DNA of 64,000 nt from Haematococcus lacustris. Lineage: Eukaryota > Chlorophyta > Chlorophyceae > Chlamydomonadales > Haematococcaceae. The position numbers were made by a program, and so were the translations under genes. Under the pieces are notes generated by a model. That model saw nothing but the letters and a program-made list of their open reading frames with translations. It made no database searches and was not told the DNA's origin. The first letter of the stretch is position 1; the number at the start of each line of letters is the position of its first letter. The stretch lies in the NCBI GenBank assembly GCA_030144725.1, contig JASKMD010000008.1, positions 20,709,593 through 20,773,592 of the forward strand, in the 5' to 3' direction. Below, one piece after another: positions 1 through 64,000 of this stretch.

Positions 1-1590
1 TGTGGCTGCCTGGCTGCTGCGTGGGGCCTGTGGGGGCTTGCGGGGGGCCACTACCGGGCACCACATCAGGCCTGCTGGGGGCTTCCAGCCTGCAGGCTTT
101 GTGGCACTGAGTTTGTCCAGCTCCTCCTCACAGGGCTGCTGGCCATTCACTGCTGAGCTGACCGGGCTAATGCGGTGCTCATCCACAAGCACCACCCTGC
201 CTCGCCGCTGGCCTGCGCCCCTGGGCCTGCACACCACCTTGCAGCAGGCTCGCAGCACCGCGTCAGCACCCCACCCACCCCCAGTGCCAATGGTAGCTGC
301 ACCAAAGAATACCACCAGCTGCTTGGCATGCCCATTGCGCTTCATGGACACCTCCGCCATGTCCTCCTCCAGCTGCACCATGCACACAAGGCACATACAT
401 GGTGGCTGACATGGTGGCACACGGTTAGGCATGGCACAATCAAGTACTCTAACCCACCACCTCTCAGTCCCTTACCCTCCCTCCCCCACTCTCACCTTGT
501 TGAAGAACTGCTCAAGCGCCCGGTCCTGGGCTCCGTACAGCCTCAGCCGCTGCCGTGCCCACTTGGGGTCCAGGTACACCTCCCACACCGCATCCCAGGT
601 GGCCTGGGTGACGGTGATGTGCTTCAGGTTTGCCTCCAAGGAGGTGCCGGCTGAGCTTGCTGCTGCCAGGTGCTGGAGGTGGGGCTTGATCTGAGCCAGC
701 CACCGCTCAGTGTCACGGCGGGCATTGTTCAGGCCGCTGGCATGCTTCACCTGGCCCTTGGTCAGCTTCCACCGGCGCAGTTGGTCTGCCGTGAGCTGGC
801 CTGACTGCGGATCCCACACCCCAGAGGCTGCGCTGACTGCCTGGGTGATGCCGGGGTCGATGCCCACCCCAATCTGTGTGTCTGGGTCAAACACGTACTC
901 ACGCGTCTCAGCTATGCCCTTGCCTATGTGGGGGAGGCCCACTGCATGGGCCGCTGCTGCTGCTGCACTTGGGCTGCTGCTGCTGCTGGCAGCTGGGGGT
1001 GGGGCTGGAGGAGGAGGAAGGGGGCGCGTGTAGTGCACGCACACGCTGACACCATCTGTGTCCACCAACCTCTCGAAAGCAAACCCCTTGTTGAGAAGCT
1101 TGTTGGTGTTGAACCACCTGGCCCAGTGATGGCTCAGTGCTGGCTCTGAGGTGAATGCTGCCCGGGTTTCCTTGGTCAGGCCCAGCTGCCTGCACACCCC
1201 ATGCAGCACCCTGCTGTCCACCTTGATGAAATGCACCCCCACCCTGGCCATGGGGGTGAGGGTGAAGGGGGGTGGGCAGGTCAGGGTCCGGGGACCAACC
1301 CCACGCCTCTTGCCGCGCTTTGGTTGCCCTGGCACAGGGGGGGTGTGGCCCACACTGTGGGGCTGCTGCCACCGCTCTAGCCACCGGCACACATGCACTG
1401 CATGGCGCATGCGGCAGGGCAGGGGCAGGGTGTCCTGCAGGGAGCCTTGATTCTTCATGCCCAGTAGGCGACGGTGCTTGTTGGCCTCCTCTATCAGGTC
1501 CGCCACATGGCCCTTGTCCAGGGTGGCGGCCTTCAGCTCCGAGCTGTTGGCGTTGATGCCATACCCCGGCAGCCCCTAGGCCGTAGGCAG
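1..1590 (-). CDS. Fanzor (TnpB-like) RNA-guided endonuclease, copy A, cut by window edge
   Basis: Minus-strand gene read in two exons: about 1590 to 496, then 372 to 1, joined in phase 0 across a 123-bp GT-AG intron. Exon 1 carries the RuvC-I motif GIDPG (Asp codon 856-858). Exon 2 carries the RuvC-II motif VVLVDEHRIS (Glu codon 178-180). RuvC-III lies beyond position 1 and is not visible. Spacing and motifs fit the Fanzor/TnpB family, whose members are RNA-guided DNA nucleases of transposons. The N-terminus is unclear: an in-frame TAG lies just upstream near 1585, so the first exon may start at an acceptor there, or translation may begin at the Met of GMKNQG near 1458. A Ser/Ala/Pro-rich insert precedes RuvC-I. 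Compared with copies B and C, this copy lacks 63 bp in frame after RuvC-II and reads EHRIS instead of EHRTS/EHRTT, so its activity is doubtful. Confidence 0.8.
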
Positions 1591-3478
1591 CTGATCAAGC
1601 TGTCAATTTTGATAGCAACCCAGTGGTCTTGGGAGGGAACGTGCTCAGCAGCGTGTGCCTGGTTCCTCGCGCCCGTTCTGTGCTTGCATGGCGAGCTCAA
1701 AGTTATCTCTGACTCGGCGGGTTGCTGGCCGCTGCTCCACTTAAGCTGCAGAAGCACCCTGTGGGGTGAATAGCTCTGGATCTTCACCAGCACCAGCTTC
1801 TATCAAGGGCTGGGCAGCAGGAGGGGTGTACAGCCTTGCTCTACGATATGCTCGCTTTTTGTACCCGGGCCATGTGTGTTTGAGCTATGCATTATGCAAC
1901 TTGGCAAATAAGAAATACTCACTCGTGTGCATCTCCTGGTCGGAGGGTAGCAAGGGCACACCCCGAGGCTACTCTCCTCCCTTAATGCACGCCCGACGGA
2001 GAGGGCGTAGTCTCTTTTTTTCTTTAGTGTGCATCTCAGGGGCAGCAACAGTACATGCTGCGTCACCTGTCGTTATGCTGGTTGCAGTTGCTGAGCCAGT
2101 GTGGTTACCCCGCCCAGATACATGTCGCCACTCCGCTCCTACTACTTTACAGCTGTTGTGTAATCAGTATAAGTTGAGAACATCTTGCATGCCAATCACA
2201 GCACCCATTTCGGAACCGGCCGATGGTCCTGGTAAGGTTGTGAAGTAGTGTAGGAAGATTTCATGTCGGCATGTAAGCCGCGGCTGGCTCCTAGTTAAGG
2301 AATGCAACAGCTCGTGGAGAGAAAGGGTTCGTCAATCCACATGCATGCTCGCTACAGTTACAAGATAGTGAAAACATTTGCCCCAGACCCATGCAAGACC
2401 AATGAGAAATGTGCATACAGAGTTGAAACTAATCTGTTCCTGACAGTGTGCGCTGTAGTCAAGCGCACTCCACGAACTGGACACAATGCCAGCTCCGTAG
2501 CCGGACACAGCGCCAAGCAAGGCAGTGTCCCCAATGAAGAAACAAGCCAACTCCTAGCTGAATGCCAGCTTACTGAGCCATTGCTTCTATGCTGGGGGTA
2601 GAGCTTGTGGTGCCCGGATGATCTGTAACAATGCTGATCCGACCACCTGCAATTGAAAAGACGTGGAACAGCAACAATGTCAGGTAGGTATACCAAGACA
2701 AAGCTGCACGGGGCGCAGCAGTGATGGTTGCGAACGCCTCAACACTCAAGGTGCACCCACCACGAAGAGGAAGAAGCCGAGCATAACGGGGCCAACAGGT
2801 AGCTTTTCCTTCTTAACCTGCACACCGCGACCTGAGCAAGTTAGCTTCGGCAGGCTAGAGCACATATCGAAGCACTACAGCTGGGACAGCTGGCGATCTC
2901 AACGCACCGTGCTGGTCTCGGCCACTGCCCCGCGCTTGTGGATGTTCTGGTGAAACTTGCTGGTCTTGGCGTTGGCGATGCGCTTTGAGGTGGTCTGTGT
3001 ATGAAATGCCAGGTGTCCACTCTGGGTTCTAGACTATTGTAAAAGCAGCCCAGACCGGGTTCCTTGTTGCCCCGTCCCTGCTCACCATCTTTGCGGAGGA
3101 GTGCACGTAAGCAACGCGTAACCCTCTCCTCTGCTACAGTCGCGAGCCTCTCTTGTCGTCTGGGAGCACTAGTTCAACGGTGTACGTACGGCCTTTCCTG
3201 GTGCGTTCCTGCGAATTTAACCGTGCCACCCTTCTCACATACACTTTTCGCGACATGCACAGTTTCTGCCTACTCAGCAACTTCTCTCTTGCTTTGTGGC
3301 ACGCGACATGGAAGCCATTGGTGGCTAACAAGCTGTGGGTGATCTGCAGTGTCCCTGCCAATAAGGTTGATCCCACGAGCACAAGTATACATGCTCAAGT
3401 CTTAAACGGTGTCTCAGGAGCAGGATAACTATAACTTGTCATCATTGGATACGTATCACTTCATTCCTTGGCTTTCAA
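1591..3478. other. Region without recognised gene
   Basis: Between the two Fanzor genes I see only short open frames with no family signature. I looked for a plus-strand RuvC-I motif that could supply the missing N-terminal half of the downstream Fanzor gene and found none. Base composition is more AT-rich than in the flanking coding exons. Confidence 0.5.
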
Positions 3479-4393
3479 ATGCACCTTCCCCTGAGCACTC
3501 TGGGAGTGTTTCTTGCGCGGGAGTGTTTCCTCCGGCTGTATGGAGGCAAGCAGCGCACGGTGGCCAAGTTCTGGGCTGAGGTGAGTAACCCGTGCCCAGC
3601 CAGTATGTGTGTCAGTGTGTGTGCCACAATGCTTGTCTTTGCCATGACTGGACGTGAGCTCACAATGTGTCTCTCCTTGTGTGCCTTGGCTGCAGACTGT
3701 CAAGGGTGCCAAGGTACGCTGCAACTCGGCTGCCACAGGTCGCCCCCTGGCCCTGGCCTATGGGGCAGCACGCTTCAGTGGCAGTGGCAGCATTGGCAGC
3801 AAGGGTGTGCCTGTCAAGCAGATGCAACGGGAGGCATGCAAGCAGTTCCCCGGGCGTGTGGTGCTGGTGCATGAGTTCCGGACCAGCAGGGTCAGCTCTG
3901 CCCGCACCAACGTGGTGGCAGGTCAAGCAGAGTCCTTCAGGTGAGAGACCTCAGGGGCATTTGCATTGATGGAGTGCAGTCATTACATAGCTGCATAACA
4001 GCCTCACACACCAGCCTAGACTGTGCCCTGCACCGTTTAGACTAGACATGGCTTGACTTAACACTTGGTTTGGCACGGAAGGGTCTTACAAGTGAGCACT
4101 GATACATGTTGCCTTGCAGGTGGCTGCACCCGGTGCGCAGCATGGCGACGCGGTCCCGGATCCGGGGCCTGATGTGCTCAACAAGCAACGGCATCAGGTT
4201 CTACGACCGAGACGTGTCAGCCGCGCTGAACATCGCCCGCATTGCAGCCGGGCCGGGCCGCCCTCGCGAGCTCAGCAGCTGGCTGGGCCGCCCCGCCATG
4301 CCTAACCCAGGCAGACCAGGCCAGGAGTGGGTGCAAGTGCGCGACAGAGGCCTGCTGCGGAAGTGGCAGCGGCGGCACCAGCGGCAGCGATAG
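3479..4393 (+). CDS. Fanzor (TnpB-like) endonuclease, copy E, C-terminal half
   Basis: Three exons join in frame: 3479-3580, 3696-3940 and 4120-4393 (TAG), with canonical GT-AG introns of 115 and 179 bp and agreeing phases. The joined peptide contains RuvC-II as VVLVHEFRTSRVSS and RuvC-III as FYDRDVSAALNI, both with their acidic residues. A short LMCS segment takes the place of a full CxxC zinc finger. The C-terminal tail is Arg/Gln-rich and basic. The sequence is related to copy A but clearly diverged, so it belongs to another subfamily. The N-terminal half with RuvC-I is not found upstream. The gene is therefore either 5'-truncated or has exons I cannot recognise; the left limit given is only the edge of the open frame. 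The intact C-terminal frame and clean splice sites suggest recent constraint or recent insertion. Confidence 0.72.
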
Positions 4394-4706
4394 TGACATG
4401 TGCATCATGCCATGAGCCAAACAAACAAACAATGCGATTGCCCCTTACAAAGGGGATGTGTGTGCGCTAGAGTGTGCATAGGGTAGGGCTCTAGCGAATA
4501 GGTTAGGGACACGTAGGGTAGGTCCCGACTCCTTGGTTAGGGACACACACCGGTCCCTCACTGTGGAGAAGTGTAGGGGCTTCACAGGAGGAGAGGGATA
4601 CAGCATGGTTGATATATCCATTCAGATATATCTACTGTCATACAGGTAGTTGTATGCAGAGCTGAGCACTCTGGAAGCACTCGTGATGTGACGTGCAGCA
4701 GCCACA
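4394..4706. other. Intergenic: Fanzor E 3' flank and ZW10 5' region
   Basis: This stretch holds runs such as acaaacaaacaa, a partly repeated TTAGGGACAC motif (two copies near 4501 and 4537) and an AT-rich patch with atatatc near 4612-4632. It could contain the 3' end of the Fanzor element and the promoter of the ZW10-like gene. No gene is visible. Confidence 0.4.
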
Positions 4707-5525
4707 ATGATGCTGTGCCTAGCGGACGTGCTCCCGACGCACATCGACGAGGTGTTCACAGGCCCGCACCCCCGTAATCTGCATTGTTCCTCCTTCCATG
4801 CACATCATGTGCTACGCTGCAGGCCCTGAATGTAGCCGTGCTGCAAGAAGCCGTCGATCGCCTTGGCCAATTTCAGGCTCAGGTCAGAGCCCAGCTAGCC
4901 TAACTGTTATATCCGCAGGATTCCTATGCTGCATTGCGCTGCTGTTTCACCATACACATGCTTGGAGAGCACGGTATGCTGTCCGCAGGCCCGAGCCCAG
5001 TTGTTCTGCAGGCTCCAGCAGCAATGCCAGGCTGGCCCCGATCAGCTGGATGCAGCGCTGGAGGAGCTGTGTGGTTGCGCAGGGACGCTGCTGCCTGACA
5101 GCCCTGAGGCAGTGCTGGCGCAGTATGCCGCACACTTCAGGTGGGCGAGGCTGACCGAGCATGGCGGTGTTGACAGAGCAGCCAGAGTGCACCTGAGCCA
5201 AGAACTGGAACACAGGTACCAAGTGTGGGGTGTGGCAGCGACCAGGTTGCTGGGCGATAGCCTGCGCCACACTCATAGCGAGGGGCAGGAGGTCGACGCC
5301 CTCAGCCACCCAGCCCTGACGCCCTCATCCAGGAAGTTGTGCAACATGGCAGCAGATATTCAGCACATCAGCCTTGCTTTGGGACCGGGCTAGACAGGGG
5401 CAGGCGGTGTGCGCGGCACACCAGCGGGAGCATCAGTGCCAGGGCTGCATGAGGTGGCCATGCAGAAGTTGGCCCCCTGCCTCAATGTGGCACCTTACAT
5501 GCATTGGCTGGGGAGATCATCATCT

Positions 5526-5557
<32 letters not shown>

Positions 5558-8500
5558 GGTGTCATGCCCGTCAGTAGTGCAAGGAGGGCCTTGTCTTTCA
5601 GGCAAGGCTCTCAGGGCGCTGCTCCTTAGCCCCAGCAGGCAGGGGGCCGTGACACTGCGCTGCAGCAGCCCCTCAGCCCTGGTCGCCTTGCCTCCAACCT
5701 CTTGCATACTCAACCTCCAACCTCTTGCATAATCAGGGTCCGGGACCAGGTGCTGCCAGGGTGAACGGATAGCCTTCCTCCAGCCGCCAACCTCTGGCAA
5801 GGCTGATCCGCTCCTCTCCGATTGATTGAGGGATGGGGCAGTTCGCTGTTCTGCAGGTGCAGCTAGGCCATCTGAGCCGCAGCGGGCTGGCAGGACCTGG
5901 CAGGGCCAGCCGGCTGCCCCCACCCTCAAGGCTCCCAGCCACCCCCCAAACCCAGCCTATTCTGACCCCTGACAAATCCTGGCCCCTGACAAACCCTGGG
6001 TTCACACCTCCCCCAGTCCCCTCTGCTGCTAAGCCACGCCTCAGTTGTTCCAGGCACAGCCCTCCCTGTCACCTATCACCACACAACGCAGGCCGTCATG
6101 GCCACCATGCACCTGTCCATGCACGCCAGGCAGCCGCACCGGGCTGGCGGTCTCAGCAGTGCTTCATGGGCTGTGTAGTCTATGCTGCTCCTCTTGCTGC
6201 ACATGCCCCGCCGCAGCCCCCCACCGCAGCCCCCAGGCCACCCCCAGGCACCCACGCAGCAATCCTCCTCTCACACTGCTGTGCTGGGTGGTGTGTTGCG
6301 CAGGCAGCTCTGCAGCCAGCTGTCAGCGCTGAGCGCAGCACAGGCTGAGGGGGCAGCCAGTGCTGACCTGGAGCAGCAGCTGCAGGAGGTGCTGCAGCTG
6401 ATGACGGCAGGTGGGCAGCGCCTGGCGTAAGGAGGGTGTCGCGGCAGCAGCTGGAGCCGTGAAGGGAGGGGCGGAGGCAGCAGGCAGGAGCCAAGGGAGC
6501 AGCAGCGGCAGGAAGGGCAGCAGGGGGAGAGGGATGGGGATAACAGGAAGAAGGGGCAGGGGGGCGGCATGGGGCCTTCCTCTAAGCTGTGGTCCTGGTG
6601 ATCCTGCACATGTCGTCGACTACCTCTCCCAACCTGGTGATCCTGGTGGTCCTGGTGATCCTGGGTACGTGAGTCGACCACCCCTCCCAACCTGCTGCAT
6701 GGTGCCTGCATTGCCTTGGACCCCCCCACACACACCCCTTCCCCTGCACCCTGCTCTTCCCTGCACCCTGCTCCTCACAGGCCAGCTGAGCGAGGCAGCC
6801 TGGGGCCTGGCCCGGCTGCAGCGTACCCTCCAAGAGCAGCAGCAACAGCTACAGCAGCAGCAGCAGGAGGGTCAGGGGGCCGCCCCTGGGGCCAGGTCAG
6901 CTGCCTGGCAGGGCCTGGCAGCACGGCTGCAGCAGTGTGAGGAAGACATGAAGCAGGTAAGGCGCTGACAGGGGCGGCAGCATGCTGACAGGGGCTAGGC
7001 TGAGGCTGAGTCACCGCCTTACCTACCTCACATCCAGCCCTACACAACACCCAGGTCATAGCTGATCATCTTCAGGCCTTTTTGGACAAGGTCACACCCA
7101 CAGAGGCGGATGCCCCAGGGGTGTCCGCTAGGCTTGCTGCTCCTGCAGCCCCCCCCAGCAGCTGCCCCACCCAGACCTACCACTGCCCTGCTGCCCCTGC
7201 ACTGCCCCCTGCCCTGTCTGCCCTTGTCCCAGGCATTGACTCACGCAGTATCCCAACTGGTGCGCTTGGACCCCCCCGCCTCCGCCCTAGCCCCCTCCCT
7301 CTCCCCCTCCCCCTTGCCCCGCCGCCTGCTGGTCGCTTCCCACACCCAGCCCCCCCTTGGCTCCCCCTGCGGCGCTGCCCCAGCTGCTGAGGTCTGGGCT
7401 GCCCTGGCTGCCCGGGGTGAGCTGCAGTCCCAGCTGCAGGGGGTGGCTCAGCTGGTGCTGGGGCAGGTGCTGCCTGAGCTGCTGCAGGGGCGGTGCAGCA
7501 CCCAGCTCAGCTGTGAAGGACGGCAGGCTGAGGGAGCAGGGGAGGGGCGGCAGGGTGGAGGGGCGGGGGCGGGGCAGCAGCTGCACGTGCTCAGCTGGCA
7601 GGAGGCTGAAGGGCCGGGGCAGGCGTGCCCTCCTGAGGCTGCATGCCGCAAGGTGATGGGGAGGGAGGAGGGAGGAGGGAGGAGGGAGGAGGGAGGAGGG
7701 AGGAGGGAGGAGGGAGGAGGGAGGAGGGAGGAGGGAGGGTAGGCCAGGGCTTGAGGACAGGGGCAGGCGGTGAGGTAGTAGGTTTATGAGTATGAACTTG
7801 GGAGTGAGGCTGAGGGCAGGTTAGGCATGCAGCCTAGCAGCCCCCCCACTCCGCCCCCCTCCCTCCCCACCTTTGCTGCATGCAGGTGCTGCAGCTGCTT
7901 GCAGACCATGCCCTGGGCCTAGAGCCTGGGCTGGTGCGTGTGCTGGGGGACGTGCTGTGGCGGCCCCTGGCGGACCTGTACCTCTGCCTGGTGCTGGAGC
8001 CAGCTGCTGCCACGGCCCTGGACCAGGCTCTGGGGCCTGCAGGGGCGGGGGGCGGTGGAGCGGGGGGCGGGAGGGGGGGGGTGAGGAGGGCGGGGGGGTC
8101 AGCCTGCAGCTTTCTGGGCTGCCTGGCTTGGCTGCTGGCTTGGCTCGGTGTGAGGTGTTGCTTGAGGCGGCTCAGGGGCTGGAGGAGTGGGCCGAGAGCA
8201 TGGAGCTACTGGAGGGTGAGGTGGGGGCGGGGAGGGGGGGGGGGCATGGGGACAGGGCTGGGGGGCCAGCAAGTGGGGGGGGTGGTAAGGGGGACCATGG
8301 CCCTGCTGGCTGGGCCCTTGGATCCCCCTTACCCATGGACCCTCCCACACTCCCCTTACGCCCTCTCCCCTCCACCTGGAGAGTTCAGCGGGGTCTACAG
8401 ACGTCCTCTCACCCCATAGGCAGAGACGGGTCACGCTCACAGAGCACATGGCGGGGTCCAAGGCCCTCAGCCCCTAGGCCGGGACGGGCCGTGCAGTCGA

Positions 8501-10600
8501 CTCAAGCAGCTTGGCGGATGGGGCACACAAGCAAGACCCACTCGTGCTTCATACTGCAGAACATGCTGCCCCCTCACCCCCTTTACTCCTCTAATCTCCC
8601 CTTTACTCCCCTGTACATCCTTCTCCATCCCTCCCACCCCCTCACCCCCCCTCACCTCCCCCCTCACCCCCACGACCAGAGCAGCCTTCCCCTCGCCCTG
8701 ACCTCACCCCCCCCACACACCCGCAACCCCTTCGCCACTGTAGCCAAGTGCGGGTGTGTGGGGGGGTCGAACTTTTTGGTGTGAGCGTTCCCCCCTTCAC
8801 CCCCCTGACCCCCCCCCTCTCCCCCAGGACCTCCCGGACCTGCCCAGCCCTGACCTGGTGCCCTGCTATTCAGAGGCGTACCTGGCGCCTGCTGCTGCTG
8901 CCCGGCTGCAGCAGCTGGTGGGGCGGGTGCAGCAGGCCCCCCTGGAGGCCGCCCGCGCAGCCCTGGGAAGGGACGGCCTTGACGAGGAGGTGCTGGTGAA
9001 GCGGGTGAGCCAGGGCTGGGCCCTCCCTCCCTCCCTCCTTCCCCCGCTCTTCCCTGCCTGCCTGCCTGCCCTCCCTCCCTCCGTCTTCCCCCCCTCTTCC
9101 CTGCCTGCCTGCCCGCCCTCCCTCCCTCCCTCCTTCCCCCCTCTTCCCTGCCTGCCTGCCCGCCCTCCCTCCCTCCCTCCTTCCCCCCTCTTCCCTGCCT
9201 GCCTGCCCGCCCTCCCTCCCTCCCTCCTTCCCCCCCTCTTCCCTGCCTGCCTGCCCGCCCTCCCTCCCTCCCTCCTTCCCCCCCTCTTCCCTGCCTGCCT
9301 GCCCGCCCTCCCTCCCTCCTTCCCCCCCTCTTCCCTGCCTGCCTGCCCGCCTGCCCGCCCGCCCGCCCGCCCGCCCGCCCGCCCGCCCGCCCGCCCGCCC
9401 GCCCGCCCGCCCGCCCGCTTGGTAGCACGTGCCCTCAAGCTTGGCTGCGCCCTGCTTGCTTCCAGGTGGGTCGCCCTCTGCCCTTGGATGCCCCCTTCTG
9501 CACCCAGCTGCTTTCCGGCCAGCTCAAGGGATGGCAGGCAGAGGACCCCCCCTGTGGCCTGCTGCTCCCCCCCCTGACCTCCCTGAACCCCCAGCCCTCA
9601 CCTGGTGCAGAGGGTGCTGCAGGGGGGGGCGCTGCTGCCGAGGCAGGGCTAGGGGGAGAGGCAGGCAGCAGGGGCGGGGGGTGGCTGCAGCTGGGTGCTG
9701 AGGGGGAGAGCAGTGTGGGTCAGGGGGCGGCAGAGCTGGCGGAGCTCATGACGCACACCCTGCACCAAGCCTGGGCTTGTGGTAGGTTCGGGAAGGAGGG
9801 TGGGAGGGCAGGGTGAAGGGGCAGGGGTGAGGGGGGCAGGGGTGAGGGGGCAGGGGTGAGGGGCAAAGTTTGTTACCTAAGTGGTTGCAGCTGCCTGTCC
9901 TGTTGGCACTGTCCCTACCGCTGTTGCTGCTGCCGCTGCTGCTGCTCAGTGCTGGCAGCCCCGCCCCTGCATTGTCACAGGTCACCCCTCAGCTGCATCT
10001 GCCCTAGTGGCTGCGGTGCGCAGCATGGCGGTGATGGCGCGCTGCCTGCCCCTGGCCCTGCCAACTGAGCAGCAGGCGCTGCATGCGGTGCCCCGCCTGG
10101 CCCTGCTGCGCCACAATGCCCTGCGCCACCTGGCCGCCACCCTGTTAGTAGCAACAGCGGTGAGCAAGGCAGGTGGGGGGGAGCTGGGGGCGCAGCCTCA
10201 AGGGCGGCTCACAGGGAAGGGGGCAGGGGGCCTGGGCCCTAGTAGGAGCTTGCAATAGGGGACGCCCAGCCCTCTGCTGCTCCCTACCTTCCCACTACTG
10301 ATTGCCCCATCCTTGAACCATTCCGCCCTGCTCTGCCCTAACTCCTATCCTTCATGCCTTTGAGCCATGCCCTGCTGACCTGAATTGCTGAACTGCTGAC
10401 CTGCTGACCTGCTGACCTGCTGCCCTGCTGGCCTGCTGCCCCCTGTGAAGGTGTACAGCCCGGGGCTGGAGGCGGTGAGTGGGGCTCCTCTGGGTCTGCT
10501 GGAGCAGGCGCTGCTGCTGCGTCATGCGGCTGCAGCCTGCCTCCAGGATCAGGTGCAGGCCCAGGTGAGGCTGCTGTGGCTGGTGCAGCTGCTGGTGGAT

Positions 10601-10633
<33 letters not shown>

Positions 10634-10702
10634 GCAGGAGCAGCAGCAGCAGGAGCAGCAGCAGCAGGAGCAGCAGCAGCAGCAGCAGGAGCAGGAGCAG
10701 CA

Positions 10703-10738
<36 letters not shown>

Positions 10739-10834
10739 GCAGGAGCAGCAGCAGCAGGAGCAGCAGCAGCAGGAGCAGCAGCAGCAGCAGCAGGAGCAGC
10801 AGCAGCAGGAGCAGCAGCAGCAGCAGCAGCAGCA

Positions 10835-10880
<46 letters not shown>

Positions 10881-10903
10881 CAGCAGGAGCAGCAGGAGCA
10901 GCA

Positions 10904-10940
<37 letters not shown>

Positions 10941-10963
10941 CAGCAGGAGCAGCAGGAGCAGCA

Positions 10964-11003
<40 letters not shown>

Positions 11004-11026
11004 CAGCAGGAGCAGCAGGAGCAGCA

Positions 11027-11066
<40 letters not shown>

Positions 11067-11144
11067 CAGCAGGAGCAGCAGGAGCAGCAGGAGCAGCAGC
11101 AGCAGCAGCAGCAGCAGGAGCAGCAGGAGCAGCAGGAGCAGCAG

Positions 11145-11175
<31 letters not shown>

Positions 11176-14100
11176 AGCCTGGCATGTGACATACGCCTTG
11201 CCAGGGCTGTCTGCTTGCTGCCCTGCTGCTTGCTTTGGGCCAGGTGGCGGTGTTGCAGGAGCTGCTGGGGGGGCTGCAGGGGCTGAGCAGTCTTGGGGTG
11301 CGGGCCAGGGGGGCAGGCGCAGCCAAGGCAGGGCTGGCCCTACGCAAGGTCATCAACCAGGTGGGGTCAGGGAGCTGGGTGGTGGGTAGGTTCAGGCTGG
11401 CAGGGGCGGGGGGGGGTAAAGGCAGCACAGCACTCGTTAGAGGGATGGCCTCGACCGGACAAACGCAGTTACAAACATAGGGCGAGCTTACGCTCACCTA
11501 AAGGCAGCACAGCACTCGTTAGAGGGATGGCCTCGACCGGACAAACGCAGTAAAGGCCCTACCGCAGAGCGCGAACTAAAACTGCCTCACACTTTAGTCA
11601 AGTACTCCCAGAAACTCTGATGGTCTGACTGACCTCAACCTCCTTACTCCAACACTCCCACTCAGGCAGCCAGCAGAGTTACCCCCACACACTTGTCACA
11701 GCTTCACCATGCCCATACCAGACTTGCAGAACTCATACTTGACACCTGGCAGGGCCTTGGTCATGGCATCAGCCACATTGGCCCCAGACGCAAGATACTT
11801 GAACACCAGCTCACCCCGGGCAGCACGCTCACGCACAAAATGATGCAAGACATCAATGTGCTTGGAGCGGGCAGATGCAATAGGATGCTTGATGAGCGTG
11901 ATGGCTGCCTCATTGTCACACATGATGGTGACAGGCTCGACAGCAGAGCCCACAGAGAGATCAGCCAATAGCACCCGCAGCCACAGAGCCTCCTTGGCAG
12001 CTGCAGAGGCTGCCATATACTCTGCCTCTGTGGTGCTCACAGCCACTGTGGGCTGCCGGCGGCTGGACCATGACACTGCGGCACCATGCATTGTGAACAC
12101 GAAGCCTGTGGTGCTGCGGCGAGTGTCCAGGTCACCCGCAAAATCAGCATCACAGAACCCCACAAGGCCCTCAGCGCCACCAAAGGCCAGCCCATAGGAC
12201 ACCGTGCTTGCCACATAGCGCAGCACACCATGCAAGGCTTGCCAGTGCTGCTGTGTGGGTGCAGCCATATACTTGGCACACAGACCCACGGCATGAGCGA
12301 TATCTGGCCGTGTGCACACAGCCAGGTGCATTAGGCTGCCCACCAGCTCTGCGTAGCTGTGCTCCCCCATGCGCAACACCACCTCCCCCTCGCGAACTAG
12401 CTGCTCTGAGGTGCTGAGCGGGGTAGCCTTGGGCCTGGCATCAGCCAAGCCGAAGCGGTCAACCACCGCTGCGGCATACCGCTCCTGGCTCAGCACCAGC
12501 CTGCCCGCTGCCCGATCCCGCACAATCTCCATGCCCAGAAACCGCTCTGCACTGCCCAGCTGGTGGATGTCGAACACAGCTGCCAACCGCTGCTTCACCC
12601 ACGCCATGGTCTCAGCATCCCCCTTGCTCACTGCCAGGAGGCAGTCGTCCACGTAGACTGCCAGCAGGACCTTGCTGTTGCCCCGCACCATAGTGAACAG
12701 GCACGAGTCAGCTGCACTGGCTGCAAAGCCTAGCTGCTCCAGCTCAGCCTTGAGGCGGGCATGCCAGGCCCGGGGGGCTTGGCGCAGCCCGTACAGAGCA
12801 CGCTTCAGCCGGCACACCCGAGCCGAGCCGTCCTCGTAGCCAGCTGGCTGCTTCATGTAGATCTCTTCATCCAAATAGCCATTGAGAAAGGCTGTCTTGA
12901 CATCGAGGTGTTCCAGGTCCATGTCCCAAGCAGCAGCTGTAGCTAGCAGGGCACGCACGGTAGCATGCTTGCTGACCGGTGCATGCAGCTCGGTGAAGTC
13001 AACCCCCTCCCGCTGCATGAAGCCCTTGACCACGAGGCGTGCCTTGAGACGGGCAATGTGGCCCTGGCTGTCCTCCTTGACAGAAAACACCCAGCGGTTG
13101 TCCAGGGGACGGCACCCCTGGGGCGGGTCCACCAGCTCCCATGTGCGGTGGCCATGCAAAGACTCCATCTCTGCATCTGTAGCAACCGCCCACTGCTCAG
13201 CCAAGGCACTTGCACGCGCCTCCAGAATGGTGTGCGGAATAGGCACAGCAGCTGCGGGAAGCTCCAACACGCAGGCTGCCAGGCTGCCAGCTGGTGGCAG
13301 CCCTTGCAAGCGAAGCGACTGCCGCAGCGGGACCGGGCATGCCGCTGGCTCAGCAGCTGAAGCACTTGCCCCACCCCCACCTGCTGAGGCTGCGCTGCCA
13401 GCTCCGCTGTCACCCCCTGAGCTGTCAGCTCCCACTGCTTCCCCACCCGCAACCCCTGTGGCCTGCTCAGGGCCAGGCTCTGCGACTGGGGTGTGCACAC
13501 TCAGCTCCTCGGCTGTGGCCATGACCTCAGCCACCTCTGACACAGGCAGAGGCTCACCCCTTGCCAGCTCATCAAAGACCACGTCCTTGGTGACAATGAT
13601 TCTGCCACCAGGGACCAGCACCCTGTACGCCTTGCTGCCCATCTCATACCCAACCAGAACCCCCTGCACCGCCTTCCCTTCTAGCTTGGAGCGCATGTGC
13701 TGAGGGACGTGAGCATAGGCTGTCGCACCAAACACCCGGAGCGCTGAAATGTCTGGCTTGACCCCGAAAAAGAGCTCCCACGGCGTTGCACCCTTGCCCC
13801 GCATGGGCGAGAGGTTCCGCAGGTGGTTAGCTGTGCGCACAGCCTCTGTCCACAGCCTTGCAGGCAGGCCAGCTGTGTAGAGCATGCACCTGACCTTCTC
13901 AATCAGGGTGCGGTTCAGCCGCTCAGCGCTGCCATTCTGCTCAGGGCTGTAGGGCGCTGACCGCTGGTGCTGAATGCCCTTGCTTGCCAGAAAGGCCCTG
14001 ACCTCCTGGTTGATGTACTCCGTGCCGTTGTCGCTGCGCAAAGCCTTCAGCTTGCGGCCGCTCTGCGTCTCAAGCCACTGCACTGTGCTGATGATGACCC

Positions 14101-17100
14101 CTGGCACATCTGACTTGGCTTGGACACACTCCACCAAAGACAGCCCGCTGTACTCATCCAAGAAAGTGACCATATAGCTGTAGCCACCCACTGAGGCGAC
14201 GTGGAATGGGCCGCACACATCGGTGTGCACCAGATCAAGCACCCCCTTCACAGGGGGAGCCAGGGAGGGCAGCGTGTCTGCCACCCTGCGGTGCATCTTG
14301 CCCGCAGCACACCCGGGGCACACACCGCTGCCGGCTGCTTTGCACTGCGCTGCGCTGATGCTTACGCCCGACACCATCCCCTTCCCAATTAGGTCTGCCA
14401 TGGCCCCATAGCTCAGGTGACCTAGCCGCTCATGCAGAAGCTGCGGGGTCTCCGCTGTGACAGCATGGGCTGTAGCAGGGGGCTCACACCCCACCACAGC
14501 TGGCTCTGCTGAGCACCGGATCAGGTATGACCTGCCCACCAGCGCACCCTTGACGCAGAAGCGGGCTGGGTTTGCCCTGTCCTCTATCCTGATCCCACCC
14601 CCCTCCTGTACTACCCTCCAGCCCGCGAGGTCTGCTACCACGGTGGAGAGGTAATTGGCAGCTGCATCGGGAGCCCACAGGACACCACGCAGTGTAAAAC
14701 ACTGCCCGGACTCACTGACTAGGCGGACATTACCCACCCCATGGGCTACCAGCCTGGCTGTGTTCTTGCCCAAGGCCAGGCTCACCGGCTGTTCCACAGC
14801 TTGAAAATCATGCAGCAGGCTGCGGTCCGGGGTGATGTGGTGGCTAGCGCCGGAATCGGCCAGCCAGAAGCGCTCGCTGCTGAGCAAGCCTGAGGAGCGG
14901 GGCATGGCAGCAACCTGTGCTGCAGCAGCGAGGGATGGGGTGGGCTTGGCTGACACGCATGGGTATAGGGAGGAGAGCCCAGCTGCATGGCTCCAGCAGC
15001 ACTGCACCTCACCCCCTGCCCCACCACCAGCTGCACCATTGTGCACCGCACCGCCCTTGCTCCCACTGCTCCCACTGGCCCCACTGCTCCCACTGGCCCC
15101 ACTGCTAGGCACAGCCTGCATGGCCATCAGTTTAGCATGAAACAAGCCAGCAGTTGCACTACTAGCTGCCCGACCCTTGTCAGCCCCACGGTTGCCTGGT
15201 GCCCCACTGCCCCCACCTGCCCCACCACCAGCTGCCCCACCACCACCACCCCTGCTGCTACCGCTGCTGCTGCTGCCGCCTGGCTCCTTGCAGTCACGGG
15301 CAATATGCCCACGCTTGCCGCACTTGAAGCACTTTACACGGCTCAGGGCAGTAGGACTCGGTGAGGATGGGGAGGGATCAGCACCCGGCTTGGCAGCCGA
15401 ATGCCGGCTGCTGCTGCTGGCTGGACTGGCACTAGACCTGCGGGGAGCGTGTATGGCTGCCAGCTGTGCGGGCTGCTGGTTGCGCACACGCGCCTCTGCA
15501 TTCTGCAAGCGCCGCTTCACATCAGCCAGGCTAGGGGCGGACGCATCAGCCCCCTGGGTGATGAACTCTCTGGCCATATCATAGGGAGGCAGGGAGGGAA
15601 CAGCCTGCAACAAGGCTCTGACCTGCACAGCCTCACTGACGGTCTCGTCGGCCTCTGCCAACTCCAACACCAAGTCAGAGAGCCTGCTGCACAGCTGAGA
15701 GATGCTTTCCCCTGACCCCAGCTGCAGATGGTTGATCTGGTGCCACAGCTCAGAGCAATGGCTGAACCCTGTGCGCTGCTGGTCTGCAATGAGGGCCTTC
15801 CAGGCTGCAGATGCTGTCTTCGCTGCCTGCACCATGCTGAGGTAGTGCCCCTTGCAGCAGCACAATAGCCAGGCATAAGCGCGCTCATTGCGCGCTGGGT
15901 CGCTGTCTGTGCCACACATAGCACTCCAGCAGCCTGCCATCATTAGCGCACCCTGCGCATTGCCCTTCCACTCGACGAACGATGTGGAGGCATTCAGCAC
16001 GATGATAGGTGGCGACACAAATGGCAAAGCCATCGCACTGGACTGCGATCCGGGAGTTTCTTTGCCACCCTCAGATTTCGGCATTACGCAATGTGCGTGG
16101 GCCCATAACCTAAAGGCAGCACAGCACTCGTTAGAGGGATGGCCTCGACCGGACAAACGCAGTTACAAACATAGGGCGAGCTTACGCTCACCTAAAGGCA
16201 GCACAGCACTCGTTAGAGGGATGGCCTCGACCGGACAAACGCAGTAAAGGCCCTACCGCAGAGCGCGAACTAAAACTGCCTCACACTTTAGTCAAGTACT
16301 CCCAGAAACTCTGATGGTCTGACTGACCTCAACCTCCTTACTCCAACAGGGGGCCAGGCTGGAGGGGGGCCAGGCTGGAGGGGAGCCAGGCTAGAGGGGC
16401 GCGGGGCGGGGCGGGGCGGGGCGGGGCGGGGCGGGGCGGGGCGGGGCGGGGCGGGGCGGGGCGGGGCGGGGCGGGGCGGGGCGGGGCGGGGCGGGGCGGG
16501 GCGGGGCGGGGCGGGGCGGGGCGGGGCGGGGCGGGGCGGGGCGGGGCGGGGCGGGGCGGGGCGGGGCGGGGCGGGGCGGGGCGGGGCGGGGCGGGGCGGG
16601 GCGGGGCGGGGCGGGGCGGGGCGGGGCGGGGCGGGGCGGGGCGGGGCGGGGCGGGGCGGGGCGGGGCGGGGCGGGGCGGGGCGGGGCGGGGCGGGGCGGG
16701 GCGGGGCGGGGCGGGGCGGGGCGGGGCGGGGCGGGGCGGGGGCGGGGCGGGGCGGGGCGGGGCGGGGCGGGGCGGGGCGGGGCGGGGGCGGGGCGGGGCG
16801 GGGCGGGGCGGGGCGGGGCGGGGCGGGGCGGGGCGGGGCGGGGCGGGGCGGGGCGGGGCGGGGCGGGGCGGGGCGGGGCGGGGCGGGGCGGGGCGGGGCG
16901 GGGCGGGGCGGGGCGGGGCGGGGCGGGGCGGGGCGGGGCGGGGGCGGGGCGGGGCGGGGCGGGGCGGCGGGCGGGGCGGGGCGGGGCGGGGCGGGGCGGG
17001 GCGGGGCGGGGCGGGGCGGGGCGGGGCGGGGCGGGGCGGGGCGGGGCGGGGCGGGGCGGCTGGATGGGACTGCCGCCCCTGCTGGCCCTGAGCAGCATTC

Positions 17101-20100
17101 AGCCTCAACATTGGTGCTGGCTGGGTCAGTGTCAGGTGCCCCCTGGGATGTGTCTGCAGCAAGGGCAGGTAGCACCCACACTGCTGCCTGCCTGGCCAGC
17201 ATGGTAGTAAGCCCCAGTAGTCAGCCTGCCCAGCAACAGCAGCCGGTCCCAGCTACCCTCGCCACCGTTACCCTGCACAGCCCGATGTCAGGTTCAACCA
17301 CAGGTTGGCATATTTCAACCACAGGTTGGCATTGTTTCATATTATTTATCATACCGTGCTCTCCCTTTGAATTCGCAAGGCCCAGAAAAATAGTTAATAA
17401 CACTCTTTCTCGACCAAAAACAAACATTGTTTCATTTTTTCCACCAACAAAATACAGTTTTTTGAGGTCTGCCCGGCCCAAGCTTCTCGACAGCCGCATC
17501 TTCAAGATCTAGAGCCCTTTGATGGAGCACCATCGTGATGGTGAACCTGGCGTAGCAGATTTTGTGGCTGCGTCGTCGGCACTGATGCCACGGACCACGA
17601 AGCAGTCCATCGCAGCACCATTTACACAGGCCAAAGAATTGTTTGACCACTTCGCAATCACATTGTTTACTCGTTGGCGGTTTTCGCGAGGTCAAAACAA
17701 TAATCTGCCGACGCGAATCAAAAGGGAGAGTACGGTATTGTCAGTCAATGGAGTGTGTCACAAACGTGGTGTGGGCAGGTACTGCACAGCCTGGGCCGCC
17801 TGGGCCGAGTGCTGGTGGAGCTGTTGGCGCCCGAGCCCCTGGTGCAGGTAGGGTCTAAAGCCAGTGAGGGACTCATAGAATAAGAAGATGGTTTACACCG
17901 CTATGGCCCTTGAGCTGCTTTGCTAACCATCTGCCCCGCCCTGAGCAACACACACCACCGCATTTGCCTGCTGACTCAGGGCGGTGCTCAGGCTCCAGCC
18001 TCCACCGCCGTGACTCCCACCCCTGCATGCCCGCAAGGCCCTTGTCTGCATGCGCACAGCACTGCCCCGCTAGCACTCTGCTGACACTCTGCCGACACAG
18101 CGCTGACGCCGTGCTGCCACAACTATCCTGTCTGACCTACTCCAGTGTTGGTCTGGTTTCTGGAGATCTGGTCATTCCAGACATGCTGCCATGCTCTGTG
18201 GTTGCCAGTCGCCATGGCTTCGCGTGACTGGGGCTGTTGCTGGTGTGTGTGTGTGCTGACCTGGCCTGGCCTGGCCTGCCTTGTGCACTGGCCTGGATGC
18301 GCAGGTGTGCAGCGAGGTGCTGGGGGCCGTGTGCAGCAGCGTGGTGGGGGACGTCATGGCCAAGGCGTGAGTTACTCTTCACTTCTCACCTGCAACTTCT
18401 CCTACTAGGGCCATACTGCCCCTGCCCGTGGCCCTGCCCCTGGCCCTGGCCCTGGCCCTGGCCCTGGCCCTGGCCCTGCCCCTGCCCTTGCCCCTGCCCC
18501 TACCCCTGGCCCTGCCCCTGCCCCTGGCCCTGCCCCTGCCCCTGCCCCTACCCTTGCCCCTGCCCCTGCCCCTGCCCCTGCCCCTGCCCCTGCCCCTGCC
18601 CCTGCCCCTGCCCCTGCCCCTGCCCCTGCCCCTGCCCCTGCCCCTGCCCCTGCCCCTGCCCCTGCCCCTGCCCCTGCCCCTGCCCCTGCCCCTGCCCCTG
18701 CCCCTGCCCCTGCCCCTGCCCCTGCCCCTGCCCCTGCCCCTGCCCCTGCCCCTGCCCCTGCCCCTGCCCCTGCCCCTGCCCCTGCCCCTGCCCCTGCCCC
18801 TGCCCCTGCCCCTGCCCCTGCCCCTGCCCCTGCCCCTGCCCCTGCCCCTGCCCCTGCCCCTGCCCCTGCCCCTGCCCCTGCCCCTGCCCCTGCCCCTGCC
18901 CCTGCCCCTGCCCCTGCCCCTGCCCCTGCCCCTGCCCCTGCCCCTGCCCCAGCCCCTGCCCCTGCCCCTGCCCCTGCCCCTGCCCCTGCCCCTGCCCCTG
19001 CCCCTGCCCCTGCCCCTGCCCCTGCCCCTGCCCCTGCCCCTGCCCCTGCCCCTGCCCCTGCCCCTGCCCCTGCCCCTGCCCTGCCCCTGCCCCTGCCCCT
19101 GCCCCTGCCCCTGCCCCTGCCCCTGCCCCTGCCCCTGCCCCTGCCCCTGCCCCTGCCCCTGCCCCTGCCCCTGCCCCTGCCCCTGCCCCTGCCCCTGCCC
19201 CTGCCCCTGCCCCTGCCCCTGCCCCTGCCCCTGCCCCTGCCCCTGCCCCTGCCCCTGCCCCTGCCCCTGCCCCTGCCCCTGCCCCTGCCCCTGCCCCTGC
19301 CCCTGCCCCTGCCCCTGCCCCTGCCCCTGCCCCTGCCCCTGCCCCTGCCCCTGCCCCTGCCCCTGCCCCTGCCCCTGCCCCTGCCCCTGCCCCTGCCCCT
19401 GCCCCTGCCCCTGCCCCTGCCCCTGCCCCTGCCCCTGCCCCTGCCCCTGCCCCTGCCCCTGCCCCTGCCCCTGCCCCTGCCCTGCTCCTGCCCTGCCCTG
19501 CCCTGCCCTGCCCCGCCCCACCCCACCCCACCCCACCCCACCCCACCCCACCCCACCCCACCCCACCCCACCCCACCCCACCCCACCCCACCCCACCCCA
19601 CCCCACCCCACCCCACCCCTTTCTGCCACTGCTGCTCCCCCGCTGGCCTCCACCCCTGTGTCCCTCTCCCCTGTGGCCCTGTGAGTTGCAGAGACCTGGG
19701 TGTTGAGGACTGCAAGGAGCTGCAGCTGCTGCTGGGCCCCCTGGCCACAGACTGCCTGACCGCCCTGCTGCCAGGCACTGCCCCCGGGGCTCCTCACAGC
19801 GCCCCAGACCCTGCTCAGGGCCCTCAGCTGTCCGGCCTGCCGCTGCACCTGGTGGGCTCAGGACCAGGCTTATCACACTAATGTACTCGGCTCGACCTCT
19901 GACATTATGCCGGGCACCAACTCCACCAGCTCCACCACTAACACCACCACTCCCGCCGCCACTCAGGCTACTTCTACCACCATGCAACCACCATTACTAG
20001 CACCACGCTCATCATGCTCCTTCTACCACCATCACCACCATCAACACCACAACCACCACCACCACTACCAGCAGTGCCACAACTCGTGCCACTGAGCACC

Positions 20101-21402
20101 TCCACTGACTACACATTCAGCACTACCCACAGCACCACAGCTGTATCACCCTAGCCAGCAGTGCAGGCAAGGGGTACCTCCCAGCCCACCAGCCCTGGCT
20201 CGCAGCTGTGGGGTCGAGGTGCAGCTGTTGCCACCAGGAGCTGTCAGCAGGGCCCGACTGGGTGCTGCTGTGAGGCCTGACCAGAAGCGAGGTGCCACAC
20301 TGCCACTGATACTGCTTGCCGTCAAGCCTCATACCCCACGCCGCCTAGCAGCGGCACCTCATCACCCACCTTCCAACTGCAGTCTACCTGCTTGCCCACT
20401 GCCCATGATCCGGCATGGTCACACATGGTCCCTCATGGTCATGCACAGCCACGCATAGTCACTGCTTGCCCATGGTCCCGCACCCAAGATGTCCCTGCCT
20501 GGTGCAGTGCGACACCCCTTGTGTGGCTGACAAGCTGCCTGGCATGCCATGCTGTGCCATCCGCCTTTGTGCTCCTTTACCGTGCATGGCTGGCTGCTTG
20601 TCTAGCTACCCTCACCACCACCACAATCACCACCTCTACTCAGGCTCCTCAGCACAACCATAGCCTTTCGCCTTTGTGCCCCTACACCCTGCTTGGTTGG
20701 CTGCTGGGACGTCTACCTGCCTGGCTGCCTGTCCAGCTGCACGCTTGCGTGTTGGGTCGCTGCACGCCACTGCGCAAGCTGCGCACCCTGACCCAGCTGC
20801 TGGATGCGCCCATGCGGGACATTGTGGCGCTATGGGAGCAGAGGGAGCTGCAGGTGGGGAGCCTGCAGGAGGGGAGGTAGGGACGGAGGGAAGGTAGGGA
20901 AGGGACGAAGGGAAGGTAGGGAAGGTACGGTGGGAGCAGGGGTGAGGATGTAAGATGTTCAAAAGGGACAGGGTGGGTTGGGCATTCGGACAGAAGGAAG
21001 GGGATATTGCGGGTCGTGGATTGAAGGGCTGGAGGAGGCGAGAGGGGAGGTAGGGAAGGAGGGGAGGTAGGGAAGAAACGGCAGGAGTGGAGGTGACGAT
21101 GTATAGGAAGTGGGACAGGCACAGGGTAGGTGGGGCATCCGGACAGGATGAAAGGAGGGGGGAATGCGTTTTGTGGGTAAACAGGTGGGTAAACAGGTGA
21201 AAAGACGGGTTGTGGCAAATCAGGTCGAGAACAGACTGGGGAACATTGCGAAAACATGGACGCGTTTGGTGTGGCCATCGCGCCGTGCATGCAGGCAGCT
21301 GGCTTTAACGCTGACGACGTGCAGCACTTGCTGTGCGCGCTATTCGAAGCCTCCGAGTACAGGCGAGACGCGCTTGCAAGGGTGGCGGCGTCCTCGTGGT
21401 GA
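4707..21402 (+). CDS. ZW10: ZW10-like kinetochore / ER-Golgi tether protein, many exons
   Basis: A multi-exon gene with ATG at 4707. Exons I can place: 4707-4751, 4823-4882, one from 4989 (end 5140 or 5214), 10451-10564, 11244-11360, 17779-17847, 18305-18366, 19692-19851, 20737-20853 and 21295-21402 (TGA). Further exons lie near 6303-6410, 6780-6956, 7233-7652, 7887-8050, 8828-9003, 9466-9600 and 10010-10159. From 10451 to the stop the phases I checked agree. The C-terminal half matches the ZW10 pattern in order: [58 protein letters not shown], then [23 protein letters not shown]10 joins the RZZ complex at kinetochores and the NRZ/Dsl1 tether at the ER. The N-terminal half is less certain. 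Introns hold a copia element and very large tandem arrays. TGTAA lies at 21561. Confidence 0.75.
7661..7738. repeat. GGGAGGA tandem repeat
   Basis: About eleven copies of a 7-bp purine unit directly follow the splice donor of a ZW10 exon (gcaag|gtgatg near 7652). Confidence 0.85.
9025..9345. repeat. Minisatellite, pyrimidine-rich unit of about 45-50 bp
   Basis: Successive copies of a unit built from CTCCCTCC, TTCCCCCCTC and TTCCCTGCCTGCC blocks, in a ZW10 intron just after the donor near 9004. Confidence 0.8.
9346..9418. repeat. (CCCG)n microsatellite
   Basis: Tetranucleotide CCCG/CCTG run that continues the preceding minisatellite; probably derived from its CCTGCCCG part. Confidence 0.85.
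10599..11174. repeat. (CAG)n / GAGCAGCAG array
   Basis: About 575 bp of CAG triplets interrupted by GAG, with a higher-order pattern of four GAG-CAG pairs followed by a CAG run. It is intronic in the ZW10-like gene: the exon before it ends at a good donor at 10564 and the next begins at 11244. The long poly-Gln, poly-Ser, poly-Ala and poly-Leu frames over it are composition artefacts. Confidence 0.9.
11417..11654 (-). repeat. 3' LTR of the copia element
   Basis: Same 238 bp as the 5' LTR with no difference seen by eye. The stop of the gag-pol ORF lies 42 bp upstream. The sequence next to it (ctgagtgggag on the element strand) is a weak polypurine tract. Confidence 0.92.
11696..16084 (-). CDS. 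Ty1/copia Gag-Pol polyprotein
   Basis: Single ORF of 1462 residues from the first Met after the primer site (16084); the open frame extends further up into the LTR. In order: Gag with a CCHC knuckle [14 protein letters not shown] near residue 250; protease [12 protein letters not shown] near 410; integrase zinc domain ([22 protein letters not shown]) near 550-590; integrase core with [15 protein letters not shown] and [16 protein letters not shown], giving the D-D-E triad; reverse transcriptase with [12 protein letters not shown] and VYVDDCLLA near 1065-1145; RNase H with STTEAEYMA and CDNEAAI near 1355-1400. All catalytic motifs are present and the frame is unbroken, so the protein may be functional. 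It would make virus-like particles, cDNA and new insertions in the nucleus. Confidence 0.95.
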   Translation of the reverse strand: MPKSEGGKETPGSQSSAMALPFVSPPIIVLNASTSFVEWKGNAQGALMMAGCWSAMCGTDSDPARNERAYAWLLCCCKGHYLSMVQAAKTASAAWKALIADQQRTGFSHCSELWHQINHLQLGSGESISQLCSRLSDLVLELAEADETVSEAVQVRALLQAVPSLPPYDMAREFITQGADASAPSLADVKRRLQNAEARVRNQQPAQLAAIHAPRRSSASPASSSSRHSAAKPGADPSPSSPSPTALSRVKCFKCGKRGHIARDCKEPGGSSSSGSSRGGGGGAAGGGAGGGSGAPGNRGADKGRAASSATAGLFHAKLMAMQAVPSSGASGSSGASGSSGSKGGAVHNGAAGGGAGGEVQCCWSHAAGLSSLYPCVSAKPTPSLAAAAQVAAMPRSSGLLSSERFWLADSGASHHITPDRSLLHDFQAVEQPVSLALGKNTARLVAHGVGNVRLVSESGQCFTLRGVLWAPDAAANYLSTVVADLAGWRVVQEGGGIRIEDRANPARFCVKGALVGRSYLIRCSAEPAVVGCEPPATAHAVTAETPQLLHERLGHLSYGAMADLIGKGMVSGVSISAAQCKAAGSGVCPGCAAGKMHRRVADTLPSLAPPVKGVLDLVHTDVCGPFHVASVGGYSYMVTFLDEYSGLSLVECVQAKSDVPGVIISTVQWLETQSGRKLKALRSDNGTEYINQEVRAFLASKGIQHQRSAPYSPEQNGSAERLNRTLIEKVRCMLYTAGLPARLWTEAVRTANHLRNLSPMRGKGATPWELFFGVKPDISALRVFGATAYAHVPQHMRSKLEGKAVQGVLVGYEMGSKAYRVLVPGGRIIVTKDVVFDELARGEPLPVSEVAEVMATAEELSVHTPVAEPGPEQATGVAGGEAVGADSSGGDSGAGSAASAGGGGASASAAEPAACPVPLRQSLRLQGLPPAGSLAACVLELPAAAVPIPHTILEARASALAEQWAVATDAEMESLHGHRTWELVDPPQGCRPLDNRWVFSVKEDSQGHIARLKARLVVKGFMQREGVDFTELHAPVSKHATVRALLATAAAWDMDLEHLDVKTAFLNGYLDEEIYMKQPAGYEDGSARVCRLKRALYGLRQAPRAWHARLKAELEQLGFAASAADSCLFTMVRGNSKVLLAVYVDDCLLAVSKGDAETMAWVKQRLAAVFDIHQLGSAERFLGMEIVRDRAAGRLVLSQERYAAAVVDRFGLADARPKATPLSTSEQLVREGEVVLRMGEHSYAELVGSLMHLAVCTRPDIAHAVGLCAKYMAAPTQQHWQALHGVLRYVASTVSYGLAFGGAEGLVGFCDADFAGDLDTRRSTTGFVFTMHGAAVSWSSRRQPTVAVSTTEAEYMAASAAAKEALWLRVLLADLSVGSAVEPVTIMCDNEAAITLIKHPIASARSKHIDVLHHFVRERAARGELVFKYLASGANVADAMTKALPGVKYEFCKSGMGMVKL
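16097..16110 (-). other. Primer binding site, initiator tRNA-Met anticodon arm
   Basis: The plus-strand bases gtgggcccataacc abut the 5' LTR with no gap. They match the anticodon stem-loop of plant-type initiator tRNA-Met, including the CAU anticodon. Priming from an internal, cleaved half of tRNA-Met is known for the Drosophila copia element. The match to the tRNA is from memory of the plant sequence. Confidence 0.75.
16111..16348 (-). repeat. 5' LTR of the copia element
   Basis: Starts TGTTGG on the element strand and ends CCTTTA rather than the common CA. It contains two copies of a unit of about 52 bp (starting aaaggcagcacagcactcg on the plus strand) separated by a 32-bp spacer. This tandem structure may be part of the promoter or R region. 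Confidence 0.92.
16401..17059. repeat. (GGGGC)n pentanucleotide array
   Basis: About 130 near-perfect GGGGC units with four or five single-base slips (16741, 16787, 16945 and nearby). It starts about 50 bp from the copia 5' LTR, in the same ZW10 intron. G-runs of four at regular spacing could form G-quadruplexes. Long PAPPR-type frames on the minus strand are artefacts. Confidence 0.95.
18416..19494. repeat. (CCCCTG)n hexanucleotide array
   Basis: More than 1 kb of CCCCTG units, variable for the first 130 bp and then nearly pure, with one CCCCAG variant at 18950 and a 1-bp slip at 19080. It fills the ZW10 intron between exons 18305-18366 and 19692-19851. Both strands stay open in several frames, but only because the unit lacks stop codons. 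Confidence 0.95.
19512..19618. repeat. (CCCCA)n pentanucleotide array
   Basis: About 20 CCCCA units directly following the hexanucleotide array in the same intron. Confidence 0.92.
19919..20085. repeat. Imperfect ACC/CAC trinucleotide-rich tract
   Basis: Dense accacc and caccac clusters in the ZW10 intron between exons 19692-19851 and 20737-20853. The rest of that intron has no recognisable feature. Confidence 0.6.
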
Positions 21403-21791
21403 AATTAGTTCGCCATGTTGTGATTGGCACAAATTTGCCCCCCTACCCTTGCCAAGAGAGTTGCTCAAGAGCTCGTGAATTGTGCATTCACACGTGAGGT
21501 ATTCGGGCGACCCCAACTAACAAAAAATGACAGGAAACCGACCCCTGGTAGTAGGACGGCTGTAACTCTGCACTCACCACGCCTAAAACTGTGCTAGATG
21601 GTTCACAATGTAGGCAACCCAGCCAGCTACCTTTCACCCATCCAGAATAACTATTCAATAACTAGGCCGTACACAACAAAGCATCAAAGTTAGTGATTCA
21701 AGTTTGAACCGTTGCGGGCCATGCAGTCATCGTTTCGACCGCCCGCGTCGCTTAGGCTGCTCTACATGAGCATGCGCGTCGGCAGCAGCAG

Positions 21792-21974
21792 TCAAATACG
21801 AGAACTGAGCTGGTTGAGCCGCTCAAGCTGTGCCCGTAACTTCATGGTCTCACCCTGTGCCTTCTTCATCTGAGCTTTCAAGCCACTAGGGCAACACTCA
21901 AAGCCTGCCTTGGGTGAGGCATGCAACTCTTGCAGGTGTCGGCGCCGCTTCTTGCTGTGCCTCTTACCCCCCAT
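21792..21974 (-). CDS. Small basic coiled-coil ORF, unknown
   Basis: A 60-codon ORF from ATG at 21974. It starts GGKRHSKKRRRH, a very basic stretch, has a short linker with CC, then a Lys/Gln/Leu helix (KAQMKKAQGETMKLRAQLERL) that looks like a short coiled coil. It lies between ZW10 and a LINE on the opposite strand. I do not recognise the family. It could be a small nuclear or nucleolar protein, a remnant of a transposon ORF1, or chance. No upstream exons were seen. Confidence 0.35.
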   Translation of the reverse strand: MGGKRHSKKRRRHLQELHASPKAGFECCPSGLKAQMKKAQGETMKLRAQLERLNQLSSRI

Positions 21975-22046
21975 GGTGGTGGCTAGGGCGGGGGGTGGAA
22001 TGGGAAGCAGGCAGCGAGCAAGGGAGCAGATTAGAGGGCTTGGAGG

Positions 22047-22183
22047 TTGTGGGCTTGGAGGTTTTGGGCTGGGAGGGGTGGGCTGGGAGGGGGTGGGCTG
22101 GGAGGGGTGAGCTGGGAGGGGTGGGCTGGGAGGGGTCGGCTAGGAGGGGGTGAGCTGGGAGGGGTGAGCCAGGAGGGGGACAC
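22047..22183. repeat. GGGAGGGGTGGGCT-type minisatellite
   Basis: About ten imperfect copies of a 13-15 bp unit (variants of gctgggaggggtg) ending about 80 bp before the LINE ORF opens. Confidence 0.8.
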
Positions 22184-22262
22184 TCAGGCAAATCATCAGC
22201 ACGCCATGCAACCGGAGTGCCGGCAACAATTCTCCGTCCGAGGCAATGTTAGGCAAAAGTGA

Positions 22263-24869
22263 GGTCCAATACTCCCTGACTCCATCAACCGCTTTGTGCA
22301 TGACATCATTTCACGGGCTGCGGGCAGTGCGGGGATGCTCAGGCCAAGGCTCTGCCCCTTGGCACGTGTTGACAAGCACACCACAGTTAAGCCTGCCTGG
22401 TTTGACCGGTCATGCAAGGAGGCTAAAGCCGCACTCTGGCAGGCTCTGCGTAGCGGCGAGGCCTTGCACCTTTACAGGGCTAGAAAGCAGGCCTATAGGA
22501 GGCTGGTTGCTAGAGCTAAGTCTGCGTGGTCCAAGCACAGAGCTGCCAAGCTTCTAGACATGCTCAAGCACAACCCTGGGGATGCACTCAAGATGCTCCG
22601 AGTCAAGCACGCACGCCAGCAGTCCATGGTTCCCATTGACAAGTGGCATCAGCATCTGCAGGCATATTTCACAACCACCACTACGACACACGAAGCACCC
22701 GATGTGATCCCTGAGCCAGCCAGGACCAGGCAAGCTGTGCCTGCCCATTTGCAAGCCGTCCCTCTTGGGAGAGGCAGACTTCACTCTGTCCCTGCCCCTG
22801 TCACAACACATCCGCCTGCCTATGAGCTGCCCCATCTTGACAACATCACATCCATTGTTCAAGCACAACTACGTGAGCTCAACAATGACACAGCACCTGG
22901 CCTGGATGGGCTCCCAGCCCCCTTTATTAAGCACGCTCGCATAGTTGAGGAGGGTGTTGCCTCTTACTTGTTGCTCCCTCTGCTTGCCACATGGTTTCAC
23001 AGCATGATGCGCACCGGGATTGTCCCAGCGGCATGGAAGGTAGCTAGAATCAGCCCCCTCTTCAAGGACACAGACCCCACAGACCCCAACAAGTACAGAA
23101 TGCTTGCTGTGAGTAGTGTGTTGTACCGCCTGTATGCTAACGTCTTGCGGCATGTGCTGACTGCCTGGTGCATGACACACAAAGTGCTGCCAGCTGAGCA
23201 GTTTGGGTTCATTCCGGGACGCAGCACCATGCAACCCATGTTCATTCTGCGCCATCTTGTCCATGCTCAAAAGGCTAGCTCAGATGCCAAGCACCGCAAG
23301 CTTTTCACTGCCTTCATTGACTTCAAACAGGCCTATGACCACATACCTCGACAACAATTGTGGGAACACTTGCGCGATGGGGTCAAGCTGCCACAGCCCT
23401 TGCTTGCCTGCCTGGAGGGTCTGTATAGGGATGATAGCTATGTGTTGATAGATGGCCCCCACCGCACCCCCCCAGTGACTCCTGACCAAGGTGTCAAGCA
23501 AGGCTGCCCCATCAGCCCACTCCTGTTTGCTCTCTATGTTCACGACATTAGTAAGGAGTTCCTTGGCCCTGTTGATGCTGTGAGGGTGCAAGGCACACCT
23601 GTCACCCACTTCATGTATGCTGATGACCTGACCCTGGTGAGCACCTCACCCCACGGGCTGCAGCGGCTGGTCTGCCAGCTGCAAGGCTTTGCAGACAGGA
23701 AACACCTTACAGTCAATGTGGGCAAGTCAAAGGTGATGGTCTTCAATGGCAACTCACAAACTGCTGCACCAAGCATTGGGTACAAGCATGAGATCCTGCC
23801 TGTGGTGAGAGAGTTCAAGTACTTAGGCATGCACTTCAACCCCAGCGCCACCCCTGCTTTTGCTGCCACTCATATGAGGGCTGGCATGTTCCTCGCCATG
23901 CGCCAGGCGTGCAAGCGTGCCAGAGAGTATGGGGTCCTGCATGATCCATATGCCCTGTGTCACTTCATTAGAGCGTTCGTGCTCCCATTGGGACTGTATG
24001 GCAGCCAGGTATGGGGCACTGCTTTCCTTGGGCATGGTGTGCAACTCTCCAACTCAGTGCAAACACGCATGCTCAGCTTTCTCAGGTTTGCTGCCAGGGT
24101 ACGTAGCTCAGTGTCAGGCCTGATGGTGCTGCATGAGTTGGGGCAGCTGCCCCTCCAGCTTTACTGGCTAAGGGCTGCATGCAAGTTCTGGAACACTGCC
24201 AAACTTTCCCATAGTGACCTGCTAATGAGGGTCATCAAGGCAGATGTGGAGTTAGGCAGGAGCTGTCAGGCTAGTTGGAGCGCTCAGTTCCAGCTGGCCG
24301 CCAGAGAGCTGATGGGGGATGAGTTTACCTTGAGCCCGGACATGGTCCTAGGCACCAAGGCTTTGGAAGTCAAGTGGCTCGAGAGGTGGGGGAGGCGTTG
24401 GGTTGGGTTTGAGGGTAACCCTAGACTGCCTGAGACGGTGCATCGGGAGAGATGTTCGTATGCTGCATGGTTCAAGCATGGGGACGGCATTGGCATCAAT
24501 CACATGGCACCACATCTGCTGAACAGACAGCTCTCTACAGAAGTTCGCACGAGCTTGACTAGGTTCAGGTTAGGCAACAGCGGTCTGGGGGTGGAGAAGG
24601 CTCGGTTTGAGGGGGTAGCTTTCATTGATCGCACATGCACCAGATGCACAGAGGGGGTAGTGGATGACGCCATGCATTTCATCTTTGAGTGCACTGCCAC
24701 GAGTTCCATCAGGGAGCAGCCGGAGTTTGCCATGACTTTACAGAACAATAATGAGAACTTGCATGACTTCATGTTGAGCCCATGTGCACCTTTGTTTGTG
24801 CACCTTGCTATGAAGTGCGTTACAGAAAGTCCTGAACCCCTTGAGGGGGAGGGCGGCCTAGCAGCCTAA
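22263..24869 (+). CDS. LINE ORF2 fragment: reverse transcriptase with C-terminal zinc knuckle
   Basis: An uninterrupted frame of 868 codons with no obvious native Met at its start. It opens in the linker that normally follows the endonuclease (KPAWFDRSCKEAK, then an Arg/Lys-rich helix). Reverse transcriptase blocks follow: APGLDGLPAPFIKHA, PLFKDTDPTDPNKYR, FGFIPGRSTMQP, FIDFKQAYDHIPR, GVKQGCPISPLLFALYV and the catalytic FMYADDLTLV near residue 450. A cysteine/histidine cluster CTRCTEGVVDDAMHFIFEC near residue 790 is the usual LINE C-terminal zinc knuckle. The clade (L1-like versus another) cannot be fixed without a tree. The frame is open although the copy is 5'-truncated, so insertion is probably recent. 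Confidence 0.9.
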   Translation, partial: GPILPDSINRFVHDIISRAAGSAGMLRPRLCPLARVDKHTTVKPAWFDRSCKEAKAALWQALRSGEALHLYRARKQAYRRLVARAKSAWSKHRAAKLLDMLKHNPGDALKMLRVKHARQQSMVPIDKWHQHLQAYFTTTTTTHEAPDVIPEPARTRQAVPAHLQAVPLGRGRLHSVPAPVTTHPPAYELPHLDNITSIVQAQLRELNNDTAPGLDGLPAPFIKHARIVEEGVASYLLLPLLATWFHSMMRTGIVPAAWKVARISPLFKDTDPTDPNKYRMLAVSSVLYRLYANVLRHVLTAWCMTHKVLPAEQFGFIPGRSTMQPMFILRHLVHAQKASSDAKHRKLFTAFIDFKQAYDHIPRQQLWEHLRDGVKLPQPLLACLEGLYRDDSYVLIDGPHRTPPVTPDQGVKQGCPISPLLFALYVHDISKEFLGPVDAVRVQGTPVTHFMYADDLTLVSTSPHGLQRLVCQLQGFADRKHLTVNVGKSKVMVFNGNSQTAAPSIGYKHEILPVVREFKYLGMHFNPSATPAFAATHMRAGMFLAMRQACKRAREYGVLHDPYALCHFIRAFVLPLGLYGSQVWGTAFLGHGVQLSNSVQTRMLSFLRFAARVRSSVSGLMVLHELGQLPLQLYWLRAACKFWNTAKLSHSDLLMRVIKADVELGRSCQASWSAQFQLAARELMGDEFTLSPDMVLGTKALEVKWLERWGRRWVGFEGNPRLPETVHRERCSYAAWFKHGDGIGINHMAPHLLNRQLSTEVRTSLTRFRLGNSGLGVEKARFEGVAFIDRTCTRCTEGVVDDAMHFIFECTATSSIREQPEFAMTLQNNNENLHDFMLSPCAPLFVHLAMKCVTESPEPLEGEGGLAA

Positions 24870-24893
24870 CGGCTGACGGCTTAAGCGGTGTAA
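22263..24893 (+). mobile_element. 5'-truncated LINE (non-LTR) retrotransposon
   Basis: The element keeps the reverse transcriptase ORF and 3' end but no apurinic-type endonuclease domain is visible upstream. The tail after the stop (taacggctgacggcttaagcggtg) recurs in diverged form near 48950, 49400 and 61730, marking it as the family 3' end. TGTAA occurs at 24889. The 5' limit is the in-frame TGA at 22260; sequence up to 22190 might also belong to it. Confidence 0.85.
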
Positions 24894-25111
24894 GCCACAT
24901 CATCATCAATACAATAGACTTTCACTCTGTACCCTGGACGTGCCCTGGACAAGGTGTACATTGTCGCCATAACTTCCTGACCTAGCCGGTAAAAGCTGCA
25001 AGGGATGGGGCCAGCAGGCACGCCTTTCAATCTAGACTTCGAGAAAGCAGAATTTACAATATCAAGCGTCAGTGTACCGATGTGCTCCACACATTGCAGC
25101 CAGTACCTCAT
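24881..25111 (-). CDS. Unrecognised 76-codon ORF adjoining the LINE tail
   Basis: ATG at 25111, stop at 24881. The peptide starts MRYWLQCVEHIG, contains GVPAGPIPCSFYRLGQEV and ends YCIDDDVAYTA. Codon use looks protein-like and is not low complexity. The last few codons and stop fall in bases shared with other LINE tails (taagcggtg), so the LINE may have landed in, and replaced the end of, a host gene running on the minus strand. No family recognised, and it may be a single remaining exon. Confidence 0.4.
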   Translation of the reverse strand: MRYWLQCVEHIGTLTLDIVNSAFSKSRLKGVPAGPIPCSFYRLGQEVMATMYTLSRARPGYRVKVYCIDDDVAYTA

Positions 25112-26084
25112 CGTGATTCTTGAACACCGTTAGTGACTAGGTGAATCCTAGTCTAGGCTCTGCCCTCTTTGACCTCAACACGTTATACATCATACATCAT
25201 ACATCCCTAGATAGAGTCTAGCCTCTTTGACCTCCATCATCTTTGACCTCCATCATACATCCCCAACAACAACGGCATGCCACTAGCTGGCCACACACAA
25301 ACCTGATAACATTATGCATAGCAAGGGTGCAACATTCCAAGACGTCAGTGCCGCACCTACAGTGCTGCCAGTCGTGCTGGAGCCACAGCCAGTCAGCATG
25401 CAAGCACAACTACAAGTCGAGGTTTCCCTACTTATTGTTCATCAACTATCAGACAGACATGGCTCCACCAGGACTAGGACCAGGACCAGCAATGAGCTAA
25501 TCAGGCCAGTCAAAAGCAGCGTTGGACAGGGCTCATGTGCTGCACGGCATGCCGGCAGGATGTGCCATAGGATAGCGTTCACAGTGGTGCTGGCAGAGAT
25601 GATGCCACTGCTGCTGCTGCTGCTGCACCACTTCCGAACCCACACACTTGGCTTTCCCATGCCGGTGTGTACCTTATGCCAGGTGGCGCTTGATGAAGCC
25701 CATGACGCCCCCTATCTTGGCATTGCCTCCCTGCAGGCAGGCAGCAGACCCGGGCACTGCAGGATGCGCCTTGGGTGGGCAGCGGTAGGGGCGGGGAACA
25801 TCCTGTGCACACTAACCCTCACCCCTTGCTACATCATCTAATCTGCCCCAGTGCTTTCAGCCACACGCATGCTCACAGACAGACACAGACACAGAGACAC
25901 AGAGACACACACGGACACAGAGACACACAGACACACACACAGACACACAGACACACACACACACACCTTGCAGTGCCTCGCTGCACACAGCACCTTGAGG
26001 TAGAGCAGGATGAGCCAGGGAAGGCAAGGATAGCTGGGGCAGGGTGGGCTAGAGCACCTGCTTGGCTGGATGCACTGGTCTGGC
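25112..26084. other. Intergenic between LINE-associated ORF and SnRK2 3' end
   Basis: It contains short repeats of tacatcatacatc (25187-25260), a 175-codon plus frame at 25314-25841 without any family signature, and a CA-type microsatellite. No gene can be supported. Confidence 0.45.
25873..25968. repeat. (CA)n / ACAG microsatellite
   Basis: Run of agacac, acag and acac units. Confidence 0.85.
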
Positions 26085-29000
26085 CTACTGTGGCTTCACT
26101 CCACCATTAGGCAAACCCACCTGGGACGCGCGAGGCACTGGCTCTGATGGTGGGTTTGAGCTTCGTAGGCTGAATGACAATCCAGCCTTGACAGGCTTGG
26201 GTGAGGTGACCTTTCGTGCAGCCTCCAATGTTCCTGCTGGCTGTGGTGCTGCTTGTGCTGCTGCCTGACCTGCTTGCCATGTAGCTTGTTGGATCGCCTG
26301 CTGCTGCTGTGCTGCTGCTGCTGCCGCCGCCGCCTGCTGCTGCTGAGCCGCCTGCTGCTGAGCTGCCAGCTGAGCTGCCACCTGAGCTGCCTGTTGAGCT
26401 GCCTGCTGTGCTGCCTGCTGTGCTGCCAGCTGGGCTGCCTGCTGTGTTGCCAGCTGACCTGCATGCTGTGCTGCTGCAACTGCCTCAGGGCGAGCTGATG
26501 TGGGCTGACTTGCACCGCTGGGGGCTGCAGCCTGCTGCTGTTGCTGTGCCCGCAGCTTCGTCTGCATTTCGTCCACCTGATCAATTGAGGCAGGAGGGCC
26601 TCGAGGCGTTGCGGAGGTGCCTGGGCTGTGGGCCAGCCGGATGATGTGCTGGATCTCTTCTACTGACTGGAGGTAGGTGGCAGGCCTGGCAAAGGCTGAC
26701 GGATCCTGTGTACAAAGGACAACACACGAGACATAGGAAGGGCTGCATGCAAACGGCAGGGGTGCTGCTTATGCAGAGGTGGGCCATGAGGGGGCTGGGT
26801 ATGGGTCAAGGAATGATTGTACTGGGAAGGGGTACTGCAGGGGCACAGTGGTGATGGACTGGGCTGCTGCCCTGGTTTGAAACCTGCCCCGCTGCGGTCC
26901 ACACCACCTGCCAGACATGCCGCACCACCTGCTGACCAAGCAGTTTCATCAGCACCCTCCACTGCCTGCGCCGCATCCTACGTCCCCATCGCTGCTGCCC
27001 CCAACTGCCTGAGCTGCTTGCCTCAGCCACTCGACAGGTTTGCGTTTGCGTGGGCATTGGGTTGTTTGAGCCCACCCACCGCCAGCTCAGCAGGTAGGTT
27101 GACACGAAACCAGGGGTGGGCGCGGATGCCATCTACGGTGATGCGCTGCCTGGGGTCAGCCTTCAGCATGCGCCCCACCAGGTCAAGGCACTCCACGGTC
27201 AGGCGCAGGTTTGATGGGAACACGTACTGCGCGGCAGTGATTCGCTGCGAGGCAGGCACAGGCAAAGGGGAATGCTCAGGGGGTCAGGAGGGTGTGCGGA
27301 GAAGCTGGTCCGCAGGTGAGGGCAAGGGTGGAGGTGCTGGTGGGCCATGGCAGGGGTTGGCAGGGGCACAGGCAGCGGCAGCGGCAGCGGCCTCAAAGCA
27401 GTAAGCCAGCCCAAGGGGGTTGGGCTACGCATTGTTTCTTCAGGCGCTTGGGTGTCAGTCAGCATGGACTGGGCCACTCAGCGGCAGTCAAACTGCAGCT
27501 GGGTGAGCGCGATCAAGCTGCAGAGGCACAGAAAGCTGGGCTGCGTGTTGTACAAGCATGACTGCTGAGTGGGCTATCACTGTGGGCTATCACATGCAGT
27601 GGGCTATCACATGCAAAAGCTGCATGGTGACCCAGCTTGCATGGCCATGCCAACACACCCTGGTCATGCGCACACCTGCATGGTGTTCCTGAAATTGTTC
27701 GGGTCGGCAGGGTCTTCAAAGGGGTAGGCCCCCACCAGCATGACGTAGAGGGTTACCCCGCAGGACCACACGTCTGCTGCCTGGCCGTTGTACTCTGCCC
27801 GCCGCAGCACTTCCGGCGCAATGTACTGCGCGGATTCATAGGGCAGTGGATGGGGCCAGGTGAGGAAGCCTAATGCCAGTCTGGCTGAATCCACACAGCC
27901 TGCCACCAGCCTGCATGCCATGCACCTCCCCGCCTCGCTACCCCTGCCCCATGGTCTGCTGCCAACGCTCCTGCTTGCTGCCTGCCTTGCCTGCCAGGGC
28001 TGCGAGGGCTAACCAGGCTGTGTGGGCTAGCCAGGCTGCTGCACTCCCAGCAGCAGAGTCTTGACCACATCTGAGCAGGCCCACAACTGGGCCGGCCCAC
28101 AGCTGCTCACCGCAGGCGTGCCCACAGTAGACTTGGGGTTCGAGTCTTGCGCGGACTGCGGGCAGGAGGGCAAGCAGGTGCACCATGGCTACGCCAGCTG
28201 CTTGCTGCTCTCAACACAGCGCAGGAGCAGGGCTGCCAGCCTGGCAGAGCTAAACGCTAGTCTCAATGGGTCAAGGCAGTGGAGCACTGCTGTGCCTGCA
28301 TGGGGCATGGGGACAGGAGCACAGAGGGACGCACCTTGGAGTACCCAAAGTCACAGATCTTGACGCGAGGGGCATGGCGCCCATCCAGCAGCGTGTTCTC
28401 AAGCTTCAGGTCGCGGTGGCACACACCCTGCACCCCAGCCGCCGGCAACATGCCTGGTAGCAATGCGGCTGGAGCATAGCACTGTGTTCCTGGTGCACAT
28501 GCTCAGCGGCACAAGCTCCCTGCCAAGGGATAGCTAGTCACAGCTGCCAGTTGATGCTGGCATCCGATAGGGTCAATCTGCCGAGTATGTATGGCATCAA
28601 TGCCATCGCTGGCAGCTGCCAGCCCACGTGCTCACCATGCTATGGCAGTAAGCGACACCAGATACCAATTGCTGCGGTGCAGGGAGGCACGGGGCAAGAG
28701 TTGTTGTCAGGAACGGCAACACGGCAAACAGAAGCAGGGGATGGGAGTGACACTGACCTGAAAGAAGTATCGAGCTTCATCTTCGGAGAAACGCTTGGCC
28801 CGTGTGATTCGATCAAACAGCTCCTGAGCACACACATAACCACTGACCATAACTACTGTGATCAAATCCCTTCCACCATGCTCATCTGCACTATGCTCAT
28901 CTGGACCCTGCTCACCCCTCCAGATGCATATTCCATGACGATGCCTAGGTGCGAAGTTGTGAGGAACACCTGCAGTGGCACAGCATGTGTGATTGGAGGG

Positions 29001-29471
29001 CTGAGCTCAGCTGTAGGTGGTTAGGCGTGCTGGCTATCACCTCGCGGAATGCTATGACGTTGGGATGAACAAGCACGCGATGGTTCAACACCTCTCTCTC
29101 GACATTTTTGTCAATCTGCGAGCGTGTCTCACGGGATTCGTTACGGGCAGTCTACTGCGCCATCGCCACTACGTCATACCTTGTCACCACGCTGCAAGAA
29201 CTTAATCGCACAGTTCGCGCCGTTAGCTGCTTTGAACAGCTTGGCCACCCCAAAATTGCCAGCGCCCAGGTCCTAATCATGCAAAGCGGACAGCAACTGA
29301 TGTCCATCCTTGCTACAAGAGCTGCGCACGAAAAGGAGGGTTGATGGGCTATCAAGTCCGTTGCTGGCTCCTTGCTGCACTTGCTTTGACGTAATAGTAG
29401 TGCTTCAGCCCGCTGCCATCTGGACCAATGCGGGGGGGCAGGGGGGGCTCCTCGACAGGCTGCTTCGCCAT
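26085..29471 (-). CDS. SnRK2: SnRK2-type serine/threonine protein kinase
   Basis: Ten exons on the minus strand; checked exons are 29471-29385, 29272-29180, 29115-29041, 28969-28916, 28823-28758, one ending at 28335, 28155-28111, 27825-27676, 27244-27080 and 26705-26085, all in phase 0. Intron 1 has a GC donor (GCAAGT). Kinase motifs in order: [12 protein letters not shown] (P-loop), [11 protein letters not shown] (ATP lysine), IVMEYASGG (hinge), [15 protein letters not shown] (catalytic loop), KICDFGYSK (metal loop), [15 protein letters not shown] (activation loop with the conserved Ser), [34 protein letters not shown]. These are diagnostic of SnRK2, the stress and osmotic-signalling kinases of plants and algae. 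The start of the exon before HRD (about 28481) is uncertain. The roughly 200-residue C-terminal tail is Gln/Ala-rich instead of the acidic SnRK2 tail. Confidence 0.9.
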
Positions 29472-30436
29472 GATGGCGAGTTAGTGTGGCGCGCTCGACG
29501 CTGCACTAGTGACTGCGCGGAAAGAAGACGCGACCCCAACCATATGTTAACTGATACATTGTAGCAACTGACGCAACTGTCGCCAGAATCTTATACTGAC
29601 TACCTGGGGCGAAGGCCAGTCCACGCCTGCTGTTAAGAAGCGTATGATTTACATATAAGAGGGTTACTTTAAAATCAAGCGAGGAGTGGTCTTGGTGATA
29701 TCTGGCTGGCATTTTCTGAGGTGGTGGCTAGCTTGTGTTGCTGCTGCTGCGCTGCTGCGCGACAGACTTCATATCTCGTCTCACATGTTTTGACATCACA
29801 TGTTTTGACACGTGGCCTGTCATTTCTTTTATCCGAGGGTACCAAGTCGAGCGTATTGCCAAACTTGTCTATCAGACGTGTCAAACGTGTCTATCGCTGT
29901 GCTGCACCATGCTTTGCAGCAACCCTCACGCATATCGACCGCAAATGCGCAAGTAAACTTGGAGGTTTGAAAAGTCGCAGGGGGCTACCGAGAGCCACCA
30001 CAAGGCAAGGCGCAGATGGCCTGTCAGAAGCTTCCTGCGCATCTCCCACCCTTCCCTAGCTGCTTCCTCACTGTTCTTCTTGGGCGATGCAGACACCCTC
30101 ATGAAAACTCACTCAGGCATCTCTCCCACACATGTAGACACTCAGGCACTGCTGAGCAAAACCTCACACACACAAGAGTTGCAGGCCATTGAACTGTGGG
30201 TGCTTCTCCCCCGACCACTGAGTACTCATAGACCATGCGCAACCTTGTCTGAACCCTTGCTTGGGTCGATGCTCCCTGCTGCTCTCCTGCTGCTGCTACT
30301 GCGGTGTGCCACACATCTGGCTTCCCATTGGTTTCATTACAACCAGAATGGTGTGTTACATGCCACGAACTGCACCGCACTGTGGCCCGTACACCATGCT
30401 CCCGTCTTGGTGAGGTCACACCTCCCAGCCTGGCAT
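29472..30436. other. Region between SnRK2 start and the 3' end of the J-ANK-TPR gene
   Basis: It holds the SnRK2 5' region and a dispersed repeat (29984-30310). On the minus strand a TGTAA signal (30360-30356) lies 77 nt after the stop of the J-ANK-TPR gene. Confidence 0.6.
29984..30310. repeat. Dispersed repeat, copy 1
   Basis: Begins ctaccgagagccacc and shares long blocks with 43827-44062, for example accacaaggcaaggcgcagatgg, the gcgatgcagacaccctcatga block and ccatgcgcaaccttgtctgaac. This copy has about 90 bp extra in the middle. No coding capacity or terminal repeats seen. Confidence 0.8.
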
Positions 30437-33400
30437 TCATTCTGGGAACTCTCGTGCCCCTGCAGCAGCAGCTTGCAGCCCCTCCAGGGCCACGGTGTTT
30501 CCGGGCTCCAACATCAGAGCCTTGCGGAAGGCCACAGTGGCTTGCTGCCAGCGCCTCATGCCCAGCAGCGCTGTCCCTCGCCGGTTGTGCCCCTTGGCTA
30601 CCTGGGGCTGCAGCCGCACTGCCTGGTCTGCGCAATGCATGACACACCGCACATGCGCCTGTCTCACTCTCCTGATTGAGGCCTTGGTCCTTCCTGTCTA
30701 GTGCTAGGGCAATGGACGCAACGGGAGCATGGAGGTGATGACCAACAGGGAGAAGAGGGTATTCACTGAGCAACTGGCAATCACGGTCTGCCACCAACCA
30801 CCACCACCACTAACAACTAGCAGACCAGTGCAACTGAGGCTTGGCTACTGTACGGCGGATGTGTCAGTGCTGGCACTGTTGGGGTGCCTAAGGACACTCT
30901 GCGCTGCCACCCTAACCCTCGACAGCACTGGCGGTGGTGACAGAGAGTTAGCACATTTGCGGAGACCTGTTCAATGCTGTGAAACGCCAGCAGGGCTATG
31001 CAGGGCACTAGCAGGACCCAGCTTTTACATAGTGTGACCAGCCTTGACCATCGCATGCCTGCCTGCCTGCATGCATTTCCTCAAAGCTGGAGTCTGCCAC
31101 ACTGACCTGCATCCTCAAGGCTCTTCACAAAGTGTGACATGCCTGCATAGGCCGCTGCTCGGTTGCTGTACAGCACCGCTGCCTCCAGGGGGTCGCACAG
31201 GCGGATGGCCATGGTGTAATGCGACACGGCCTGGGGGGCAGACGCGCGGCTCAGGGTGGGTGCAGGCTTCACCCTCACCCTCACCCTGACCCTGACCCTG
31301 ACCCTGACCCTGACCCTGACCCTGACCCTGACCCTGACCCTGACCCTGACCCTGACCCTCATCCTCATCCTCACCCCACCCCCCAGGCCCACCATACTGA
31401 CAGACTCCATCTTTGGTGTGGTGCAGCCTATTTGTAATGTTCAGGTGCGGCATATGTGAGGCTCTTTGCCATATGTTACCATGTGCATGCATGCCATGCT
31501 AATGTATGCCATGCTTGGTGGCAATCTGCATGGAGGTGTGATCGCAGCGCCATGAGTGCACCCCACTGCACAGCACGGCGGCAGCCCCTGAGCATGAGCC
31601 CCTGTTAGTGTCCCAGGCAGTCATGGCGGCCACAGCAGTCCAGGCGTCGGACCTTGTGATAGTCGCCGGCAGCAAAGCACCCGTTGCCCCTGATGCGTGC
31701 CGCCTCCACTGGGCCCTGTGAGGCACTGCCCGGCCCCGGCCCCTCCTCCTCCTCCTCCTCCTCCTCCTCCCCATCCTCAGACTCCTCAGACGGCTGTCTG
31801 GTTCCACCAGCGGCCCCTGAGAGGGATGCCCTGAGCTCAACACCACCCTGCCCCTGCCCCTGCCCCTGCCCCCTGGCTGAGGGTACACCCTGAGGCCCTG
31901 TCTGCTGAGCCCCACCGCCTCCCTGGCCCCACAGCACTGTGGCCGGACAAGGCGCCGGTGGCAGGGGCGGGTGGATGGGGCTGGGGCCAGGCAGGGACTC
32001 TGCGGGGGTGGAGGCCTCTGCCACCGCCGACCCCGCCGCTGCTGCACCAGACGACTGGGCAATGCTGTTCAACTTAATGAGTGGGCTTGGGTGGGGTACA
32101 CTTGCTTTGGCTTGGCACTGGCTGTGGCCAGAATGCTGCCCCTGCCCTTGCCCCTGCCCCTGACGCGCTCTCGCTGCAGCACCGTCAGCATGACCCAGGG
32201 CAGGGTACCTGTCCAACACCTGCTGGACCAGGGCCACCAGGTCCTGCTTCTCCACGGCCCCTGAGGCATCCTCGCCTGCTAGGGCCAACAGCTGCCGCAT
32301 GGCTCGCAACGTCCATGCAGGAGGAAGGGTCGGTGCAGGTGGCAGTGCTGCTGCTGAGCCAAAAGCTGATCCACAGGCGCTGGGCCCAATAGGCTGGCAG
32401 CCCAGCCCAGCCTGGCCATTGCTGGTGTTGGCTGGCTTGTTGCTGGTTGCTGACCACTCTACAGCTGCTGCTGGTGCTGCTGCTGCTGATCCTGCTGCTG
32501 CTGTTGCTATTGGGGCGCAGCTGCCAGCCTCTCGGTGCTGCTGCTGGTCCTGCAGGAGCAGCAGGTGGTGCTGGTGCTGGGCCAGCCGCAGCTGGGTAAC
32601 CTTGGTGAGCAGGTCCAGCTCCCTCACTAGCCCCGGCTCACACAGCCTCAGCGCCTGGTCCCTGGCACTCTCACCCAGCTCGTCAACAGCCTGTAGCCGC
32701 AAGCACACGGCGGCGGCAGGAGCAGCAGCAGCAGCGGCAGCAAGCTTGCATGCGGAGACGACAGCTACGTTTGAGTGGTAGGGCATTTCATGCTCCCATG
32801 GTCAGGGGCACAGTTGGGCGCGTAGCCTTCCTAGATACCTTTTAATGGCTCGTGCTGCTGCCAGCTAGGGTTAGGGTCAGAGCTAGAGATTGGCTAGGGC
32901 AACCCTACCCCTATCCCTACACCCAACCCCACTGTGGTGCGCTGCCAGGAGTGTCGAGGGTTAAGGTCAGGGTTAGGGTTAGGTTTAGGGTTAAGTTAGT
33001 AGGGTTAAGGTTAAGTTAGAATTAAGGGCACCGCCCTGCCCCACCTGCATGTCCGCCTGCCCAGTCAGCACCAGCAGCCGGGCCACCTCTGACTGCTTGT
33101 TGCTGAGGGCGGCGTGCAGGGCGGTGCCCCCGGCAGCATTCCGCAGCCCTGGCTGGGCGCCCTGCTCCAGCAGCCAGCCCACCGCCTGCACCTGCCCCTT
33201 AGCTGCGGCCCAGTGCAGGGCGGTGTGGGCGGTGAAGCTGTAGGCAGTGCCCTGGCCCTGCAGCCACCGGAGGACAGGCCAGCGTGCAGCAACCGAGACT
33301 GAAGCTATGAGCTGAAGAACTCCACCAAACCAAACCAAACCTAGCCAAACCAAGGCTGAAACAGACATCATGCTGCAACTACATTGGATACGTGAGCCCT

Positions 33401-36400
33401 CTGGCTGGCCTGGCTGGCATAGACAGACTCATCCAAACTTCCAGATTTTAACACAGGAGATGGGCAGGCAGGCAGGCAAGCAGGCGGGTCAGAGGTCAGA
33501 GCAAGGAAAAGGGTTGAGGCACATAAGCCAGTTGGGGAGAAGTGGGACGGCTGATGTCAGGTGTGGGTGTGCGCAAGGTGTGCGTGCCATAGAAGTGTAG
33601 GGTGTACCCTAACTGTCCTGCCCATTAGCCGTATGGACACGGCCGCCAGCAGCGCAGCACACCGCTCAGCCTGGGCCTCTGGCTGTGCCGGATGTGGGAG
33701 GCAACGCAGGAGGTGTTTGCCTCCTCTCTCCCTGGTCGCTGCTGGGCCTGAGCCGGGGCCTGGGCCTGAGCCGGGGCCTGGGCCTGAGCCGGGGCCTGGG
33801 CCTGAGCCGGGGCCTGAGCTGGGGCCTGGGCCTGAGCTGGGGCCTGGGCCTGAGCTGGGCAGCGTGAGCATGGACACCGCGCACAGGCGCATGGACTAGT
33901 TGCCACCCCACTGCCTACCCTGCCAGCAAGGGTCCCAGGTGGGGAGGTCAGAGGGCAGAGGGCAGGTCAGAAGTGAGAGGTGCCTGTGTCAGAGGGCAGC
34001 AGCAGGTGCACTGGCCATCAAGGGAATAGCGCAGGGGGGCCTAGGCTAGCAGGGCAGTCTGACCTGGTATGACAGCAGCCGAGGGTTGGCCGCCAGCATC
34101 GCCGCCAGCCTGCCGCAGTCCCCCTGCTTGGCCGCCTCTAGCCAGGCTCGGCCCTCGTTCTTGGATACCCCACAGCCTGCCTCCGCAACAGCCGCCGCTT
34201 TTACCCTGAAACAATACATCAGGGCTTGGCTCAAGCACAGGGTCAGGGTCTGGGTCTGAATCAGGGTCGAGGTCAGGGTCTGGATCAGGGTCTGGATCTG
34301 GATCAGGGTCAGGGTCAGGGTCAGGGTCAGGGTCAGGGTCAGGGTCAGGGTCAGGGTCAGGGTCAGGGTCAGGGTCAGGGTCAGGGTCAGGGTCAGGGTC
34401 AGGGTCAGGGTCAGGGTCAGGGTCAGGGTCAGGGTCAGGGTCAGGGTCAGGGGTGTGGTGTGGAGCCTGTGCTAAGAAGACCCAGGTGGGTGCTGACACG
34501 CTGGAGCAGGAGCAGGCAGGAGCAGGCTGGGAGCAGCACACGCCCCACCCACCTGCCTGCCTCCACCTCCTCCTCACGCAGATCAGCCTCCCGAGCAGCC
34601 GCCAGCAGCGCAGCCCGCCGCTGAGCCCGGGCATCTGACTGTGCCTGTTGTGGGGTGGCAGGAGGGGGCGGGGAGGGGGTTGCCTCCTCTCCCCCTGGCC
34701 GCTGTTGGATCTGACCCGAAGCCTGGGCCTGAGCTGGGCATGCCGACTGCGCCACGGCCTGCTGCTGCCAACCCCCCTGTGTGTAGGCCTGCCCAGCTAC
34801 CTGTACTGCGCTCCCCTCCCCCTGCGCTGCACTGCCTTCCCCATGCACTGTGCTTGCATCAACAGTGTGATGCTCGCACTGCCTGAGCTCCCTGCTGCCC
34901 GGATCCCTGCTGCCCTGCTTCTTATTGGTGTTTGATGCAGAGGTCTGCTGCTCAGGTGGCTGCACTGTGCCGGTTGGTGCAGGGGAGGTGGTCCGGCTAG
35001 ATGTGCTGTGCTGACCTCCCCAAGTGCTGGCGCGAGGGCTGCTGCTGTCAGCAACCGGCTGCATGCCCGGCCGCTCCTGATCAGGCAACTGACTGCCGTG
35101 ATCCCGACTGCCGTGGAGCCAGCCCGCCTCGCAGTCCAGCCTGGGTGCTGAGTGGGCAGCGCTGTTAGCACAAGCGGGCGGCTCACTGCTGGCAATGCAC
35201 GTGGCCGGCTGCCCCTCTGCTGGGCTGGCTGCCAAAAGACCTGGACCTGACGCAGCGGTGGTGGAGTGGGATGCAGCAGTGGAGGCTGGTGCAGCGGACC
35301 GCACCCGCAGCTGCCCACTCGATGCAGGTCTGTCTGGAGGGCTGCAGGCAAGGCCGGGCCCTGCCATCCCCTCCTCCTCCCCCTTCCCATCTGCCTCCAC
35401 CCAAACCTCCTGCTCCCGCTGCCTCTGCTGCTGCTGCTGCTGCCCCTGCTGCTGCTGCCCCTGCTGCTGCTGCCCCTGCTGCTGCTGCCCCTGCTGCTGC
35501 TGCTGCCCCTGCTGCTGCTGCCCGGCCACTTGAGCACCGCACTGCCTGCCTGCCTGGCATCCTTCCACCAGCTCCCTCAGCGCTGACATGGCAGGGCCGT
35601 GGCCATGCTGCTGCGCACACTGCAGCGCACTGCACCCATCGCTGTCCAGCGCGCCAGCGTTCGCTGCGCCAGTGCGCAGCAGCAGCTGAGCTGCCTCATG
35701 CTGGCCATTGCGGCAGGCAGCGTGCAGGGGGGTGGCAGCCTCATGGTTCAGGGCGCCAGGGGCTGCCCCCTGCTGCAGTAGCCAGCGCACTGTGGCGGTG
35801 TCCCCCTTAGCCGCAGCCCAGTGCAGGGCAGTGTGACCCAGCCCTGGCCCTCGCACATTGAGCAGTGCAGGCTGAGCCATTAGGAGGTGCTGAAGCAGAT
35901 CCAGCTGGCTGGTCTTGGCGGCTTGCAGCCAATCCTTCACCAAGGCGGGGGGCAGCCCTCCAGCTGAACCTGGCATCCTGCATGGGCTCCCCTTAAGTAC
36001 AGGGAGGGGCTGCATGGCAGGCGGCGCTGCAGCTGCAGCGGGGCCAGGGGAGGTTGAGGCCGAGCTGGCACAAGCTGGTGCAGCCCCTGGTGGGACTGTG
36101 GTGTGCGGTGCAGCAGGCTGCCCTCCCACCAGCCCGGTCCCTGTAGCGTGTGGCGCTGACGGTAGCGGCTGTTCCTCCTCCGCCTCTGAGGCAGTGCTCC
36201 AGCCCCCCAGACTGCTGCCACAGCCGCTGCTGCTCTCACTGTCGCTGCTGCTGCCGCCACCGCCACCCGCCTGGGGGGCCCTCACAGACCCTGACCCCCC
36301 GTCTGGTGCAGCCCTGCGTGCAGCTGGTTGCCCTGGCCTGCGCACAGGGCCCCCCCGACCTGCGGCCCTGGCCTGCCTGCTGTGACCGGCCTGCCTGGGG

Positions 36401-37373
36401 GGGTGGCGGGTGTCTGAGGTGAACAGGCCGGCCAGCAGGCCAGCCATGTCAGCGGCCATGCCTGCACCTGGCCCCCCTGACAGCAGCTCCTGCACACCGG
36501 GGGGCATTATGCCGCCCAGCCCATCCTGGCTGAAGCGCACCCCGTCTGGGAAGGTGCCTGCACAAGGGTGGGGTCACAGGGAAACGGTCGGGTAGACTGT
36601 TTGGCTCAGGGTTGGGATTGGGGCAATGGGAGCATGGGGATGATAACATGAGTTTGGTAGGCTACATGAGGGTTTGGGAGGGTGTGACTAATGAGTGACA
36701 GAGATGCAAGCGATGTGCCATGGCAGGTGGGATAGCCTGCCGCTCTTCTGAGACACAAATGCGGATGGTCATTCCAAGAGAGGAGGCTGCGCAGTTGCAC
36801 TGACAGCTCCCTGCCTTGCCTGGGGGAAATAGCTCCTTGGGGAAGGGAAAGGGAGGGAGCTGGGACAGCTCACGCTTTGTCATCCCTTTCAGAAGGCTCT
36901 GTGACAGTGTGGGACATCGGCAACCGTTTGAGGCACCATGGCACAGCATATTTGAGCGTTTGTAATGGCGTCCAGTATCAGTGAGCATTGGTCGCTACCT
37001 TGATGCCCTTGACACCGCCCATTGTTTCTGTGAACATGACCTGGAACATCTGTAGGAAATCCTGGGCCGGCATCTCTGCCAGCTCAAGGCCCTCCACTCC
37101 ATGCTGGTCATAGCAGCTGCGCTTCTGGGGGTCACTGAGCACCGAGTATGCAACGCTAATGGATTTGAATCTATCCTGGGCGGCCGGGCTGTGATTTTTA
37201 TCCGGGTGGAATTGCAGGGCTAGGTTGTAGTAAGCGCGCTTGATATCTGCATCTGAAGCTGTGCTGGCAACTCCCAACACGTCGTAGTACGATACATGTG
37301 GCACGATGTGCAAGTCGACATTCTCGGGATTGGCTGCGAAAGCGCGAGCACCTCCTTTGCGCTGTCTCGCCAT
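30437..37373 (-). CDS. J-domain / ankyrin / TPR co-chaperone-like protein
   Basis: Seven exons: 37373-37016, 36557-34553, 34205-34064, 33257-33045, 32690-31653, 31230-31107 and 30627-30437 (TGA). All junction phases agree and give 1356 residues. Exon 1 is a J-domain with the HPD motif (QFHPDKN) that stimulates Hsp70. Exon 2 encodes ankyrin repeats ([32 protein letters not shown]) and long Ser/Gln-rich linkers. A second ankyrin block is split across exons 3-4. Exon 5 has a SAP-like helix pair ([20 protein letters not shown]) and an acidic run. Exons 5-7 form TPRs ([13 protein letters not shown] + [43 protein letters not shown]) like the carboxylate-clamp type. Together these suggest an Hsp70/Hsp90 adaptor. 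TGTAA lies 77 nt after the stop. Confidence 0.82.
31275..31358. repeat. (CCCTGA)n array
   Basis: About 14 units of CCCTGA (TCAGGG on the minus strand) in the intron between exons 5 and 6 of the J-ANK-TPR gene. Confidence 0.9.
32951..33013. repeat. Degenerate TTAGGG-like tract
   Basis: Run of ggttaggg, ggtttaggg and gggttaag variants, in the intron next to the ankyrin exon 33257-33045. Confidence 0.6.
33557..33892 (-). repeat. Intronic duplicate of exon-2 sequence, with 18-bp minisatellite
   Basis: Minus-strand translation in mixed frames (QQRPGREEA, then [10 protein letters not shown]) resembles the end of exon 2 of the same gene ([19 protein letters not shown]) but is frame-broken, so it is a decayed internal duplication. 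The part at 33752-33860 is tandem copies of cctgggcctgagccgggg. Confidence 0.65.
34301..34450. repeat. (TCAGGG)n array
   Basis: About 25 perfect TCAGGG units preceded by variants with TCTGGA, in intron 2 of the J-ANK-TPR gene. The unit resembles a telomere-type repeat but is not the TTTTAGGG or TTTAGGG type expected of green algae. Confidence 0.92.
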
Positions 37374-37479
37374 CGCTACATCGCCATTGCAGCATGTCCA
37401 CTTCAAATGGCATGGTTTGCATGACCACATTCGTTTGGTACTAGAGAGTGTGTCCAGGTATGTCTTGGGGGCTTCAGCA
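37374..37479. promoter_or_regulatory. Shared bidirectional promoter / 5' regions
   Basis: Only 106 bp separate the ATG codons of the J-ANK-TPR gene (minus) and the SOF1 gene (plus). Both core promoters must overlap unless one has an upstream noncoding exon. No TATA box is evident. Confidence 0.6.
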
Positions 37480-39958
37480 ATGAAGGTGAAGGTGATTAAC
37501 AGGAACGAAGAGGAGTGTACCAAGGAACGCACTCAAGACCTAAAGAAAGTCCATCGCAACTACGACCCCAACCTCCACCAGCACGAGCGGGCACACGAGT
37601 ACACCCGGGCTTTGAATGCCGCCAAACTAGACCGTGTCTTCGCCAAGCCCTTCTTGGCGGCACTGCCTCATGTTGACGGAGTCACAGCGCTGGCCCGCAA
37701 CCCACGCAGCCTCAATTCCGTGGTGTCGGGTGCAGCAGACGGTGACATACGCATTTGGGATGTGGCGCTGCGTCGCACCCTGCGGCGGCTTGTTGGCCAC
37801 ACGGGAGCAATTCGAGGCATTTCCTTTGCTCCTGACGGGGAGACGGCCGTTAGTTGTAGCACAGACTGCACAGTGAAGTTGTGGAAGGTACCATTTGCTC
37901 CCTTTGAGTCCGGTGAGTTGGATTCATCAGGCTGCAGCGTCAAGGCCAGGCTCCAACACCAGCCCTATCATGAAACACTGTGCATGGCTCTGCAGGTGAA
38001 GTCCAGCAGGACGCAAGCCCAGTTTTTGAGTTCCAGGGCAAGGGAGCCTTCAGAGGCATTGACCATCACTGGGGCCGCAGTATATTCGCTTCAGCTGGCG
38101 CTGTTGTGGATATCTGGGATCACAGCCGTTCAGAGCCCATCAGCAGCTTCAGCTGGGGTTCAGACACAGTCACCTCTGCTCGCTTCAACCCGGTGGGGCA
38201 AGGCGGTGGGCAAACCAGCATTTCAAGAGCAGCACACAAAGGGACGGCAGTTGACGTCTGCCATGTAGCTCAGAACGGGTGACAACTGTGCTGTGTGTGA
38301 TCAATGCCAACTTCTGCAGGCAGAAGCTGATGTGCTGGCAACCACAGGCAGCGATCGCAGTCTTGCTCTCTACGACTTGCGAACGACCACTCCTATTCGC
38401 AAGCTCATCATGCAGGTATCATGCTGTTCTCTGTAGTTGGAGCTGTTGGTGCATGCGCAAGAACACTGCCATGTACTCTCCGCTGCTCCCCGTCCTCTCA
38501 GCACTTCAAGACAGGCTCATACACTGCTACCGTCCAATGGTTCCACACCTGCATCACACCTGCTTGCCTTGCCTGCCGTAGACTCGCTGCAATGCTCTAG
38601 CCTGGAACCCCATGGAGGCTTTCAACTTCACCGGTGCCAATGAGGACTGCTGCCTGTACACCTTTGACATGCGAAAGCTGCAGAGTGCGCTGTGCGTGCA
38701 CAAGGTACGCTCCTCTTACCCCGCTGTCGCAATGCAGGGCACAGGCGAGGGCACAGGCCAGGACAAAGGCAGGCACAGGGCAGGGCAAGGTGGGATGGAT
38801 CACAGGAAAGAGCAGGGTAGTGCAGGGCAAAGGACAAGATAGGGCAAGGTGCAGGTTGCTGCCACAGAGCGCGAGAGCCCTCCACCCAACCCTCTGTTAG
38901 TGCATGGATGCCCAGTAGTACTACCACCACTGGCTGCGACACTGCACTCCACCTTGGGAGCCACTTTCTTCCAGCTCTTCTGCTGCGCTGCAGGATTTTG
39001 TGTCAGCAGTCATGGACGTGGACTACTCCCCCACGGGCAGGGAGTTTGTGGCAGGCTCATATGATCGCAGCTTGCGCATCTTCCCGCACACCGGGGGGCA
39101 CTCTCGCGAGGTGTATACCACCAAGCGCATGCAGCGCATCTTCGCCGTGAAGTTCAGCGGAGACGCGACGTATGTGTTCAGTGGCAGCGATGACATGAAT
39201 GTACGCGTGTGGAAGGTGAGGTCATAACCAGACCCACTGCTGCTGCTCGCCTGGCTGCATGTTAGCTGCTGTGGGGCCTTGCGGTACGGTGGCCAGCATG
39301 CCCAGCTTGCACAGCAGCACCTGTATAGTGCCTCTGATGCCAGTTGTTGCTGACCACCTTACACGATGAGAGCCACTGGATAGGTACCGACAGCAGCCTT
39401 GCGACCGTGGCATGTAGTGAACCGCTGATGGGCTGAAGACTACAGCTGTCAATGCATTTCCTCCTGTGATAGCTTGTGGGTGTGGGTTGTTGTACTTTGT
39501 TTACACGTTCTTGTGCTTGCTTACATGCAGGCAGACGCATCTGAACAGTTGGGTATCCAGCTGCCCCGCGAGCGGCAGAAGCATGCGTACAGCAAGGCGC
39601 TGGTGGAGCGATTCAAGCACATGCCTGAAGTCAAACGCATCATCCGTCATCGCCACTTGCCAGCGGTAAGTGGGACACCGCGTACGCCTGGTGGCTGCAG
39701 TGCAAAGTGTGAGTTGGCACAAATTGTTTGCTGGAAGTGGGCTGGTGTTTTTGTTGCTTCGTGACTAAAGGGTTAGTAGAAGCAAGGCTGAGTTGTGATG
39801 GTTCTCCATTGCAGGCAATCTACAAGGCTGCCAAGACACGGCGAGCAATTCAGAATGCAGACACGCGCAAGGTGAAGAACCGAATTGCGCACAGTGCTCC
39901 AGGCAGTGTCACGGTCAAGCCAGAACGGAAGAAGAAGCTTGTTACAGAGATGGAGTAA
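37480..39958 (+). CDS. DCAF13: SOF1/DCAF13-family WD40 protein (SSU processome)
   Basis: Seven exons: 37480-37912, 37996-38192, 38320-38415, 38582-38704, 38994-39215, 39531-39665 and 39815-39958. Phases agree and give 449 residues, the family's normal length. It begins MKVKVINRN and [15 protein letters not shown], typical of Sof1. WD40 repeats include [83 protein letters not shown] and [12 protein letters not shown]. The C-terminal Sof1 domain ([18 protein letters not shown]) closes the protein with a Lys/Arg-rich tail. Members act in the nucleolus in U3-dependent 18S rRNA processing; DCAF13 also serves as a CUL4 substrate receptor in animals. TGTAA lies at 40221. Confidence 0.95.
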
Positions 39959-40469
39959 TTAAAGGGAGAGAGTGCGTCTGGTCGGCTTCGTGGCCTTGGG
40001 GTCGGGTACCTGCTTTGGGTTATAAGATATCCTAGTTGATTTCTCAACTGGTGAGTGAACAGAGCAACGGCCAATAGTGGTGAACATTAGGCAGCAGACA
40101 TTCATGGTTGGATGGTAGATAGGAATGGAGCGGGAGCCAGTGTAAGACTCTGTTACGTAGGCGCGATTGCAGGTTTAGCGTGGCATGGTTTGGGGGGGTG
40201 CTACGCGGCGTGTTTAAACCTGTAACTCAGCAGGGCAGGGCAGTAAGACAATGACATTTGGCCTGGCCATCATTTAAGTGCCATGCTCGCTTGCTTGCTT
40301 GACTTGCTTGCTTGGCAAAGGGTAGACGAGCGACGGTCGAAAAGGGAACAACAGTGCACCAGGAAGAGACGACCGAATAGAGGCTCGAAGCCCGTTAATT
40401 GATGGTGAGGTTTATACCTTAGTTACCGAGTTGGGACATTGGGCCTGACTCCTTTATACGCTGCTTCAG
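39959..40469. other. SOF1 3' region and coiled-coil gene 5' region
   Basis: It contains TGTAA at 40221-40225, a run of cttgctt repeats near 40290-40312, and a possible first exon of the next gene ending at an ATG before a gtgagg donor near 40404. The latter is only a suggestion. Confidence 0.45.
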
Positions 40470-43319
40470 ACGTCGTCACTGAAGGCAGCACTTCTAGATG
40501 GCTGTCGAGAGCAAGAAGCTCTACGCGAAAAAGTCTACGAGCTCCAGCAGTCGCATGGCAGGGTCGCAGCTGTAAGTGTCATCCTGTACAGTGTACACCC
40601 AGGTCATCTTGGTGTCCAGGGTGTGCAAGCTGTCCAAGGTTTTCTTTGCAGGCGTTAAGAGACAAGCAGAGGGACATCGCTCATTTAGAGGTATGCTCTG
40701 TCCCTGGCTCCCACTGCATATCGACTCATTAACAATCCTAATACAATTTGGCTCTTACCACACATGCAGCTTAAGGTGCAAGAAATGGAGCAACAGCTCT
40801 ATATCATGCGCAAGGAAAGCCAACAAGCAGACGTCTCTCGGTAAGCAACTTAACTGCAATGCATTGCTTAGAGACGTTTGCTGCAGCCTAACAATTGCTG
40901 AAGTGATGTTCATGACTCCAGGCAGCTGACTGCACATGAGCAGGAGCTGAACTACGAGCGGCTACAGCAGGAGCTGGACAGCTGCATTGCACAGCTTCTT
41001 GATGAGCAGGTAACATGCACGCATGTCTTTGGTGCCGTGTGCCGGCTGTCATGACAGGCCTGTGATGTGCGCAGGGACGAGTGGCAGCTTTGAGGCAGCG
41101 TGACGTCAGCCTGCAGGAGAGGGTGGCAGAGTTGTCTGAGCAGCTCAGCATAACCCAGAAACGCCTAACAGAGGCACAGGCAGATGCGGCCAGAGCCGTC
41201 AGCAAGGCCAATGCCTCCCAGCAAGATGCCACCCAGGTCTGTGGTCCCCACGTTCTGCCCAGGGCCACATGGTACTGCCATCATGCACAAGGCTTGCCAC
41301 CCATGCTTTTCCCTGCCGTGGCTACTCCCAGCAGGCAGGGCAGGCAACTGTCAGCAGAAAGGGCAGGGTGGGGCACATGGTGGGGTATTCTACTAGGACA
41401 GCAAATGCTGTTGTTCTTTGCCTCCTACGTTGAGTCGGTCACAACGTTGAGGGATGGTCAGGCCTGCCTCGGCTAACCTCCCAAGGTCAACGGGGGTGAT
41501 AACAAGAGTTGCATGATCATGCTGGCCCGCATTGACAGTGCTTTATACATCTGCTGCTGCAGGCCATTGCTGTGAACGAGCTACACATCTCTGAGCTGCA
41601 GCATCAGGTGCAGCAGATGCGTGACATGGAGCAGCAGCGGCATGAGGAGCACTTATCGCAAGTGGCTGAGCTAACAGCGACCTGTACCAGGCTTCGTCGC
41701 GAGCAAGCCCTGCAAGTGAGGGTCCTGCACTGTGGACCAGCTGCTGGCTGCTGCAGCCTTCCTTGGTGCAGCAGGTAGTTTAAAGATGTGTGGTGTTGAT
41801 CGGGACTGGTGCAGGAGGAAGAGAAGGAGCAGCTGCTGGAATCAGAAAGGCTGAAAATGTCAGCTGAGCTGAGGTCCATGGCTGAAGCCTTGCAGGAGGC
41901 CAGGGTAAGTGGCCTGCAGGCTGTGAGGGCTGCATGCCATTAGATCACTTGCTCAGTGGGACAGCCGTGTCCTCTTTCACAGATACACCCAGCCAGCCTG
42001 CGGTGCATCCACAGTCAATGCTTGAGCCACGTCTAGCTTAGGTTTGTCGCCAGTATGTCATTTGCACGCGCTTATAGCTTCCATTCATGCCATAGTTAAC
42101 CCAGCTGCATTGGAATAAAGGCAGTACTACACACTGCCCATAGACGCAGTGTGATCTGGATGCGGGGCCTGCATGGTTGCATGTTGTGTGCAGTCCGCCC
42201 GGGACCAGGCTCTGGCTCTAGCCCGCCAGGAGGCAGACGCACACCAGAACACCCAGACCACCTTGGGTGTGACACAGCGGCGGCTCAGAGAAGCCAACCT
42301 CAGAGGGGGCACCCAGGTACGACCCTTCTGCCTGCCTGCTGTAGCTGCTGCCACTGCCTTCTTGACCTGCTTAGCATCCTCTTGTGTTGGGCTCCTGGGT
42401 GCAGTCTCCACCCCCCCGGCTGCCCTGGTCCTCTCCTCTCCACCAATCGCCAGCCCCTGCCCCTCGCTCATCATCTACCAGCTTGCACGGTGGGTGAACC
42501 TTGCTCATCTTGCTACTGAACAACCCACACCTCGCATTGGGCCGAAGCTTCTCAAGTGGAACAGGGTGCAGCGGCGGGCCGTGCACGTGGGCCCTCTGCA
42601 GAAAAGCATTTCTCAGCCCACAGGCTATGTTCCAGCTGCAGCTGGAGCTATGTGTTGCCTCATATAGCCGCATCACAGCCAAAGCCTGATTAGCAATAGC
42701 AGCACACATCACCTATGGCCCTACCTATCTCCATATACACAGCCGCTTTGTTAGCCCCCTCGTCCCTCACTAGGGCCTCCATTTTGAGTCCGACCTCCTT
42801 ATGTCTGTGTCCCACATGCCACTCCAACTACCTGTTGCCAGACAATGCAGCGTCGAGCACATGATCAGGGTGCTGGACTGAGACCAATGTGTGTGGCCTC
42901 AGCTTGCATGCATGCTTGTTGTGCCTGCAGGCTTAGAGTCTCCTTATGGGCAACCGCGCCCGTCTTTTAGCCAAGTGCAGGCCGCTCAGGGGGAGTTTGC
43001 AGCTGCGTCTGCCTACTACGCCGCTATGTCGCCCCGCAACAGTATGCCGCTGTCCCCAGCAGTGCATGCCGCGGAAGCGGAGAACCGTCTGCGCGCCTTG
43101 AGCCCGGGACTGAGGGCGTCGCCCCTCCCCCGGACATCGCCGTCGCTGTCTCCTGCGCAGTCAAGGCAGACGAGCCTGTACAGTCAAGAAGATAACCGCC
43201 TCTGGTCGAGTGCGGCTTACCCTGAAACGCCTCGTCAGCGCATTGCGGCCGCGGTAGCGCGAGTTGGGCAGGCAGTGTCTCCCCGGCCCCTTTCTTCCGT
43301 GGGCCGATCCTGGCATTGA
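40470..43319 (+). CDS. Coiled-coil protein with Ser/Pro-rich C-terminus
   Basis: Exons 40470-40571, 40652-40690, 40770-40840, 40922-41009, 41075-41236, 41563-41715, 41815-41904 and 42194-42316 join in frame and encode almost continuous heptad-like helix, such as LREKVYELQQSHGRV, LQQELDSCIAQLLDEQ and LQERVAELSEQLSITQKRL. The last exon begins near 42932 and encodes a Ser/Pro-rich tail with many SP sites (MSPRNSMPLSP, RTSPSLSPAQS), ending GRSWH at 43319. The join between 42316 and the last exon is not solved: phases do not match directly, so an exon is missing. The start codon is also unresolved. No catalytic domain is seen. A centrosomal, basal-body or cytoskeletal scaffold is possible, but that is a guess from architecture. 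Confidence 0.7.
42755..42795 (-). repeat. Short copy of the Fanzor-tail end motif
   Basis: ccccctcgtccctcactagg and the next bases match the outer ends at 56481, 60448 and (inverted) 63482. It lies in an intron region of the coiled-coil gene. Confidence 0.7.
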
Positions 43320-43646
43320 TAGAACACTGGCATCAAGAGCATTCCAGTTGTAGTTAGTTGGGCACAGCTTTGTCGTGCAGTTTGTGGTACAGCTTGCAGA
43401 GCGCCTGTTACACCGACAGTGACCCTACCCTGCATAATACCTTCACTATGGCATTGCGCTTTAATGGGCAAGCTCCATTACCTACACCTCCACCTTTTGT
43501 GTACTAGTTAGCACATTCCCAGTCATGTTTGTCACCAAACTTTGTGTCACAACTTTTTGAAACAAATAGTATTTGTCCGCGGTCCTGCTGCTGACTTGCT
43601 TATCGTAACTAATTGCTGCTTTGTTGTCGTTTGAACCTCGCCCAAC
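43320..43646. other. Intergenic, coiled-coil gene 3' end to PP2C-like start
   Basis: No repeats or genes seen. It must hold the terminator of one gene and the promoter of the next. Confidence 0.5.
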
Positions 43647-46600
43647 ATGTCCAACATGCTTACGGACATGCCTCTTCGACGTAGTGTCTCGAGCATTCCC
43701 GCCGAGTCTCAAGCGTGCCCAGTTGACTTACAGCGCATTTCCGACGCGCATGCGCTAACGAGTAGGACGCCAGGCCGACGCAGGGCATCCTTTATCCTCT
43801 CCCCTCGAATATCCAACGATGGGGGGTCTACCGAGTGCCACCACAAGGCAAGGCGCAGATGGCTTTTCAGGGGCGGCCTGCACATCTCCCACCCTTCCCT
43901 AGCTGCTCCCTCTCTGTTCTTCTGGGGCGATGCAGACACCCTCATGAAGACTTACTCAGGCATCTCTCCCACCCACTCCTATAGACCATGCGCAACCTTG
44001 TCTGAACCCTTGCTTGGGTCAATGCTCCCTGCTGCTCTCCTGCTGCTGCCACTGCAGTGCGCCGTACTTCGCACACTGGATGTGGGCTCACATTCTGACC
44101 CTGGAAACCGCTATGCTGGGCAGAACCAAGATTTCTTAGTGGGTGTGGTTTGGTTTCTCCCCACCTGCTAGCCAGGGAGAGTTGGTTAGGCCATGTTTGG
44201 CTTAGCCAGCCTCCGGATACGCTGTGTGCGTGACCATGCCCCTGAGGCTGTGGGTGCATACCCCTTGTGCTGCTGGCTCACCCCTGAGGGCTGACTGGAC
44301 ATGCATGTGGCATGGCAGACATGCACAAAAGAAGGGTGTGCAACTTCAACATGATACACCCTATCATGCCACAGCTACAGATTGGCAAGCACAGGCTGTG
44401 TCCTCCTGAACATTAGTGCACTTGCAGACATGTCTGCAGGTGGTCACAGAGATGTACAACGCAGGTGAAATCCCTCGAGATGGCGAGCAAACCTACATCC
44501 TTGCTGTCTGTGACGGTGCGAAACATGCAACCACATGCGCAGCCTTGCATGGGCCTTTGGCAGCAGCCGTGCGGCACACCTACAACACACCTCACACTTC
44601 AAGCCCCTGTCAAGCATGGGCGGCCCCTTACATGACACCGTTATGTGGCAACCATGTGCACCGCATACCGCAGGTCATGGCTTATTGGGGGACAAGTCGG
44701 CCTGCTATGCGGGTGCGTGGCAGATGATGCCTGATGCATTATACCTGACACCTGATGCCTCCTTTGCACCGACTGCGTTGCTTTGCTACGTACCACTGTG
44801 GGTGCCTGCCACCTGCACTGCTGCCTAGCGACAAGGGGGGGGGGGGGTGTAGCGAGGTGTTGGCCTCATCATCACTCAAGCAGCCACTGCACCAGTACCC
44901 CAGCCACCTCCAAGACCGCACGTGCATGGGATGCACCCGGGCAGGAATACCTAACACATTTATATACAAGTCAGGTGTCACGTCAGGCAAACATATCTCA
45001 TTTAACAAGGAACACCATGGTTAATTGTGGGTTATCGCACTCAGCTCCAATCGATCGTCACGTTAGGTCAAGTGTTGAAGGTCTCGAGGCTGACTGCATT
45101 GCCACCCACCTGCATGTCCAGCTGCTCATCAGCTACACTGTCTTGATGCAGGCAAGGCCTTGGCGCGCAACCTGCTGACCAGCAGTCTGAGAAACAAGCA
45201 CATTGGGCGCATGGCCCCCCAGGACGTCATGGAGGCTGTAAAGGTGGGCAGGGAGTGACCTGGGCAATCAGCTGCACTGCAGAGTGGGGATGGTCTTGAG
45301 GTCAGGTGGTTAGGTGGTTATGCACAGAGTCTGAGGAGGCAGGACATGCCGCTCTGCCTTCAAACCATTGAGTGCAGTGCTGTAGATAAGGTAGTGATAT
45401 ATATCTATATATAGTATAACATATCAACAAGTGTAATACCAAACCATGAAGGAGGTTACCCGCAGACCAACACGTTGGTAGGAGATGTCTTGTGAGTAAG
45501 CGAGTCTTGCATTTGCACTATATAGTTACCTGTGTGATGGAAGCATAAGCCACCACCTCACCATGGCATCCTGACGGCCAAGCCAGCTTTTAGGCATGTG
45601 CCTGCAACATGCAAGATGACAGACCAGGCGCACACTGGGATGCAGCTTCCACGCAGCTTCCCAGCCTCTGCTCACGCCAGTCATCCCTTTAGGCCGCCTG
45701 CCAGCCATCAGTCAGCTTGAGCTAAGCTGTCGGCCCCTGCCCTGCACACACCGCCAGGCAGCCTTCGCCAAGGCCAGCCAGGCTGCAAACGCGGTGTACA
45801 GCCTGCCACCCAAGACAGTGGACTACCTGGCTAGCCCAGGCAGCCGCTGCCTCGTGCAGTACACGCTGCAGGACAGCCAGGCCAGCGTCAAGCACTACCG
45901 CACCGCCAAGGTGAGGTTGGACGGGGTGTGCACACTTCTTGGCCAATGACTTGATGCAGCTTCGCCGCAACTATCATCATGCAAAAGTTCTCCATGTCGA
46001 CAAGTTGCATGGGGGCATGTGGAGAACGATGCAGCTGAGCGTGTGGCCCTCACAGCTCCCTACCTTGCCAGCTCCTGGTTAGGAAGGGTAGGTAGGTCAG
46101 GTTTAGAGTTTGGGCTAGGGTTAGGGCCTGGGCAGCCTGAGCCAGCTGCTGCGCAGCAACGGGTTGGCCGGGTTACACCAAGGAAGGGAGCGACCTGGGC
46201 GCTGGGCTGCCGTCGCGCCCTGCCTCTCATCACGCACCCCTGACTCTCACCATGCCGCTGTGCCTGTGCCTGTGGCTGCACCCTGGCTCAGGGTCATGAG
46301 AAGCTGCTGGAGTGCGGCACCACAGCCACCACAGTAGTGCTGCAGGGTGGGGTGCTCTGTCTGGCCAACGTGGGGGACAGCTTGGCTGTGTTGGGGGTGG
46401 ACCAGGGCCCGGGCCAGGGCTTCAGCGGCCACTTCATCACCTGCCGCCACTTTGGGCTCAACCCTGATGAGGCAGAGCGGATCAGGCGGCAACATGCCGC
46501 CACCACAGAGGTGCTGGAGGTGAGGGCGGTGTGGCGGGCATGGCTGCATGGCGCAGGACCAACACCCCTCCTCATGGCCACCCTTAACTGCGGCAAACTC

Positions 46601-48188
46601 CATGCCCGTGGCACGCTCCATTCCTACATGGCCACTGGGCTCCCTGTCAAAACTAGCAGGTTGACGTTTGACTGTCTTAGCTCATCCTGCTTAGCTGTTG
46701 GCAGCAGCCTGCAGCACCACGCTGGTCATTGTGGAGTGTGGTGGGAGGACATGGGGGGCCTACAAAGACATGGTGGTAGTGGTGGGAGGACATGGGGGGC
46801 CCTTGGCTAGATTACATGGCCACAAGGGTACCACAGCCGTGTGGCCATGGTGCCACAGCCTTGGTTCACCACCAGGTACCACAAGGCATATGGGCTGGCC
46901 ACAAGGTCACAGTGCTGACTCAGGATGAGCCTCCAGGACAGTGTTGTGTTCGCTCAACACACAGCGTTCGCTATAATGCCATGTTTTAGAGGTCGCTTTG
47001 TGCTTTTAAATGGTCGCTTTGCGAGCTGCACTATCGCGCATCGCGCAATAACCGCGATGGGGTTTACCAAAGGATCCAAGGGGATGCACCTATGCCATGT
47101 CACTTTCAGCTATAAATCATGCATCAGGGCAAAACGAAAAAACAACACTGCTCCAGGATGGCTCCTGCTGTTGCAGGACGGCTACGTGCGGGTGGTGGAG
47201 GGGCAGTGGGCCGGATACGAGCTCGCTGTAACCCGAGCCTTGGGGCACCTCCACATGGCCCAGGTGATGAGGCGACTGCCTGGACAGCAGCTGCAGCTCT
47301 GTAACACAAGCAGCCTGCCTTCCTCCTCCTGCGCTACCATGCGTGGCCATGCGCTACCATGGCACACCATGCACCACCTTCTGGGGACTTTCAACCCACT
47401 CTACCCTCACCCACTCTGCCCTGACCTGACCTGACCACCCTTACCCACTCTGCCCTGACTGCCCTCACTCTGCCCTGACCTGACATACACCGCCCTGCCT
47501 GGCTTAACCCAGGCCCGGCCTGCCCTGTCTTGTGCTGTGCTGCCTGCAGTATGGCATCATAGACACACCTTTCGTGACACTGCTGCGCCTGACCCATGTC
47601 AACCCATGCCTGGTGAGGGCTGACCTGCGGAACACTGTGGGACCCTGCCTGCCCTGCCTGGCCCTGCCCTGCCTGCTTGCCCTGCCTGCCTGCCCTGCCT
47701 GGCCAAGCGCATGGGGTCACGTAGCAAGCAACAGCTGCTCCACAATGCCTGAGTTGGGCATGCAGGCAGCAGTGCTCAGCCAACGCAGCCTGTTCCTGGT
47801 GCAGTGATGCTGATGACGCTCATGGTGGTGGTGGTGACTAGGAGGGTGATGATGAAGGTACTTCAGCATTTGGAGTAGTGTAGTTCATCGTCAGTGCGCC
47901 ACACGTCTTACTGCAACCAGAACAGTGTGCTGGAAATTGCCCATGCAGATCCTGGCATCCGACGGCGTGTGGGACATGGTAGGCCCTGACGAGGCCGTGG
48001 CCCATGTGATGGCCAGCCTGGCCCAGGGGCTGAGTGCAGGCGAGGCCGCCAAAGCCTTGGTGCAGCTGGCGGTCAGCAGGGGCTTAGCCTCCCCAGATGG
48101 CCGGCAGGACAACACCAGCGCCATAGTGGTCAGCTTGGTCGACCGGCTGCCCATCCCTGAGGAGGCTGGGGAAGCTGAGGCAGTGTGA
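43647..48188 (+). CDS. Divergent PP2C-like protein phosphatase
   Basis: ATG at 43647 opens a basic N-terminal exon (MSNMLTDMPLRRSVS) to about 43826. Further exons: about 44428 or 44440 to 44515, 45152-45243, 45758-45910, 46292-46519, 47177-47263, 47550-47612 and 47949-48188; from 44515 on the phases agree. PP2C motifs follow in order: YILAVCDG, CGTTATTVVLQGGVLCLANVGDS, LNPDEAERI, LAVTRALGHLHMAQ, ILASDGVWDMV and DNTSAIVVSL. PP2C enzymes are metal-dependent Ser/Thr phosphatases. As spliced, the first metal motif reads CDGKALARN in place of DGHGG, so either a small exon was missed or the enzyme lacks it. The exon 1/2 junction is unresolved and falls at a dispersed repeat. Confidence 0.78.
43827..44062. 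repeat. Dispersed repeat, copy 2
   Basis: Matches 29984-30310 without its central extra 90 bp. It begins at the very end of the first PP2C exon (gggggtctaccgagtgccac), so the insertion may define or disrupt that splice site. Confidence 0.8.
44185..44260. repeat. Short dispersed repeat, also at 48425-48490
   Basis: Both places share gatacgctgtgtgcgtgacc and the following bases up to gaggctgtg, preceded by gccagcctc. No coding role seen. Confidence 0.7.
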
Positions 48189-48859
48189 CCAGGGTGTGAC
48201 AGCAATGGCCTAGGTGATTTCAAGACCAGGATGCCCATCGCCAAACCCCTCAGGCCTGGGCATGTCCTGCCCCCAGCCCCCTTGCAGCCTACCAGCCATG
48301 CAGAGCGGCGGCCACCCGCCCGTTGCCTGCTCCACCTACACCACCCCACCCAGCTGCCTCCCACACCCACCCCTCTCACCCTTGTTTAGGGCCACTTGGG
48401 CCATTCCACGGTGGGCCACTCCACGCTCCACCTGGCTCAGCCAGCCTCTGGATACGCTGTGTGCGTGACCATGCCCCTGAGGCTGTGAGTGCCTAGAGGG
48501 GTCGACTAGATGCTTTGGCATAGCGTACATTGTACACACGGCACACACCTGCAGCCTGCTCCCACAGTGGTGGATGAGCTCACATGCACTGGCTTACAAT
48601 GTCACACTGCAGCACTCACACGGCAGCCTGGCAGTGCCATGGCATTTATTGAAGTCGTCCGCTCAATACCAGCATGAGCAGAGCATGAATAGAACGACAC
48701 GAACAACACAAGCTTAGAGCCACCCAATAAACCAGCGTTTTATTAGTTTGGACTGGACCCCTGAGACCTTGATTCATGACATCGTTGCAGTTCAGCGGTT
48801 ATTTTGCACCATCATGCACATCACAGTTTCATTACATCATCACTTGGTTGTCAGCCACT

Positions 48860-49040
48860 CAATCACACAACATACCTAGGAGCACGGTCCAGACCAACAA
48901 TGGTGACATGCACTCGTTTTGAGCCCGTGTGCACCTCCGAACCTCTAGAGGGGGAGGGCAGCCAAGCAGCCTAATGGCTGACAGTTGGAGCAATGGAAAA
49001 GCTATTGAGTACGCGCTCATTCCTGATTGCCAGGCTGCAG
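48860..49040 (+). repeat. Decayed LINE 3' tail
   Basis: Contains the diverged tail gagggggagggcagccaagc and taatggctgacag, matching the end of the LINE at 24848-24890, preceded by bases like its last codons (acaatggtgacatgcac, gagcccgtgtgcacc). Confidence 0.7.
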
Positions 49041-49099
49041 GTTGGTATAGGCTAGTCACAATGGTGGCTGCTGGGCCTTGCTCTTCAGGAACCTGGGCC

Positions 49100-50045
49100 T
49101 TGAACTGGTGCAGAACTGGTGCATGTGCGCCTACCACCACTACTGCCTGACCCCTGTGACAGGGCTATATAGCCTAGAGTTGGCAGGGACTGGACCCTGT
49201 CTGTCTAGGGTGGACCCTTGCTTTAGTAGGCAAGTCCTGGTAGGTCGCCAACGTCAGGGCTATTCAGAACAACGATGGTGACTTGCATGCCTTCGTTTGT
49301 TTCTTGTTTTTTAACCCATGTGCGCCTGTGTCTATGCGCCTAGCGTTGAGCTGCGTTGCTGAGGTCACCATACCTCGAGAGGGAGAAGGCAGCCAAGCAG
49401 CTTAACGGCTGATGGTTTAAGCGGTGAAAATCCGTTATCAGGATGCAGGGCTCACGTATCTCGAAGGTCACGCTCAGACCTGGTGGCCAGGTTGCATGAT
49501 GCTATGCTGGGCTGGTCACAATCTTGGCTGCTGGGCCTTGCCCTTGCGCAACCCGGGTATTCACCTGGTGTAGAGGTGCGTGACGAGGCTAGCATGGCTG
49601 ACATTGCGGCATTGCGGAGCAGCTGGGTATCACGCTCAGCAACGCAGGCGTTCGTCAGGGATGGTGGCACCTCGTGTCAGGATGCCTGGCATCATCACAT
49701 ACTGGTGGACCAGCAAGCACCACATGACTGGCCGCCCAAGACTTTGCCAGGGGTACCTAAACAGGTGACCGAGACCAGCTGAAGGGTGTGTTGAGGAGAT
49801 CAAGGTCAGGGTTGTCTGTCATCCACGTTGGCATGCATTGTCACCCACAGTAGTCGGTAGGCCGGCAGCAGCCATGGCACCTGGTGCACAAGTAGAATGA
49901 TGCCCATGCACATTCCATCCCCTTCAAGATAGGTAATGCTAGGCATGTGGCCCCATAGCACCGGCTCTTCTAAGTCCCCATGTCCCCTGCCCTGGCAGAG
50001 AGCACGCTGCCCATGAGCTCGGGGTCACCGTTCCACCAAAACAGT
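49100..50045 (+). repeat. Composite repeat block, copy 1 (pairs with 61500-62365)
   Basis: Long shared stretches with 61500-62365, including cctgacccctgtgacagggc, ggtggacccttgctttagta, a second LINE tail (49370-49435), and a conserved segment whose plus frame reads EASMADIAALRSSWVSRSAT in both copies. The homology ends near the block cccatgagctcggggtcacc at about 50010. The shared frame ends at 49782 and could be the remnant of a transposon protein; I do not recognise it. Confidence 0.8.
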
Positions 50046-50348
50046 CTCGATATATGGTTGGGCGGCCCAGTACTGGTTTGTCTCACCGATGGCGTGGGGA
50101 GGGCAATCTCAAGGCATGACCAAATGTGAGAGAAAACAGCACCCCCAAAGAGCCGCCAAATCATTCGAGCTGCCCAGCTTGTAGGCTTGTACTGCTGCAC
50201 AGCTTGTCTGAAACCTCGTTGAGCAGCGTGATGTAGTCATGCCTGTTCACCGCTGTCAGCTGTCATCTGGTTTGGGCATTAGCTGTTCACACCTAGGTTA
50301 GGGGCCTGTCCTAAGCCAAACACGCATTCCAATGAGACGTGCCTGCCC

Positions 50349-55774
<5,426 letters not shown>

Positions 55775-56480
55775 TAACACAGTGTGAGATTGATAGGGAG
55801 GTGAGGGGTGGGGCTTGTTTGAACTGTGCCAGTGGAGTGGCATGGCAAGGTCCCTTTACTTGCCTGACTGGTCAGTAAGGGCAATCTGCCGCGAGCGGGA
55901 GCCAGGGGCAGCACGGCAGCCAGGGGCAGAAGGCGATCAAGGATCAGCGGTGGGCAGGCGACTGGTCAAGTGTCAGCGATTGCAACCAAGTCGCAGTAGC
56001 CCAGCTGAGCTTGGCTTTGCATGGCCCGCCCGCCCGCCCGCCCTGCGACAATAGATCCAAATTAGTTACAGCTGCAACGGCGGTCTTTAATCAGCCTTTC
56101 ACGGAGCCACTGAAGCACAGTGGCCAGCGTGCCTCGCCATGCAGCTGCAAAGGTTTCTGTTACAAACGCCAGCTAAGGCGGAAGCAACTGGGCAATGTCG
56201 AAATTGTGGTCAGTGCTGCAGTAGAGCTGGAGTTGCGGCTCCTGTCAGGAATGTTTGAAAAGGAGACCGCCAGCTGACCATTGTGAGAGACAGTTGCACT
56301 GTGGAAAATGGCTGTGAGGGCATGGGCGTGATAGCAACAAGTTGTTTCATGCTTGGACATACGCCGGCAGTATGCTAATAAGATAAGATTAGGCTACGGA
56401 GTAGGACAAGGGGTGTTGCAGCTAGGGGATAGTAGGGCAGGGGGTGGCAAAGCCAAGGTTAGGTAGGTTTGGAACATCAG
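55775..56480. other. Region between nuclease-like gene and Fanzor B tail
   Basis: It contains a short CCCG run (56028-56043) and an 88-codon plus frame (56011-56277) without recognisable domains. No supported gene. Confidence 0.4.
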
Positions 56481-56726
56481 CCCCCTTGTCCCTCACTAGG
56501 GCCTCCAAATGAGCCCTACTAGTACCTACTAGCAGCCACTAGCAGCCACCAACTAGATCCGACTCAAACAGTGTCATTGGGCTGTGTGGAGTAAACCCAG
56601 TGCACATGGCACATGAGCCGCCTACCACCTACACTATTGCCTGACCACGAGGGCAATGTGTAGAGTTGGCATGACAAAACATGCACTAATTGTAAGCTGA
56701 TGACAGCTCAACAAAGGGGGCACACA
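56481..56726 (-). other. Conserved 3' tail of Fanzor copy B (candidate right end / guide-RNA region)
   Basis: Read on the minus strand from the TAG of copy B, this noncoding stretch matches the tail of copy C for about 110 bp (tgtgtgcccc, gagctgtcatcagcttac, gtcaggcaatagtgtaggtg). It matches again at its outer end, aggccctagtgagggacaag followed by ggggct. TnpB and Fanzor guide RNAs come from this position in known systems; that role here is inference. Confidence 0.5.
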
Positions 56727-57349
56727 CTACTGTGCCTCAGCAGGCTGCTGCTGCTGCTCCTGGGCCTTGGGGGGCTTGTCTCGCACCCGCTTGTAGCCCA
56801 GGCCAGGGTACTCCTTGCCCTTGGCTGGCAGAGCTCCCTGCTCTGGCCAGTAGCACAGCTCCAGCGGGCGCCACCTGCTCTCCCCAATGCGCTGCATGTT
56901 CAGCGCTGCATTGCAGTCCCTGTCCAGCCACCTGCCTGGCTGTGGTGCTGGCTTGGCTTTGGCAGCCTTGCCCTTGCCCTTGGTGGGCTCAGCTGCCGGC
57001 TTGCTGCGCTTGGCTGGCGGGGGAGTGCTGGGCCCTGGCTCTGAGGCTGCTGGCTGTGTGGCTGCCTGGCTGCTGCGTGGGGCCTGTGGGGGCTTGCGGG
57101 GGGCCACTACCGGGCACCACATCAGGCCCCGCACTGGCTGGCCACGCTCCTGGCTCCAGGCTGGGCGGAGCAGGCGGTGTTCCACCTGCCCTGCTGGGGG
57201 CTTCCAGCCTGCAGGCCTGGTGGTACTGAGTTTGTCCAGCTCCTCCTCACAGGGCTGCTGGCCATTCACTGCTGAGCTGACCCGGCTGGTGCGGTGCTCA
57301 TCCACAAGCACCACCCAGCCTCGCCGCTGGCCTGCTCCCCTAGGCCTGG
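56727..57349 (-). pseudogene. Fanzor copy B, 5'-truncated but open from RuvC-II to the end
   Basis: An open frame of about 205 codons. It enters just before RuvC-II (VVLVDEHRTSRVSS, Glu codon 57297-57299), runs through a linker rich in Pro, Ala, Lys and Ser where other TnpB proteins have a zinc finger (one GLMWCP remains), and reaches RuvC-III RWLDRDCNAALNMQRIGES (Asp codon 56916-56918). It ends PAEAQ-TAG at 56727. At 57349 homology stops abruptly against GGTCCAGGTC-type filler next to another gene's 3' end, so RuvC-I and the recognition lobe are missing. It cannot make a complete nuclease alone, but is the best record of the C-terminal half of this subfamily. Confidence 0.8.
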
Positions 57350-57414
57350 TCCAGGTCAGGTCTAGGTCAGGTCAGGTCTGGTCCAGGTCCAAGTCCAGGG
57401 TCTAGTCACCACCG

Positions 57415-58409
57415 TCACTTGCCTGGGTTGGAGTAATGCTGCTGCATGGCCACCTCCAGCTGCATGGAGTGTGCGTCGATGGTGTTGGCGTCACCCGCCA
57501 GGTTGATGCTGCCCAGCTCCTGCAGCTTGGCCACCAGCGCCTGGTTGCTGGGGTCCTCAAAGGCTGGCATGAGCATGGGGTTGCGGTTGCGTACAAGGCG
57601 CCGCTGCAGCTGGTTGTAGCATGTCTTGAAGTTGGGGTTGGCGAAGAACTTGCAGAAGTCCTTGAGCTGCCTCAGCATCAGTCAAGGGGCAAGGGGAGGG
57701 CCAGTGGGTGCTGCGGGTGCAAGGGCTGCCAGGCGGGCGCTGCAGCGCCTTGGGGGGGGTTGCGTGACTGGCTCAGGTTCTGACTCTGACTCTGACTCCG
57801 AGTCAGACTGTGGCTCTGGCTCAGAGTCACAGTCTGACTTGGAGTCATAGTCAGTGTCAAACTCCATGCTGGCAGGCTGGGCAGGGGCAGGCTGGGCAGG
57901 GGCCCGCGGGGGTAGGGGGGGTAGGGGGGGAGCATCAGGGGGTTGGGGGGGCTGCACGGCTGGAGGCTGAGGGGCGCTGGGGAAGCCCGGGGTGGGGTAG
58001 CCCACCAAGCATGTCAGAAATATACGCAGGACAAACAAAGAGGCGATCACGCGGAGCTGGGAGTGCACCTCAGCCCGCAGCCGGAAGACTCCCGCAGCTT
58101 GCGCCTGGTCTTCTTGCAGCCGCGCAGCACTGCGCCCTCGGGGACCTTGATGACCTGCAGCCAAGCGAGGTTGCCATTTTGACAGGCCAAGACACATGGC
58201 GGGGTCAACACAAACAGTGCGGGGACACATAAGGCGGGGGCGCCACCTGACGTCGGGTCCCCGCCTTGAGCCGAGCGAGACGCTGCAATGGAACCAACAG
58301 GAGCGACGGGTTATCACACAGCGCGTAGCCCACAGTAGCCCACAGTCGGCTAGGGTCACGCACCTTTCTGTTTCTTTCCCGGGTCCTTCTTGTGCTTCTT
58401 CTTAGCCAT
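57415..58409 (-). CDS. Hypothetical gene with Lys-rich start (MAKKKHKKDPGKKQK)
   Basis: ATG at 58409 and a 46-bp first exon ending at a gtgcgt donor (58364) encode a very basic start. Downstream, good acceptor and donor signs flank a Lys/Arg-rich segment (VIKVPEGAVLRGCKKTRRKL, about 58157-58071). Further down a frame reads an acidic run (57850-57777) and a final stretch QLKDFCKFFANPNFKTCYNQ to HYSNPGK-stop at 57415. How these pieces splice together is not solved, and they may be more than one gene. The basic head suggests a nuclear or nucleolar protein. No family recognised. The 3' end lies only about 65 bp from the truncated Fanzor B. Confidence 0.45.
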
Positions 58410-58740
58410 CACGCTATGCGCAGTGCGACGGGCGGTGGCCTTTTCAAGCAACTTGGGTTTCCCGTGAAAAATACACGGTTGTGTGACCGCTGCTGTATTC
58501 AGCTGTGACACGCCCTGAGGAAAATTCAAATTTTGACGAACGGAGCCCATAGGCCACGGATAGCAATTGCGCCTGGTGCGTTGCAATCGTACTATTGCGC
58601 TGTATCCCGCTTATGGTTGTGCCTGGCCTGAAGCCTATGGCGCCCTCCACAATAGATGTGCTTAAGACGCAAGCTTGCTATTGGGTGCTAGTTGTTGTAA
58701 GGTCGTACGGGTCTGAATGCCTATCGCAACACCGAGCAGC

Positions 58741-59732
58741 ATCACGTGACGGTCCAGTCGAGCGCGACGCTGGCGGGAGGTGCATCTATAGTCCTATTAT
58801 ATCTACTAAGTGGCGCAGCACCATTAAGAGCGATATGCCCCATGCCTCGACTTGCCAAACTTCGGTGTTCCTCTGACTAGCGCCAGGCACTAGCCAGGGC
58901 TCCATCCGCGACCATTGTCACACACATGTGTCCGTAGCAAGCACATCTACACAACAGGTAAGGTTACTGCAACATGCAAGTGAGGTGTGAGTGACAGCGT
59001 CTCAGCAAGCCCATGGCACGCCCAGCCATGCCACAGCCGTGGCAACTAATAAAATCGTATGCCACTTAGCTTGTGGCCTGTTTGCACCCAAATGAAACTA
59101 CAGCCCAAGTTTCATGTGGCACTGACGATTCGTTCAGCACTAACATGGGTATGCAACCCCATAACCTCATGTCCTCTCACTACCACCATGTGCCATCCTA
59201 TTCGGCTGCAGGAAGGCATGCCAAGGTTCCAGCACCCCAACCAGTAGCAGTGAGGGGCAGGGAGGGGCAAGGCTGCAGGGGCAGGGGGTTGGGCTGGCGC
59301 ATGTGGCTGCAGGTCTGCCCGGCGTCCTTCCACCATCCTGGCAGCTGGCAGTGCCACATGAAACTTGGGCTGTAGTTTCATTGGGGTGATAACAGGCCAC
59401 TAGCAAAGTGGCATACGATTTTATTAGTTGCCACGGCTGTGGCATGGCTGGGCGTGCCATGGGCTTGCTGAGACGCTGTCACTCACACCTCACTTGCATG
59501 TTGCAGTAACCTTACCTGTTGTGTAGATGTGCTTGCTACGGACACATGTGTGTGACAATGGTCGCGGATGGAGCCCTGGCTAGTGCCTGGCGCTAGTCAG
59601 AGGAACACCGAAGTTTGGCAAGTCGAGGCATGGGGCATATCGCTCTTAATGGTGCTGCGCCACTTAGTAGATATAATAGGACTATAGATGCACCTCCGGC
59701 TCCTGTTGCGCTCGACTGGACAGTCACGTGAT
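58741..59732. repeat. Foldback element: 384-bp inverted arms around a 224-bp centre
   Basis: Left arm 58741-59124 and right arm 59349-59732 are near-perfect reverse complements; only about ten differences are seen, clustered at the outer 40 bp and near the centre. Both outer ends contain TCACGTGA-like bases. The centre (59125-59348) is G-rich and has no gene. This could be a foldback-type DNA transposon, or a locus producing long hairpin RNA. Confidence 0.9.
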
Positions 59733-60354
59733 TTTGAAACTCGTCGCTGGAACAATTTGTGCGATGCCCAGTGATAGAGACCACTACTATAGGCTCATCC
59801 GCGGGGAAACATCTTCGCCCACCACCATCGCGGCCGAACTAGAGGCCAGCGACACAGACACGGCTTGAGCTATAGAGCGGGCTGGTGCAAACGCGATGTC
59901 CTGAGGTGGCCTGTGTGACCCAAACTGACCCATGCGAACATTTTATCAGGCGTGTCACAGCTGAGCTGTATCCACAGCCCTGGCCTTTTGCTGCGACCAC
60001 AGTGCGCTCCCCAGGCTCCCTACCCCGCACTACTCCGCCACCTGTTTGGAACATCAGCCCACAGCAAATTGCGCCGCTGGTTCTCCCTTGGCTTGTTTGC
60101 TCAGCTGTGGGGTTACACACCGGGCAAGTGGCATGGTGCGGTGTGGCGTCAGTGAAGTGTGACGTGAGTCTGGGTTGAGTGAGGTGCAGAGCAAGGGGGC
60201 GTGGGTGGTGGTGCAGGGCAGTGAGGTTGGCTGCAGTGGTGTGCCCCTCACCCACCTCCTGTGTGGTCAGCTGAGTGTAAGGGTGGCAGAGTAATGCATG
60301 GTGCACTGAGGCTTGGCGCAACTAGGGTACGCTTGAGCTTTGCATGCTTTTCAG
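59733..60354. other. Region upstream of the 60.4-kb gene
   Basis: No supported gene. Part (60160-60354) is duplicated in inverted orientation at 51225-51430. Additional exons of the next gene may be here. Confidence 0.4.
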
Positions 60355-61234
60355 GCCGAGCGCAGTCTGCTGAAGATCAACGTAAGCATGGCGCTAGGCA
60401 GCCCCAGCTCCTGGCAGTCAGGCGTGAAGCTGCTGCAGGTGAGGCAGCCCCCTCGTCCCTCACTAGGGCCTCCATCTGAGTCGGACCACTAGGGACCACT
60501 AGGGATCATTAGCGGAACCACTCAAAAGGTGCTGTGTGGAGTGTACCCAACGCACATGGACAAGGTGCATGAGTGCCTACCTGCAGGCTGCAGGTGAGGC
60601 AGCGGGGCCGGCTAGGTTCAGTGTAGGCAGGTAGGGCCAAAGGTGGGGTGAATCGGGATGGGGAGGGAGATGGCTAATTGCTAGTTGTGCATGGAGTGGT
60701 GGGGACGAGGGGCAGGGGAGGAGGGGGATAATGTGCAGGAGGGTGTTGCAGTCACGGGCGGGAGGCTGGCAGCACCATGCGCCACTGGGGCTTTGTGGTG
60801 CTAGGCAGTGCTGTACTAGGCACTGCGTGGAGGGCAGCTGGTTACGGTGAGAAGCCTTCCCTAGGGGCCATAGCCCCAGCAGCTCTGGGAGCCCTGCTGA
60901 GAGCTCTGGAGCCCTGCACCTTAACACCACTGCTGGCCCTGCAGCAGCTGTCATGTCTCCCATGACAGCCGTGACGGTAGCCACCATATCTGATGTCAGC
61001 TGCTGCTGCTGCTGCTGCTGCCACATGTGGTGCTGGCTGCTGCTGCTGCTGCCACATGTGGTGCTGGCTGCTGCTGCCGCTGCATGGGGTCAGGTCCAGG
61101 CTGAAGAGTCGGTGGTGGCAGTGCCGGGCGAAGTGGTGCGCGCCATGCAGAAGCGCGTGAGCAAGGGTTTCTTCAGCTTGCTGCAGCAGTGCGAGGTCTA
61201 TGACATGGCCAAGCCAGAGGGGGCGAGCTGGTGA
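60355..61234 (+). CDS. Hypothetical multi-exon gene, partial
   Basis: Two coding pieces seem real. An exon at 60355-60438, between a good acceptor (ttttcag) and donor (gtgagg), encodes AERSLLKINVSMALGSPSSW to KLLQ. A terminal exon ending at 61234 encodes SVVAVPGEVVRAMQKRVSKG, then FFSLLQQCEVYDMAKPEGASW-stop. Between them a frame at 60777-60965 (MRHWGFVVLGSAVLGTAWRA) has a hydrophobic start and may be another exon. CTG triplets near 61000-61080 interrupt. The family is not recognised. The 5' end is not found, and a 139-bp insertion sits in the intron immediately after the first exon. Confidence 0.45.
60448..60586 (-). mobile_element. 139-bp solo Fanzor-tail insertion with 16-bp target duplication
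   Basis: The sequence gctgcaggtgaggcag occurs at 60432-60447 and again at 60587-60602, flanking 139 bp whose outer end (ccccctcgtccctcactagg on the plus strand) and body match the 3' tails of Fanzor copies B and C. Removing the insert and one repeat restores a normal exon-donor junction (ctgcag|gtgagg). The long duplication resembles target-primed (LINE-type) insertion. Confidence 0.85.
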
Positions 61235-61499
61235 GGCCATGCAGTTGGGATAATGGAGATCGTTATGAAGGGGAGAGTGGGAGTGCAATGATAAACAGGA
61301 GAGGAAGAGAAGTAGTTATGCGGCAGGCAGTGGCAGCTGTGTGTTGGCATGAGGTGGCTCACCCCAAGCTGTACTCACGATAGCCTTCAGGGGTTAGGCC
61401 AGCACCTCCTTTAACGGCCTGTAAAGGTTTGACGCCAAGAATCACCACTCGGGATGTTTAAATACAGTTGTGTGGAGTTATGTCCTCATGCACATGGCA

Positions 61500-62365
61500 C
61501 ATGTTCATGGCATGTGCTCCTACCACCACTGCTGCCTGACCCCTGTGACAGGGCTATAGCCTAGAGTTGGCAGGGACTTAGACCCTGTCTGTCTAGGGTG
61601 GACCCTTGCTTTAGTAGGCAAGTCCTGGTAGGTCGCCAACGACATGGCTATTCAGAACAACAATGGTGACTTGCATGCCTACGGCTTTATATTGCTTTTG
61701 AGCCCATGTGCACCTTAGTCTATGCACCTGGTTTAAGCGGTGAGATCCGTTATCAGGATGCAGGGCTCACGTATCTCCAAGGTCGCGCTCAGACCTGGTG
61801 GCCAGGTTGCATGATGCTATGCTGGGCTAGTCACAATCTTGGCTGCTGGGCCTTGCCCTTGCGCAATGCGGGTATTCACCTGGTGTAGAGGTGCGTGACG
61901 AGGCTAGCATGGCTGACATTGCGGCATTGCGGAGCAGCTGGGTATCACGCTCAGCAACACAGGTCTTCGTCAGGGACGATGGCACCTCGTGTCAGGATAC
62001 CTGGCATCATCACATGCTGGCGGACCAGCAAGCACCGCATGACTGGCCGCCCAAGACTTCGCCAGGGGTACCTAAACAGGTGACCGAGATCAGCTGAAGG
62101 TTGTGTTGAGGAGAGCAAGGTCAGGGGTGTCTGTCATCCACGTTGGCATGCATTGTCACCCACAGTAGTCGGTAGGCCGGCAGCAGCCATGGCACCTGGT
62201 GTACAGGTAGAATGATGCCCATGCACATTCCATGCCATGCAAAGATTATAACCACAAACATGTGGCCCATAGCACCTGCTCCCCTAATCCCCCAGGCCAT
62301 CTGCCGTGGCAGAGGGTATGCTTCCCATGAGCTCGGGGTCACCATTCCACCAGTGCAAGAGCACA
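61500..62365 (+). repeat. Composite repeat block, copy 2 (pairs with 49100-50045)
   Basis: Same order of segments as 49100-50045, including the LINE-tail remnant (61725-61745) and the EASMADIAALRSSWVSRSAT frame. Its first part (61475-61580) is also an inverted match of the Fanzor C tail at 63290-63400. The block runs directly into Fanzor copy C. Confidence 0.8.
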
Positions 62366-62407
62366 CTATCTGTCCATTCCTTGCACGAGCTTGTGCTGAA
62401 GCTGTAT

Positions 62408-63191
62408 AATGTCAGCCTCCAAGTGTGCCTTGTGTGCATGGCTGCAATTAGAGGAGGACATGACAAAGGTGTCCATGGAGCGCCATGGGCGTGCCAAGCT
62501 GTGGTGGTGTTCTTTGATGCAGCTACCATTGGCACTGGGGGAGGGTGGGGTGCTGATGCGGTACTGCGTGCCGGCTGCAAGGTGGTGTGCAGGCCCAGGG
62601 GCACAGACCAGCTGCGAGGCAGGGTGGTGCTTGTGGATGAGCACCGCACCACCCGGGTCAGCTCAGCAGTGAATAGCCAGCAGCCATGAGAGGAGGAGCT
62701 GGACCATGAGCAGCCCACCAGGCTTGCAGGCTGGAAGCCCCCAGCAGAGCAGATGGAACACCGCCTGCTCCGCCCAGCCTGGAGCCAGCAGCGTGACCAG
62801 CCAGTGCAGGGCCTGATGCGGTGCCCGGTAGTGGCTCCCCGCAAGCCCCCACAGGCCCCACGCAGCAGCCACGCAACCACACAGCCTACAGCCTCAGAGC
62901 CAGGGCCCAGCACTCCCCCGCCAGCCAAGCGCAACAAGCGCACCAAGGCTAAGCAGGAAGCTGAGCCACCGACCCCACCAAGGGCAAAAGCAAGGCACAG
63001 GGCAAGGTGCCCAGGCAAAGCCAGCCCCACAGCCTGGCAGGTGGCTGGACAGGGACTGCAACGCAGGGCTGAACATGCAGCGCATTGGGGAGAGCAGGTG
63101 GCGCCCGCTGGAGCTGTGCTACTGGCCAGAACAGGGAGCTCTGCCAGCCAAGGGCAAGGAGTACCCTGGCCTGGGCTGCAAGCGGGTATAA
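62408..63191 (+). pseudogene. Fanzor copy C, broken (deletion, premature stop, frameshifts)
   Basis: Homology to copy A starts inside its intron (tgccttgtgtgcatgg), continues into exon 2 (EEDMTKVSMERHGRAK), then a 1-bp deletion near 62500 shifts the frame before VVVFFDAATIGTGGGWGADA. RuvC-II VVLVDEHRTTRVSS is intact (Glu codon 62639-62641). A Cys codon of the family (TGT) is TGA at 62687-62689. Later frames shift again before RuvC-III RWLDRDCNAGLNMQRIGES (Asp codon 63054-63056), and a stop follows at 63191. Retained intron sequence shows it was copied as DNA, not from spliced RNA. RuvC-I is absent. Confidence 0.82.
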
Positions 63192-63235
63192 GACCGGCCA
63201 CCCAATGCCCAGCAGCAGCAGGCAGCCTGCTGAGG

Positions 63236-63482
63236 CACAGTAATGTGTGCCCCCTACTTGAGCTGTCATCAGCTTACATTAGCGCACATCCGTCATGCCA
63301 AATGTAGACTATAGCCCTCACGGGTCAGGCAATAGTGTAGGTGGTAGGCAGTCATGCACCATGTCCATATGCATTGGGTATACTCAACTTCAACACCATT
63401 TAAGTGATCCCGCTAATGATCCTTAGTGGTCTCTAGTGGTCTGACTCATACGGAGGCCCTAGTGTGGGACAAGGGGGCTAAA
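63236..63482 (+). other. Conserved 3' tail of Fanzor copy C (candidate right end / guide-RNA region)
   Basis: Matches the tail of copy B: tgtgtgccccct, gagctgtcatcagcttac, gtcaggcaatagtgtaggtg, then a divergent middle and the shared outer end aggccctagtg, gggacaagggggct. The divergent middle contains repeated TAGTGGTCT units like those of the 139-bp solo copy. Confidence 0.5.
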
Positions 63483-64000
63483 GCTCCTCAATCCATGTAA
63501 CCCAAGTCCGTCAAAATGCTCTTGCATGTGCTCCAGCTATGGCCCCGGCGTTGCATCCAAGCCTGCAGCCTCCGCCTGCACACCAAATACACAATGTAAC
63601 AGTGGGCATGCTGCATACAACACAAAGGTGGTGGTGGTTGAGCTGTTGCTCCTCACAAAGCTCATGATGTGCAGCAGTTCAAGCATGCGCCAAATGACAC
63701 TTGGCCGACTATTGCTGCCACGAGCCTGTTCTATGTTGGTCCATCTGCCAGGCGGAGCATGCTACCACCCACACCATCTCGCCCTACCACGCCACAGCAC
63801 CTATCAGCAGGCCGCCCCACGCACGTTTGTGTTGCCAATGGCAGGCCCTTAAGCCTGGATTGTTGCGCAAGCACGGCATCCTTCAGGTCGTGAGACAGCG
63901 GCCGGGCTGCAGCTGCTTCCGTGCTGTGAGTTCCAAACTCAGCGCAAATGTCCTTGAAAGCTGCCTGGCTGGCATCGTCCTCCCCGCGGGACACCAGGTT
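63483..64000. other. Window end; possible partial gene on minus strand
   Basis: A minus-strand frame enters from the window edge and runs to 63731 (SRGEDDASQAAFKDICAEFG and so on). It looks moderately protein-like but has no recognised domain; it could be the last exon of a gene outside the window. The remainder shows nothing. Confidence 0.3.

Follow-up and report, generated by a model that had tools for sequence, protein, structure and literature searches.

The window, a stretch of 64,000 nucleotides from Haematococcus lacustris, contains five places (A to E) whose sequence is, judging from motifs and similarity, Fanzor-derived, and two solo 3' ends (F and G). A tblastn search that used 14 family proteins of H. 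lacustris as queries recovered all five places. The first-pass annotation had described five Fanzor loci, which holds true insofar as Fanzor-derived sequence lies at each of them, but a reading as working genes is not supported, since every copy is incomplete. The copies in the window are broken, inserted copies of Fanzor-related mobile genes. The features are located as follows.

1..1570 (-): copy A, Fanzor1-like gene truncated on its 5' side and continuing past the window edge; tblastn match of 80% to P0002
about 496-1570 and 1-372 (-): exons of copy A, splice sites read from the sequence
373-495 (-): predicted intron of copy A, AACAAG/GTGAGA...GTGCAG/CTGGAG
3491..3503: 5' target-site duplication of B, CTGAGCACTCTGG, present in two copies in the whole window, both on the + strand
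3504..4661 (+): copy B, 5'-truncated, second family; tblastn match of 95-99% to P0126, last two exons
about 3510-3577, 3690-3940 and 4120-4390 (+): exon pieces of copy B, predicted introns retained, RuvC-I missing
4662..4674: 3' target-site duplication of B, a perfect 13 bp match to the 5' one
42755..42800 (-): G, solo 3' end of an A-type element, about 45 bp; matches the search pattern without any mismatch
51697..51890 (-): copy C, the final, DRD-bearing exon of a gene of diverged A type, with an apparent frameshift, 66-68% identical to D
56467..56480: duplicated target site on the 3' side of D, - strand sequence CTGATGTTCCAAAC
56481..60043 (-): copy D, 3.56-kb element with the gene middle lost, longer than the 56727-57349 annotated earlier
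56730-57347 (-): C-terminal exon of copy D, open frame
57499-57642 and 58006-58157 (-): N-terminal exon pieces of copy D
60044..60057: duplicated target site on the 5' side of D, perfect match; the D duplication is 14-16 bp long
60432-60448 and 60587-60603: 17-bp duplication flanking F, GCTGCCTCACCTGCAGC on the - strand
60449..60586 (-): F, solo 3' end of an A-type element, about 137 bp; 85% inverted match to the 3' end of E
62353..63477 (+): copy E, 5'-truncated, with an in-frame stop and a frameshift

An RVT_1 reverse transcriptase frame is also present in the window.

A motif scan located GIDPG at 850-861 (-) and VVLVDEHRIS at 166-195 (-) in copy A, the expected DRD of which lies past base 1, outside the window; an N-terminal exon of A, sought upstream by tblastn, was not found. 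The same scan placed VVLVHEFRTS at 3858-3887 (+) in B, DRDTN at 51860-51874 (-) in C, which consists of a single last exon, VVLVDEHRTS at 57285-57314 (-) and DRDCN at 56910-56924 (-) in D, and DRDCN at 63048-63062 (+) in E, where VVLVDEHRTT was also read. The C-terminal exon of E is followed by a 3' region of about 275 bp with a GGGGG terminus. The window copies read LVDEHR or LVHEFR at the relocated RuvC-II Glu, and at the RuvC-III RD motif D and E read DRDCN, C reads DRDTN and the last exon of B reads YDRDVS, so that the annotated motif DRDxNxxLN does not apply to B. The annotated trio of GIDPG, VVLVDEHRTS / VVLVHEFRTS and DRD was indeed seen by the scan, but GIDPG occurs in A alone among the window copies, the RuvC-I part being missing from B, C, D and E. 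At the DNA level, a pattern for the DRDxN core matched twice in the window (D and E) versus 0 matches in 100 shuffles. An LDPG at 57394-57405 (-), beside D, lies inside a tandem repeat and between stops and was taken as a chance occurrence.

Pairwise comparisons yielded identities of 81-97% between D and E (three stretches), 73% between D and A (97 aa), and 84% over 62 aa plus 53% over 64 aa between A and E, the second stretch spanning a gap in A. Therefore, A, D and E belong to one family. On the identities to D (66-68% for C, 43% for B), C is placed as a diverged relative of this family and B as a member of a separate one, which replaces the earlier division into one lineage of A, B, C and D and another of E.

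Both families in the window are large, Fanzor1-like families, as seen in predicted proteins. Protein clusters matching A at E<=0.01 amount to 822 and those matching the tail of B to 210; the best 120 of the 822 and the best 120 of the 210 were listed, all from H. lacustris, and among these listed matches the relatives of A and B are spread over many chromosome-sized contigs. The notion of a "locally expanded family" is therefore right about a heavy expansion, but "locally" is unsupported, because of this spread. In the alignment, the two large families share only 30-37% identity, and a third H. lacustris family, outside the window, has LVDEFRTS in 36 of 239 fetched proteins. No viral relatives were found when the two Haematococcus alignments were searched against viral contigs, and a third search, with the canonical zinc-bearing tail as query, gave 12 candidates, 0 of them at E<=0.1.

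The available text of PMC10711439 gives as the Fanzor signature a RuvC-I with DPG, a RuvC-II Glu at an alternative place and a RuvC-III RD, and the order DPG, relocated Glu, DRD seen here equals this signature, in agreement with the initial assignment as Fanzor-related. Motifs were counted in the 239 fetched proteins, 81 of which have all three at sensible spacing; since these 81 models were chosen for having three motifs, the retention of the motifs among them is suggestive and does not represent a count. The first acid is the Asp of DPG in 80 of the 81 placed models and Asn in one, and the motif order is fixed in 63 of the 64 A-type models having all three (120 listed). In [DH]E[FH]RTS, the RuvC-II Glu occupies the alternative site, with the zinc-finger position six residues further on. 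The canonical TnpB Glu strand matches an acid-free pattern, which leaves one place free, in 71/81 models, and when the remaining ones were inspected by eye, no acid was seen in this strand other than inside an insertion in P0230. A regular expression had suggested that the B family is devoid of RuvC-I; this was rejected, as the family reads GCDPG.

The C4 zinc ribbon is gone from both window families and from the third family. Ser replaces the first zinc Cys in 74/81 placed models, and CxxC at the zinc place was found in 0/81 placed models and in 0/63 A-type models whose three motifs follow the expected order (120 listed). A second search detected CxxC in one of 87 models (CLMC), away from the place of the first pair. 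Within the window, the ribbon is absent from copies A, B, D and E. In the text available from PMC3627910, a C4 zinc finger between the Glu and RD is called strictly conserved for Fanzors, and that of PMC10711439 attributes it to "many" Fanzors, a wording from which it follows that the finger is possibly no strict Fanzor criterion.

Profile and fold comparisons, both proposed with the first-pass annotation as checks of the assignment, gave weak scores. The Pfam TNB model reached a best E of 0.005 against the family (for the one member with bits shown, 14.9 bits against a 26.3 cut-off), and neither a TnpB nor a Fanzor chain came up when the PDB was searched with the family profiles. For two relatives, AlphaFold produced models of poor quality (pLDDT 48.5 and 40.7). 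When the P0016 model was compared with 350,542 chains by Foldseek, SpuFz took ranks 1, 4, 5 and 6, the top E of 0.18 being non-significant; among the 50 rows listed by VIA, only SpuFz rows cover the N-terminus through residue 427, and no other convincing family was listed by VIA-align 2 or Foldseek. Because these tests are weak, the Fanzor identity draws mainly on the motifs and their order.

The copies look like insertions that were truncated on the 5' side while the 3' end stayed fixed; this 3' end is common to D, E, F and G. Perfect flanking duplications were found at three of the five testable insertions (13 bp at B, 14-16 bp at D and 17 bp at F), all three starting with CTG, and exact matches of equal length turned up in 0.2-0.6% of 4,000 trials each when positions were drawn at random and tandem arrays were masked. 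A flanking duplication was sought and not found at E, and none at G was convincing. No T-rich tetranucleotide immediately precedes the B, D and F duplications, and no A-tail was seen at the element ends. The 85% inverted pair 60446-60581 / 63343-63479 was considered as terminal inverted repeats of E and rejected, because its left arm is the solo 3' end F with its own duplication. RNA folding of the 3' region resulted in z values of -0.8 (E) and -2.6 (D), which are not convincing.

This insertion pattern resembles that of the Helitron-linked Fanzors of Chlamydomonas. According to the available text of PMC3627910, the Helitron2-linked families CRe-1, CRe-2 and CRe-3 of Chlamydomonas reinhardtii are likewise green-algal Fanzor1 with introns and hundreds of copies, and likewise combine intact 3' ends with 5' truncation, internal deletions and duplications of about 7-19 bp. 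As described there, however, their C4 zinc finger is strictly conserved, whereas the Haematococcus copies have none, and their targets follow T-rich tetranucleotides, whereas the duplications of B, D and F start with CTG. The solved Fanzor1 proteins SpuFz1, GtFz1 and PpFz1 have the same motif order as the Haematococcus families, which gave no PDB match by sequence. PpFz1 (Parasitella, 9cf0) reads LIDEFRTS compared to LVDEFRTS in the third H. lacustris family, has LIDEFRTSSFCPKC at the same place as [DH]E[FH]RTS, and retains CPKC where the Haematococcus proteins read SSAV or similar. TnpB (IS200/IS605, IS607) is similar in its DRDxNAAlN, and the RuvC-I strand is weakly in register with that of phage TnpBs; in contrast, TnpB has D-hydrophobic-G in place of DPG, and the Haematococcus families carry eukaryotic introns, lack the zinc ribbon and have the Glu shifted to a place beside the zinc position. 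In the literature covered, a single work names Haematococcus along with Fanzor or TnpB, and its available text mentions Fanzor and Haematococcus separately; an earlier mention may exist in what is reportedly a survey of eukaryotic Fanzors (Jiang et al. 2023).

We consider it likely, with a probability of about 0.8, that the partial insertions in the window are dead and derive from two large families of Fanzor1 type, the fuller copies of which would be RNA-guided nucleases spread as DNA in a Helitron2-like manner. Fuller gene models elsewhere in the genome keep the split RuvC site (DPG Asp, [DH]E[FH]RTS Glu, DRD Asp) and have lost the C4 zinc ribbon normally located between the Glu and the last Asp. 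Such copies may encode an RNA-guided nuclease that would promote the persistence of the element. Its guide RNA could be transcribed, as known Fanzors do it, from the 3' end of the element onward into the flanking DNA. The elements probably transposed as DNA, because introns are kept, by machinery that would be supplied in trans. Insertion would proceed with a fixed 3' anchor and a variable 5' stop, duplicating 13-17 bp of target with CTG at the start, like Helitron2-linked Fanzors.

The loss of the zinc ribbon from all three families seen and the broken state of every window copy would also fit Fanzor-derived proteins whose nuclease function is gone, with the coding sequence carried along and the ribbon decayed because the DNA ends and the RNA alone matter. 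The pairwise dN/dS among the window copies, noisy at 0.41 to 2.2 with too few sites, agrees with such a decay as well. We regard it as improbable, however, because models of both large families, at 30-37% identity, retain DPG, Glu and DRD while the Cys are gone, which is suggestive. Somewhat more weight is due to spread by non-LTR retrotransposon machinery, i.e. target-primed reverse transcription, instead of a Helitron, although this too is doubtful: it would equally leave insertions truncated on the 5' side, fixed at the 3' end and flanked by duplications of 13-17 bp, and the window has the RVT_1 frame, but predicted introns are kept in A and B and an A-tail is missing from the ends, so that the source was not a spliced, tailed mRNA. 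That the motifs are chance matches, or belong to an unrelated repetitive protein, is very improbable. The weak curated-profile and PDB sequence scores would be explained in this way, but not the fixed order of the three motifs in 63/64 models having all of them, the DEFRTS shared with a solved Fanzor1, or a Fanzor at Foldseek rank 1 (E=0.18).

The reading as dead insertions from nuclease-encoding, Helitron2-like families can tentatively be extended, with less confidence, to zinc-ribbon-free Fanzor1 nucleases with the RuvC site under selection, present in about a thousand gene copies and spreading one-ended from a 3' end that would double as the guide-RNA scaffold. One-ended propagation from a short 3' end would make solo ends such as F minimal mobile units. 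If the fuller copies are active, the zinc ribbon would be dispensable for Fanzor, and the families would provide a natural variant set for testing its role. A genome in which gene models of Fanzor origin number from hundreds to about a thousand would also be suited to testing how such nucleases help mobile elements free of terminal repeats. The results further suggest that zinc-ribbon-based profiles such as Pfam TNB are likely to miss families of this kind.

Fanzor-like sequence is present at all five places where the first-pass annotation had reported it, as a motif scan and a tblastn search with 14 relatives agreed. The extents it had assigned were approximately correct for A, B and E, whereas D proved to be part of a larger element and C a single exon; a search of both strands with the 3' end sequence gave four matches (D, E, F and G, vs 0.01 expected) and thereby located F and G, two additional solo 3' ends.

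Copies with revised extents
56481-60043: element D, 3.56 kb
C: last exon only

As it stands, no copy in the window can encode a complete nuclease, with the last part of A lying beyond the window. A starts abruptly near GYGIN, a search for upstream N-terminal exons found none, and it exits the window ahead of its DRD; B starts within the exon preceding RuvC-II, D has its N-terminal exons joined to the RuvC-II exon and has lost RuvC-I, and E carries one stop and one frameshift. We conclude that the Fanzor genes of the window are wrecks only, of a kind of mobile gene that is real and already recognised.

What is unusual is that these Fanzor families are zinc-free, and how many there are. The C4 finger is "strictly conserved" according to the available text of PMC3627910 and present in "many" Fanzors according to that of PMC10711439. 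In A, B, D and E its loss can be read straight from the window sequence, and the Ser of the Haematococcus Glu motif lies exactly at the place of the first zinc Cys. All three motifs were found in 64 of 120 A-type proteins, out of order in one (P0088, an H. lacustris predicted protein), and a CxxC between Glu and DRD is absent from all of the remaining 63. Glu and DRD were present in 87 of 119 new proteins from a second search, with a CxxC in one (P0153, CLMC), away from the first-pair place. The three motifs stood at sensible spacing in 81 of the 239 fetched proteins (54 and 27 from the first and second searches, respectively); these placed models have no CxxC at the zinc-ribbon place, and the first Cys position is Ser in 74 and, owing to local changes, another residue in 7.

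The active-site layout of the Haematococcus families is the same as the Fanzor arrangement described in the available text of PMC10711439. At the position of the first acid, 80 of the 81 placed models have Asp and one has Asn, and the Glu lies within [DH]E[FH]RTS. The strand of TnpB's canonical Glu reads LVVFFGAA, LALAYGAA or near variants in 71 of 81, by a pattern admitting no acids except at one free place; inspection by eye of this strand in the other models revealed no acid except within an insertion in P0230. In the broken copy E the strand reads VVVFFDAATIG. The solved Parasitella Fanzor1, reached with a typed canonical tail rather than a Haematococcus protein as query, has LIDEFRTSSFCPKC at the Glu place, where the Haematococcus families have LVDEFRTSRVSSAY, LVHEFRTSRVSSAR or LVDEHRTSRVSSAV.

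D and E are 81-97% identical over three stretches, D and A 73% over 97 aa, and A and E 84% over 62 aa and 53% over 64 aa across a gap in A. The short exon of C is 62-68% identical to D and E, and B and D share 43% identity over 53 aa. B's family carries GCDPG together with HEFRTS; in the same genome, a third family has GVDPG with DEFRTS. Relatives of A amounted to 822 protein clusters (E<=0.01; 7,984 candidates scored) and those of the B tail to 210 (E<=0.001; 1,496 scored). These figures should not be taken as copy numbers or as distinct sets, since they count clusters at 90% identity, among them fragments and fused models, and the two groups may overlap, P0077 being common to both. All of the best 120 of the 822, and likewise of the 210, are from H. 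lacustris. The available text of PMC10400597 describes a 316-Mb Haematococcus assembly and puts its gene number at 30,575 (table) and 32,416 (running text). Among the relatives of the B tail, six H. lacustris models (P0139, P0160, P0172, P0205, P0216, P0237) combine a Fanzor tail with host-type Pfam domains, e.g. PF13561, PF00254, PF00056, PF00867 and PF00237, and are either fusions made in annotation or fragments that have become exons.

D, E, F and G share the 3' end GGAGGCCCTAGTG(A/T)GGGAC(A/G)AGGGGG, then CT, and three insertions are flanked by duplications.

Target-site duplications
D: CTGATGTTCCAAAC, 14 bp, or 16 counting two bases common to the element end
F: GCTGCCTCACCTGCAGC, 17 bp, its first bases also common to the element
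B: CTGAGCACTCTGG, 13 bp, spotted by eye, then confirmed

All three contain CTG, at the start or one base later. Equally long exact matches arose at random points in 0.2-0.6% of trials with tandem arrays excluded and in 5-6% without masking. No duplication of at least 12 bp with at most one mismatch was found for E within 9 kb, and G gave just 10-11 bp matches with one mismatch within 1.5 kb. The 5' junction of E (62352/62353) adjoins the end of a dispersed repeat (49121-50038 and 61510-62352, 90-92% identical). Nested in D is a 384-bp inverted repeat (58741-59124 / 59349-59732, 97% identical, 224 bp spacing), at whose ends no clear duplication was found.

The Chlamydomonas reinhardtii Fanzor1 families CRe-1, CRe-2 and CRe-3 show 5' truncation, internal deletion, intact 3' ends, duplications of about 7-19 bp and copies in hundreds, and were placed in Helitron2 on the basis of their ends (available text of PMC3627910). 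The Haematococcus copies resemble them in their pattern of truncation, duplication and shared 3' ends, but the T-rich target of the CRe families was not seen at the Haematococcus insertions, so that a retrotransposon route is also possible. The predicted introns are kept in A and B, and the mobile form was therefore not spliced mRNA. Solely from family membership, we infer putative RNA guidance of the Haematococcus families; when the 3' region was folded, the z score was -0.8 for E and -2.6 for D, and a comparison of three sequences showed compensatory changes at 2 of 53 pairs.

The window also holds a Copia-type LTR retrotransposon that looks recent, with GGGGG on either flank, a probable non-LTR type element, host gene exons and long arrays of tandem repeats (4-17 bp units, matches 93-100%) with low-complexity frames on both strands.

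Other content of the window
11417-16348 (-): Copia-type element; 238-bp LTRs, 100% identical; gag, rve and RVT_2 domains all within a single 1488-aa frame
22263-24869 (+): 868-aa ORF containing an RVT_1 reverse transcriptase domain, probably non-LTR type
10601-11173, 16401-17059, 18416-19519, 52756-53145, 53672-54241: tandem arrays
36981-37532 (-): host gene exon, DnaJ domain
37291-38265 (+): host gene exon, WD40 repeats
47856-48185 (+): host gene exon, PP2C phosphatase end
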